NCBI GenBank assembly: GCA_002900995.3
Contig: CM035305.1
Span: forward strand, 3,084,467 to 3,148,466
Direction: 5' to 3'
Length of the DNA: 64,000 nucleotides
Origin: Ganoderma boninense
Taxonomy: Eukaryota; Basidiomycota; Agaricomycetes; Polyporales; Polyporaceae
Shown here: in pieces, positions 1 through 64,000 of the stretch
Layout of the letters: the number at the start of each line of letters is the position of its first letter
Numbering within the stretch: position 1 is the first letter of the stretch
Position numbers and translations under genes: made by a program
The notes under the pieces: generated by a model
The model's database searches: none
What the model saw: the letters and a program-made list of their open reading frames with translations, nothing else
What the model was told of the DNA's origin: nothing

Positions 1-1394
1 ATCCCTGTTCCCCCTGTTAATCTCAGCATCAATCTCTGCCAATCGTATAGCACATACTGAGTGTCAGAGTGCACGGTCCTCGAGAGCTTCTCAGTACGGT
101 ACGTCTCGTAGAGGACATCGTGCGTGAGCGCCTTGAGGTCCGCCAAGTGGGTGCTTTGCAGATACGATGAGCCACAGCACGTTGCCAAGGCTCTATGTCT
201 GGTGACTCACTTGAGCAAGGCGCCCCGGAGGCGACTGAAGTCGCAGTGCTTAGGGTTGTCGACCTCAGCAATGCCCCACGGATAGATCCTAGCCCGAATG
301 GGCTGGCCGTCCATCTCGATCTCCTCCTCGGAGCCGATGATAGAGAAAGGCATCATGGCCTACGCAATAGGATTAGCTCCATGAATGTTCGAAATAGATG
401 CAAGGGCGACGAACGCGGAGTTCGCTGTTGTCCTGGATTGTCTCCTCATCGTCCTCCTCGATGTCGTACGGGAAGTTGTACACCGGGATATCATAATGCT
501 CGATGTCCTCCATAATCTAGAGTTTCTAGATCAATATGCATTCGTTGGGCGGGATCGAAGGATACACCTACCCGCTTCTTAAACCCACGAAGCTCGCTCG
601 GGGTAAGGGAGTCAGCCTTGCCAATGACGGGGATAACGTTGACGCGGGGCGAGAGCCGACGCATCAACTCGATGTCAATCTCCCGCAAACTACTTGGACA
701 TGAGTTCCATGTAAATCGGCCCAGAATAGCAACACGTACGCATGGCCAGTGGGAGAGATGAAGTAGAGGAGGGCATGCACCCTGTTGTCCCTGAAACGGG
801 GGTTACGTTTGATGCGGGACTCCTCAGCAAGAATGTCATCATATTGGCGTTCAAGGTGGCCGACAATCTCTTGGAAGCTATGGTGGTGGGGGAGATTCAG
901 GGGAAAGCCTTGACGAACAAAGAAATGCACGTACGCGAACTCGTTGTCAATATTGTCGCCGAATCCGGGGGTATCAACAATGGTCAGCGCAATACGAACA
1001 CCGTCTTCCTCCAGCTCTATACACTTGATCAGCAGTGTGCACTTAAACAAGACACGTGTACGCACCAACGTTGACGGGCTTGATCCTGATGCCCTCCTCG
1101 ACGTGAGCGGTGTCAGGAGAGTCGCAGACCTTGTGGGGAAGGACCTCGGACTCGCAAAGGGTGTTCACGAACGTGGTACGACCAGTGCCAGAAGCACCTG
1201 CGCATGAAAGTTATCGTCAGGACCAGTATAAGGCCTTGGAGGATGGGATATTGGTGAATGGACGCGCATGGACCATGCGCGTTGGCAGGGTGAGCGCGCG
1301 GCACAAACGGAATGGACAACTTACCGACGACCATGACGGTGAACTGGACACCCTTCTTGACCTTGTTGCCCCTGCGTCTGCCAGCGAACGACAT
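1..1394 (-). CDS. CDC11: Septin, Cdc11/AspA type (partial, C-terminus beyond left edge)
   Basis: Septins are GTP-binding filament proteins that form rings at the septum and hyphal cortex. Joining the minus-strand exons gives a start MSFAGRRRGNK at 1394 and then the P-loop GASGTGRTT, where the usual lysine is arginine, as is common in Cdc11-group septins. Further on come the G3 motif DTPGFGD, the block AEESRIKRNPRFRDNRVH, and AKAD (G4) within PVIGKADSLTP. The first intron is about 1198-1324 and splits the P-loop. The last visible exon holds THLADLKALTHDVLYETYR, typical of the septin unique element, and ends at a GTATGT donor near the left edge, so the coiled-coil tail is missing. The gene is divergent from MSH1 with 212 bp between the two starts. 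The family call is firm; assignment to the Cdc11 subgroup rests on the arginine P-loop and recalled similarity. Confidence 0.9.
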
Positions 1395-1606
1395 GATGGA
1401 GAGAGGATGAACTGCGGGTTGGAGGAACGACCTGGGCGACGGCGACCGCTTTTTCGTGGTGGAACAGGAAGGCAACTTGGGTCGCTGGCCGTTTCAAACT
1501 CCGCCCACCCCGGCGCTTGCACGTCGGTCTCGTTCCATTCCGTTTAGCGCCCATATCTGGCCATTTCCATTCGCCCTTCCCCTGCCCCCCTCGCGTCTCG
1601 GCGCAG
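1395..1606. promoter_or_regulatory. Shared promoter between septin and MSH1
   Basis: These 212 bases separate two divergent start codons and must hold both promoters and both 5' leaders. The part next to MSH1 is pyrimidine-rich (CCCTGCCCCCCTCG type), common in fungal core promoters. No TATA box was seen. Confidence 0.5.
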
Positions 1607-4600
1607 ATGCTCTCGACGCCCTCCTCTTCTATTGCATGCTGCGCTAGGAGAGCGGTGTATCTTCATTTCAAGAGAAGCATCAAGACGCGTCCACTGATCG
1701 CAGAGGAACCAAACCAATCGCTCAAGAAACCCAAGGTCACTAAGAAGACATACGCTGAGCTCCCGACTGGACGCGTCCTCCCCGATGGCACTGTGTCGCC
1801 TCCACTCAACGAATGGACAGGAGGCCTTAGGGAGGCTGTAGTCGCGCATGAAATCAGTATCTCTTCCATACGTGCGCACTTCCATGCGGACCAATATATC
1901 TCCTTTCTGACTCCTTCGTCGACTGGTCGGCTGCATGATGTTAGCGGAAGAGACGCGTTCACTGGGCCCGGAACAGCTGTTGCATGACGCGGAACCGTCA
2001 GATGGCCCAATTCGTGAAGATTCAGACCTCATCCCGGCTAAGAAGACCAGGCGAAGACGCGTGAAGACGAGTCCTTCTGAGACTAGTCCGATGCCCGAGG
2101 ATGCAGAGGAAAGCGCGTCCACGACACCCAAGCGAAGAAAACGGCGGACGTCGAAGCAGGCTTTGGATGGTAAGGTACCGATTGTTTGTGCCCTCTCCTG
2201 CTCTGGACTTACGAGATGTAACGTGTTAGACGTGGAGGTGTCCGCACCCACCAACCCTCTCGCAACAGAAGTGTTGGACAACCTTAATCGGTATCCTCAC
2301 TGCATTCTGTTAACGCGGGTCGGCCAGTTTTATGAGGTAAATTTCCGCCTTTTAACGTATATCGAAACTAGCCCAACTCTTCAAACAGTCATACTTCGAC
2401 CAGGCTGCTGAAGTCGCCCGTCTCCTCAACATTAAATTGACCAAGAAGAAATGGGGCGGTCAACGCATATTAATGTGTGGATTTCCCATCATGCACCTGC
2501 ACAAATACCTCAAGATACTCGTTCAGGACCATAACCGTTTGGTCGCCATGTGCGAGGAGCTCCGTCGCGACCGTCCTTTCGACTCTAAGGGCACCTTCGA
2601 GAGACGTGTCATGCGTATCGTGACACCCGGCACACTCATCGACGAACCATTTCTCAATCCCTATGAGAACAACTTCCTTCTGTCTATATCCTCAGCTCAG
2701 GGTCAACACTCTGTCGACGGTCTGTCAGCATCCTCTGCGTCTGCCTCCGATGCCCCCGTTGGCCTTGCTTGGATTGACATTTCAACTGGGGAATTCTATA
2801 CGAAGACTACGACAGTAGGTTGTCTGAGGGATGAGGTTGTACGTATCAGCCCCAAAGAGGTGGTCCTCGATGAACGCCTTCGCGAAGATGACACAAGCCA
2901 GGTTCGGAAAGTAGTCACCGAGGAGGATTCCTTCGTGTCGTATTTCACTCCTACACCCTCCTCCTTCCCCTCCGTAAATGGATCTCCTGATGATGGGATT
3001 ACTGTCGACGAGCTTACAGCCCAGATCAATGCCTCAAAGGAGGTCCTCCCAGTTGCGCTTACAACCGAAGAGGACCGAGCCGTCGAGCTTCTGACTGCAT
3101 TCATGCATGCAAACCTCATGGACTACATGCCATCCCTCGCTTCTCCAAACAGAGAGCTGCCGAGTTCAAGAATGCAGATTGATTCCCACACCGTCAAGGC
3201 GCTGGAGATCCGTGAGGGTTTGCGGGAAGGGGGCACGGTCGGGAGCCTCCTCAATGTAATCAAGCGGACGGTGACGAGTGGTGGCACTCGTCTGCTCGCG
3301 CGCTGGCTTTGTGAGTACCAACGGTTCTCTGGAAGGTATGGTGCTCATCAGTGTGCTGCAGGCTCTCCCAGTACCTCCGTGGCTGAAATCAATGCTCGTC
3401 AGTCTTTGGTCGCATTCTTCCATGCCCGGCCCTTCCTACGGCAAGATTTGGTACAATCACTTCGTGATGCCGAGGATGCCACTCGCATTGTCCAGAAGTT
3501 CCTTCTTGGGCGAGGCAACTTCCAGGATTTGACGGCGATATGTACTACGGTTGATATCTGGTCATCCATACAGGAGAGGATCCTTATGGAAAAGAGGATG
3601 GAGGGGAGATGCAATGTCCAGATTGGAGATGCACAGTGGGCGAGCATCGAAGCCCTCATGGAGAAGCTGAGCGATTTGGAGTGGCTGGCCAATCGTGTCC
3701 GTGCGGCGCTCATCCCTCGGGAGACAGCAGTCTCAGATGAAGAGGTTGGCTTGGACGAGCCTTCAGTAGGCTCAATGAACCCTGTGTCTTCGCCTGACCC
3801 AAGGAACTCATTGGGAGTTGTTGACTGGACCATCCGGCCTACGTACGTCGTTCTCGCTCCTTCATAGGATTAGGATGTCCTCATCGTTTCGTTTCGTAGG
3901 TTCTCTAAGCACCTTACGGACCTGCACTCAGCACTCCAATCCCTTCTTGCTGAGAAGGATGACCTGGAACGACGACTACAGGTCACTTATGGTATGCCAA
4001 TTGATCACCCCAGTACAACGTTGTCTGACAACCTACCAGCTGCACCTTCTTTGACGCTACGTGCATCGCCAGGGCAGGGGATGCATGTTCACGTTGCTCG
4101 TAAGACTCATGCATCGCAGTTGAAAAAGGACAAGGATTTCGTTAGCTTATCTGAAAGCGGATCGACTTGCACATTCTTCCATCAGGGGTGGTCACGACTT
4201 GCAATGCAGATCAATGAAACCGCATTTGCTATTGTAGGGGCTGAGAAGGAGGCTTTCGAAATGTTGAGAAATGAGGTACGGTCTGTGCGCCTTACTGCTC
4301 TTTACCACTCTCAAATTGGAACAGATCACTTCCCAAACCACTCTCCTGCGCCGAAACGCCCACATCATCGACGAGCTTGATGTCACCCTAGCGTTCGCAA
4401 ACCTCGCCATAGAGATGCGCTTTGTCCGGCCAGTGATAACTGAGGGGTAAGCAACTAACAGTTGATCCTGCTCGTGCTGCTCTAACTCTCGCCTTCAGTT
4501 CATCTTATCATGTCGTGAATGGACGGCATCCTACGGTCGAGCTAGGGCTTCTCACGTCCGGAAGGAGCTTCACACCTAACACGGTTACCTTGACTCCCGA

Positions 4601-5395
4601 GTCTCAGCTCCAGGTAATAACCGGGCCCAATATGGCGGGAAAGTCGACGCTGCTGCGTCAGACCGCTCTCATTGCGATACTAGCCCAGATTGGATCTTAC
4701 GTACCCGCCGATTCAGCACAACTGGGCATCGTGGACAGGGTGTTCTCGCGTGTGGGAGCGAAAGATGATCTCTTCCGCGATCGAAGCACGTTCATGGTGG
4801 AGATGTTAGAAGCCAGCGACATCCTCCGACGAGCGACGTCCAGAAGTTTGGTGCGTTTCTTTTACCTATCATTTATGACGGTGACTCGAACACTATCTAG
4901 GTGATCATGGATGAAGTTGGAAGAGGGACCACTGTGGATGACGGCCTTGCTATTGCCTTCGCTACTGTCCACCATCTCTTGTCTGTGAACGGTTGCCGGG
5001 CTATGTTTGCCACGCATTTCCATGAGCTGGCCGACATGCTGGGTCATATGCATGATACCGACAGCCACCATGGGCATGGCGCATTCTCGAAGGTCGCATT
5101 CTTTTGCACAGACGTCGATGAGATCGAGGTGAGCTCTGAACAGCAACGATACCAACGCAGGTGATGATTGATTTCTCCGCAGAACGGCTACTTCGCATAT
5201 TCCCATAGGATAAGGCCTGGTGTGAACCGGGACAGCCATGGACTCAAGGTCGCTCAGTTGGCGGGAATGCCGGAGTCTGCCGTCGATGTTGCACGATCCG
5301 CTCTTGCATGGCTGAAGAAGCGGTCAATGCAGCGAGCGGACAGCAAACTCGATCTTCGAACATTAGGACAGGCATTGGTGTCGCCGCCTATGTAG
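1607..5395 (+). CDS. MSH1: MSH1, mitochondrial MutS homologue
   Basis: MSH1 is a mitochondrial mismatch-binding ATPase that maintains mitochondrial DNA. The chosen start at 1607 gives an arginine-rich, acid-poor N-terminus ([19 protein letters not shown]) that looks like a mitochondrial presequence. A basic, probably disordered stretch follows. The MutS mismatch-recognition domain begins around [13 protein letters not shown], and [11 protein letters not shown] is typical of the MSH1 branch. The C-terminal ATPase has Walker [10 protein letters not shown] (4623-4649), then [13 protein letters not shown], Walker [12 protein letters not shown] and THFHEL. The protein ends SPPM at 5395. At least six short introns interrupt it (for example near 2168-2229 and 2334-2388). 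Its downstream neighbour, aconitase, is convergent. The reading frame looks intact. Some inner exon edges are inferred. Confidence 0.93.
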
Positions 5396-5701
5396 ATCTT
5401 CGCATGGTAGCTTGTAGCAATTCGTACTTTCGCCTGACTTCTAATGCATACGCCTTCCGTTGTCAAGGATCCGTGGGCGCCGATTCGACCGTCGTTGGCA
5501 TAGAGTAGCAAAGCGCCCTCTAGGCACAGCGGTGCGCACACCAGCATGCCTCATGTTATAGTTTCTGGGGCTGTCGAGTTGACTCATGGAGTGCCTGCAT
5601 AGCAGCATTTTCCCTAGTGCTGGAAAAAGACCAGAAGATTGTGCGTATTCTAAAGAGCGTGGAGTAGATACTTTTCGTGTGCCGAGGATACACCGACAGC
5701 C
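5396..5701. other. Convergent 3' intergenic region
   Basis: About 306 bases lie between the MSH1 stop and the aconitase stop. The stretch should contain both polyadenylation regions. No gene or repeat was recognised. Confidence 0.6.
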
Positions 5702-8700
5702 TCAGTTCGCGCTTGCAGCGATCTGAGTGCGGATGTGGTTCAACGCGGAACCTGCACGGAGCCACTTGAGCTGGTCCGTGGACATTGTGTGGCGTACGGG
5801 GACCTCGAACCTCTCGCCATCCCTACGTGTCACACGGAGGCTTACGATGGCATCGGTCTTGCCCTCCAGAAGGTCCGCAAGGCCAATCGTTTCAATGGTG
5901 TCGCCAGCGCCGATCCGGGTGTAATCGACCTTGTCAACAAACCAGAGGGGCAAAATGCCTTGTTTCTGTGCAGATCGTGAGTTTCTCGTAAAGGAGTATG
6001 CAAGACCCCGAAGACATACTTTGAGGTTAGTCTCGTGGATGCGAGCGAAGGACCGAGCAACGATAGCAGCGCATCCATAGAAACGGGGCTGGAGAGCTGC
6101 ATGCTCACGCGCACTCCCCTCACCATAGTTGTCATCAACTACAAGAGCCCATGGCTGCTTTCGCGCCTTCAGACGCTTGGCAACGTTGGGGATGGTGTCC
6201 GTCTCAGACTCGCCGGATGCGCGGTCGTGGTCGAATGCGACGTTCACATCGCCGCCCTCGTCGTTTACAGCCTGCTAGAGTTTCAGTACTACCATAGACA
6301 ATGACGTGACAATGAGCACAAACAGTGATGACTGGGAAATCGCAAGGTCAGCGTGCGAGAAATGCGCAGAGAAGAATGACATACGGAGGTTTTCGGAGAT
6401 ATTGGTCAGGTGGCCCTTGTATTTGAGCCAAGGTCCCTGCAGCAAATCGTCATCAGACCCTCTACCCCCACAATTCCATCCCCAATACTCACAGCAGCCG
6501 AGATGTGATCCGTCGTGCACTTGCCCCGCACTCGCATAAGTACCTTCAAAGGCGGTAGCTCCAGACCCCTCTCATTCCCGCTGCCCACCCCGAAGTGGCT
6601 CGGGAAAGGGGCAAGGATCTCCAACCGCTGCGAGTCTGGCCGGATGACCATGTCCGTCTCGGGCTGCGGCTCCGGCACGGGCTTCGGATAGTACTGTGTC
6701 TCCCCGGCGGTGAAGCCCGCCGCTGGGAGGTCCTGCCCCTGCGGAGGCGAAAAGCGGAAGTGGTCGCCGGAGGGCGTAGTGATGGAGTCCACCATGGGGT
6801 TGAACGAGAGCTTCCCCGAGAATGCCATGGCAGTCACGATCGTGGGCGAGGCGAGGAAGTTCATCGTGAGCCGGTTGCCATCATTGCGGGACTTGAAGTT
6901 GCGGTTGAAGGAAGTGAGGATAGCTATACATGCAATGTTCAGACCACGGAAGTGAGGGCATAAGGGTCATAGGCCGCACCGTTCTCCTCGCCCTGCTTGT
7001 CCTCGCGCTTCCATTGCCCGATACATGGCCCGCATGCATTCGCCAGGACGGTAGCGCCGACGTCTTCAAGCTCGCTCGTGATCTGGTCGCGCTCAATCGT
7101 CGCACGGATCTGCTCAGAGCCGGGGGTAGCGAGGAACGGAACCTTGGTCTTCAAGCCTGCTTTCTTCGCCTGGCGCGCGAGGTCCGCGACACTGGTCATA
7201 TCTTCGTATGAACTGTTCGTACATGAACCGATCAGTGCTGCAGAGAGCTCGTCTTTCCAACCCTGCTCCTTGATGAAGGTACCGAACTTCGACAGGGGGG
7301 TAGCCAGATCAGGAGTGAAGGGGCCGTTGATTGTAGGTTCCAATGTCGAAAGGTCCTGTCAGAGTAGTTGTTAGAAAGGCACCAGGAATCTAGGTGATAG
7401 GGTAACTCACAATTTGTATGACCTCATCATACTCTGCGCCCTCATCTGCAGCTAGGTAGCCTTGGCTAGCCGCGCGATCTGCAGCCCGAGCAACGGATGC
7501 GCGGCCAGTGGCTTGGAGATAAGCTCGCATGCCGGGCGTATATGGGAACGTCGAGGTAGTGGCACCAACTTCGGCACCCATGTTGGCAACAGTGGCCAGA
7601 CCTGAGAATCGTCTAGTGAGGATGACGGCAGGTGCAAGGACGTCAACGTAAAGACGTACCAGTACATGATTGGTTGAACACCCCAGGGCCGAAATACTCG
7701 AGGATGGCGCCTGTACCTCCCTAGATAACATTAATGTGAGTACAAGTGAGACTCCAACATCGAGAATAAAACTTACTCGGACAGTCAACCTGCCCGCGAC
7801 ATTCAAAATCAAATCTTTAGGAGTAGTCCAGCCATTCATCTCTCCAGTCAAATGGATTCCTGCATGGTCACGTTAAAAGACGTCTTGCACACACACATGG
7901 ACTAGACTGACCGATGATTTTCGGGGCTTTCAGCTCCCATGGGGTACCGGTGAGGGCATCGACAGCATCCGCACCGCCAACCCCGATAGCAAGCATCCCG
8001 AGGCCACCCGCGTTGGGGGTATGCGAGTCTGCGAACTCAATGAATCGAACAAACTCGCATGCTGTTCGTACTGACCTGTTCCAAGCCTAAATGACGGCTA
8101 GTCAGTGACGCGGTTCGAGTATTCGGAAATAAAGGACGCACATAAGCATTCCTGGCGCAGCATAGTTCTCAAGGACAATTTGGTGAATGATTCCAGAGCC
8201 AGGCTTCCAGAACTCGATGCCGTACTTGCGGGCGGCGCTTTCGAGGAAGTCGAAGACTTCTTGGTTCGTCACGATAGACCTCTTGGGTTCACGTATTTTT
8301 ACACTGAAATAAAACTGCAAAGCGGACTCTGCACGCACCTGTAAATCCTTCTCGGCGCCTTCAGCGGCCTGAATGAGATGGTCACAGTGGATGCTCGCGG
8401 GAACCGCGCATCTTGACATCCCAGCACTCATAAACTGCAACCTTGGAGGTGTGGTGAGCTCCCAGCCAGGAAAGACAAGAGATCAGACGCACAATGCCAT
8501 CTGAGCAGAAGCATCCTGCATTGCAACACGCTCCGGGTTGAGCTGCAAGTATGTCTCGCCCCGTTGGATGCCACCATTCGCCAAGGTGCGCTCGGGGTCG
8601 TGAATGTGGCTGTAGAGGATCTTCTCGGCGAGAGTCAAGGAGCGCTTTCCAATAACCTCGCGCACTATGGCGAGATTGTCGAGGAGCTTGGTGTAAGGGG

Positions 8701-8827
8701 GAGTGATAGACGTGCAGTCTTTCTCAGGGACAGAGGTCGCCGTTGCGAAAGCCCTGCGCTGGACGGATGAGTGGGAACCACGGAGCGAGCGGCCTAGGCC
8801 TCTGGGGCATACGATAGGTTGTCGCAT
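5702..8827 (-). CDS. Aconitate hydratase, mitochondrial (Aco2-like)
   Basis: Aconitases interconvert citrate and isocitrate; some fungal paralogues act on homocitrate in lysine synthesis. The chosen start [17 protein letters not shown] (8827) gives a mitochondrial presequence; an in-frame Met 11 codons upstream is less likely. Family blocks appear in order: [48 protein letters not shown] (first Fe-S cysteine), [11 protein letters not shown] (two more Fe-S cysteines), [31 protein letters not shown] and [16 protein letters not shown]. There are about ten introns; one of 54 nt around 5968-6021 stays open in frame. The C-terminus ([15 protein letters not shown]) looks more like the Aco2/AcoB branch than canonical Aco1, but that choice is from memory. 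The length is that of a full aconitase. Confidence 0.92.
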
Positions 8828-9530
8828 GCTGGCCCAAGGAACAGCCTGCGAGTCCAGCAACCACAGCAGCGAGACGAGACGAGACGGCGACCAGAGTCAA
8901 CAGAAGCCTCAAGACTTTCGCGACTTTCCCCAAAGCCTCCAGCACGCAATCACACCTGCTCAGCCGGGCCGCCTACTCCGCACCAATCACCGCCCTCAGA
9001 TTCGGAGGTTCCTCGACTTTTCAACGTGTCCTGTCGAATTTGAAGGCGTACAGAAAAGCGAACAGCAGACACGAGGGACTCTTGACACTTGGCCATAACG
9101 CAGTGCGCGAGAGTCTGGTCGGGCTCCAGTGACTTTTTGCACGGAATAACCATTGTGCATCGCGATATGCGACCGGTACCAGCTGTGAAGGTAGTGTAGC
9201 GTCTAACCATTGGCCTTACAACCTACAGGCTACAGCTCACGTATATCTTGGTAACACTGCCTTTGCGCGCAGAAGCCGAAAGTCGATCAGTCAGGCAAAG
9301 CAGGTGTATATGTATACGCACAGCAAGAATACATCCGTTCAAAGACAGCAATTAGGCAGGCGTCCTCGGTATGAGGACACTAAAGAGATTACATCGGAAA
9401 CCACTGTATGGGTGTGAAGGATATCTAGAGTGCGGGGTATCCAAGCGAACAGTAAGAGACGACTCAAACATGGCAACGACAGGGAATGCGAATGGGATAC
9501 ACACGTCTCACCCTTCCGACTCGTCCACTA
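8828..9530. other. Intergenic: aconitase promoter and ATG16 3' region
   Basis: About 700 bases lie between two minus-strand genes. The part near 8828 should be the aconitase promoter and the part near 9530 the ATG16 terminator. Small overlapping reading frames here show no recognisable protein. Confidence 0.55.
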
Positions 9531-10567
9531 TCAACCATTCGGCGTCAGATTCACGTCCGTCTCCGCCAGAGATGGCGTCCCATCCTTCTTCGGAGAGGCC
9601 CCCATCTCCTTCTTCTCCTCCCCGTTTCCCGACCCGTTCGTGTTCGCCGTTTGGGTCTCGCCATCCTCGCTCGTCTGCTCTGCCTGCCAATTCAGAACCG
9701 CTTGCCGGCGGGATTGCATGTCCTCGTAGAACTCGTTGGCCTCGTTCATACGGTTCACTTCCGACTGTTTCGCGTCCAGCCAACGTTGCAAGAGCTTTGC
9801 ATTGTCCTTCGTGAGGATCTGATTGCGTTCTTCGATTTGGCTGAGCTCCAGCTGAAGGGTGTTGATCTCGTCATGAAGGATCTGAAGCCGGGATCATGAG
9901 CAGATGTCTCATCGGAAACGACATAGTTCAACTTACTTGTGCCGTACGGTCCTTCTCTGCCATCAGCTCGCTATGCTGGTCAACCTTCTTTCTCAGGACA
10001 GCAATCTCATCTCGCGATTTCCTAAGGTTCTCCGCATCCATCCGCGAGAACTCTTCCTTTTCTCGTAGTGTTTCGTTCATGGCCAATAGTCGCTGAGCAT
10101 TCTGACCCTGTGCGTCTTATATACCGTTGCCAGCTCGTCTCGTAGTGACGAGATTTGCGATTCGAGGGAAGCGATATACGCGGCGCGTACGGGGTTGCTT
10201 TACGCGTTGGGGATGAGTGTACCGCCCTCAGGAATATTCAGGATCACGACGCACTCATCGCCAGTACCAGGGACAAATACGGTTGAACTGCTTGGATTAG
10301 GGCGAGCGGTGCCCATTGCGCGGAGAAGAGACGCGTTGCGCTCCCTCAGGAGTTTCGTTTGCTGTGCCAATCTGCGGTCTTTTCAGCGTTCACACCTTGG
10401 TTAGATTCGGGTGTAACTGAGACGAAGGAAGGCGCGTATATCCACAGGGCTGAGGGAGATATCGGGAAGGACATACATTGCTCGATGATGGGGGCATAGG
10501 AGGACTCCCTTGCATTACGCTCGACCAGCCGCAAGCGGAGGGTTTCTTGCCAGGACGGTTCTGCCAT
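9531..10567 (-). CDS. ATG16: Autophagy protein ATG16
   Basis: Atg16 binds Atg5 and dimerises to form the Atg12-Atg5-Atg16 complex that directs Atg8 lipidation at the phagophore. The N-terminus MAEPSWQETLRLRLVERN (start 10567) matches the Atg5-binding helix (W..L...L..R). A long coiled coil follows, assembled from exons carrying KLLRERNASLLRAMG, YIASLESQISSLRDEL and EFSRMDAENLRKSRDEI. The conserved end of the coil is LLQRWLDAKQSEVNRMNEAN. A low-complexity tail rich in N, G, E and K ends at 9531. There is no WD40 domain, as expected for fungal Atg16. Four or five short introns are present. It is divergent from the Rab7 gene, 270 bp apart, which is notable because Ypt7 acts later in the same pathway. 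No mutation was seen. Confidence 0.85.
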
Positions 10568-10837
10568 GTCGACGGGAGGATAGGCACAAGGCCAGAGGGA
10601 GAGACGAGGGTTGGGACAATCGTGGCAGGGGCAAGACGATGGACCGAGGTGAGCAAAGCCCTTGTCCTGCTCAAAATGGGCAGCTGCAGGCGCCCGCAAT
10701 CTCAGATCACCCGCTGGGCAGAGGCGCCCGCGTCGTCTGAGCCTGACGCCACGGCGGTCACGTCCACTGGCACTATCCTACACTCGACCCTCACTGCCCC
10801 CCACCCGTAGTCTCCTCCTTCTCCACTCCGCTTCGCA
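10568..10837. promoter_or_regulatory. Shared promoter between ATG16 and YPT7
   Basis: The two start codons are 270 bp apart on opposite strands. CT-rich tracts (cctccttctccactccg) precede the YPT7 ATG. No specific operator was identified. Confidence 0.45.
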
Positions 10838-11799
<962 letters not shown>

Positions 11800-12380
11800 G
11801 TCCGCAGTTTTTCTTACCTCTGCCTCTCTGGCAGTCTACCGTTTGTTGATGTCATCTGAGGACAAGTTGTTACCCCTTGATTCGAGAGTCCTGTTTTTGT
11901 CGCCTTAACCTGCGGTTTATGTTAATTTACTGCTTCCGTTCTTCTCTATCTCGTCCTCGCATTTTGTACATTCGTATAGGCGACTCTCTGAATCAGTATT
12001 AATGTTGGACTAGGACCGGCCTGAAGAATACTGGGGCGTGATAGGGGAAAGAACACAGATCCCAGTGTGCTGCAAGCTTGACACGGAGGAACACCCCTTT
12101 CGTCAGGCGGTGAGGTCATTCAGGGATGCGGGCGCTCCGTTGGGTCGGTCGAGCCACGCTTGGCCTTGACCACACTCAGACGACAGCCGGCTCAATCCGT
12201 CCTGTTCTCCTGCGTTATTGTACCCTGCCAGCTCCGCCGCTGACATACTGTCTTTCTAATTCGTTCTCGAGATGTGCTAGAGATCCCATCAACCCCTCCG
12301 CTCGCTCCTGTGATTCGATTGAACTACTCTGAGCAACGCTCCCTCTCTCCCTCCCAATTCACGCTTAATCGTTCAACGGC
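11800..12380. other. Intergenic between YPT7 and OSBP gene
   Basis: About 580 bases contain the YPT7 3' region and the promoter of the downstream same-strand gene. Short reading frames show no recognisable protein. An upstream untranslated or short coding exon of the next gene could lie here. Confidence 0.5.
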
Positions 12381-15037
12381 ATGCCCCTCGGACAAGAGCA
12401 CAGGCATCACAGCGGAGCACGACTCGTTCGTGCTTCCCTACTCACTACAGCCCCACTAGGGGCACCTCTGACGCCGCAGGACTCGTCGAGTGGAGTGATT
12501 TGTGAAGGATGGGTCCTCAAGAAGAGGCGGAAGAGAATGCAAGGTGCGTCCACCCGATCAAGTTGCCTCGTCTCTTAAATGTTCACTCTAAGCTCTCTCA
12601 AAGGATTCGCCCGCCGATATTTCACTCTTCGGAGCAGCGGTATTCTATCATATTCGTTCGCACCAGGGGATCCTGCTCGAGATGAAATTCAGCTCGCTCA
12701 GGCGGCCATTTCAACCGCCCCGGGCAGAAAAGACATCCACGTTGACTCGAATACCGCCACTTTTCACATCAAGTGTCTGAGCATGGAGGATTTTGATATG
12801 TGGATGGGGGCCTTCCGGTGAGACCTGTGGCCGGGCACAGGAGTGCGGAGCTGACACTGCTCGCAGTAAGCTGCTGGCACAGGAGATGCCAAAGTCCCGG
12901 CGGTCCTCCCTCGCCCGCTCGGCGGCGCGCGGGGGCCTCCAATTTAACCGAGCGAACATCCTGATAGACGAGATCGGCAATGTGCGTCCTCACGACCCGG
13001 CAGTAGGCAGGGACTGACCTGTCCGTACCTCAGACCATTACTGAACTTGACAACATACTGTCAAACTACTTCGAAGAGGAGACAAGGCGTAGGAGGAGCA
13101 GCGGCATGCGTTCAAAGTCGGATAGCGGGAAGGATTATGGAGTATTGGGGTTATTCAAGAAGGGTGCGTCCATTCTCAGATCCGCCACGTTCTTTTTGCT
13201 CATGTGCACCAGGACACCACCATGATTCTTCGAACTTGGGTGTTCCTGAGCCAATCGCGCCTTCCCCTTCCCAAACCGAGCTACTCGATCACATATCGAC
13301 GGCTGTTCGCCAGCTCAAGAACCAGCATTCTGCCCTCTCCAAGACTTTCCCAGTATACCCGGGCAGCATTGATACCACTAGTCTCTCCAATCTTGCCGGT
13401 TCACATCTTCCAACCACTGCGGAAGAAGACGACGAAGTGCACACCCCGTCCACGGTCACCACCGGGAGAAACAACCGTCAATCCATTTTCAGTACTCACA
13501 GCGGAGATGGCAGCGTATGGTTCGACGCGCCAGAGTACGACGGCCCTGAGGAGTATCTTCTAGACTTAGCTCCGTTAGAAGACGCCCAAGACAAGGTCAC
13601 GTCAACGGATTCACGGCTCACCGAGCGTACCGACATGACCGATGTGACGGACGCCGGGTCAAGTACCGGTCTAGAGACAGACTCAGAGTCCGAGGAGGAA
13701 CCTGCGAAGCTTGTCGCGGAAGAACCTGCGGTCGTTCAACGCAGAACCGCCTTGCCTTCTGGACCAGTGGGGGACGAAGGCAGTTTGTTCGGCGTTCTGA
13801 AGAAGAACGTTGGGAAGGTAGGATAACTCGACGATGTGGCACTTTCCAGCACTCTGATAAATGGTTTAGGACTTATCGAAGGTGGCGTTACCTGTCACGT
13901 TCAATGAGCCCCTCACGATGCTGCAGAAGATTGCCGAAGAGCTTGAATACTTCGATTTGCTTTCCCTAGCGGTGCAGGCCACCGATCCCGTTCAGCGGAT
14001 GTGTTACGTCTCCGCGTTTGCTGTCTCTACGTACGCGAATACTAGACACCGCACCGGCCGGAAAGGCTTGTGAGTACTTCAAGGCTTCTTACATCATGTT
14101 TCCTTTCTAATCTACTTGCCAGCAATCCTTTGCTTGCGGAGACATTCGAGGATCCTCGGATGCATTTTATCGCGGAAAAAGTTTGCCACAATCCCGTCAT
14201 CCTGGCTTGGCACGCTGAAGGGGAAGGATGGGAGCTATATGCAACCTCCACCGGGAAAACGAAGTTCTGGGGTAAGACCTTCCGTATTGTCTCATTTGCC
14301 GGAGATGGACCGAGCTTTGTTTGCAGGGAAGAGTATGGAGATCATACCGCAAGGGACGATCCATCTCAACCTCGGAGGAGAGCGTTACGAATGGTGCGTA
14401 TCAAACTTCATACTAGACACCGAACGCCGAGATCTGAATGCGGTCCAGGAACCGACCGTCGTCATTCATTCGGAACCTCATGATGGGCACGAAGTACCTC
14501 GAACACTGTGGCAAGATGGCTATCAAGAATACGACCAGCGGGCTGACATGCGCCCTCGACTTCAAAGAAGGTGGTTACTGGGGTCCAGCGAACGTCGTTG
14601 TCGGGACCGTCAGCTCGTCTTCTGGAGAGACGGTGGCCAGTCTGGAGGGAAAGTGGGACGAGCAAATGTCTAGGAAGATCGACTCGTCTCACCTTCACGT
14701 GCTGTGGCGGGTCAACCCGTTCCCGAAGAATGTGATGGAGTGCTACGGCTTCACTTCCTTCGGTGTCACTCTCAACGAGCTCACGTCCGACCTCAGGGGC
14801 CACTTACCCCCGACGGATTCACGCTACCGGCCAGACGTGCGAGCACTTGAAGAAGGCGATCTTGACACTGCGGAGCACGAGAAGCAGCGCGTGGAGGATC
14901 TGCAGCGACAGCGGCGTAACGAGGGACAGGAGCGGTCGCCGAGATGGTTCAAGCAGGTCGGGGAAGAGTGGATATATTCGGGAGGTTACTGGGAACAGAG
15001 GCAGAAGGGTTGGACAGACGTTGAGCCGCTCTGGTGA
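12381..15037 (+). CDS. Oxysterol-binding protein with PH domain and FFAT-like motif (Osh3-like)
   Basis: OSBP-related proteins move sterols or phosphoinositides between membranes at contact sites. A start at 12381 gives a short leader. A PH domain follows (CEGWVLKKRRKRMQ, ARRYFTLRSSGILSYSF, ending MEDFDMWMGAF), then a linker with the FFAT-like core VWFDAPE (13515-13535), which would bind ER VAP proteins. The lipid-binding domain has PVTFNEPLTMLQKIAEE, WGKSMEIIPQG, KTRF-like segments and the end WKQ-type GGYWEQRQKGWTDVEPLW at 15037. The family signature EQVSHHPP is here EKVCHNPV (14175-14198): the second of the paired histidines is asparagine. About ten introns. The start is uncertain because a further upstream exon cannot be excluded; the rest of the frame is consistent. 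Confidence 0.85.
13515..13535 (+). other. FFAT-like VAP-binding motif in the OSBP linker
   Basis: The codons read VWFDAPE. The FFAT consensus is EFFDAxE; positions 3, 4, 5 and 7 match, position 2 is an aromatic substitution. It lies between the PH and lipid-binding domains, where Osh proteins carry this motif. Confidence 0.5.
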
Positions 15038-15496
15038 CATATCATTATCTAACGGGACTACCTTACTTACACTAATACTAGGCAGAATACGCAGATGCTG
15101 CTATTTATTCAGGGACGTTCAGAGCGTGTATAGCTCTGCAGGCTGGTACTCAAACATATCGCCGTGCCCTGAACACGTGCCCCCGAGACCGTGCGGGAAG
15201 GTCAGCGACATGTTCTGCCGCTAATCGCGCGACCCGCTAGGCCCGAGGATTGAACGGTCCAGTCTCGGCGTCCCTGCAATTGCCCAGAGTGCTCGGGTCA
15301 CCGCTTGTCATCGTCAACCTCCTCCGCCGATTATCCGCGCCTTCTCCGCCTGTATCATGGTGCAACGACAACATGCCCCGGGTGACCATTTTTTCGGGCG
15401 TAAAGGTAGGCATGCACGATGCTGTTACCCGCTATAAATACGCGAGGTGGTAGGTCATTAGGATGGCTAGTCGCTCCTCGAGTGTCTTGAGGCGTG
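15038..15496. other. Intergenic, beta-glucosidase promoter
   Basis: About 460 bases separate the OSBP stop from the beta-glucosidase start. GC-rich blocks such as ccccgggtgacc lie upstream of a clear TATA box (15433-15440). No other gene was seen. Confidence 0.5.
15433..15440 (+). promoter_or_regulatory. TATA box of the beta-glucosidase gene
   Basis: The sequence tataaata lies 57 bp upstream of the ATG at 15497. A canonical TATA at this distance is typical of regulated secreted-enzyme genes in fungi; none of the housekeeping genes nearby shows one as clear. Confidence 0.65.
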
Positions 15497-18400
15497 ATGG
15501 CTTTTCGACTCGCTGCAACTCTCTTGTTGCTTACGAACTCCGTACTGGTATTGGGCCAGTCCGGAATTTACCAACAATGCGGAGGCATCGGATGGTATGT
15601 CGTCGCCGTAGGCGCATGTGCAATCCTCGTCTCACACCGCATATAGGACTGGAGCAACGACCTGTGTTGCCGGCGCAGTCTGCACAAAGCTCAACGATTG
15701 TATGCACCGCTACTGTTTGGGATCACCAGCACAATGACTCATAGCGGTTCTCCAGACTATTTCCAATGTCTTCCGGGATCCTCTACGTCGTCCGTGCCCT
15801 CGACAACCCCGTCTTCAACTTCCACATCGCCTTCCTCAACAGTTTCCACTCCGCCTGCTCAGACCAGTGTAGCTAACATTTCCCCAGAATGGACTGCTGC
15901 ATACACCAAGGTGACAGTATCACCGCAGTTGCCCTGAATTCCAAGCTGACCATCGAGTAGGCGAAGGCAGCGGTCGCGAAGCTTTCACTTACGGACAAGG
16001 TAAACCTCGGCACGGGTATCCAGTGGCAAAAAGGTGCCTGCGTTGGGAACACGCCTGCAATCGCATCCGTCCCAGGTTTTAACGGCCTGTGTCTCCAAGG
16101 TACGTTACCCAGGTTCACTGTGACACTGGCTAGTCCTGACACCAGCCGTAATAGACAGTCCCGTCGGTGTGCGATACGCGGACTTGGTTTCCACCTTCCC
16201 ACCGTAAGCCTTTTTTACTAGTCTCGCTTTTGCTTCTCTGCTTTGACCTCCGTACATAGTGAGGTCAATGTCGCAGCTACGTCAGTCCTTCGTCATATCA
16301 CCTGGGAGCTTTCCTGAAATGATGTAGATTCAATCGAACTCTCATGCGCCAACGCGGAGCTGCGATGGGTGCCGAGTTCAAGGGCAAGGGTGTCCATGTC
16401 GCCCTTGGGCCAATGATGTACGTCGACCACTGCTGTGCAGACTAGCGTGAGACTTAACATTTGGATAGGAACTTAATGCGTGCCCCTGCGGCTGGTCGTA
16501 ACTGGGAGGGGTGAGGTATGATCTGTCTTGCAATATTACAAAGTCTCACCCCATGTGGTGCAGAGGAGGAGGAGATCCATTCTTGTCCGGCGAGCTTGCT
16601 TTTGAGACCATTACTGGGATTCAGAGCGAGGGGGTGCAAGCATGTGCGAAGCACTACATCAACAAGTCAGTTTTCCCGTTTTCACCGGGCAGTAACGTCT
16701 AGTATTAAACACCTTACAGCGAACAGGAGCATTTCCGCGACAGTAGTTCATCTAATGTCGACGACAGGACGGTGAGTCATAAGATTTAATTAAGGAACCA
16801 TTATTTATCGGCGCATCTATAGCAACACGAGCTTTACAGCTATCCAGTATGTTGGGGCCCTCCTCTCTCAATTTGGCTCGACTTGACGATATGTCAGTTC
16901 CTACGCAGTGTGCAGGCCAACGTCGCTTCCGTGATGTGCAGCTATAGTGAGTTCACCTTGTTCGCCGTCGTAATGGCACCTTCTCATCTGTCTCAGATCA
17001 AAGTAAGTCCCAAGCTTGAATGACCCATGAGGGTTTGAGCTCAGAAATCTGCAAGTCAATGGGTCATTCTCCTGTGAGAACGACAAGACTTTGAACGGGA
17101 TTCTCAAGGGAGAGTTCGGTTTCCAAGGATGTGTGTCTTTCTCTCGCAATCTCGTGAAAACCATGAGCAGCTTACGGTCCCCTTCCAGACGTGACATCGG
17201 ATTGGTGGGCCACCCACTCCGGTGCACCTGCCGTTAATGCTGGTCTTGATGTCAGTTTCATGTACGATGCCGCGATTTCAGAACTGAATGACATATCCGC
17301 AGATGACGATGCCCGGAGACACTTCTGCAGGCTCTGGACAGACGTAGGTGGTCGCAATGATTCTTGTTGCCTGAAGTTTGCCATCTGACGAGATGTCATC
17401 CTTAGATACTTTGGCCAAAGTCTTGTCAGCGCTGTGCAAAGTGGGCAGGTGTCTGAAGACCGCATAGACGTACGTTTATGGCCATCAGGAATGGGGTGCG
17501 ATGCTAAAGTCGTGTTTCAGGACCTGGCTACCCGCATTTTGGCTGCCTGGCAAGTGCTTCTTAACTGCTAGCAGTCAGAGTTTTAATACTCCTATATCGT
17601 TAGGTATCTCTTGGGCCAGGACTCGAACTTCCCCGCGGTGAATTTCAACTCTTGGAACGCTGGCGAGGGACAACATTTAGATGTGCAAGCTGACCACAAG
17701 GAGTAAGCCTATTTTCAACTTTCACGTATGGGGGCTGACAGTTTTCGGTAGCCTTATCCGGACCATTGGCGCTGCGTCGACGGTGCTCCTGAAGAACACC
17801 AACGGTGTACTCCCCTTGGTAGCACCAGAGACAGCTCTCCTACCCCGTCGTGAAGGCTCGGCAAAGGCATGCAAGCTTACTCAACGAGACAATATAAGAC
17901 TGGCCCCACAAACCATCGCTGTCATAGGTAACGGGGCAGGCAATTCCTCCAGGGGATCAAACGGGTGTGTCCGGAACTCCTGAGAGCGACTACATGCTGA
18001 AGTTCCCTTCTAGATATTCTGATCGCTCCGGAGATGATGGTGTTCTTGCGCAGGGTTGGGGTAGCGGGTACGTATATTTGCCCTGTGTAGAAGTTCGCTC
18101 TCTCATTCGCCTCCCCAGCACCGATGACTTCCCCTACCTCATTGCGGTAAGCAAGTTCACCTATATCGATGAACACTGACTGATTCTGTTTCAGCCTGTC
18201 GATGCTATCACTGCTCGTGCCAAGACTGACGGAACAATCGTCACATCTTCGTTAAGTGACACTGACCTGAATGCAGCGGCCCAAGCGGCTTCGGGCAAGG
18301 ATGTGGCCTTTGTGTTCCTCACAGCTGACAGTGGGTGAGTTGAGTCATGATGGAACGGTCTACGACGAAAGCTAACAACGCCGTAGTGAGGGATACCTTA

Positions 18401-19575
18401 CGGTCGAAAACAACGCAGGCGACCGCAATGATCTGAACGCATGGCACAGCGGGGTACGTATGATATCAGAATGTTCATTGTGTGCATGTTTTGAACACCT
18501 CTTCTAGGATGCACTCGTTGAGCAAGTCGCGAGTGTAAACAAAAACACCATCGTTGTGGTCAATAGCGTCGGTCCAATCCTCGTCGAACAGTGGATTGAC
18601 CACCCTAACGGTACGTCCATGTCCCCAAGTGACGTTACCAAAAGATCTATGACACCTTCGCCTGAATTGAACTAGTCACCGCATTGGTGTGGAGTGGTCT
18701 TCCTGGTCAGGAAGCTGGAAACTCGTTGGTAGACGTACTCTATGGCACATACAACCCAAGGTAAGCAATAAGGTCTCAGAGTCTATACTTGCAAATAACT
18801 CACGCGCAATCCGTAGCGGGCGGCTCCCATTCACCATTGGCAAAGCAGTCACCGATTACGCCGCACAGGTCATCTACAGCGGATCTGGAATTGTCCCTAT
18901 CCCGTACAACGAGGGAATCTTCATCGACTACCGCCACTTCGACCAGGTATGTATCTTGTACAAATCGTTGTCTCATTTGAAAAGTCCTCACCTGTTGGTC
19001 ACAGGCGAACATAGCACCGCGCTTCGAATTTGGTTTCGGGCTCTCGTACACCACCTTCGACTACTCGGATTTGTCGATCAGCGGGTCCACCGCCGGTGGA
19101 ACCCGCCAGCCTATCGGACCTGGAGCTGCTCTGGACCCATGGTCTGTCGTACATGTGATCATACGATGTACGGAATACTTACCTCACGAACCTTGGCTCT
19201 ACTAGGCTTCACGACCCCGTCGTCAACGTGACGTTCACCGTTACCAACAACGGCACGGTTGCAGGAACGGAGGTAAGCACCCAGTTCGTGGACATTTTAC
19301 CGCTGTTTTCACCTTACTGTTTCCTGCTACAGATCCCGCAGTTGTATACCTCGCCTCCGACTTCGGCGAAGAGCGCTCCGTTGAACCTCAAAGGCTTTGA
19401 CAGCATATTCCTTGCGCCTGGCCAGTCTACGACTGTATCGATGTCGCTCTCGCGCCTTGACTTCTCCACATGGGACGTCGTGTCGCAGAGCTGGCAGATT
19501 CCCAGCGGAGTTACCGGCATTTCTGTTGGTGCAAGTAGCAGAGACCTAAGGCTGAAGGGATCGGTCACAAACTGA
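15497..19575 (+). CDS. Secreted CBM1-GH3 beta-glucosidase
   Basis: GH3 beta-glucosidases release glucose from cellobiose and oligosaccharides outside the cell. Exon 1 encodes a signal peptide ([20 protein letters not shown]), then a family 1 carbohydrate-binding module starting [13 protein letters not shown], with [14 protein letters not shown] and YYFQCLPG supplied by the next two exons; the third exon is entered at the ctccag acceptor just before YYF. A Ser/Thr/Pro linker (about 15776-15880) joins it to the catalytic domain. That domain has [34 protein letters not shown] and [12 protein letters not shown], whose Asp is the nucleophile in this family. A (alpha/beta)6 domain and an FnIII-like C-terminal domain (VTFTVTNNG, end GSVTN) follow. 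More than 20 introns, mostly about 50-60 nt. Splicing gives one open frame to 19575. The architecture is that of basidiomycete cellulose-degrading GH3 enzymes. Confidence 0.93.
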
Positions 19576-19988
19576 GGGAAGGAACATGGCGCATTCGCAA
19601 CGTTTGCATGTGACGGATTTCAGTAGACATTCAGACTGGCCATGTATGATGTCCGTCATAGAGAGGGGAGAGACTTTCACGATTGAGAACAATAGATAGG
19701 ACATACGCACGTCAACCTACAGCAGCAGTAAAACGGAAAGAAAGAAAAAATGGGAAGAGTATCGACCGTCGACGTTACGAAGGACAAAAACGAGGAAGGG
19801 GATCAGTCATAAGGTTGACGAGCCCACTCCAGACAGTGCTTGGGACGGTCGATGTTGATGCTCAAGCAGTAAAGGAGGACGCTCTGCACATGCGATTAGA
19901 ATCGATGGAAACATATGAGGTCATAATAGCACACTTTAATGAAACACTGATGATGCTACAGCCGTGTTGAGTGAGTCGATATAATCTG
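19576..19988. other. Convergent 3' intergenic region
   Basis: About 413 bases between the beta-glucosidase and PUB1 stops. A/G-rich stretch (ggaaagaaagaaaaaatggg) near 19735 is consistent with 3' flanking DNA. No gene recognised. Confidence 0.5.
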
Positions 19989-21554
19989 TTAAGCCTGGCC
20001 TTGGGCATCGGGCGCAGCCGTTCCGGGAGCTTGCTGGCCATAATAACCTGAAATGGCGACGTTAGCGAGGAACGAATCCAGCCGACAACCGCCGCGAGCT
20101 GACTCACCTCCCCAATAATTCGAGTAATAAGAACTAGGATCTGCGGCCGGCCACTGTCCTTGCGCAACCTGAGCGGCAGCGGCGGCATCCCCAGGCGCTT
20201 GACCTGCCCCAAGACCCATAGTGGCGGTCGGCGCAACAGGGCTTGCCATGCCAGGAGCTGCGGCACCCGGTGTACTGGCAGGAGCTTGGTTGGGGAAACC
20301 GCCGTAGGCGCCAAATCCATATTGACCATACGTGTTCGGTTGCGGCATACCGTACATGGGCTAGGAGATGGGGTCAGTTCGCAACTCGATGTCTGCCAGA
20401 AGAAAAGCACTCACCACGTTACCGTAAGGCGCCGCAGTAGGCGTGGGGCTCATGCCGCCCGCGCTGAGCCCAGCACCACCGTCCGCTCTATCCTTCCCCC
20501 AGCTGCACTTGATTGGGCGGCCGTGGACCATCTGGCCCTGAAGCTGGACAATTGCCATCGCCGCGTGCTCATGCGTATCGAGCTTCACAAACGCGAACCC
20601 ACGGTCTGCTTGCATGCGGATCTCCGAGAGGTAGCCAATCGACTGGAAGAGAGGGATGAGATCGGCCTGGGTCGCGTACGGGACGAGGTTGCCGACGTAG
20701 ACCGTAGTGTTGTATGCGGGAGTCTGCGTGACAACGGACTCGTACGAGAGCGGTCCGCCCTGGAAGTTCATCGGCGCGGGAGCCCCTCCGCCCATGCCAC
20801 CGCGCGTAGGGGGTGCAGGGCCACCGGTGGCGCCTTGCGTCTTCTGGTTGGCCCAGTTGACGCGGATTGCGCGCGAGCCAAGCCACTCGCCGTTCATAGT
20901 GGCGATGGCCTGTTCGGCATCGGTCTTGTCTCGGAAGGCAAGGAAGCCGTATCCACGAGACTTGCCAGAGTTCATGTCCCACATGACACGCGCATCCGAG
21001 AGGGTGCCGAACGCGCTGAAGGCCTTCGCGAGGACGTCGTCGTTGACCTCGGGGCTGAGGTCGCCAACGAAAACATGGTAGTGGTTGCTCGTATCCTCCT
21101 TGTTCTGCTGACCTTGGTATGCCCAGTTGACGCGGATCTCGGTGTCGAAGATCTTGCGGCCGTTGAGGGTTTGGAGAGCAGTCTCGGCTGCGCGCATGTC
21201 CATGTACTCGACGAAACCATAGTTAAGACCGCCGTGTTGATAGTTGCGGTCTGGGATGATCTTGACGTGCTGCACAGGACCGGCCACAGCGAAGATCTCG
21301 GTGAGCATATACTCGGTCACCCGGGGGCTGAGGTTTCCGACGTAGAGGTGAGCCCGTCTCTGACAGTTGTGATCGACCAGGGAATCGACGGGGAGGATTT
21401 AGAGTTGTAGCATGACGACATTGAATGATGGGACCGCGGTTGCGGGTGAAGAGAGCGATCGAGGAAAAGCCGGAACGTCAGAGGTGGCAGGTACGCGACA
21501 AATGGCGGTACTCACAGGAGCCTCCGCCGGTGACATAGGACCCATTGCATTCAT
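19989..21554 (-). CDS. PUB1: Three-RRM RNA-binding protein, PUB1/TIA1 family
   Basis: Pub1/TIA1 proteins bind U-rich mRNA and shuttle between nucleus, cytoplasm and stress granules. The first exon starts MNAMGPMSPAEAP at 21554. Three RNA-recognition motifs follow: RRM1 with YGFVEYMD (RNP1), RRM2 with VFVGDLSPEV (RNP2) and RGYGFLAFRD (RNP1), and RRM3 with VYVGNLVPYAT (RNP2) and RGFAFVKLD (RNP1). The tail is rich in G, A, P, Q and Y (for example NTYGQYGFGAYGG and a run of alanines), the prion-like low-complexity type found in this family, and ends at 19989. Four introns at most. A 416-codon frame on the opposite strand is only its antisense shadow. Confidence 0.92.
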
Positions 21555-21972
21555 GTTGACAAGCAGAGAACGGGATCAGGACTCCTGGAATGGTGCTGGA
21601 TGAGCGGTGGATCGCGTTGGGACGAAGCGGGGATATGCACAGGGGAAAATTGACAGAGAGAGACGGATGAAGGAGACAAGTCCGTAAGAGACAGAGAGGA
21701 GAGATACGAGACGGAGAGACAGAGAGGAGCAGAGACGAGACGAGAGAGAGAAACGGAGAGAGAGGAAGAGAGGAAACGGACAGACGAGAGCCTGGACAAG
21801 TCAGGAGACAGTGGACCGTTGGAAAGATGCGTCCGCGCCAGCCGCCCGTCTCGAGCCCCTCGGACATCGCCGGCCCCATCAGCCCCCGCCCGGCACACCT
21901 CATGTTGTCATCGCACCGAGTGGTGATATCCCATTAGACAAGACTACGTATGTAAGTAACAGCGCGACGACC
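21555..21972. other. Intergenic, PUB1 promoter and PHB1 3' region
   Basis: About 418 bases contain the PUB1 leader and promoter (right of its start) and the PHB1 terminator. Most of it is the purine tract listed separately. Confidence 0.5.
21652..21800. repeat. Purine-rich (GA) low-complexity tract
   Basis: About 150 bases are dominated by gaga, gacaga and gagacg runs on the plus strand, so CT-rich on the PUB1 sense strand. It lies in the PUB1 leader or core promoter. Confidence 0.75.
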
Positions 21973-23237
21973 CTACTTGCGAGGGAAGTGCGGCGGCGTC
22001 GGCACATTCAGCAGCACGTTCCCTCCCCCGCTCGGGATGTACGTCACGTTGGGATTCGACGTCAGCGACTGCACAATCGCCTTGCTCGCCTCGATCTTCC
22101 TGAACGCAATGAACCCGTCCCCAGCCTTGTCCAATGCCCTCGAGATCGTCGCAGCTGCGTCCGCCTCACCCTCGGCACGGATCACCGCCGCTTGCCGTTC
22201 TTGTTCCGCCTGCAGTGACATCAGCAAAAGTTCGCCCTTGGGGTGTGTCTCAAGCATACCTTCTCCACGATGAATTTTGCGCGCTCAGCATCTATTGAAG
22301 AAAATGATTAATTCAAGATCAAAGCTGCGCACTGTAACGCACCCTGCTGGGCGATCTGTTTCGCCTCCACAGCCTGTACAGAACGTTAGCAAATTGGCGG
22401 TATATATCTCCACCAAATGGGCGCACCTGGGTGAATTCCTAGAGGTAATGAGGTGAGCTTTACGCTAGAGTGCTCATAGCGAAGTACAAGTGAACTGACC
22501 TTGCCGAACGTCAGGTGGGTAATGGAAACATCCTCCAGGACGATATTGAACTCGCCCGCACGCTGAAGCAAGTCCTCACGAATCCGCGACGACACCTCCA
22601 CCAGACTTTCAACCACGAGCTGCAAACATGAGACCGAAAGCACGCACCACCTCACGCTGGGTAATAAGCTCTGCAGCGTCAAACTGGGCGACGATACTTT
22701 TCAACACCTCATTTCCAATCGACGGTAGCACCCTCTCGTCGTAGTCCTGACCCAGACTCTTGTAGATCCTGGGCAGGTGCTCGAGGTCCGGTCGTGAGAG
22801 CACACGGAGGGTAATGGAGACCATTTGCAAGTCCTTCGAGCCCGTTGTTGTGGAAATATTCTATATCCCCCGTGTCAGGCCTCATGTATCGTAGGAGGTC
22901 GTCGGTCTTACCCTAGGTTTGATGCGGCAGTCGTAGAGAATAGCCTTTTGGAGCCAAGGGACGAGGAAGTGGGTACCTTCAGGAGAAGCCTTTGCGTGTG
23001 GTCTTGAATGAGGGTAGCCCATATATTCCGTACTATGGCCACGTACCTTGTCTTTCACACCAGAAAACCGGTCAAACATGACTGCCCTGTACCCTCCTGG
23101 AACGTCATAAATACTGGCCTGGAAGGTGGCGGCCGCGATTGCGACCGGCACTGCAGATCGAAGTATGAGACTGGGGGCACAAGGGGTAATGTGAGACACA
23201 AACCAATGATGCGGTTAGCGAGTTGTGAGAGAGACAT
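21973..23237 (-). CDS. PHB1: Prohibitin PHB1
   Basis: Prohibitin-1 forms ring complexes with Phb2 in the mitochondrial inner membrane that scaffold proteases and cristae. The start [10 protein letters not shown] at 23237 matches the family N-terminus; an in-frame Met six codons earlier is less likely. Spliced blocks include [118 protein letters not shown] and [20 protein letters not shown]. The SPFH domain and the C-terminal coiled coil are complete, ending PPHFPRK at 21973. About seven introns. The gene follows ASNSD1 head to tail with 211 bp between. Confidence 0.94.
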
Positions 23238-23448
23238 GGGGAACTCGTCAGACAAGCAGTCACGTCGAGCTCGAGGATGGTCGAACGCGCACTGAGGAGG
23301 CGCGTCACCTTCCGCCGCTCCGGCAAATCCACGTGGCCCGATCCCAATCTGGCGTCTCAGTCCTTTCAGCGCTGGTCCTCCCAGCTCACAGTAGCCCAGT
23401 GCTCTCCCGCAGACGGTTCAACCCCCTGGACAGTCAAAAGGTGCACTT

Positions 23449-25865
23449 CTATCTATCATCTAAGGACAAGTCCCCCTTCCGATCGTTGTCGCCTGGAGCC
23501 ATCCTCGCTGAATGGCTGCCAAACTGCATCGCTCTCTTCTTCCTCCCACTCGCTTCTACCAGTCCCAGCTTCCGTGCTGCCAGACGCAGTAAAAGCTTCT
23601 CCCCTACACCCTGTTCCAAACGTGGATCCATCTTGAGATGTACCGGAAACTGCGCGAGTGCATTGACAACAGATAGAGAGAGGAATGGGTGTCTTGTCTC
23701 TTTGCCCCAAGACGATATCACACGGTCGTCTCTTCCCAAGTTCCTTGTGGGTATGCGATCGATTTCGAGCTGAAGCTGCAAGGAGGGGTGTCAAAGAGAG
23801 GGATGCGCCATGATCATGCTACGTACCTCGTCCACGACCGCTTGCCAGCCGCCTGCTTTGAAAGCGGTACGGTGTCTGCCATATCCGCCCAGGAGCTCGT
23901 CCGAACCTAGCCCATTGAGGAGCACCCGGGCTGGACTCGTGTAGGGCTGCGGCTCTGCGCCTGGATGGGAACGTATTTTTCCAATTCCCCGTGCTGCGAA
24001 ATACAGAGCAATTGCCAGACTCTGCGAATCCAGTCAGATTGTACTCATATGGAGAGAATTCGGACGCACGAGATCCATGACTGTTCTGGAAGGAAACATG
24101 AGAGCTTCTACGGCTTCTCGAGCATTCTGAGATTCCTGGAAACTGGTATAAGATAATTGAAGTTGGTCACGGATAGAACACCAACCTCGTATGGAACGTC
24201 GATCTCCAAGAAATTCCACGTCCGTCGTGGGCACAGTCGCCGAAGCTCTTCTACCTCCTGCCTACCTGTCAGTCTGTCCGGGACATCATATGTGACTTTC
24301 ACTGTCGAGTAGTCCAGCGGGTCACGGAGCTTTTGCTTCTTCTCTCTCTTAGGGAGAGCGTAGATATTCCCCTCAACTTTGACAGCGATCTTCCGAGGGT
24401 TCTCGAACGCAACGTTGAGCAGATCGATGGGCTCATCCGGAGCGACGTGTCTAAGTGATCATGAGCATGAGCAATCAACACTTAAAAAATGAGAGCAAAA
24501 AAGTTACCTGTCAGCTAGAAACGCTATCATAGTAGAGTCTATCCCTCCACTGAAGAAGACAGCGACTCGGGCTTGTCCTGGTGGGGTGCTGTAGAAGAAC
24601 ATAGTTTGGACGGTGAGAATGATGTCAACTATGTCATGAGCTTACTCTCTTCTCGGGATGCTGCAGATCCTCAGCATAACGCTATGATCCAGTTGTGCGA
24701 TCAAGCTGTCCACAGCTGGAAACAGTTGTGGAGGTATATTGTCTAGACTTTGCACTCTAGGTGGATCGTCCGGGATGGTACGGTTCACAGCGGCTGGATG
24801 TGCCTAGAACTCCGTGTTTCTGGCTTTAATTCCAAATGGTCTAGTCTGATTGGAAGAGGGAGATCACGTACGAAGGGGAGCTCGATGCTGGTCGCTCGAG
24901 AGATCGGGACAATGCATGAGCGCAAGTCCAGTATCTAGTAGAGCGTCAGGGTCGCGATGACGTGCAGAATGGATGGTAAGCACACACATTGTTCATGGAA
25001 GCCAGACTGTTGATATCCAAGGAGTATATGAACCCTGTAGATATTTCCTCAAGGGTATAATCGGCATCCGACCCAGCAGAGACCGAGGCGAGCAGGAAAT
25101 AAGGATTAGACTCGTTTGGGTGGTGGATCAACAGGGACCGCCGTCCAAGCGGATCACGCCCGAAGTAAACCGTGTTGGATACTCTCTATTAAATGATTAG
25201 TGAACTAGTTATGATACCGTGCCACGGACTGTCTCACATGAAAGAATAGGAACGCATATCTGAGGGCATGCATCAGCAAATGAATACTAATGCGTGCTTG
25301 ACTACGTCGTCTCTTTACTTACGGACCCTCTATGCTGCCAAACACTTGGCTAACATCCTCTGGGGTGGTTACTTTTGTCAACGAGGAAAACAATCTCCTC
25401 CCATCGTTTTCATCCGCGCCGATCTGTAAAAGTTATTTTCCGGATCGGTTCCCGACCTTAACACCAAAGGAGACATGGTTGGCTTACGTCCAAGCCCTCG
25501 AATATCTAAACAATCCTATAAAAATTAACTCTACAAGGAAGGCGAAAATCTATACCTCACCGTTCCAGCATAGGATGTTACCCGCTTCATCCGTGTGGGG
25601 CTGTTTAATAGATGCGATGCCCCGCAAACGAAGTTCTGAGGCAGTGAAGGCCAAGTTCAGCTGCTTTATTTCGCAGTGAATTGTTTCTTGTGCATCCGGA
25701 CCTACAGCAGGGTTAGATAAAGTACGCTGTGTGCCAATCGCGTCTGGACACACCTCGGGAAGCGGTAGCCACCAGAAGTCTGGACAAGACATCGTTGAGC
25801 CGACTCGATTGCGACAAGTCGCTAAAGCTACTTGTTGACTGGAGAGAAAAGAGTATTCCGCACAT
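23449..25865 (-). CDS. Asparagine-synthetase-domain protein, ASNSD1-like
   Basis: The protein pairs a class II glutamine amidotransferase domain with an asparagine-synthetase-type ATP-pyrophosphatase domain, as in the ASNSD1 family, whose reaction is not established. The start at 25865 encodes MCGILFSLQSTSS; Cys2 would be the amidotransferase nucleophile. Splicing at the donor near 25756 restores ASRGPDAQETI, and the next exons give GIASIKQPHTDEAGNILCWNGEV and VYFGRDPLGRRSLL. The synthetase half has the PP-loop SGGIDST (about 24540-24560) and LLNGLGSDELLGGY. The C-terminus KKRAMQFGSHSARM is strikingly like that of animal ASNSD1. True asparagine synthetases lack this arrangement and end differently. 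About twelve introns, no disruption seen. Confidence 0.85.
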
Positions 25866-26155
25866 TCTCCCCAGATTTGGGACTGTTGCACAGGAGTAGT
25901 TGAGAGGTATTTGGGGTATAAGTGGCCCCCAAGTGAGTCCAACTGGTGTTTGGCCACCGAACCAGACAAATGGGCTAAAGGACGAGGCGCCTGCTCTCTC
26001 GGCATCCGGGAATGCGGCGAGGATCGAGATCTGAATTTTACAGGGCGTCTAAGCAGGTCAGTAGCTTTCCAAGGCTGTCTCTTCAAGTCTCTCCCCCGCG
26101 TTCCGCCTGCCACTGTCTCGCACCCCTTGCTTGCTATCTATTTCGCGGTACTACG
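25866..26155. promoter_or_regulatory. Shared promoter between ASNSD1-like gene and DHX37
   Basis: The divergent start codons are 290 bp apart. Nothing more specific was recognised in the stretch. Confidence 0.45.
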
Positions 26156-29100
26156 ATGCAACCACGTATTAGATATAACTCCAGCGCAAGAAGCTCCCAC
26201 AAAAAGAAGGCGAAACGCGTGAAGGATAAACACGAGGATTCGACAGAGGGACAAGTCGATTCCAATGCTGCAATTGTCGTTCCAAAGAGTGAGGAGGAAA
26301 GGGAGCGGGAGAGAAAATTGAAAATGCGGGAAGAGGCGCGTTTCCTTCATCATATCTCAATTCTACATTCCTTCTAACTAACAAAGCCGGATAGATGCTC
26401 GCCGAGTCTAATTCCAAAGCGAACAGCAAGAAGAAGAAACGGTTAGACAAGTATATTGTCCGTTCGACACGTTCCAAATGTCCCAGTCACGGAATATCTC
26501 ACAGTCCTGTAGGATAAGAAGCTAAAGCAAGAGGAACGGCTGGTGCTGTTCGACAAACTCTCGTACGTTCCTCATCCGATTCAATTCTACTCGACACAGA
26601 GTCTCAATGGCGTACAAGGAAGAGCCAAGCTCAAGCGTCATCTGCACTCAACCTGCAGTCTTCTGCTACCCTCGGTACCGGTAAGGCGACCACTCACCAA
26701 CACCGTCTCGACCAGCTGGAGGATAAGGAGGTCAGGCGAGCCTTGGACGGTCGCGGCGGCAAAGGCAGACATCGTCGTGACAACAATCCTTCTCTGGCTG
26801 GAGCCAGTGATGACGAAGGAGATGCGGACGACCGAATGGACGTGGACGTTCTTGACGAACACAAAGATGTACAGGAGGGCATGTCTCGCTCCAAACCTGT
26901 TGTGATCGTCGATTCCGGTTTCTCTACCACCGTCCACTCACCTGAACCACAACTTGAATCTCTATCTCCCACTCTGGTCAAGGTTGGAAGCGCACTGAAA
27001 CGGAATGCCGATGGGTCCGTTGCGACGCCGAGGATATCGAACCGGAAACCCAAGAGTGCGAAGGTGCGCTTTGTCACTCGGTTTCTGCCCCCGCCCGCTG
27101 ACACTGTACCCATCATTAGGGAACGTTCGCATCTTGGAAAGATCGTAGCCAGAGTAAGAAGGCACAGGCCGTGGAGGAAGATGCCGATTCGTTCGATAGT
27201 TCCGATTCCGCCTACGATTCAGACTCTCAAAGCGACGAGAATACCGCTGCAGCAGAGGAGGCTTCTGAAGGGTCCCAGTCGGAAGACTCTGACCAAGGAT
27301 CATCTGGCGAGGACACAGGCGAGCAGGGTGAAGAGGCTTTAACTGGACCTCAGGAGAAGAAACGCAAGAGACTCGGGTTCAAAGAATGGGCGATGAAGCA
27401 ACTCAGTGCAGCGAAGGGATATGTCGCGCCGATAGTTGATCCTGAAGACTCCGCAGCCCATACCCTGGCCCTACCTGAACATCCACTGAAGAAGCGCAAA
27501 GTGGAAGACTCTGATGGTCCAAGAGAAATGCGTGGGCCCCTTGGTGAAGACCTCCACCTACCCAAGACCGCCTTCGCGCAACAGCTTCAAGACATAAGGA
27601 AGAACGCTGTGAAGCCCAATGCTCGCAAGTTTGTTTCTGTCACGCGACCCAAGGAGGTGGAAGAGGCGAGGCTCCTACTTCCGATCGTCGCGGAGGAGCA
27701 ACCTATTATGGAGGCCATCGTTCTGAACAGCGTCGTCATCATTTGCGGAGAAACGGGTAGTGGTAAGACCACTCAGGTGCCGCAATTCCTCTATGAAGCG
27801 GGGTTCGGTTCTCCTGGAAGCGGTCAGTCGCTCATCTCAACGACAGTGTTACCGTGTGACTAAATCCACCTCAGAAAATCCCGGAATGATCGGCGTCACC
27901 CAGCCAAGGCGAGTCGCTGCAATGTCAATGGCATCTCGAGTTGCACATGAGCTGTCTTTGGCCTCCACGAAGGTGTCATACCAGATTCGATACGATGCGA
28001 GCGTATCTCCGTCGACGGCAATCAAGTTCATGACGGATGGTGTTCTTCTCCGCGAACTGGCTACAGACTTCTTGCTAAAGAAGTACTCGGTTATCATCAT
28101 CGACGAGGCGCATGAACGGAGCATGAACACTGACATCCTAATCGGGGTGTTGAGCCGTGTCGTCAAGCTAAGAGAAGAGATGTGGAAGGAGGGCAAGGAT
28201 GATATGAAGGTTCGTGATCATTTCCTGTCAATCAGGACTACCTTGCAATTGACAACTTGCTGCAGCCACTTCGTCTCATCATCATGTCTGCTACACTACG
28301 TGTATCTGACTTCGCAGATAACAAGACTCTTTTTGCGTCTCCCCCGCCTATAATCAACGTCCCTGCTCGCCAACATCCCGTTACAGTCCACTTCAGTCGT
28401 CGAACACACTCCGACTACATCTCCGAGGCTATCAAGAAAGTCAGCAAAATCCACGCTCGCTTACCTCCGGGCGGTATCCTCGTTTTCCTCACCGGTCAGA
28501 ACGAGATCACTGGAGCGTGCAGGAAACTGGAGGCGAGGTACGGAAAGATCGCGTTGGAGGAGCGACGGAAGTCGAGACAGTCGCTACAATCGCGGCTTAG
28601 CCATCTGGCCAATGCTTCAACCGGAGACGGCGAACCGGGCCGCGCGGTTGCCCCTGCAAATGGTATGTAGCTTGAAGGATGTTTTGGGTGCACTTTCTCA
28701 TCACTGTGCCATAGCCGACGTAGAAGCTGAGGACTTAGATCTCGGCGACTCGCAACGAGCGGATGAGGTGCTAGCTTTCGACGTCGACGGAGACGTCGAT
28801 GCAGAGGCACTGGACTCAGATGACGAGGCGGAAGGTAACGATGAGTTGAGCATCGAGACCGAAGAAACTGACGGTGGGTTCATAACGTTATCGTTATCCC
28901 TGATGTGCGGCAAGTACTCAAATTGACTTAGTACCGATGCACATCGTCCCTCTGTATGCCCTTCTCCCAAGCGAGAAGCAGATGCAGGTTTTTAAGCCAC
29001 CACCTGAAGGCACGCGACTCGTAGTGATTTCCACCAACGTCGCAGAGACGTCCCTCACTATTCCGGGTATTCGTTACGTGGTAGATTGTGGTCGCGCAAA

Positions 29101-30574
29101 AGAGGTTTGTGCCATGCCTTCATCGTCCGCAACGGTATTGATACCCTGTATAGCGGCGATACGACGTTGCCAATGGGATCCAAGCATTTCAGGTCAGCTG
29201 GGTCTCCAAGGCCTCGGCTGCACAACGCGCGGGCCGTGCTGGTCGTACGGGTCCTGGACACTGCTACCGCCTGTACTCATCCGCCCTCTTTGAGAACTAC
29301 TTCGACGCCTTCTCCCAACCCGAGATCCTGCGCATGCCCATCGAAGGCGTCGTCCTACAAATGAAGAGCATGCACATTGACGCGGTAGTTAATTTCCCCT
29401 TCCCTACCCCACCCGACCGCGGAAGCCTGCAGAAGGCCGAGAAGGTCCTAACACACCTCGGCGCTCTATCCCTTGCTCAGGCCAAGCTTGGTTCCACTCT
29501 CGGTGCGGCGATAACTGACATTGGAAAGACGATGTCGCTGTTCCCTCTATCGCCAAGGTTCTCGCGGATGCTCGTGAGCGGGCGGCAGCACGGCTGTCTG
29601 CCGTACGTCATTACGATCGTGTCTGCGCTGTCAGTGGGCGACCCGTTCCTGCGCGAGGAAGCGCTCGAGCAAGACAAGGATTGCGATTCGGAGGAAGACG
29701 ACGACGTAGACGAGGATCTGAGCCATCTCACGAGCGCCGCTGTGCGCGCAAAGGAAGCGCGGCGAATCCGCCGGAAGGCATTCTTCGAGTCCCAAAAGCT
29801 GCATTCCTCCCTCGGCAACTCCTCCAGTGATATCCTCCGCATTCTCTCCGTCGTCGGCGCGTACGAGTTCGCTGGGGGCGGGCACAAGTTCTGCGACGAG
29901 CACTTCGTCCGACCTAAGGTGCCTCATCGTCTCCCCCTCCATCTAGGAGATAGTACGTTCGTTGACATGACATCCTGTGACTTTCTCAGGCGATGGAAGA
30001 GATCCACAAGCTGCGCGCGCAGATCAGTAGCATTGTCCAGACAAACTTCCCCGATATCCAGACGGGCTTCGCAGTGGACCTCCGTCCCCCATCCGCGCTC
30101 CAACTTAAGGTTCTCCGGCAGCTCATCGCAGCGGGCTTCATCGACCAGGTTGCCATCCGCAAGGACATTGCACAGAAGGGTAGGACCGCCGGCGCCGGCA
30201 CGCAGTACACGACTGCGCGCGGTGTCGCGTATCAGGCGCTCGGGATCCCGGACGAGGACGTCTTTATCCACCCCTCATCCGTGCTCGCCCAAGAGCCACC
30301 GCCGGAGTACATCGTATACCTCGAGGTCGTCCGTACGTCACGTGCGTACATTAAGGGTGAGTGTGCACGTCTCTGGTCAGCTCGCACCACCGTACTGACC
30401 CACCGGACTCCGTGAAGGTCTGACTGTCGTGAACAGTGCCTGGCTGTCCATGCTAGGCAAGTCGCTGTGCACATATTCAAAACCGTTCAAGAATAAGGAC
30501 GGTCAGTCCATGGTGATCCCACATTTCGGGTACAGGGATGGGAGCTTTCACCAATCAGAGAGGACCAGAAGTAA
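26156..30574 (+). CDS. DHR1: DEAH-box RNA helicase DHX37/Dhr1 (Ecm16), with apparent frameshift near the end
   Basis: Dhr1/DHX37 releases U3 snoRNA from the pre-40S ribosome in the nucleolus. The N-terminus ([20 protein letters not shown]) is basic, followed by an acidic serine-rich region. Helicase motifs are GETGSGKTT (Walker A), [12 protein letters not shown] (28102-28113), [17 protein letters not shown] and [10 protein letters not shown]. The insertion rich in D and E between motifs III and IV is typical of the family. HA2 and OB domains follow. Just after VIPHFG (about 30525) the frame breaks: a +1 shift gives [12 protein letters not shown] and a stop at 30574, the expected family end, whereas the frame as written runs on to 30722. 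A missing base, real or a sequencing error, is inferred. About twelve introns. A second, damaged copy of the 3' half lies at 33777-35823. Confidence 0.92.
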
Positions 30575-30992
30575 TCGTTGCTTCCACCCATGTAACTCTG
30601 TTCACCGACTGGAAAGCGATACCGAATCACTGAACGTCCATTCCTTGCATTCATTCCCACCCAGTGCCACTAGAGCTGAGAAACGCCGCAGCTTACCGCT
30701 CACAAGTGACGGAGAATTGTAAATTCAGATTTGTCTACATGCTAGTACTACACACGCTATCGTACTACTGCCAAAGATTAACTCTCCCGCACATCACGCC
30801 CAGCATGAACTCGTCACACACAGTGAGGAGCGTGTGGGCGGCGGTTCAGTACATGGATACAACGTCTATCGGCCACACTGGCAAGGCCTTGAAACCGTAA
30901 TGCCGATCGTGCGTTTATGCAGAGTATGTGGATGCTGAGACGGAGCCACCACGGCCGGTCCAGTTGACGTCTGTGGGATTGAATAAGAGAGG
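30575..30992. other. Convergent 3' intergenic region (first copy)
   Basis: About 418 bases lie between the DHX37 and 6PGD stops. No gene recognised. The same stretch recurs with small indels at about 35824-36254. Confidence 0.55.
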
Positions 30993-32875
30993 TCAGCTCC
31001 GCTCTGGATAACCAGGGATATTGAACCCACGGATGTCTTCGCCAGCTACGAGCTTGGAGTTCTGCTTGCCCGGAAGCACTCGGAACGTGTGGGCGCCGAA
31101 GTAGTCACGCTACAGAGTGAGCGAGGGATGAGTCGTGAAACTTACACAAGAATATATTATGATTGGAGCTTACCTGGGCCTGGATGACGTTAGCAGGAAC
31201 GATCTCACTGCGGTAACCGTCGAAGAACGCGAGAGCAGTAGAGAAAGCAGGGGTTGGGATACCCCAGAGGAACAGCCTGTGCGATAATGCGACGCCATCC
31301 GGGTTGTGCCTTGTGGACGGCCTTGTTGAAGAAGTCGTCAAAGAGCAGCGACTCCAAGTTGCCGTTCTTCTGGTATGCGGCAGTGATGTCGCCCAGGAAA
31401 ACGGACTTGATGATGCAACCGCCGCGCCACATTTGCGCAATGCCGGCGTAGTTAAGGTTCCAGCTGAGCTGTAAATTCGCAGCATAAGGAATCCCGGATG
31501 AGGTTGGAATGCAATGGCCACTGACCTCCTTAGCAGTCTCGCGCATGAGCATGAAGCCCTGAGTGTAAGAGATGATCTTGGATGCATAGAGCGCCTGCTC
31601 AAGGTCGTCGATGAATTGCTTCTTGTCCCCCTTGAACGGCTCCTTCTGGGGACCGGCAATCTGCTTGCTTGCGCGGATACGCTCCTCCTTGAGGCCAGAC
31701 AAGCAGCGAGCGAAGACAGCCTCGCCAATGAGCGTCACTATAGACGCCGATCAAGATCTGACCGATCGCGCGCATACGTCATATCCACCACGCACCAGGC
31801 ATGCCGGCGTCCAGGGCAGCAATAGCCGTCCATTTGCCAGTTCCCTTCTGGCCCGCCTTGTCGAGGATCTTGGTGAGGAGCGGCTCGCCATCATCGTCCT
31901 TGAACTTGAGGATGTTCGCGGTGATTTCAATGAGGAAGGAGTCGAGAACACCCTTGTTCCAGGTCAAAAAGATGTTGGCAATTTCGTCTTCATGGAGACC
32001 CAAACCGCGCTTGAGAATGTCGTAAGCTTCAGCAATCAGCTGCATGTCACCATATTCGATGCCTTGGCACAGGTCAGAATGCTAGGGAAGGAATGTGTGG
32101 GAATACTCTCACCGTTGTGGACCATTTTCACGTAGTGACCTGCGCCAGTTTCACCGACCCAGTCACAGCAAGGCTCGCCGTTGACTTGGGCAGCCGTTTT
32201 CTGGAAGATCTCCTTGATGGATGGCCAAGCAGCGGGTGAACCACCAGGCATGAGGGAAGGACCGAAGCGAGCACCTTCCTCGCCGCCAGACACACCGGAG
32301 CCAACGAAGAGAAGACCCTTAGCCTCAAGCTCCTTGGTGCGGCGGATAGAGTCGGGATAGTGCGAGTTACCACCATCGATGATGATGTCACCCTTTTCAA
32401 GGTGAGGTACGAGTTGGGCGATAAACTGGTCAACGGCATCGCCGGCCTTGACAAGAAGGATGATTTTGCGGGGACGCTTGAGCTTGGCAACGAGCTCCTC
32501 GATCGACCATGCACCTTGAATCTTGGTGCCTACATCAAACATACGAATACAGAGGGTGGGGATGGAGATTGAGCGGCTAGTGATACACCGGCTAGATAGA
32601 GTTGGACTAACCCTTAGCCTCGTTAGCGAGGAAGTGATCGACCTTGCTGGTTGTACGGTTGTAGGCGACGACAGTGAAACCTTTGTCGTTCATGTTGAGA
32701 ATGAGGTTCTGGCCCTGGAGGGAACTGGTGAGCAAGGCGTGAGATGAGTTGAAGGCGGGAGGGGCTTACCATGACGGCCAAGCCGATGAGGCCAATATCA
32801 CCGCTGGAAGGAAGGTTGGTTACGGCATGAGGAGATGGATGACAGGAAGGAGGATGCATACACGGGCGCAGACAT
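30993..32875 (-). CDS. GND1: 6-phosphogluconate dehydrogenase, decarboxylating
   Basis: This is the third enzyme of the oxidative pentose phosphate pathway; it makes ribulose 5-phosphate, CO2 and NADPH. Exon 1 encodes MSAPV (start 32875) and is joined through a GTATGC donor to [12 protein letters not shown], the NADP-binding glycine motif. Later blocks are [56 protein letters not shown] (catalytic lysine; the slash marks an intron) and [18 protein letters not shown] (family signature). The C-terminus, [15 protein letters not shown], ends at 30993. Around nine introns; the frame is intact in this copy. It is divergent from the branched-chain aminotransferase gene across a promoter that carries a transposon in the other allele. 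Confidence 0.95.
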
Positions 32876-33646
32876 TGTGGGGTACGAGAGGAGGACAAGA
32901 GAGGATGGTGGTGGTAGGAGAGAGGGATCGTTGGGATCGTGAAGAGAGCGTTGGGGGTGGATGATGGGTGATGAGATATGTAATCCCCGCCTCTGACGTC
33001 TTTGTCACGCCCGGTCCGGACTGCATGACCGTGCGAGCCGCCTCTCCCGGCAACCCACAGGGACCAATCCTATCGACTCTCTCTCCCCGCCTAGTCTCAC
33101 AATCCCCCGGCGTCCACGACCATCGTCATCCTGTGGCCAAGTCGGGTCGCCCAGGCCCATGCCTGCCCGTCTCCTCCCCATTCTCACTCCGGGGGGGCCG
33201 GTGCCCCATCGATAACACGCCGCGAAGGACGCGTCGCGGTCCCCCATAAGTATTGCGAGCGAACTCGGGCCGGCGTCACATCCACATATGCCGTCTGTGA
33301 CTACCGCGTCTGTGACCCCCGCGTCTGTGACGAACCGGGGATCCATCCGACTTGTGAGAAGAGCCTAATAGAAGAGCGCGCTGTCTCAATTGCAAGTACT
33401 TCGCCCTCTCCGTGCGCAGCGGGTTTCATTGCGCACCTTCCGCGAGACTGCACACCACCTGACAATCCCTCGCCTTTTCATAGTGGTGCAATCGGACACT
33501 GCCGGACTTATCGGCTGTACCGGCAAAAACGCTTCCGCGGGCCGCAAGGCGTCAAATTAATATGCAACAAGTCTGCGCTCGCGAGTCAGTCATACTTCCC
33601 TCTCAGCTCTGTCTTGCCCTTCCATCCCACCCCCCTCCTCCTCCGA
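32876..33646. promoter_or_regulatory. Shared promoter of 6PGD and BCAT, empty (uninserted) allele
   Basis: The 771 bases separate two divergent starts. The dinucleotide TA at 33092-33093, 217 bp upstream of the 6PGD ATG and 554 bp upstream of the BCAT ATG, is where the other allele carries the 21.5-kb element. Near 33280-33335 there are three spaced copies of gtctgtgac; cttttcatagtggtgcaatc and an ggcgtcaaattaatatg segment lie close to BCAT. The part 33094-33646 recurs almost unchanged at 59897-60450. Confidence 0.75.
33092..33093. other. Empty insertion site (TA) of the giant element
   Basis: The uninterrupted string cccgcctagtctcacaatcc here equals the left flank cccgccta (ending 38359) joined to the right flank tagtctcacaatcc (from 59895), with TA present once instead of twice. 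Confidence 0.85.
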
Positions 33647-33676
33647 ATGGCCTCCTCATTACGCTCCGTGCGGCTC
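33647..33676 (+). CDS. BAT1: BCAT, first 30 bases only (cut by assembly gap)
   Basis: ATG at 33647 and the codons for MASSLRSVRL are the beginning of the aminotransferase that is complete at 60451-62156. It differs by a silent GCC/GCT change in codon 2. The contig ends here. Confidence 0.85.
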
Positions 33677-33776
33677 NNNNNNNNNNNNNNNNNNNNNNNN
33701 NNNNNNNNNNNNNNNNNNNNNNNNNNNNNNNNNNNNNNNNNNNNNNNNNNNNNNNNNNNNNNNNNNNNNNNNNNNN
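33677..33776. other. Assembly gap (100 N)
   Basis: Exactly 100 N, a common placeholder for a gap of unknown size. The sequence to its right restarts inside DHX37, about 5 kb back relative to the sequence on its left. Confidence 0.98.
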
Positions 33777-35823
33777 GGAAGTCGAGACAGTCGCTACAAT
33801 CGACGGCTTAGCCATACTGGCAAATGCCTTCCAACCAGAGGGACGGCGAACCGGGCCGCGCGAGTTGCCCCTGCAAATGGTATGTAGCAATTGAGGACTG
33901 TTTTGGCGTGCACTTCTCTCACTGTGCCAAGCGACGTAAGAAGCTAGAGGACTTAGATCCGGCGACTCGCAACGAGCGGATGAGGCGCTAAAGCTTTCGA
34001 CGTCGACGGAGACGTCGATGCAGAGGCACTGGACTCAGATGACGAGGCGGAAGGTAACGATGAGTTGAGCATCAGACCGAAGAAACTGACGGTGGGTTTC
34101 ATAACGTTATCGTTATCCCTGATTGATCGGCAACGTACTCAAATTGACTTATACCGATGCACATCGTCCCTCTGTATGCCCTTCTCACAAGCGAGAAGCA
34201 GATGCAGGTTTTAAGCCACCACCTGAAGGCACGCGACTCGTAGTGATTTCACCAACGTCGCAGAGAGTCCCTCACTATTCCGGGTATTCGTTACGTGGTA
34301 GATTGGGTTCGCGAAAAGGGGTTTGTGCCATGCTTCATCGTGCGCAACGGTATTGATACCCTGATTAATAAGCGGCGATACGACGTTGCCAATGGGATCC
34401 AAGCATTTCAGGTCAGCGGGTCTCCAAGGCCTCGCTGCACAACGCGCGGGCCGTGCTGGTCGTACGGGTCCTGGACACGCTACGCTGTACTCATCCGCCC
34501 TCTTTGAGCAACTAACTTCGACGCTTTCCAAAGCAGATCCTGCGGCATGCCCATCGAAGGGTCGTTCCTACAAATGGAGAGCTGGCACATTGACGCGTAT
34601 TAATTTCCCTTCCCTACCCACCCGACCCGGGAAGCGCTGCAGAGGCGAGAAGGTCTAAACACCACCTCGGCGCTCTATCCCTTGTCTCAGGCCAAGACTT
34701 GGTTCCACTCTCGGATGCGGCGATAACTTGACATTGGAAAGACGAGTCGCTTTCCCTCTATCGCCAAGGTTCTCGCGGATGCTCGTAGAGCGGGCGGCAG
34801 CCACGGCTGCTGCCGTACGTCATTACGATCGTGTTATCTTGCGCTGTCAGTGGGCGACCGTTCGCCTCGCGAGGAAAGCGATCGAGCACAAGACAAGGAT
34901 TGCCGATCTCGGAGGAGCACGACGACGTAGACAGGAAATCTGAGCACATCTCACGAGCGCCGCTAGTGGCCGCGCAAAGGAAGCGCAGGCGAATACCGCC
35001 GGAAGGCATTCTTCGAGTTCCCCAAAAGGCTGCATTCCTCCCTTGGCAACCTCCTCCAGTGCATATCCTCCGCATTCTGTTCCGTCGTCGGCGTGGTACG
35101 AGTTCGCTGGGGGTGGGACAAGTTCTGCGCCGAGCACTTCGTCCCGACCTAAGGTGCCTCATACGTTCTTCCCTCCATCTAGGAGATAGTAAACGTTCGT
35201 TGACATTGACTCTGTGGACTTGTCAGGCGATGAAAGAGATCCACAAGCTGCGCCGCGCAGATCCAGTAGCATTTTGTCCAGACAACTTCCCCGATATCCA
35301 GAACGGGCTTCGCAGTGGACCCTCCGTCCCCATCCGCGCATCCAACTTAAGTTCTCCGAGCAGCTTCATCGCAGCGGGCTCATCGACCAGGTATGCCATC
35401 CGCAAGGACATTGCGCAGAAGAGTAGGACCGCGGGCGGCACCGGCAGTACACGAACTGCGCGCAGGTGTCGCGTATCAGGCGCTCGGGACCCGGACGAGT
35501 GACGTCTTATCCACCCTTCATCGGTGCTCGCCCAAGGCCAACCGCCGGAGTACATCGTATACCTCGAGTCGTCCGCACGTCACGTGCTACATTGGGTGAG
35601 TGTGACGTTCTCTGGTCAGCTTCGCACACCCGTACTGACCCACCGGACTCCGTGAAGGTCTGACTGTCGTGAACAGTGCCTGGCTTCATTTGCAGGCAAG
35701 TTCGCTGATGCACATATTCAAAACCGTTCAGAATACAGGAACGGTCCAGTCCATGGTGATACCACCATTTCGGGATCAGGGAATGGGAAAGCTTATCACC
35801 AAATCGGAGAGGACCAGAAGTAA
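33777..35823 (+). pseudogene. DHR1: DHX37 3' half, second damaged copy (probable allelic contig end)
   Basis: The copy begins at the gap with ggaagtcgagacagtcgc, matching 28567 onward, and ends at the stop region gaccagaagtaa. Single-base insertions and deletions occur every few tens of bases, so no exon stays open for long. The differences are almost all indels rather than substitutions, which points to uncorrected reads at a low-coverage contig end rather than to evolutionary decay. Confidence 0.8.
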
Positions 35824-36254
35824 CTCGTTGCTTCACCCATGAACTCTGTTCACCGACTGGAAAGCGATACCGAATCACTGAACGTCCATTCCTTGCATTC
35901 ATTCCCACCCAGTTGCCACTAGAGCTGAGAAACGCCGCAGCTTACCGCTCACAAGTGACTGAGAATTGTAAATTCAGATTTGTGTCTACCTTGCTAGGAC
36001 TACACACGCTATCGTAATACTGCCAAAGATTAAACTCTCCCGCACATCACGCCCAAGCATGAACTTCGTCACACACAGTGAGGAGCGTTGTGGGCGGCGG
36101 TTTCAGTACACATGGATACAACGTCTATCGCCCACACTGGCAAGGCCTTGAAACCGTAATGCCGATCGTGCGTTTATGCAGAGTATATGTGGATGCTGAG
36201 ACGGGGCCACCACGGCCGTCCAGTTTTGACGTCTGTGGGGTTGAATAGAAAAGG
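35824..36254. other. Convergent 3' intergenic region (second copy)
   Basis: This repeats 30575-30992 with small indels. No gene recognised. Confidence 0.6.
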
Positions 36255-38141
36255 TCAGTCCGCTCTGGATAGCCAGGGATATTGAACCACGGATGTCTCG
36301 CCAGCTACGAGCTTGGAGTTCTCCTTGCCCGGAGCATCGGAACGTGTGGGCGCCGAAGTAGTCACGCTACAGAGTGAGCGAGGGATTAGTCGTGAACTTA
36401 CACAAAGAATAATTATATGATTGGAGGCTATACCTGGGCCTGGAGACGTTTTAGCAGGAACGATCTCACTGCGGTAACCGTCGCAAGAACGCGAGAGAGC
36501 AGTAGAGAAAGCAGGGGTTGGGATACCCAGAGAACAGCCTGTGCGATAATGCGACGCCATCCGGGGTTGTGCCTTGTGGACGGGCCTTGTGAAGAAGTCG
36601 TCGAAGAGCAGCGACTCCAAGTTGCCGTTCTTCTGGGTATGCGGCAGTGATGTCGCCCAGGAAACGGACTTGATGATGCAACCGCCGCGCCACATTTGCG
36701 CAATGCCGGCGTAGTTAAGGTTCCAGCTGAGCTGTAAATTCGGCAGCATAAGGAATCCCGGTTGAGGTTGGAATGCAATTGGCCACTGACCTCCTTAGCA
36801 GTCTCTCGCGCATGAGCATGAGCCCTGAGTGTAAGAGATGATCTTGGATGCATAGAGCGCCTGCTCAAGGTCGTCGATGAATTGCTTCTTGTCCCCCTTG
36901 AACGGCTCCTTCTGGGGACCGGCAATCTGCTTGCTTGCGCGGGGATTACGCTCCTCCTTGAAGGCCAGACAAGCAGCGAGCGAAGACAGCCTCGCCAATG
37001 AGCGTCACTATAGACGCCGATCAAGATCTGTCCGATCGCGCGCATACGTCATATCCACCACGCACCCAGGCATTGCCGGCGTCCAGGGCAGCAATAGCCG
37101 TCCATTTGCCAGTTCCCTTCTGGCCCGCCTTGTCGAGGATCTTGGTGAGGAGCGGCTCGCCATCATCGTCCTTGAACTTGAGGATGTTCGCGGTGATTTC
37201 ATGAGGAAGGAGTCGAGAACACCTTGTTCCAGGTCAAAAAAGATGTTAGCAATTTCGTCTTCATGGAGACCCAAACCCGCTTGAGAATGTCGTAAGCTTC
37301 AGCAATCAGCTGCAGTCACCATATCGATGCCTTGGCCCACAGGTCAGATGCTAGGGAAGGAATGCGTGGAATACTCTCACCGTTGTGGACCATTTTCACG
37401 TAGTGACCTGCGCCAGTTTCACCGACCCCAGTCACAGCAAGGCTCGCCGTTGACTTGGGCAGCCGTTTTCTGGAAGATCTCCTTGATGGATGGCCAAGCA
37501 GCGGGTGAACCACCAGGCATGAGGGAAGGACCGAAGCGAGCACCTTCCTCGCCGCAGACACACCGGAGCCAACGAAGAGAAGACCTTAGCCTCGAGCTCC
37601 TTGGTGCGGCGGATAGAGTCGGGATAGTGCGAGTTACCACCATCGATGATGATGTCACCCTTCTCAAGGTGAGGCACGAGTTGGGCGATAAACTGGTCAA
37701 CGGCATCGCCGGCCTTGACAAGAAGGATGATTTTACGGGGGCGCTTGAGCTTGGCAACGAGCTCCTCGATCGACCATGCACCTTGGGATTTGGTGCTACA
37801 TCAAACATACGAATACAGAGGGTGGGGATGGAGATTGAGCGGCTAGTGATACACCGGCTAGATAGAGTTGGACTAACCCTTAGCCTCGTTAGCGAGGAAG
37901 TGATCGACCTTGCTGGTTGTACGGTTGTAGGCGACGACAGTGAAACCTTTGTCGTTCATGTTGAGAATGAGGTTCTGGCCCTGGAGGGAACTGGTGAGCA
38001 AGGCGTGAGATGAGTTGAAGGCGGGAGGGGCTTACCATGACGGCCAAGCCGATGAGGCCAATATCACCGCTGGAAGGAAGGTTGGTTACGGCGTGAGGAG
38101 ATGGATGACAGGGAGGAGGATGCATACACGGGCGCAGACAT
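36255..38141 (-). pseudogene. GND1: 6PGD, second copy with scattered frameshifts (probable other allele)
   Basis: The copy aligns over its whole length to 30993-32875. The start ATG (38141) and first exons are clean. Towards lower coordinates single-base losses and gains break the frame, for example gccgcagacac for gccgccagacac near 37555 and ccttgttcc for cccttgttcc near 37222. Indel density rises steadily towards the contig end at 33777, while the 500 bases next to the insertion (37800-38359) differ from the first copy only by a few substitutions. It is most simply the same gene on the haplotype that carries the element. Confidence 0.8.
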
Positions 38142-38359
38142 TGTGGGGTACGAGAGGAGGACAAGAGAGGATGGTGGTGGTAGGAGAGAGGGATCGTTGG
38201 GATCGTGAAGAGAGCGTTGGGGGTGGATGATGGGTGATGAGATATGTAATCCCCGCCTCTGACGTCTTTGTCACGCCCGGTCCGGTCTGCATGACCGTGC
38301 GAGCCGCCTCTCCCGGCATCCCACAGGGACCAATCCTATCGACTCTCTCTCCCCGCCTA
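38142..38359. promoter_or_regulatory. 6PGD-proximal half of the shared promoter, filled allele
   Basis: 218 bases run from the 6PGD start to the insertion point and match 32876-33093 with a handful of substitutions. The TA at 38358-38359 is the left target-site copy. Confidence 0.8.
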
Positions 38360-38736
38360 CATACACGCGGGGATTTACAAAATTCGAGGGGGATGAGAAC
38401 GGAATGAAAAACGATAATGTAAAATGTCACCTTTTGCGCGAGATCTTCCCGTAGATAGAAATAGAAATTTATACATTGCCCAGAACGCCCGCGATAACGC
38501 GCCGTTTCGGCCTGCGTTCCGATCGCGTTACAATGTGACGTTCTACGTCACATTCTACGGTACGCCATACGTCATGGAGAACTTCAGGTTTGGCTGAAAG
38601 TTTAGAAGTCAATGAAATATCGAGTTTCGAGGCCGGGAAAACGTCAGAAATCACGCAAAGTTCTCGAAAACATTTTCGTCCGATTACAATTTCAAGTTTC
38701 ACGCGTTACAAAACATTCGTCGACATATGAAGTTCT
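38360..38736. repeat. Left terminal inverted repeat
   Basis: It begins catacacgcggggatttac and aligns by eye to the reverse complement of 59523-59894 over its full length, with roughly four in five bases the same. The best-kept block is the inner part (cacgcaaagttctcgaaaac and what follows). The outermost three to six bases differ between ends. Confidence 0.92.
38532..38554. repeat. 10-bp palindrome in left TIR
   Basis: Arms aatgtgacgt and acgtcacatt are perfect inverted repeats around a TCT spacer. The matching palindrome in the right TIR differs at paired positions. Confidence 0.85.
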
Positions 38737-40406
38737 CCACAAGAAAGAATACTGCGCCCGCTCTCGACGCGACGACCGCCCGCTGAGTGCCCGCCGAGTT
38801 CGCGCCAGTTGCCCTAGGCGGCGCCGCGCGCGCCCGTGTTGGTCGCGTTCTTCGCCTCGACCGGCGTGCCAGAACGCGGCGACGCAGGAGCCGAAAGCTT
38901 CCCCGGGCTGTAGACGGGTCAGCGGGAGTACGGGCGGCGGCGCGATCGAGCAAAAAGGTACTTGGAGGGGGAGGAGGAGCGACGCGCATGGTCACGCCCG
39001 GCCTTTAGGCCCAGGAAGGCCATAATAGGCTGTAGTAGGGTCAGAACTAAACAATAGTCATAGCAAACACAGGGAGAGGACATACCATGTACTTGATGTC
39101 TCTTGAATGACAAAAGGAAGCATGGTTGATGTTGTGGGTGAGGGGGATGAACTGGAGTGAGGAGATGGTGGTGGAGGAAAGGAAGGAGGAGGAGGAGGAG
39201 GGCGCCCTTGTTGAAAAGGTCTTCTGGGCGAGAAAGTTGGGGCCAGGACTGGGTAATGTGATCCGAGAAAGTTAAAACATATTTATTGCAGACTATCAAA
39301 AACACTATGGGCAGGAAAAGACGGTGCATTAGTACAGCTAATCGAGCGTCGCACCTCCATTCGTCTGCTTGAGAAAGTCTCATTAGCGAAGCAATAAAAG
39401 GTTGAGAACGAAGGCGACGCATAGTACGTACTTCGTTTGCCTCGTATCGCGTCGCCGTAGCACCTCCACGCTGTCCACGCAACCCAATGCGCGTTCCGAG
39501 CTACCGCAGTGGGTACGTTACGGGTTGGTGGATCAACGGAGGCGCCCGCCGCGCGAGTGGAACGACGCGCGCGCGCACTTAGATAGTTGCAGCGTTCGTA
39601 GCACCCCGCGCCCTCCTTTTTTACCAAATCGCAAGCGTCGACTTTGGGGCGTAACGCGCGACTGGGACTCACCGCGGCTCATCCTTTTCGCAGACCCCGC
39701 GACCACGGCAACGTTCTATGCGCCCATGCTGCCGCACCCCCCACCGCGCACACGTTGCGGGCCGCGTTCGTCGGGCGGGCTCTCTCGTGCGCAACGCCAT
39801 CCTTTCCTCCTGACGCTCGCGCGCTCAGCGTGATCGTCCCTCCGACCGCACCGCAGTGTCTGAAACGGACGCGGATGCGGAGAGGGTGCGGGCTGGCGTG
39901 CCACGGCCACGGCCCGCAGCAGGTGGGGCTCCCTGGCCAATGTTGGGATGACGACGGCCCATGCGCGTCCTACCGCGTTGGTGACAGCGGCGGAGCGGCG
40001 AAGGACAGGCGTCAGTGGTGTCGGACGCTTCTTTGAGGTCGACGCGCGTCGTCCCTATGCCCGCGAGCTCGAGAGACTCGAGAAGCAGGGCGGCGTGGCG
40101 AGGTGCGCGAGGTCCTAAGGGCGAACGCGATATGACACCCCACGATGAAGTCTACGCTGGGACCCGCGCTCATCGGGTAATGGGCTCGCGGACGCGCGAA
40201 AGGTGGGCGCTGCTACCGCGGATGTCGATGCTCATCGCTCCCTCCATCTATGAACCACAGACCAGTCGGACGGTTTCCGCTAGATGGTGCCCGCAGCCAG
40301 GGACAATCGCATTCACGCGAGTAATAACTTAGCGCATCTAGAGCCTTGGGTGTAGATTGCCAGCGTGCCGGGTTAAACCCGCACAGGGCGCTGTTCTGAA
40401 TCAAAA
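38737..40406. other. GC-rich region of the element without recognised gene
   Basis: This 1.7-kb stretch is rich in CpG (gcgcgcgcgcac and similar). It contains overlapping reading frames of 70-190 codons on both strands, none with a recognisable domain or a plausible spliced protein. A polypyrimidine/polypurine tract (gaggaggaggagg type) lies near 39160-39205. It could be a decayed nested insertion or a regulatory zone. Confidence 0.4.
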
Positions 40407-43346
40407 TTAGACAAAAGGGGCGCCGCTACAGCCGTGCTTCCAACCGTAGATACATAGGTACTTGGGCTCATTATCCTGGTAGTACGTGTCAGCGTGGTGG
40501 ACTAGAATAGAACGAGTCGCCAACCTTATACAAGGGCAAAATGACCACGTCGCCTGTCGGCATCTTCCATCGGAGAAACTGGCAGATGACGCTTGTCTGA
40601 TCAACTAGTTCCAGTGGGCCAAGTCGCGCTGATCGAACCGTGGCTGGGAAATCCGTGTAGTATTGGAAGGGATCGTTTTCGGAAGTTGGTAGTTGACGTT
40701 GCACTGCCAATACAACTCGCTGATCGACCTGATAGATGTACTTGATAGAACCATACTCAGCAGTGGACGCCTGTGATCGAGGATAATACAGGACAAGGCT
40801 GTTCCCGACATGGGTTGATGATCTGGAAAGCGTATAACTTTCGTGTTTACAACGGGCGACCAAAGTCAATCGACCGAGGTCATCGGGGGGGAGCAGGGGT
40901 AACAAGTCGGCAGGAACACTTGGATGTGTCGAGGCGCGGTGTTTGGTGGAACTCTCTGTAGTGGAGGTGGTGGTACTGAAGTTCCAACTACCGTACGCCT
41001 TGTCAAAGAAACACTTTACTTGCCGAAGTGCTTCCGGGCAGTCAGGCCTGTTGAGCCACCGACGGAGCTTGGCCGCTCTTAGGAAGGAGTCTATCAAACT
41101 TGCTTCCAGTTGACCTGTGCCGACATTATCAAAGTCAACTCATTTCATTCAAATCGAAGAAACTTACCAAACTTGTCATTGTGGGGCGTGCGCTGCAGCT
41201 GTCCGATGAGACGCTCAAAAGGAAAGCACCACCACGAGTATATGGGTCCGAACAGGAGCAGGAAGTCGAATATATGAAAGGCAACATGGTTGTTGGTCCG
41301 GTCAGAGTATGAGCCAGTGTGAATCTCTTGAAGGCCACGAAGCCAGCGTGCGAGGTAAGCACGGTACTTGCGCGCGCGCGCTTCAGACATGGTCCTTTTG
41401 CACAGGACGACCACGGCTGAGACTAGGAGCATGGTATTGTCGAGGACGCGCCGAAAGAACGCGCCAATCTCAGGGGTAGCATGGGAGGAGCCTGCACCCC
41501 ACAGAGTGACAAGCGCAATCGGCAAGTAGACTGTGCACATGATTTTCCACTCATCAGCCTTGAGAGTCCCTGCAGCTGCGTCGCCGAAGTTTTGAGGGAC
41601 AGAACTCAGCCAAGTTGGCTTATCGCAGTGGCAAATCACGTCGCGGATTCGGTCCATGACGTCCAGCGTCGCAATCTTCTTCGTGCCGGGATTTGCGGAG
41701 AGTGGCTTCGATCGACGCTAATGGTTTGAAGTTAGTCTGTTGCCTATGTGAGCGAAGAGACAAGATACTTGCCCATGTCACGAGCGCGTCCACCCAGAGT
41801 CGTTTTGTCATCTTTGTTTTCGAGGGTAGCTCCAGACCACGCCCGACGAAACTCAGAGCCTTCAAGTTCTTGCTTAGCAGTCTGCGATGGAGGTCCTCTA
41901 GTCCCTGCTCCTGCTCCTCTTGGCCATCGCCGACATGCCGACAAAGCGCGTGACCGATGGATTCTACCTGGCCTACTTCCTTGTCGGAGAGCCGGACCTT
42001 CTCAGGAAGTTGGCCGTTGGCTTCGGTATTCACGGCCGCGAAGGTGTGTTCAAAGGCAGGCAGAAGGACTTCCGTCTCCTTCGCATTTGCAGATGTCAAA
42101 ACGAGGATGTCGCGGAAGTGATAAGGAATGAGGCCTTCAAATATGCAGTGCATAGAATCGACCCACAAGCTGGCGGGTTGGGTCCCAGTAAGGTAACCGC
42201 ATAACTCTGACCATCGAACACCGTGCTGGGCGAAATCTTGTCCTGCTCCGATGGGCATTGTCGCATTGCGCCATGCCTCCGCTGTTCACGCATCTCCTGA
42301 GGATCCCGGAATACCCAATTCTCGAAGTCTGTGCGTCCACGGGTGCCCTTCCGGAACAGGTACAAACTGGCAGTAGATATGTGCAGAGTGGGATGCGAGC
42401 TGTGCCGTTTTGCGGGCTGCGACGAGATCCATGACGGCAGCGGCGACGGCCGATCGAGATATACAGCCATCGGGGTGCAGAGCAACGCGCGAATGGCGCG
42501 TACCTCGCTCCCACGACTCGCAAAATGTGTCTATGACGGGGGCCAGATAGAAGTTCAGCTCAGTCAGACGGGGTTCTCGTGGGCCCGGGATGATGGCGAC
42601 AAGACCGATGTTCTCGGACTTGTATCGATATTGGTAGGGAGGCTGAGGCATGCCAGGGAAATGATTGTGCAAGAGGTCGACGCCCCACGGACTGACATGC
42701 CTTCAACGTTGAAGCTGTCGACATGCAGGGCGAAAAGCAAACGCATCTCTTCCCCCCTATCAATGAATAGACGACTCGACTGCTTGTCGAACAAGAAAGT
42801 CCGCACAAACCCCGCCTGAAACGGCCCAGTAGCAAAAGAAGGAGGAGGTTCATTGCGCCGAATCTCGCCCATGGTCTCATCGCAGGAGGCATTGATGAGG
42901 CGTACATTTTCGGCGCAGGATAGAAGACCGCTCTCGTATTCCTTGAGATCGTGTACAACGTAGGGACGAACAGGCTTCTGGTTGTCGTTTCCTGGGTGCT
43001 GATCCAGCAGCGGCGTATTGCAGATTCCACCGCCAGACCCAAGTCGGTTGTGGCAGAGAGCAGGATACACGAGGCTATCGCTATCGGGGGCGTTGGAAGG
43101 TGGGTACACAAAATGACAGGTTGGGCAAGCTGCGTACGTGGTAGTACGGGCGGAGAGATTGAATCGCTCTAGAGCATGTTTGAGATTGGCGGGAATCTGA
43201 GAGATAATGTTCTGCTGAAGGGGGGTAACGGGCGCGCCCGAGGACGTGAAGCATAGGCCTAGTAATAACGATAGGCTTCCAAGAAGGAAATCCGACCCAT
43301 CTCGACTGAGTTTCCCGAGGACATTGAATACGATCCCAAGGAACAT
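40407..43346 (-). pseudogene. Tnp2-like (CACTA/EnSpm-related) transposase with frameshifts
   Basis: The pieces match the basidiomycete Tnp2 transposase family from memory. Order: N-terminal region from 43346 with a CPTCHFVYPP zinc-ribbon-like segment and PALCHNRLGSGGGIC; LFALHVDSFNVEGM; NIGLVAIIPGPREPRLTELN; SRSAVAAAVMDLVAARK and SHSAHIYCQF; VRWSELCGYLTG and LWVDSMHCIFEGLIPYHF; DKPTWLSSVPQNFGDAAAG with LKADEWKIMCTVYLPIAL; then FHIFDFLLLFGPIYSWWCFPFERLIGQLQ. Three frame jumps with no room for introns occur near 42637, 42350-42372 and 42281, so it cannot encode a full protein as written. The 3' end is uncertain (stop at 40489, or in another frame at 40407). Sequencing error could explain some jumps, but the neighbouring KDZ and TET genes are clean. 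Confidence 0.75.
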
Positions 43347-43941
43347 GGCAATTTGAGCAACGACATGAGCGCGACTGGCAGGTATATCGTAATGGTGTCC
43401 TGAAACATGCGTTAGATACGTTGTTATGACTGTTAAAAGATCACATAGTTACCCTAGTATATAGTAGTATTAGTAGCCCCCCGGCCATGACAAATCGCCT
43501 GCCTTAGTAGGGAATAGGTGCCGGCCGAGAGACCGCCATACTAATGTTATCCTACCGGCCGGCCTCCTCCCGAGTACATAGTGATCCCTCCTTCCCATGG
43601 ACGCTCTGACTGTGGTAGATAGATGATAGTGTGTATTCCACCTTTAATGTATTGTCATAATGTATGTTTTCGGTCACCTTCCGGTACTTGGTGGAATGGC
43701 CGGCCGGCCTACCACTGCTTGAAATCGCTGCACCGGCCGGTTAGTAAGTCAAGGTAGTAAGAGCAGCGTACCTCTATCGCCTTATTTCGTGGAAGAAGCG
43801 TGTTGTTTTTACGTTGTAGTGCTGTCTTACACAGAGGAAAGTTCATCCCTGCGCGGTGTTCGCGCTTAGGATGCTGCAGGCCTTCCAATTCCATATCACT
43901 GTCTCTGGCTTTTACATTCATGAACGTAATCTAGTTACAAA
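43347..43941. other. Intergenic with clustered CCGGCC palindromes
   Basis: Five ccggcc-containing sites occur within about 260 bp: 43481, 43521, 43555-43564, around 43698-43709 and 43733-43740. The last three are full ccggccgg palindromes. The stretch lies upstream of the Tnp2 relic and downstream of the repeat protein gene. No gene was seen. Confidence 0.6.
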
Positions 43942-45105
43942 TCATGACTCTGACTCTTTGTGATATGCTACATTCTGTAATTCATTCCATACCGCATCCA
44001 CCGAACTCCCATTCTGAACAAGGAACCGTTGGTATGCTCGCCATTGATGAGGCGCCATTGTGAACGACTGAGCAGATCCAGTACCACGAGGTTGTCTACT
44101 AGTGCCATCTAACGCCTCTGCGCCATCGTCCGAGGAGCTTAGACGGTCGCTGTTGACCTCATCGTCGAGCACACCGACCATCGGAAGCTCGGACGGTGAA
44201 GGGGAGGGGACATCGAAGTCGGAGTCCAGCTCTCCGACGGCAGGAATCTCCGAGGGCGAGGGCGAGGGAGCGTCGACTTCTGAATCAATGTCTGATTCTA
44301 GCACGCCTATGATCGGAAGATCGGATGGGGAGGGGGAGGGGACGTCGAAGTCGGAGTCGAGCTCCCCGACTGCAGGAATCTCCGAGGGCGAAGGAGACGG
44401 CACTTCAATATCGGAGTCGGCATCAGAGCCAAGTACGCCGACCACAGGGAGCTCGGACGGTGAGGGTGAAGGGACATCATCCTCGTAGTCGAGCACGCCG
44501 ACCACGGGCAGCTCAGATGGGGAGGGGGAGGGAACGTCCACATTGGAGTCGAGTAAGCCGAGCACTGGAAGCTCTGACGGCGAAGGAGAGGATGATGTTG
44601 GAGAGAGACTGACATCGACGTGCCCGACGCCCATCTCCCGAAGCTCCGAGGGCTCGGGGTTGAACCTATCGACATCGGAGTCTCGGCGGCTACCTATCAC
44701 AAGATTGAGCGGAGACAGAGAGTTCATCTCAACGCTCCTCACTGCCGATCCATTAGGAGTTGGGGATGTGAAAGGTTCCGAGTCTGACTCTGGGTCGTTG
44801 TTGGCAGCATTGAAGGCCCGGCTCGATGAATGACGCCTCATATGACTTGCATCACTTTGCGATAGCTGCGCATGTTCGGGGGAAACTTCCCCCACTATGC
44901 CAATAAAGAATGGTGGGGTCCGTATCGGCGTGGGTGTCTTGATACGAACTTGCTTTGAACCTATTGGTGGTTTTACGTTCCGTAAGCCGGAAAGGACGGA
45001 AGTAAGCTTACCTTCGCTTCCGGTGGCCAATAGGCTTCGACGGGGGGTCACTGGTCGCAGGGCGGAAGGTATTTCGGAGGCTCCACAGGTCGTCTGATTG
45101 TCCAC
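43942..45105 (-). CDS. Unknown acidic tandem-repeat protein (387 aa)
   Basis: A single uninterrupted frame starts MDNQTTCGASEIPSALRP at 45105. Residues about 166-323 are seven tandem units of 20 or 24 residues with the core PSPSPSELPVVGVLDSD, and a degenerate eighth (NPEPSELREMGV) precedes them. Units ending ELDSDFD alternate with longer ones ending SDIDSE, so a two-unit block was probably duplicated. The region is strongly acidic and rich in Ser/Pro and should be disordered. The C-terminal 40 residues (HQWRAYQRFLVQNGSSVDAV) look like a short folded helix pair. No signal peptide or membrane segment. The pure repeat frame without stops over 525 bases supports real coding. No function is recognised; it is divergent from the next large gene. 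Confidence 0.65.
   Translation of the reverse strand: MDNQTTCGASEIPSALRPVTPRRSLLATGSEGKLTSVLSGLRNVKPPIGSKQVRIKTPTPIRTPPFFIGIVGEVSPEHAQLSQSDASHMRRHSSSRAFNAANNDPESDSEPFTSPTPNGSAVRSVEMNSLSPLNLVIGSRRDSDVDRFNPEPSELREMGVGHVDVSLSPTSSSPSPSELPVLGLLDSNVDVPSPSPSELPVVGVLDYEDDVPSPSPSELPVVGVLGSDADSDIEVPSPSPSEIPAVGELDSDFDVPSPSPSDLPIIGVLESDIDSEVDAPSPSPSEIPAVGELDSDFDVPSPSPSELPMVGVLDDEVNSDRLSSSDDGAEALDGTSRQPRGTGSAQSFTMAPHQWRAYQRFLVQNGSSVDAVWNELQNVAYHKESES
44137..44661 (-). repeat. Coding minisatellite: 60/72-bp tandem units
   Basis: Seven to eight units encode PSPSPSE(L/I)P-type repeats. Unit lengths alternate between 60 and 72 bp and keep the reading frame. Confidence 0.85.
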
Positions 45106-45460
45106 CTCTAGGTATATCTTCAGTAGGAGTCATTTTTATTCAGTAGGGCTTTGTGGATCACCTCCGGCACTCTTGGTGGAACGCATAGGCCCATTCCACG
45201 ACGTCCCGGAACCTCTCGGACTCCTTCCTATTCCCATACGAAAGATTTTAGTGCCATGTTATAAATATCTAGCCGCAAGGATGCCTGACTGACCTCTCGA
45301 TGTTCGACGCTGGGGCGCCGGAAGTGAAGACATTGAAGGAAGATGATAGGCGCCGATCATGCGATTGCGCCCGATTGCGCTGACGATCGGCGCCTTTACA
45401 ACACCTCTCTCAGCCTCCTCCCAGTTTGTGCTACAACTCATCGATTCTAAATTTCTCCCC
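45106..45460. promoter_or_regulatory. Divergent promoter between two element genes
   Basis: About 355 bases separate the start of the repeat protein from that of the large plus-strand gene. A near-mirror pair cgatcatgcgattgcgcccg and gattgcgctgacgatcgg lies near 45353-45388. An in-frame upstream ATG at 45359 could lengthen the right-hand protein by 34 residues. Confidence 0.45.
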
Positions 45461-48400
45461 ATGGCTTCCCGCCGACCGCAATTGGCCGTGCCAACCCCTG
45501 AGCAGATCTACCAAGTGCGCGACTACGCAAGCAGGCTGCACTATGCGTTTCAAGTTCGCCCGGCGATCGGCTCTCCATCTCGCCACAGATGGGAGAAGCG
45601 CTTCAAAAAGGATTTTTACGCGCTCCTCCCGATCCTCAACTCCGCCGATATCCAGGAGCTCCCGGACTTCGCGATCGGTTGTGTATGGGAGCACAATCGT
45701 CGACGTCAACCCGATGCCCCTCCGCTCGACATCGAAGCCATTCGGGAAGCAGACGAAAACCATCCGGCCATTCTGTCGGGTCCCGGGAAGCTCAAATACA
45801 AGCGAGCGGGCACCGGGCCCAACGGTCTGTTGCCCGAGCACAGTCTCATTACGGTGTGGTGGGATGAATTCAAAGGTCTGTTCCGCATTTTCATATTAAT
45901 AGAGTCGCTCTGATTTGTCGTTCCAGCAGTTACCCATGCGAGGCGTGGTGAGCGTGTGCCTCCTCAGGATGAGCACGGTATGTCGATCTGGACGTTCCGT
46001 GAAATGCTCCGGATGGTTTTCACTGCGCTCCAAGTTCTCCTCTGCTAATTTGTCGTCTTCCGCAGCAGAGGCATTCGGAGATGAGGGTGAAAGCGAGGTC
46101 GCGGAACCGGAACCGGAACCGGAAAACGGGGAACACGGCGGTAGGCTTCCGCATTCCAGCGGTCCATCCAGTTCAAGTTTGCACGCGGCCCGTACGCGCA
46201 GCAAGACCATCATCAGTGCGCCCGACGGCACGAAAGCTCCTCCCTCCACCAACAGATCTGGGAAGCAGAAGGCCGGAGACACGTCCGGGGGCCGTGGTTC
46301 CTCTCGCCAATCCAAGAAGACTTTTAATCAGCTCGAGAACATCAAGGAGGAGCGCATAGAGTTTGCGTATGTTAATCACGTAGGTGTGCACTCCTCCTAC
46401 GTCCCGGACGTTTGTTAACATTTCGGAACCTCGTAGCCTCGTCCCTGCGCAGCTTGTGTCGCTCGGGGACAGTCATGCCGAGTCAACTTCTTGAAGAAGT
46501 CCGCCTGCGAGAGCTGTTCGTCCGGAAAGTTGGCGTGTTCAAATGCGTTCAAGTATCAAAAGGACAACATACTCGCGTGCTACCTCTCTTTCGCGTACTT
46601 CAAACTCGTCGGCCAGCCCGGGTTTTCAGGCGAGCCAAGCTTCCACCCCAAGAAGCTTCCGCAACCCCTCCCGCCTAGAGAAAGCTTCCAGTGGTTCGTT
46701 GACCAGTTCGAGGCTGCCAAAAAATCTAACAAGGGAAAGAAGAAGGCGCCGGCAGTGGAGGTCCCGGCTCCAGACAGGTCCCCGCCCACTGACGCATCAC
46801 GGCCAGCGGTCGCATCCACCAAAAAACGCTCCGGAAGGCACACCGCCTCTGCGAACGACCAGCAGATCCCCGTAGACCCCCCGCCGAAGGCATCGCTACG
46901 CACCTACCGTTCCGCTCCCCCTCAGTCTAGGTCCCGGAACCCATCTCCTATCTCATCTACGCTCCGGGATAGCCCTTTCAGCGCAGCGCCGTCCCCTCCC
47001 GCGTCTTCATCCGCTCAGTCGACGACTTCACGTACGAGCAGAGGCCGGTCGGAGGCTCCGCGTGCCATCAGAGCACCTCACGGACCTGTGAAGGATCCGA
47101 AAGGCCCCCCGTCGAGGTATTCAACGCTTCTCATGGCCTCACAGGCCCCTACTGAAGCTATCACGCTGCCCTCTAGCGATCTCAGTCTCCACTATGAAAC
47201 CAGGCACAACGGCGACCCCTTCGAACTTGGGAGGCTGTCTGCCGTTGAAGACCAAGGCGACTCTGGTTCAGAGGGCCATACGTCGGACACAAACGCGGTT
47301 ACTGACTTAGGGAACCCTGAAGATCGGGACGTCCCATCTGGCGATGTCCCAGAGTCCTCTGACCTTCCTGGAGACGAGAAAAACAACGACGATGAAAACG
47401 ACAAGCATGACGACGATGACAACAACGACGACGACGACAACGATGGACATGACGCCGATGAAGAGAGCGAAGTTATTCAACCTCGTTCGTCGTCCCGACC
47501 TGCCCCTGGCTTGCGTGCCCGCCAGCGCGCTGCGGGGCGATCTCAGTCCACTGCGGCATCTGTCATCCCAGGCGGCGGTGTGTCTCGAACCTCTCCGGCA
47601 GAGCTGTCCCCGCCTCAGTCGGTTGTCCCCGGCATCCTTCCCCTCTCCGTTCCGGAACTTTCTGGTATGCATAATCCTTATCGAACAGTTCGTTCCATGC
47701 CCTCATGCGTGTCCACAGGGTCCTGGAGAGACCTTCCGAGACTTGCCAATCTTAAACGCGATGGCCGATACATCATTGTCGAGCATCCAGACGATTCGCC
47801 CAAGCCCACATCGCTCGGTGCTGGAAGCGGTATCCCAGACTCCAATACCCCCTCCGCCGAAGCCTCCCATGGTCGACCGGAACGTCCGACGACACCTGTT
47901 CAGAGCACGTTCTATTTCAGCCAGTCAGTCCGTTCGATGGTTGAGGAGACGAAAGAGCGTTACCGAGCTGTATCGGCCATCGCTGTCAGCCTCGAAGAGG
48001 ACTCCGCAACCCTTGGAGGCAAGGCATCCGGCATCGTCGCGCGGTACTCCTTGCTTGAGGGCGGAGTGAAAGCGGCCAAGTCCTGGACCGACGCTGTCCC
48101 CGTTCTCGTCGAACACAGCCGCACCATCGTCGAGGACCTTAACGAGGTCTTAGGCACGCTGGCACATCTGCTGTCGGTGGTATCCGGAATCTCCAACGCT
48201 TTCAGAGTTGCGCCACCTGTCCCTGTGAACTGGTTGGCACTCATCGAGATGCTCGAGACCGCGCGGAGGCTCCAGGACCTACACACGACGGCCTGGGAAA
48301 AGCTGAAGCACTTCGAAGACCAGAGCGAGCCCATCCAGCAGGAACTCTCGTCGTTGCGAGTCAGCGTCGACGATGTGCTGCACCGCCTAGATACGATGCT

Positions 48401-49016
48401 ACAGGACGCGGAGGATCAGGTCCGCCCTTTGCTTCTCAACCTGACTGAGAAATTCTCGGCGGACATTGCTCGTCTGGAGAGGAGGGTCGGTTCCCTGGAT
48501 GGCGATTCATTGGAGAATGCGGACGTTCCGCGACCCCGCCCCGCCAATCTCGGAGACCTTGTATCCTCCTTATCCGCACTAGATAGTCGTGTGGCTATCC
48601 TGGAAGAACAGGCAAGGGCTACGTCGCCCCTCGCTGTGGAACGGCATGTCACGGCATATCTAGGACGTCTCGGGATTACGGAAGAGACCCTTCGGCGCAT
48701 TGCCGCCGACGTTTACCATCCTCAAATCAGCGGCCCAACAGGCGGAAGCGCGAGCTCTGGTCCCGGCGGTCTCACCGGCATGTTCGGCGGACAGGGTTGG
48801 ATGGGCTCGTCGATGCGAACCTCGTCCATGGCGGCAGGTCCGTCGACGCGGCATATCTATCCCAGCGCGATCTCTGAACTCACTCCGCTCGCCTCCACGG
48901 TCGGTATATCCCAAACCACGGCCAATACAAATCGAGAAGTGGCGGGAAATGTGCATAGGGCGGCGACGAGATCTTCCGGGCGCGCTTTCGAGAGCCAGTC
49001 GAACGGCGATTCATAA
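45461..49016 (+). CDS. Large unknown element protein with cysteine cluster and coiled coil (about 1,100 aa)
   Basis: Exon 1 starts MASRRPQLAVPTPEQIYQV at 45461 and ends near 45874; exons 2 and 3 follow (acceptors near 45927 and 46068). Exon 3 probably ends at a GTGTGC donor near 46383 and is joined at 46453, giving ACVARGQSC then SACESCSSGKLAC. These five cysteines are spaced C-x6-C-x8-C-x2-C-x6-C, a possible zinc-binding cluster. The last exon runs open for about 2.5 kb: a Ser/Pro-rich region, an acidic run of D and N (about 47380-47450), then a heptad-like helical region (about 47930-48620; VDDVLHRLDTMLQDAEDQV) and a Gly/Ser-rich tail. The domain order (N-terminal module, Cys cluster, disordered linker, coiled coil) suggests an assembly or DNA-binding factor, but no family is recognised. 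Confidence 0.7.
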
Positions 49017-49094
49017 GTACTCATGTCGAATGTATTCATATCCCAGTTAAACATTGCAAATTTCCGAGAACGTAACATTCTGCGCGATATACAG

Positions 49095-51863
49095 TTATTG
49101 TGCCCGAGAACGTGCCCGAGTTACCCTTCCGATGGGAGCTGAGGCCTCCGGTTCTCTCGACGCAGCAGCGCGATCGACTCGGCTGCGCGCTCGCGAGGGC
49201 TTCGCCTGTCGTCCTCCCGGAAGTATCACAGGTGTCCCCCGATGAACGTCCGCGTCCTGCGAAGGCGTAGGCGTGCTGTCGGATGACGACCACTGAGCAA
49301 CGGCGCTGTCGCAAGCCTCTGTAACAGCTGCGAGGTGTTCGGCGTTGAGCTCGCTATACGCCAGGTAACCAGGAAGGTCCTCGGGCCACGACGATAGGGC
49401 GTCAGTATTGGCGATGAAGTGGAGGTCGCTGAGAAGAAGCCCGATGCCTAGGCAGTACCGCTGTACGTCGGCTGGAGGCGCAGTCCCCGACGGAACCTTC
49501 TCAACCCATTTGAATAGGGCCTTGACGTTCTTCTCCACGCACTGTGTCCCCTCCGGGACATGGCCAGACTTGTGGCCCCACGTCACCCAAAATACGGGAG
49601 CTTTACCTCGAATCACCGACACTTCCCGAATCTGTGAACCATGTGAGACGTATGAACGTGCAAAGCCGACCTTGTACATACCTTTGCCTCCATCCTCTGG
49701 AGCATAGCTTGATATGGAGCATCGTTTGCGAGGCTGCGAAGATACTCGAACCTCGCGGACCCTTCGGCCGCCACGGTTTGAGGTGCCGGGGGACTGGAAA
49801 ACGTCTCCGGGGCTGCCGCGGAATCTAGTGAGGTTCCGGTAGGTTGGGACGTCGACGGAGGTTGGCGAGTATGCCCAGCCGATGCTGATTCATGGAGCCG
49901 AGGATCGCCTCCCTGCCCGTCGACATCGATAGTCGGATGCCCCCAGGTGAGTACTCCCTCGACTTCATCGTCAGAGGCTCCGTCGAGGCCGTCCGTGGGA
50001 CCGTGCGGCGCAGATGACACCTGAACCCAGGCCTCCTCAAGGAAGTCGTCGGCGACATCGTCCCATTCGCCGGACACTAGCCCCGGAGCGCCAACAAACT
50101 CGGCATCGACCCAGGGCTCCTGCGCCTTGTGCTTCCCCTTGTCGGTGGCTGGCGGAGCCTCCTGAGCGGCATTCGTGAACGGGACAGAGTTCGCGCCAGG
50201 AGTAGCAGCAGGGGATGCTGCGGGCGCATCCCCACCCGCGGCGTCAACGGCCGCGATCTGCTGGAGAACCTTGTCAAGGTCTGCGTCGAGGGCATCGGCC
50301 ATCCGGGAGCCTCCCGGGACTCTAGGACCTGCCGCTAAACCTGCGGGAGGTTCCGAAACTCTGGATGTGTCTCCCACATCGTCCGATGGGGCCCCCTCGA
50401 ACGTAGGCGGCTGCACGACTTTCTTGGCGCGACGTGGTTCGTGTGGTGTATACGTCCCGGCGTAGATGGCGGGAAGATAGGAGTAGTTGGTCTTAGGGCC
50501 CACCTGATAGTGGCTGAAGCGGAACCTGTTGTCCTGACCTTCCGGGCGTGCTTCGATCTTCGCGACATGTTTGAAGAAGTCGACGAGCTGGTCGTCAGTG
50601 ATCTTGCTAGGATCCTCGAACTGAAAACCTTCTGGTAACATTCCGGGAGGGAAGAACTTCTCCTGGTTGTCACGAAGAGACTGCCAAGGGACAAACCGCT
50701 CCTCACGACCAGAGGCGTGACCTGAAAGATAACAACCAGGCCATGTAAGCCTTTGATTGGCAGACAACATGGATACGAGGCGTACTGTAATGGATCCGGA
50801 GGTACTCCCGGAGGATACGTTGACGGCGGTAAGTTGGGGTCGCTTTCCCATTCTCCTTGTCGGTCAGAATCGGCGTGCCGTCGGAGTGAAGTTCGAACGT
50901 AAAGGGCGCGGCAGCCTGGCGGCGCGTGCCTTGGACCAAGGCGAGCGTGTCTTGAGTGGCGTGCTCCGGTTCGAGGATGGCTTGGAAGAACGTCCAGGCC
51001 TTCCGGCGAAAGTCCTGGTCCCAGCCCTTGACGTTCCGGAACAATGGCGTAGTCGGGTCAGCGTCCGCCCACAACTCGGTCGTGTCGTACCTGCAGAACG
51101 CTCCGTGAATAAGTGGGCATTACTTTCCCTTGACAAGTGGCGCACTTACACTGTCGCTCGGAGCCGGCCGTTTGTGTCCTTGAACATGCCGTATATGAAC
51201 ACCGGCATGCCGCACTGCGTCCAGAACATGCTTCCGACTGACCGCATCCACGCTGGACCCCGCTTCTCAGCCATCCTGCGACATCATTGAGCATTCAACG
51301 AAATGTAGGACAATACGTTAGCACTCACCATGGCTTGAGTTCGTTGTCGGGACCTTGCACCGCCCAGAGCTCAGCCAGACGGACGTACGGCTGTTGTTCT
51401 TCATCCGGAAGCTCGTCCCAAAGACGATGAACTGTTTCATTCCACTGGACGATGTAAGCACGGTCGTCAGGCTCTTCACCGTCGTTTGCCTCTGCGACAG
51501 TGTCGCGGATGAGGTCGCGGTTCTTGTGGCCCCAGATGCGCATGGGGCTGAAGTCGTTGTAGATGCGAAGGGGGAGACGACCGCTGCGCTTCTCGGTATG
51601 GTTTTGGAACCAGTTGCGAACTTTCTGCGCTCATCGTGTGCTCAGCGCAAGTCCGGAGATGTTCAGTAAACATGGGCACGCACCCCTGTCATGAACTTGA
51701 CTTTGTAAGCATCAGAGTCGTCGAGCTGCCTGGATCTCAGGATGTACTTGGCACAAGCGATGCGGAAGGCCTCTTTGGTTGGGTTTGGAGTCGACCGGTA
51801 TTCCTCCAGGCGAGCTTGGAGGAGGCTTTTGTCTTGCTCGCTCAGGTCGGTTTCGTCTGGCAT
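49095..51863 (-). CDS. Unknown element protein with WFQN homeodomain-like motif
   Basis: The start MPDETDLSEQDKSLLQARL at 51863 begins a helical region. The second exon reads KVRNWFQNHTEKRSGRLP, which resembles helix 3 of a homeodomain. Then come FSPMRIWGHKNRDLIRDTV and NETVHRLWDELPDEEQQPYV, a pattern like an HMG-type or other small helical box. Later exons give TPLFRNVKGWDQDFRRKAW and a segment YLSGHASGREERFVPWQSL before a long Ala/Pro/Asp-rich linker. A C-terminal module follows (VSVIRGKAPVFWVTWGHKSG, VEKNVKALFKWVEKV) and the basic tail GRVTRARSRAQ ends at 49095. At least six introns. It is divergent from the TET/JBP gene, 383 bp apart. Function is unknown; DNA binding is an inference from the motif and the basic tail. 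Confidence 0.65.
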
Positions 51864-52246
51864 GGCCTATGAATGGACGTTCAGTAGATGGACGACATGA
51901 GTGCAACGTGCCGCGAATGTGTGCTTACGAGGTGTCACAGAATAGCGAGGCAAAGCAGGAACAGATGTACAGTGGTGGGCGGGGACAGGCAGGTGAGAGC
52001 GGTGGCGTAGCGGTGAAACTGGGCTGGATGGCCAAGCCCCACCACATGTGAACTTATAGATGGTCGGAGTGACTGAGAATGGAATGCGTCGCGGAGTAAC
52101 CACTGCGCCGTCCTCGAGCGCTTAATCGCCATCAGTGGGATGTCCAAATCGGGATAGGTCCCTGGCATGCCTTTTCGCCGTGGTGCAGACCAGTCCTCTC
52201 TTTCTCCCACCATCCCCTACCGCTTCATCCCCCCAGCTGCACCACG
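51864..52246. promoter_or_regulatory. Divergent promoter between WFQN-protein and TET/JBP genes
   Basis: 383 bases separate the two starts. A pyrimidine-rich run (tctctttctcccaccatcccc) precedes the TET/JBP ATG. Shared control of both genes is plausible but not shown. Confidence 0.45.
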
Positions 52247-53694
52247 ATGGCCGACGTTTTGTTTAACATGCCTGCGCAGTTCCACCGGCGTGCCGCCACC
52301 GCCTCTTTTATTGTGGAACTGTATGAGTTCTTCTACGAAAATGGTCCTGAGACGGACACCACCCGCGGCAAGCTTTTCGGGGAGCAGCCTGCCCCCCCGG
52401 ATCATCTCGACCTTGAGGCCGTCCAAGATTGCCAAGCGATAGCGTCCACCTTGGTTCGGGCAGTGCTAAACAGATGTAAGTCAGCCAATCAGTTTGATCC
52501 AGTGGAGCTAATGCCATCTTAGATCAAGTCGATTGGACGGTCGAGGAATACCAGAAAGACATTGGTCGGAATGTCCTCCTTGATCCCGGACGAGAGGATC
52601 TCCTCATGCGAAAATATTCACCCCTTATCGACGTCCACGAGGTTCTCAAGCGACTGGATCAGCAGCTTCCGGTCGTGAGCGAGCCTGCAGTCATCACTGA
52701 TAGTGTGGGCAACATCCTCGTGTGGTCGCTGCCTGGTGTGATCCCAGAACGTCGGCAGGTGCGGAAATTAACAGACGTGTCTCTTTGCGCGTGTTGACTT
52801 GTTTTTAGGGCGACATGTTGACTGCCACCAGATTTCTGGAAGCCCAGCTGACCGCGACCTATGCGGCGGCGGATGAACCTCTGTCCAAAACTTGGCGGAC
52901 GGCCGGGAACATATATTTTTCAAAGGGTATAGAGTGGACGTCTGGCACGACACTCCTATATCCGGCTGGGTTTGCGCAAGGTCATACGGTGTGTTGCGGC
53001 GTTATACCGTCTCGGAAGGTATCTTCTGATGTTCCGCCACTAGGGCCCCAAGTTCCGACCGACCCCGAGTTCAAATGCGAAGGCCGAACGGGTTACCAGC
53101 TGGATGCACGCATTCGAAACGGCCGGCGGGCTCTTGGACGGCATTTTGGCGGTAGCGCATCCGGCACTCTACGAGGAGAGCCAGGTTGTTGCGGAGCAGG
53201 TGTTTCGCAACTTTGGCGCATGCCGATCCCTGCTATCGCATTGGCCAACTTGTTTCAGTTCGACACAGGTGATCGTCAATCGTTCCACTCCGCTGCATCG
53301 GGACATCAGTGGACGAATCGGATGGTTGGAGCTGCTTCTCACCCTCGGAACGTACGGAGATGAAGCCGTACTTCAACTCCGGAACCTCGGAGTGAGTCTT
53401 CCGTACACGACCGGCTCCGTCGCGCTACTGTGCGGCCGACAAATTTTGCACGGTGTTCCGACGGTGGGGGGGGACCGCATTTGCTACGCATTCTACATGA
53501 ACAAACATTTGTTCAAGAAGGTCGACGCCGTTCTGCCTGGACCGGCGGTTTTACCTGTGGACAACGACGAAGGCAGCGAGGGAGAGCAGCCCCTGGAGAC
53601 GGAAGCATCTGCTGGTGAGGGAGAGTCAGCAGGTGGGGCAAAGGGTTCCGATGAGGACGCAGACGGATCAGATGATGTGGGTTCCGAAAATTAG
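52247..53694 (+). CDS. TET/JBP-type 2-oxoglutarate/Fe(II) dioxygenase
   Basis: TET/JBP enzymes oxidise 5-methylcytosine or thymine in DNA. Exons 52247-52475, 52523-52758, 52809-52990 and 53100-53694 join into 413 codons with consistent phases. The N-terminal part (MADVLFNMPAQFHRRAATAS; VDWTVEEYQKDIGRNVLL) is family-specific. The double-stranded beta-helix core holds the iron motif HxD in PLHRDISGR (His 53296-53298, Asp 53302-53304), then GRIGWLELLLTLGTYGDE, the distal iron His in QILHGV (53449-53451) and an arginine in GGDRICYAFYMNKH suited to bind 2-oxoglutarate. A 50-residue acidic tail ends the protein. All catalytic residues are present. The exon 3/4 junction is inferred from the frame. 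The gene stands directly upstream of the KDZ transposase on the same strand, the arrangement seen in basidiomycete KDZ elements. Substrate and activity are inferred. Confidence 0.87.
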
Positions 53695-53886
53695 CACGGT
53701 ATGCACGCAGACAATGACGGATTATGACGGATGGTAGATAAGGCTCCGTAATAGTCCGAAGGCGCGGGTGTCAACTGACAATCCGGCTGTGCGCCGTGCG
53801 TTTGCCCTGAGGACGCACTCTGCTTTGTGAACACCTCCCTGCTTCCCATCGCCCGAATCCCCGCCTCCACATTATTTTCGACTGCT
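53695..53886 (+). other. Short spacer between TET/JBP and KDZ genes
   Basis: Only 192 bases separate the stop from the next start, so the KDZ promoter must be very compact. An alternative in-frame ATG at 53827 would shorten it further. Confidence 0.5.
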
Positions 53887-56800
53887 ATGGCGCGCCGTCG
53901 CTTCCTTGACGCACCTCCTTTCTTCGAGGAGATGTCAGTTAAAGTGACGAAAACCCGCCGCGGATTAAAAGTGGGTTTCAAAAGTAATCCCATTGATTTC
54001 TCATCTCTTCATCCGGAAGACGTCGGACCCTCGGATTCAGCCTCCCTACATCCTACGCTTCAAACCGCCTCTGAGCCGAGTGAGCTTCCCGACATCCCCG
54101 GATACAATGAGTTCACATTCGAGGATGCACAACCACTTCGTCCAAAGGCGAAAGTAAATCGTTTTGACGTCTACGCTACTGAGAATTAAATTCTGATCAT
54201 TTGCCTGGCTTTGCAGTCCCAGAATGACTATCAAAGGGAGTATCTCGACATCCAGGACGAATACATTTACAGGCAACTCATGAGCGAAGGGCCCCCGGAG
54301 TCCGGAGTAGCGTCTTGCGGACATCGGCCAGCTTCATGGAAGTGCGTTACCTGCCACGCGGAACCCACGTTCTGTACGCAATGTTGTCGCGACACACACC
54401 ACGCGCATCCACTGCATCGCGTCGAGTTCTGGGAAGGGACGTACTATCGACCGGCTTGGCTTCGGCAGGTTGGAGTCCGGATTCATTGCGGTCATGGCGG
54501 ATCGCGCTGCCCGCGAGTGGAGGCGCAATCTGGTCCGGAAACGTCGAACCGTGGTGCTAGTGACGATCCGACCGCCGACGTCCACCTTCCATCTCTCGAT
54601 CCCACCGACGCCGGCCCTACTCCCGTGCATCTTTCCGACCTCCCCACATTCCCAGATAGCCTGGACGCAGAGACCGACGACGAAGAGATCCCATACATGG
54701 TTGAGCAGCCGGAGTCGGACTTCGAGGACGAGGACGGCGATCTATATTACGGCACCAAGCCTGACCGTCTGCTTCCGGAGGTGTCAGAGCTGCCGTGGTT
54801 TGGGGAGAGTCCCCGACAGCCTGCGCCGACGCCCAGGTCCTTCGGTAGCCTCCGCAGTGACCGCATGGTCGTCGTCGTCGATATCGATGGCATTCACGAG
54901 CTTCCGTTCACATTCTGTCTGTGTCCCAATGCTCCGACAGAGGATATCCAGCTCCTTGACCTTGGTTACTACCCCGCGACCTCAACACGACCGAAAACCG
55001 TCTTTACGAAGCGAGTGCTGGACGACTTTTTGCTCTCCAATAGAGAATGCAAGACGTCTCCCCGCAACTACTATAATAAACTTCGGCGCGTTACTAACCC
55101 TTCTTTGCCACACATGGTACCGGTAAGATAAACTCGTTGCAAGCATGCTCATAACGTCAACGCACGTAGCTAAATCATTGAATTGTATAGGACCGCTACA
55201 AGGAGTTACTGCGAGTCTCGCGTCAGTGGCGAGTTCAGCAGATGCGTAAGGCGGCTGGCTTTGGGCACCGAGATGGCGATATCGGGCCCGGAGACTTGGC
55301 AGTGCGGTGCCCGGCATGTCCGCAACCAGGCTTAAACCTGCAAGACGACTGGGAAACAGATGAAGCGCAGTGAGGATTTGAACTACCACTCATACCGCGT
55401 CGCAATGGGACTCGGTACTGACCCCTCATGCATAGGTGGAAATATACCCGTTCGGTAGTCATGGACGGCAACTTCAGTGCTCAACATCGACAGATGCGGA
55501 ACCCCTCGGACGACGTTCCGCTGGCTGATGGACATGCGTTCATGGTGGAGGAGAAACCATACAAGGAACACCTACGCACAGCGAAGGAGTACCAAGAGGT
55601 AGGCCATCTCAGCTTTGCAGAGTGAAACAGGCTGACGGACATCTACCTGCAGAAGTCGACATGCCACGACCATCGCGCCGTGTTTTCGGCAACGATAGAG
55701 CGAGCCAAACTCGAGGCTACCGGTATCGGCGCCGCTGCATGCTCCCGACACGGATTCTTTTGCCCCCATGCGTGCGTGGACTTCCAGCAAGGTGAACGGT
55801 ATGTGTTACCTGCGCGCTCATCTACCGAGCTGGTGCATATATAACGTCCGAATCAGGCAGAGGAATATGGATTACGTTCTGAATTGGATACTCGCTTTCT
55901 TGAACGGCCTCCGGAACGTCATTGTCCTGTACGACATCATGTGTCAGTACTTTGTCCATCTGTACGACCGGTTTGACAAAAGCCCCCACCTCCACATGCC
56001 AGCCGGCCTGACTATCCTACGGGGTATTGGTCAGTTCCACGTCCACGGGCACGTTCCGAAATGCTTTCCCCGTTTCTCCTGCAACTTCATCCCTGGCGCT
56101 GGCGTACAAGACGGCGAGATTATAGAGACGCTGTGGAACAAAACAAATGCCATCGCTGACAGCACGAGGGGAATGTCGGCGGCACATCGCCGGGAGGTCA
56201 TCGACGACCATATGAACGATTCGAACTGGATGAAGTTGACCAGAATGAGTGAGTGGTCCCCAAGAGCCTAACAAGCCCTATGTACTGCAGCTGACGCGTC
56301 CCGATTCAGCTGTGATTTTGATTAGGAAGTGGAAGCGAGCGTGCAACGAGTGGAAGCCCGCAGTCACAGCTTGGGAGGAACTCTCGGCAGCTTCCGATGG
56401 TGAGACTGTGGCGAAGTGGACTCGCGAGGCAGAGGCCGCGGACAAGGCTCGAGAAAAGGATCCAGCCGCAATGGATATTTACGACGTCGATGCCACACCG
56501 GGTGAGTAGCGACAGCAATGCGACACGATGTAGCTAACAGCCTGTTTCCAGTCCCAACTCGCAAGGAGATCCAGGTCATGCTCGGTGAGCAGGAGCTTGC
56601 GGATGGTGAACGATCTCTGGGTGCCGCAGATTGGATCTCAACAGGACTTCGGATTGAGGAGACCAAGTAGGTTCCGGAACTTGAACAACGCTCTAACGCT
56701 GACGGTGAACGTTCAGGTTGGGCATTGCGTATGCTGCGCGCCATACCGCGTCTGGATCGGGGACGCAAACGCGACTGTCTTTAGTCCAACAGAGACAGAA

Positions 56801-57768
56801 ATTGGCCTCCGCGATCATCGCCTTCCACAAAACAGGAAGGGAGCACATGCCCGGTCTAATCGCCGCTGAAGGCGGAGACATGGACCCTAACCACACTGAT
56901 CTAGGAGTGCAATGGGACGAGGTTCCGGAAGCGGTCGCATCCCAGCGCGAAGAGGGTGCGGCGGATACTCCGGAGACTCATCCTCATGGGCTACCATCGA
57001 CGTTCGGCATCAGAAAACTACGACAGGCCGATCTTTTGGACCTTGCGCGAAAAGAGCGGAAGCTTCGCGAAGGCCAGATGAACGATGCGCTGCAAGGTAT
57101 ACGCACTGGTATTGGCTACAAGTCGCTCCTCTACCGTGCGAAGGTACGGAACGCGTCGTCATACCGGTCGAAGCTCCGCAGCTTCGATGATGTCCATGTC
57201 GCCGACGAGGGGGTGCGGAAGCACGTACGTATCTACATGCAAAGCAGGGCAGCGATGGAGCGGCTGTTCGATCCCGAGGACGAGGGTGACCGAGTGGCAC
57301 TTGCGGGCTTCAGAAGTCGGTACCGGGAGATCCAGAAGGAAGATCTTAAAGCATCTACCGCCGTGCTGGAGGCCTTTACGCCAGGGCTCCGCAATCAGCA
57401 TTCCGCTTGGTTCTGGAACGTCTCTGACACAGAGACGGGGGACGGAAGCTCCTGGACACAAGAATGTAAGTGCACGTATTGCTCCGTGGTGCAATGGTTT
57501 GACGGTACTTGAAGATCGACGAATGCTCTGGCTACGTGCCTACGCTCGGAAGCAACGATGGGATGAGGAAGTGGTCTTAGTGCCATTCGAGATGGATTGC
57601 GTTTTGCGGTGCTTCGGGACGAAGGCTACAGATTGGGAGGGGTGGAGCACTGGAGCCCACACGCCGGGACACGCCGCGTTTGCGTTGCGCCAAGTTGCGA
57701 TGTGGCGCAATTTGAAGGACCATGCCCGCTCGGCGTTCGCGTCTGCGCGAAGTACTCATCGGCCGTAA
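53887..57768 (+). CDS. KDZ-family transposase with CxC2-type cysteine cluster
   Basis: KDZ (Kyakuja-Dileera-Zisupton) proteins are DDE-type (RNase H fold) transposases. The start MARRRFLDAPPFFEEM (53887) matches the usual N-terminus. The second exon holds the cysteine/histidine cluster CGHRPASWKCVTC, CTQCCRDTHHAHPLH, FWEGTYYRPAWLRQ and GVRIHCGHGG, the CxC2 type found with KDZ transposases. The catalytic region has VVMDGNFSAQH (Asp 55465-55467), VLYDIMCQYF (Asp 55933-55935), HVHGHVPKCFPRFS and DGEIIETLWNKTN (Glu 56116-56118 or 56125-56127), followed by MNDSNWMKLTRM. Downstream are FDPEDEGDRVALAGF and the C-terminal WLRAYARKQRWDEEVVLVPF. The last intron joins E to YRRMLWLRAY. About ten introns; no stop or frameshift was found, so the protein looks intact. 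Confidence 0.88.
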
Positions 57769-57835
57769 GAACCATGTAAACATTGAACGTAATCACTACA
57801 ATAATAGCGGAATCTGCTGATAATAGCCTAGAGCC

Positions 57836-58620
57836 ATGGCAGCCACACTACGGAAGGCTGGACGTCCCGCACACATACCATGCACACACCATGAATTTGA
57901 GTTTCCGAAACCGTTCCGGGTGCTTCCGGGAGCGGTTGGCGTTCGAGTTCGTGAAAGCGCGCTGCTGAGGATCTTTGCCCACACCGTCACGGAGAGTCGA
58001 TCGTGCGTACGCGACTCAGCATTCATTAATATTGAGCCATATCTGACACAGTACTTCATAGAAAACATGAGAGGAGCCTCCGGAGCCTCATCGATAGCAG
58101 CATCTCGACAGGTGCTGCAATCTGCGAGGCTGGAAATTCTAATCACCCTCCACCGCATTTCTGAGGCCCTCAAGGTCTTGCCTGATAATGCCGGAAGCTT
58201 GACAGTTCGACGATGGAACACGGGGGTTGCACGGGAACTTGTAGGTCTCTCCACCGGAACCTTTGGTATAAAATGGTTGACTGTTCCGATGACCCCAAGT
58301 GGATTGCGATTTCCGCCGTTGGGCTTTCTTTCGCATCATCTTTGATAGATGCCGAGGATGAGACTCCTCACGATATGCTGCTGCCACCCCTGGCCCATCT
58401 CCTTCATGTCGCTACATGGAAGGACCGTAGCTTGTCTATTGACGTGCGGAAGGTTCGGAAGGAGGTGTTCAGCGTCCTGGAGTCTCTCCGGAACGTTGGT
58501 CTTCCTCTTGACGAGGGCGGCGCGTTGCAACGGTGGTGGATGTGGCCAGAGGAGGCTCCGGAGGGAGTACAGCGTCCATCATGGTGGAACAACCCTTCCG
58601 GTGCTGTGGTAACTTGCTGA
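57836..58620 (+). CDS. Unknown small element gene downstream of KDZ
   Basis: The first exon reads MAATLRKAGRPAHIPCTHHE and continues through FRVLPGAVGVRVRESALLRI, an alpha/beta-looking segment. The second part, in another frame, reads WIAISAVGLSFASSLIDAED, then LSIDVRKVRKEVFSVLESLR and RWWMWPEEAPEGVQR. The switch lies between about 58170 and 58240; an intron from gtcttgcctg to ttgacag would fit but is short, so a frameshift is possible. Both halves have plausible protein composition and codon use. No family is recognised. It runs in the same direction as TET/JBP and KDZ. Confidence 0.45.
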
Positions 58621-59422
58621 GGTTCTTCATATTGCCATTACACCCCGCTGAGACTTTAATCAGGCCGCTCCGATACCGCTCTTTGACTCTGATTACGAAG
58701 ACCTTCAAGGAGGTGGCGGAAAACCTCCGTGTTCCCGAGTCGGAATGTCGTAGCGTCGCAGAAGGAAGTCGGAACATGGATAAGCGGAAGGTAGCAAAGA
58801 GGGAGGCTCCGACGGGCCGGGAGGTAGTAGGATGGATTCAAGTGCGAGAGCCTATGTGCTAGACACCTCCGACTTGACCTCAGTCTCTAACATGCAGTGT
58901 ACAGGAGACTAACGGCATTAAATACCTGTTATGTGCGACACTGGGAACATGGACCGCATTTTCAGCTCGCACAGGTGTAAGACCGCGGTGTGGAGGGGGA
59001 ACTGTGGAGGGACATTCCCGGAATAGCGTCCAAGCAAGAGCAGACTGCCGCAAACCTGAGGGGAACTGACCTCATGAGCACCGGGAAAAGCCCTTTGGGC
59101 TAGTGCACGTCTTCGAAATGGCGTTAAAAATGTGATTGGAAAGATGCGGCCTGTATGGACGGCCGGTGAGGAAGCGCAAGCAAGGCGAGCCGCAGGCCGA
59201 CCTGCGAGCCTTGAGATTGTTCACACGGGCCGGGCAGCAAGCGCCAGCAGTCGGTGCGTGTGTGCGCAACGCCTGAATAGGTCATATGTAGAGTGGAAAT
59301 GGGTGAAACAAGGCATATGACATAAAGGGTGCCGTTCTACATACATTAACAGCCATGAATAGAGCAGGACATGAGCCAGGCTATGTGTAACCAGAGGTGC
59401 GGCCGGTGAGCATCGCCACATA
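58621..59422. other. Right subterminal region of the element
   Basis: About 800 bases up to the gap. A further overlapping frame (58533-58862) shows nothing recognisable. No gene is supported. Confidence 0.4.
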
Positions 59423-59522
59423 NNNNNNNNNNNNNNNNNNNNNNNNNNNNNNNNNNNNNNNNNNNNNNNNNNNNNNNNNNNNNNNNNNNNNNNNNNNNNN
59501 NNNNNNNNNNNNNNNNNNNNNN
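59423..59522. other. Assembly gap (100 N) inside the element
   Basis: A placeholder of exactly 100 N next to the right terminal repeat. The assembly probably broke because the two terminal repeats are alike; the missing length is unknown. Confidence 0.95.
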
Positions 59523-59894
59523 AGAAGTTCGTATGTCGGCGAATGTTTTGTAAAGCGTGAAACTTGAAATTGTAATCGGACGAAAATGTTTTCGAGAACT
59601 TTGCGTGACTTCTGGCGTTTTCCCGGCCGTGAAACTCGATATTTTATTGACTTCTGAACTTTCATTAGAACTTGAGGTTCTCGACGACCTTGGGCGTATC
59701 GTAGAACGTGACGTTCTACGTCACGTTGTAACGAAGTCGGAACGCGGGCCGAAACGGTAAGTTTTCGCGGGCGTTCTGAACAATGTCACATTTTCATTTC
59801 TATCTACGGTATAACATCGTACAAAAGGTGACATTTTACATTGTCATTTTTCATTCCGTTCTCAATCCCCTCGAATTTTGTAAATCCCGCGTGA
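59523..59894. repeat. Right terminal inverted repeat
   Basis: Read in reverse complement it begins tcacgcgggatttacaaaat and follows the left repeat to the gap, so its inner limit cannot be seen. The flanking TA is at 59895-59896. Confidence 0.92.
59705..59727. repeat. 10-bp palindrome in right TIR
   Basis: Arms aacgtgacgt and acgtcacgtt surround TCT. Compared with the left copy, both arms differ at the paired third position, so base pairing of the dyad is kept. Confidence 0.85.
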
Positions 59895-60450
59895 TAGTCT
59901 CACAATCCCCCCGGCGTCCACGACCATCGTCATCCTGTGGCCAAGTCGGGTCGCCCAGGCCCATGCCTGCCCGTCTCCTCCCCATTCTCACTCCGGGGGG
60001 CCCGGTGCCCCATCGATAACACGCCGCGAAGGACGCGTCGCGGTCCCCCATAAGTATTGCGAGCGAACTCGGGCCGGCGTCACATCCACATGTGCCGTCT
60101 GTGACTACCGCGTCTGTGACCCCCGCGTCTGTGACGAACCGGGGATCCATCCGACTTGCGAGAAGAGCCTAATAGAAGAGCGCGCTGTCTCAATTGCAAG
60201 TACTTCGCCCTCTCCGTGCGCACCGGGTTTCATTGCGCACCTTCCGCGAGACTGCACACCACCTGACAATCCCTCGCCTTTTCATAGTGGTGCAATCGGA
60301 CACTGCCGGACTTATCGGCTGTACCGGTAAAAACGCTTCCGCGGGCCGCAAGGCGTCAAATTAATATGCAACAAGTCAGCGCTCGCGAGTCAGTCATACC
60401 TTCCCTCTCAACTCTGTCTTGCCCTTCCATCCCACCCCCTCCTCCTCCGA
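59895..60450 (+). promoter_or_regulatory. BCAT-proximal half of the shared promoter, filled allele
   Basis: From TA (59895-59896) to the BCAT start it matches 33092-33646 with scattered substitutions and one extra C. After the insertion this is all that remains close to BCAT on its 5' side. Confidence 0.75.
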
Positions 60451-62156
60451 ATGGCTTCCTCATTACGCTCCGTGCGGCTCACCCTCTCTCAATACAAGTC
60501 TCCTCGTGTCACTTCGCACACCAGCAATCTCCTCACATCCACCGCTCCGCGGTTATCCCCCTCCCGACAGCTTCCTTTCAATCGCGCGTTGGCTACTCTC
60601 CATGGCGGCCAAATTCAGGTGAGTAACGTTTACTTGTTACCCTTTTGAGTTTTCGGGCAAATGGAGACATTGCCTAGGCCTCCTTAGTCGAGGTCACTCC
60701 CTCAAAAGACCCCAGAACGCCTCCCCCTCCGTCCACGCTTGTCTTCGGCCACACCTTCGTGAGTCAAGTGCCCTTCATCTTCCTCAAAGCAGTATCTCAT
60801 ACTTTTCACTTCTTCCCAAGACAGACCACATGCTTGCCATTCCATGGCATGTCGAGGGTGGTTGGGGGACTCCCAAGATTCAGCCCTGTGAGTATCTCGT
60901 GTACGGTTTTGTCCCAGGATGTCACTAAACCTTTCCAGATGCACCCCTCCCGCTCTCGCCCAGCGCGACTGTATTCCACTATGCACACTGTCTCTTCGAG
61001 GGCTTGAAAGCCTACCGCGATCCCAGCGGTAAGGTGACCTTGTTCCGGCCGGACATGAACATGAAACGCATGAACACGAGCGCCGAGCGCGTCGCCATGC
61101 CCGTGCGTGTCTTAAAAATGTTCCGATGACCTCTCGCCTGCTGAACGTTGCATACGCGTCACACAGACATTCAACGGTGACGCCGTCATTGAGCTCATGA
61201 AGCAGCTCATCCGTTTAGACAAGCACTGGATCCCCGAACAGCCGGGGTACAGTCTCTATATCCGTCCCACTATGAGTATGTCCACCACAGATTCTTCTTC
61301 GGCATGATGCGGTACCATTTTGACATGGTTGTTTGAAGTCGGAACGCAGCCTGCTTTGGGGATCGCGCCACCGAAAGAAGCTCTTCTATTCGTCATCTGT
61401 AGCCCGGTCGGTCCGTACTATCCCCAAGGCTTCAAACCCGTTGCGTTATATGGTACGACTGAGTATACCCGCGCGTCTCACGGAGGTCAGCGACAGTCTG
61501 CTCTCCTACTCATCGTTCTGGTCATCTCAACCTTAATTTCGTTTTAGGCATCGGTGCGTACAAACTGGGCGCGAACTACGCCGCCGGTGTCGCGGCGCAG
61601 AAGGCTGCTGCACAGCAGGGTTACGTTCAGAACCTATGGTTACATGGCCCTGAGCACCATATCACCGAAGTTGGTACGATGAACGCATTTGTTGCGTTCA
61701 AACGCGACAACGGAGGTGAGTCGCTCCACCATTGCAAGTTCTGATCTAACGACCGCTCCTCGCCCTCTGTCTCCGACAGTTACCGAGCTCGTAACACCTC
61801 CACTGGACGGCATCATCCTCCCCGGCGTGACCCGTGACTCGGTGCTGGCGCTGGCTAGAGACCATGCCGCGGGCGTGCTCAAAATTCCTGAGCTGACGGA
61901 CAAGCTCGTCGTCTCCGAGCGTCCGGTCACGATGAAGGAGGTCAAGGCGGCTGCGCAATCGGGCGAGCTCGTCGAGTTCTTTGGGGTCGGCACCGCCGCG
62001 GTCGTCAGCCCTGTTGACCGGATCGGCTACCTTGGAGAGGACCTGCTCATCCCGACGGGGCCGGACGGCATGGGTCCCCTGTCGCGCCCGCTGTGGAAGT
62101 ATTTGACTGGTATCCAGACGGGTGCGATTGTGCACCCGTGGAGCATTGAGGTTTGA
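60451..62156 (+). CDS. BAT1: Branched-chain amino acid aminotransferase, mitochondrial
   Basis: This PLP enzyme transfers the amino group of Leu, Ile and Val. The start at 60451 gives a presequence-like N-terminus (MASSLRSVRLTLSQYKSPR) without acidic residues. Spliced blocks are HMLAIPWHVEGGWGTPKIQP, ATVFHYAHCLFEGLKAYR, LFRPDMNMKRMNTSAERV, YSLYIRPTM and IGTQPALGIAP. The PLP lysine lies in GIGAYKLGANYA (Lys codon 61562-61564), followed by VQNLWLHGPEHHITEVGTMN and PPLDGIILPGVTRDS. The protein ends GAIVHPWSIEV at 62156. About seven introns and an intact frame. Its promoter region is interrupted by the giant element in this allele. Confidence 0.94.
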
Positions 62157-62774
62157 GGTCCGAGTTGGGGTGGGATTTGAGATCTAGAGCTGGGCTTTAA
62201 TGCGCGCCTCTGCACCGTTATTGGTGGCGGGTGAGCATGATATCTAGTCACTAGTTTTGCGATTTGCTGCATATACACCTATCGTCGATGAATTGGATAT
62301 CCACCTGCTATGTGCTCGTTGAGATTGTCAGAGTTGACCCATCACATGCTCTATGCTCGTTCACAGAGATCACCTTGTTTCGCAGCCAGAGGTACTGAGT
62401 CTCTGGCATGCCAAGTTGATAGGTCGGCTTTACGGTTGTGGCGGCTAACCTCAAATGTTTTGGGGTTTCGAAACCTGTTCGAAACCTAATTCTTATCATA
62501 GATGTCAGGAACCACACGTTGGTCTATGTCTCGGTGACCAGTCCTGTGAGGCATAAAGGTACAGCAGCTATTAAACGACCCGACTTTTCACTTCTGAGTC
62601 TCAGCTCAGTACTTGCATCAGGCATGTTTACTCCACGAAAAATCCACCAAGCGCCCGGCCCGTCAACAACCGGTGGCGGATGACGTCATGACCTATTGTG
62701 TCCTGGTGGCGAGAGCCTGAGCTTCATGAAACCCACCGCGACACACGCCCCTGCTGGATTTTCTCTGAACTTCC
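62157..62774. other. Intergenic between BCAT and the next gene
   Basis: About 618 bases with no recognised gene. Near the right end is the palindrome TGACGTCA (62681-62688). Confidence 0.5.
62681..62688. promoter_or_regulatory. CRE/ATF-type palindrome TGACGTCA
   Basis: A perfect 8-bp site 87 bp upstream of the ATG at 62775. bZIP factors of the ATF/CREB type bind this sequence in fungi. It is a single short match, so function is only possible. Confidence 0.35.
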
Positions 62775-64000
62775 GTGCATCAACATCTCATGCGTCCTCC
62801 ACTTATTGTCAACTGTAAACTGCCTTCCTCTGCTGCATTCATTTGCAGAAACACTCGGCGAACTTTTCCGCAACCTCGCCTGGACGCTCACCGCGCCATC
62901 AGACATTACGCTCAAGTCGGCTCCACGACATACGTCGGAGAACCCCCAACTGCTCCTAACACACCTTCTGGACGTAGTACAAGCACCTCTGCACAAGTAA
63001 CGAGCCCTTCAACGCAACCCCCACCCCCAACAAAACCATACGATGCATTGGTCCTAGCTGAGCTCGCGAAAGATGGAGCCTCAAAGTCTCCTTCCCTCAC
63101 CGACCTTGTAGAACAGTACATGAAGCGTGCCGGACACGTCCTAGATGCCTCTCTGCCCTACGAATCGCGACCTACTGCGGAGAGACGTATCCGCTTCACG
63201 GCGGATGCGAACGGAGTGGAGGTTAGCAGTGCGGACGACGCGTTGGCCATCATCGCGCACGCGGCGCATGATCGGTCAGGGAGGCACAAAGTCACTTACA
63301 GCATGGGTTTTGCGGTGGCGCCTCCTGGCCTTCCAGAGGAGCAAATTGCGTTGCTGACGTGCGCGCATACATTGGAGGAGGTGAGTAACTGCATGGGAGC
63401 ACCTGCTGCCGGAGATGGCATCTTCCCTTCATGCTCACGCGTGGTTGCCCTCGTTTGGCCGTTGCGCCCGTTTCTGTCTTTGCTGCTCAAACAACACACC
63501 AAGATCCGACATGACCCTCTCGTGCGCGCGAACCGCCCCAGTCCTGCCGTTCATCGGACACGCTTCGTTCAGGGTCGTTGGCGATATCGAGGTCGAGCTC
63601 ATCGTCCACTGCGACTCCGGTTTTTCGCCCCATCTCATCTGTGCTCTCTGCCATGCATCGTGGCGACCTTCTTCTCCTTTCCGCAATGCAATCGCGGCTC
63701 GCGTCTGGACCCGCTTCGAGCTCCGGCCTGCGGTCGCTCCCCGTGAACCCGTATCCTGTCCCTCCCGGCACCCCGATCCGAGCGCACTTTGTCGCAGACA
63801 AGCCGCCTACGGGTACAAACCGTGAAGGTTGGACGCCTTGGGTTGGTGGGACGTGGCGGAAGTGGGTCAGGGGCTCCGTGGCGGGCTACAGAGATTACGC
63901 TGGTAGAGAAGCCAAGGTCCGTTTCCTATCTGCTTTCGTCCACGGTTTCGAGGAGTGCGATCCTGATAGAAGTTTTGGATGACGATGCTTTATGTGTCCT
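62775..64000 (+). CDS. Mitochondrion-targeted protein, possibly trypsin-like protease (partial at right edge)
   Basis: The start at 62775 gives MHQHLMRPPLIVNCKLPSS, then CRNTRRTFPQPRLDAHRAIR, basic and presequence-like. A Pro/Ser/Thr linker leads to KVTYSMGFAVAPPG and ALLTCAHTLEE, where TCAHT resembles the catalytic-His block of trypsin-like proteases. An intron from 63380 to about 63543 joins to SCRSSDTLRSGSLAISRSS. The next segment is HRGDLLLLSAMQSR, PYPVPPGTPIRAHFVA and WVGGTWRKWVRGSVAGYRD, before an intron near 63915 and the window edge. The part that should hold the catalytic serine is outside the window, so the protease call is tentative. The frame is open and splice sites are canonical. 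Confidence 0.55.

Follow-up and report, generated by a model that had tools for sequence, protein, structure and literature searches.

Transposons can encode factors that counteract their own silencing, such as TnpA of the plant Spm element and VANC of Vandal. TnpA of plant CACTA/Spm elements also acts in end recognition and synapsis. Iyer et al. 2014 (PNAS) reportedly found TET genes next to KDZ genes, accompanied by extra proteins including one with a divergent HMG domain. In the main text of Kojima 2025 (PMC12730594), TET+ Kyakuja elements are described as carrying a KDZ transposase and an AG-type TET gene, with 7-bp target duplications, a 5' CA, a 3' TG and no terminal inverted repeats (TIRs), and are reported from five Agaricomycotina orders including Polyporales. 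The same text gives CAC..GTG ends and 3-bp duplications for fungal EnSpm/CACTA elements, reports TET transfers between transposon superfamilies without a border signature and refers to a Vandal protein that counters silencing in a sequence-specific manner. TIRs do occur in some KDZ elements: KDZ1 of Cryptococcus, about 11 kb long, combines a KDZ transposase bearing the cysteine cluster CxC1 with 241-bp TIRs and 8-bp duplications (PMC12810828).

Here, we analysed a 64,000-nucleotide stretch of the Ganoderma boninense (Polyporales) genome, C2:3084467-3148466 of a 55.6-Mb assembly in 74 contigs, hereafter referred to as the window. What appears at first to be a single 21.5-kb TET/KDZ transposon is, with a probability of roughly 80%, composed of two nested DNA transposons, namely a TET+ Kyakuja (KDZ) element inside an EnSpm/CACTA-type element. 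This estimate was lowered slightly because half of the candidates for one cargo gene (gene B) were scored and because the short gene behind KDZ is absent from three sister copies. The features of the locus are as follows:

38361..38363, no strand: left target duplication ATA of the outer element; the same three bases lie beyond the right end
38364..38736, plus: left terminal inverted repeat of the outer element, beginning CACGCGGGG; 100% copies on C4, C5 and, over 292 nt, C9
40525..43429, minus: tnp2/CACTA-like transposase, catalytic part; five exons of the gene model, PF02992 below its cut-off, C7 homologue
43435..43441, no strand: AAAAGAT, putative left-hand 7-bp target duplication of the inner element; present once at the uninterrupted C4 site
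43442..59422, plus: inner TET+ Kyakuja (KDZ) element with CACATAGTTACCC as its left end; the right one falls in the N gap
43442..44041, no strand: subterminal CGGCCG / GGCCGGC repeats of the inner element; four CGGCCG in 600 bp, reached in 0 of 200 shuffles
43655..45237, minus: acidic protein with SPSPSELP repeats; gene model uncertain, alignment to the C10 element over 300 codons
45359..49016, plus: gene A, zinc-cluster-like (C-x2-C-x6-C-x9-C-x2-C-x6-C) with a long C-terminal region; spliced model
49095..51863, minus: gene B (WFQN protein) with an HMG-box region and weaker homeodomain-like and GTF2I-like regions; spliced model, six exons
52247..53694, plus: TET/JBP dioxygenase, AG type, with Glu at the CcTet Asp337 position; domain match, CcTet alignment, spliced model
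53812..57768, plus: KDZ transposase carrying a CxC2 cysteine cluster; exons towards the C-terminus less certain
57832..58620, plus: short gene behind KDZ; same position in 15 of 29 TET loci
59423..59522, no strand: assembly gap of 100 N, probably nominal; conceals the inner right end with the right 7-bp duplication and probably a large part of the outer element
59523..59893, minus: right terminal inverted repeat of the outer type, 85.5% identical to the left
59894..59896, no strand: right target duplication ATA of the outer element, matching the left ATA

Organisation of the C2 locus

The inner element spans about 16 kb, and its left end was found at eight places including the window. Both ends could be obtained for four sister copies, all four of which are bordered by exact 7-bp duplications:

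C10:996992-1013595, 16,604 bp, duplication TTCCGCG
C6:439832-455611, 15,780 bp, duplication CATGTCC
C4:277021-285761, duplication CGCTAGT, N gap inside
C1:6218970-6247158, 28,189 bp, duplication GGACTCG

For the C1 sister, the duplication was absent from the first 2.5 kb fetched and present further on. The right ends have TAATGGAACGGGCTC in common, a pattern with seven exact sites genome-wide compared to one when read backwards, and the Kyakuja right end reads ..AATGGAACGGGCTC. Over the part of the C10 sister that was compared, window and sister are colinear. Inspection of the C10, C6 and C4 copies by eye revealed no TIRs. The inner element resembles the published TET+ Kyakuja (PMC12730594, main text) in its KDZ transposase, AG-type TET and the 7-bp duplications of its sisters. 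The termini agree in part: it begins CACATAG, with the 5' CA, and no TIRs were visible in the copies inspected, while the four right ends bordering a duplication end ..GGGCTC, and not TG. With Cryptococcus KDZ1, as far as described in PMC12810828, it shares a KDZ transposase with a cysteine cluster, which is CxC2 instead of CxC1; KDZ1 has 241-bp TIRs and 8-bp duplications, whereas the sisters have 7-bp duplications.

The paired inverted ends seen in the initial annotation belong to the outer element. They are 85.5% identical over 373 columns and constitute the sole inverted repeat of at least 40 nt in the window (14-base seed; two segments, one pair). The flanking duplication that had been recorded as TA exists, yet it comprises the three bases ATA; relatives on C7 and C1 are flanked by TAA and AAT, respectively. 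The element starts with CAC and ends with GTG, and these termini together with the ATA duplication fit an EnSpm/CACTA-type rather than a KDZ element. The annotated gene list was moreover incomplete, as a tnp2-like transposase at 40525-43429 had been overlooked. When part of it was joined by hand, PF02992 (Transposase_21, tnp2) matched with E 3.6e-5 and 23.5 bits, below the cut-off of 28.6, and a homologue is present in the outer relative on C7; the coordinates given leave out upstream exons of the script's model that run into the inner element. CAC..GTG ends and 3-bp duplications are in line with fungal EnSpm/CACTA elements as given in the main text of Kojima 2025 (PMC12730594), and the tnp2-like transposase, with its sub-threshold score, may be as well; the outer family differs from these elements by its very large size (21.1 kb at C7), inverted repeats of about 1.4 kb and, in the window, the interruption by Kyakuja.

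The nesting can be seen directly at the left junction. Reading from 43300 on, the match to an outer-type copy on C4 stops and matches to other places begin at 43442, within a few bases of each other. The C4 outer copy is uninterrupted at the 43441 site, where it reads TTAAAAGAT-AACGTACC. Across 5,060 aligned bases, this copy and the window are separated by 6 substitutions, in addition to 35 gap blocks that are perhaps read errors. The few substitutions and the uninterrupted site indicate that the Kyakuja insertion is young, unless C4 lost the element by precise excision. In the outer transposase gene, the insertion site 43441/43442 falls between two blocks of coding sequence, and the insertion probably disables this gene. 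The right junction of the inner element lies inside the gap; the element runs into it at 59423, roughly 170 bp before the point where a weak alignment to C10 would place its end.

Another recent pair is formed by the Kyakuja copies C4:277021 and C1:250290, which are identical over their first 300 of 300 bases. The former was considered as a TET-less Kyakuja derivative; this is unsupported, as its missing half coincides with the N gap.

The gene module and the repeats at the element ends

The cargo genes can be modelled as open spliced genes in the order acidic repeat protein (minus), A (plus), B (minus), TET (plus), CxC2-KDZ (plus) and short gene (plus). Tet_JBP has 29 matches genome-wide, 22 of them over the cut-off. 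Gene B lies divergently within 9 kb upstream in at least 24 of these 29 loci, with no other arrangement within this distance; KDZ follows on the same strand within 7 kb downstream in at least 24, and gene A is found within 14 kb upstream in at least 18. The short gene, once thought unique to the window, proved not to be at the protein level: it occurs within 12 kb downstream in 15 of the 29 loci, always on the same strand (15/15). In the C10, C6 and C1 sisters, A, B, TET and KDZ are all located between both Kyakuja ends, while the short gene gave no match there. This cargo is part of the inner and not of the outer element.

Counted from the other side, 24 of at least 29 gene B loci are near TET, compared to 0.27 expected by chance, and one of the remaining five belongs to the gapped C4 element. 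Of at least 96 KDZ loci, 28 are near TET and only 26 near gene B; gene B thus accompanies TET. The numbers are minima, 55 of the 110 candidates for gene B and 53 of the 66 for gene A having been scored, so that loci of either gene without TET may be undercounted. A different TET-KDZ arrangement was observed at C1:648748 and C12:2270750, where divergent TET-like genes with an HWD motif lack gene B and are convergent with KDZ about 2.4 kb away.

Codon comparisons, with pS at or near saturation, show that A, B, TET and KDZ are under purifying selection. Between window and C10, pN/pS values are 0.47/0.74 for A, 0.32/0.76 for B, 0.31/0.74 for TET and 0.23/0.78 for KDZ; gene A appears weakly constrained here (saturated pS), and against C4 it gives 0.30/0.65.

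The KDZ transposase is assigned to its family by PF18758 (E 6.4e-50, 170.3 bits, cut-off 26.6), and its CxC2 domain was detected with E 7.4e-23. The cysteine spacing of gene A is identical in all 17 loci, out of 22, in which it was read. Its similarity to Zn_clus is weak: the domain is listed for nine of ten pieces, exceeds the cut-off in two and reaches E 0.6 for the window piece. Among the best 7,984 word-sharing candidates in public proteins, no homologue of gene A was present. Gene B has an HMG-box fold, although the best Foldseek E-value of this piece is only 3.5, and a viral structure library yielded nothing for it at E 0.001 or better; against sequences of solved structures, gene B gave three matches (E 0.7-2), none of them meaningful. 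It fits the divergent HMG domain that Iyer et al. 2014 are said to have placed in the KDZ/TET association. As modelled, the protein is 99% identical to a public Ganoderma boninense protein (P0001), and the 7, then 9, listed matches included none outside Ganoderma among those named. P0001 is labelled 3-isopropylmalate dehydrogenase, a name that nothing we found supports.

The ends of the inner-type elements are rich in CGGCCG. In terminal stretches of 200-700 bp (seven left and three right ends), the motif has a density of 6.6-13.3 per kb, compared to 0.3-0.5 per kb inside three of the elements; on the right side of the window, which is incomplete, the value is 2.0 per kb. It was first noticed in the window, C10 and C6 and then tested: four right ends fetched afterwards contain 4-6 copies in 501 bp each, a number reached in 0 of 500 shuffles. 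GGCCGGC is less evenly distributed, being weak in C13:1084781 (reached in 14 of 200 shuffles), the C4 right end (6/200) and C3 (28/500). GAL4-type zinc clusters bind CGG triplets, and gene A is for this reason the natural candidate to bind the CGGCCG repeats. The repeats are only consistent with binding of CGG half-sites by zinc-cluster protein A.

What could such a module do? We favour the view that the element encodes in it a module for both anti-silencing and transposition, whose zinc-cluster protein would bind the CpG-rich ends, with binding and demethylation both putative. KDZ would move the inner element by cut-and-paste, while TET would oxidise methylated bases on or near the element, allowing promoter and ends to escape silencing. 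DNA-binding proteins encoded by the element, above all protein A, may recognise the CpG-rich CGGCCG repeats close to both ends and recruit TET and/or the transposase to them, and HMG protein B might bend or package the DNA of these ends. That TET serves escape from silencing we infer here, as does the published literature examined. The comparison with TnpA of Spm and VANC of Vandal is one of idea: an element-encoded protein acts on its own sequence against silencing, to which the inner element adds a dioxygenase. The host genome contains five C5-methylase domain matches over the cut-off, at four places. CpG depletion was looked for in both elements and not found (observed/expected 1.06 and 1.15, compared to 0.97-1.03 in the host), which disfavours a strong methylation effect.

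Genes A and B could instead serve transposition itself, in end recognition and synapsis like TnpA of plant CACTA elements, without any role in aiming TET. We consider this quite possible, if somewhat doubtful: subterminal repeats at both ends and an HMG-like fold are what such a factor would need, but gene B follows TET (24 of 29 loci, with 55 of 110 candidates scored) and not KDZ (26 of at least 96). A more specific version of the favoured module is an aimed demethylase, in which A and B bind the CGGCCG ends and recruit their own TET, each lineage keeps its own ends accessible and nesting in CACTA elements then provides a physical route for TET between superfamilies. This we regard as unlikely in its entirety. 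The zinc-cluster and HMG genes that recur here provide named candidate proteins, and the CpG-containing end repeats a named DNA site, with which targeted escape from silencing could be probed.

The outer element and its right boundary

The left outer repeat has 100% identical copies on C4 and C5, and on C9 over 292 nt, followed by a gap. A diverged relative with both ends (C7:3896300-3917394, 21,095 bp, no N inside) has TAA on either side, and its inverted repeats are 99.4% identical over 1,366 aligned bp. A second related family has CACTTCGGGG (CACTTCGGGGGTTTCG) ends. Two such ends at about C1:3034223 and C1:3080071, with AAT on both sides and 99.2% identity over 1,049 bp, look like one copy of 46 kb.

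The two outer ends in the window differ by about 14%, far more than those of C7 (99.4% identical) or of the C1 relative (99.2%). The nesting may therefore be right while the right repeat (59523-59893) stems from another outer-type copy, either through a scaffold misjoin or as a composite of the ends of two copies. The N gap directly adjoins this repeat, and gaps also break the C4, C5 and C9 copies. Against such a foreign origin, the exact ATA on both sides, with a chance of about 1 in 64, speaks for one outer insertion, and the flanks resemble, by eye, two head-to-head host genes. On balance, we judge a foreign right repeat to be improbable by perhaps four to one. C7 and C5 have a long element body in common, none of which was seen in the window; the nominal 100-N gap may hence hide many kb, or the outer copy carries a deletion.

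By eye, a gene on the minus strand at 37419-38013 looks like 6-phosphogluconate dehydrogenase and one on the plus strand at about 60900-61300 like branched-chain aminotransferase, so that the insertion seems to lie in their common upstream region. Another 100-N assembly gap is located at 33677-33776, outside the nested elements. In the outer-type C7 element, an ORF at C7:3902381-3904006 has protein-kinase-like motifs by eye (HGDLRPQN, DFDWAG), suggesting that outer CACTA-type elements may have their own cargo. The C4 outer copy contains about 6.6 kb without a C7 match, about 5.4-12.1 kb from its left end and shortly past the Kyakuja-free site, and may thus hold another insertion.

The dioxygenase and its carriers

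The TET/JBP enzyme was detected with a domain E-value of 2.9e-14, and its nearest solved relative is CcTet of Coprinopsis cinerea (alignment E 1.5e-19; PDB 8jkk, 7vpn; PMC11040006). As an AG-type TET, it has in common with CcTet the HxD motif (H-R-D), distal His, Arg and Gly at 331, whereas Asp337 of CcTet is replaced by Glu (aligned by eye). This position could be read, without gaps, in 25 of the 29 TET copies: 21 have Asp, three divergent ones Ala or Val, and the window alone Glu. In the part of the CcTet work considered here (PMC11040006), exchanging Asp337 for Thr, Ser or hydrophobic residues abolished 5mC oxidation, while D337F kept its 6mA activity. The enzyme might accordingly act mainly on N6-methyladenine or have lost its 5mC activity, in which case escape from 5mC would not be the role of this copy. 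We think this improbable: the exchange is conservative, Glu at 337 does not appear among the mutant results in that part of the paper, and the codon may reflect an assembly error. Being located at the residue that separates 5mC from 6mA activity in CcTet, the change represents a natural experiment on substrate choice.

The KDZ transposase and the TET/JBP enzyme with HxD, distal His and Arg, both named in the initial annotation, are thus present, and the proposed search for co-occurrence was positive, as A, B, TET and KDZ recur genome-wide. The genes do travel together, apparently in a recent copy, but the ends ascribed to them are those of the EnSpm/CACTA-type element. That one 21.5-kb TIR transposon holds KDZ, TET and all cargo genes, because paired ends and a matching 3-bp duplication enclose all of them, is hardly credible: at 43442 the KDZ/TET unit shows a separate left end, in common with seven other places, four sisters have such ends with 7-bp duplications, A, B, TET and KDZ occur on C10, C6 and C1 between Kyakuja ends and without the outer TIRs, an outcome of the kind that the initial annotation had itself set against a single element, the outer relative C7 has no Tet_JBP match inside and no KDZ match among those listed, and the uninterrupted C4 site refutes a single unit at the left junction unless C4 is the precise excision product of such a unit.

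With the two-element structure, a TET+ element inside an EnSpm/CACTA-type element is a plausible intermediate for the transfer of TET between superfamilies. The locus bears on how a transposon-borne TET finds its target and on how TET moves between transposon superfamilies. A literature search combining CACTA, nesting and KDZ gave no match. The main text of Kojima 2025 (PMC12730594) has no description of the accessory gene order, the zinc-cluster gene, the short gene or the end repeats, and the zinc-cluster module, CpG-rich end repeats and CACTA nesting were not described in the literature searched, Iyer 2014 and the Kojima 2025 supplements aside. The module with its zinc-cluster gene, the CpG-rich end repeats, the CACTA-type nesting and the Asp-to-Glu change in TET may be new.
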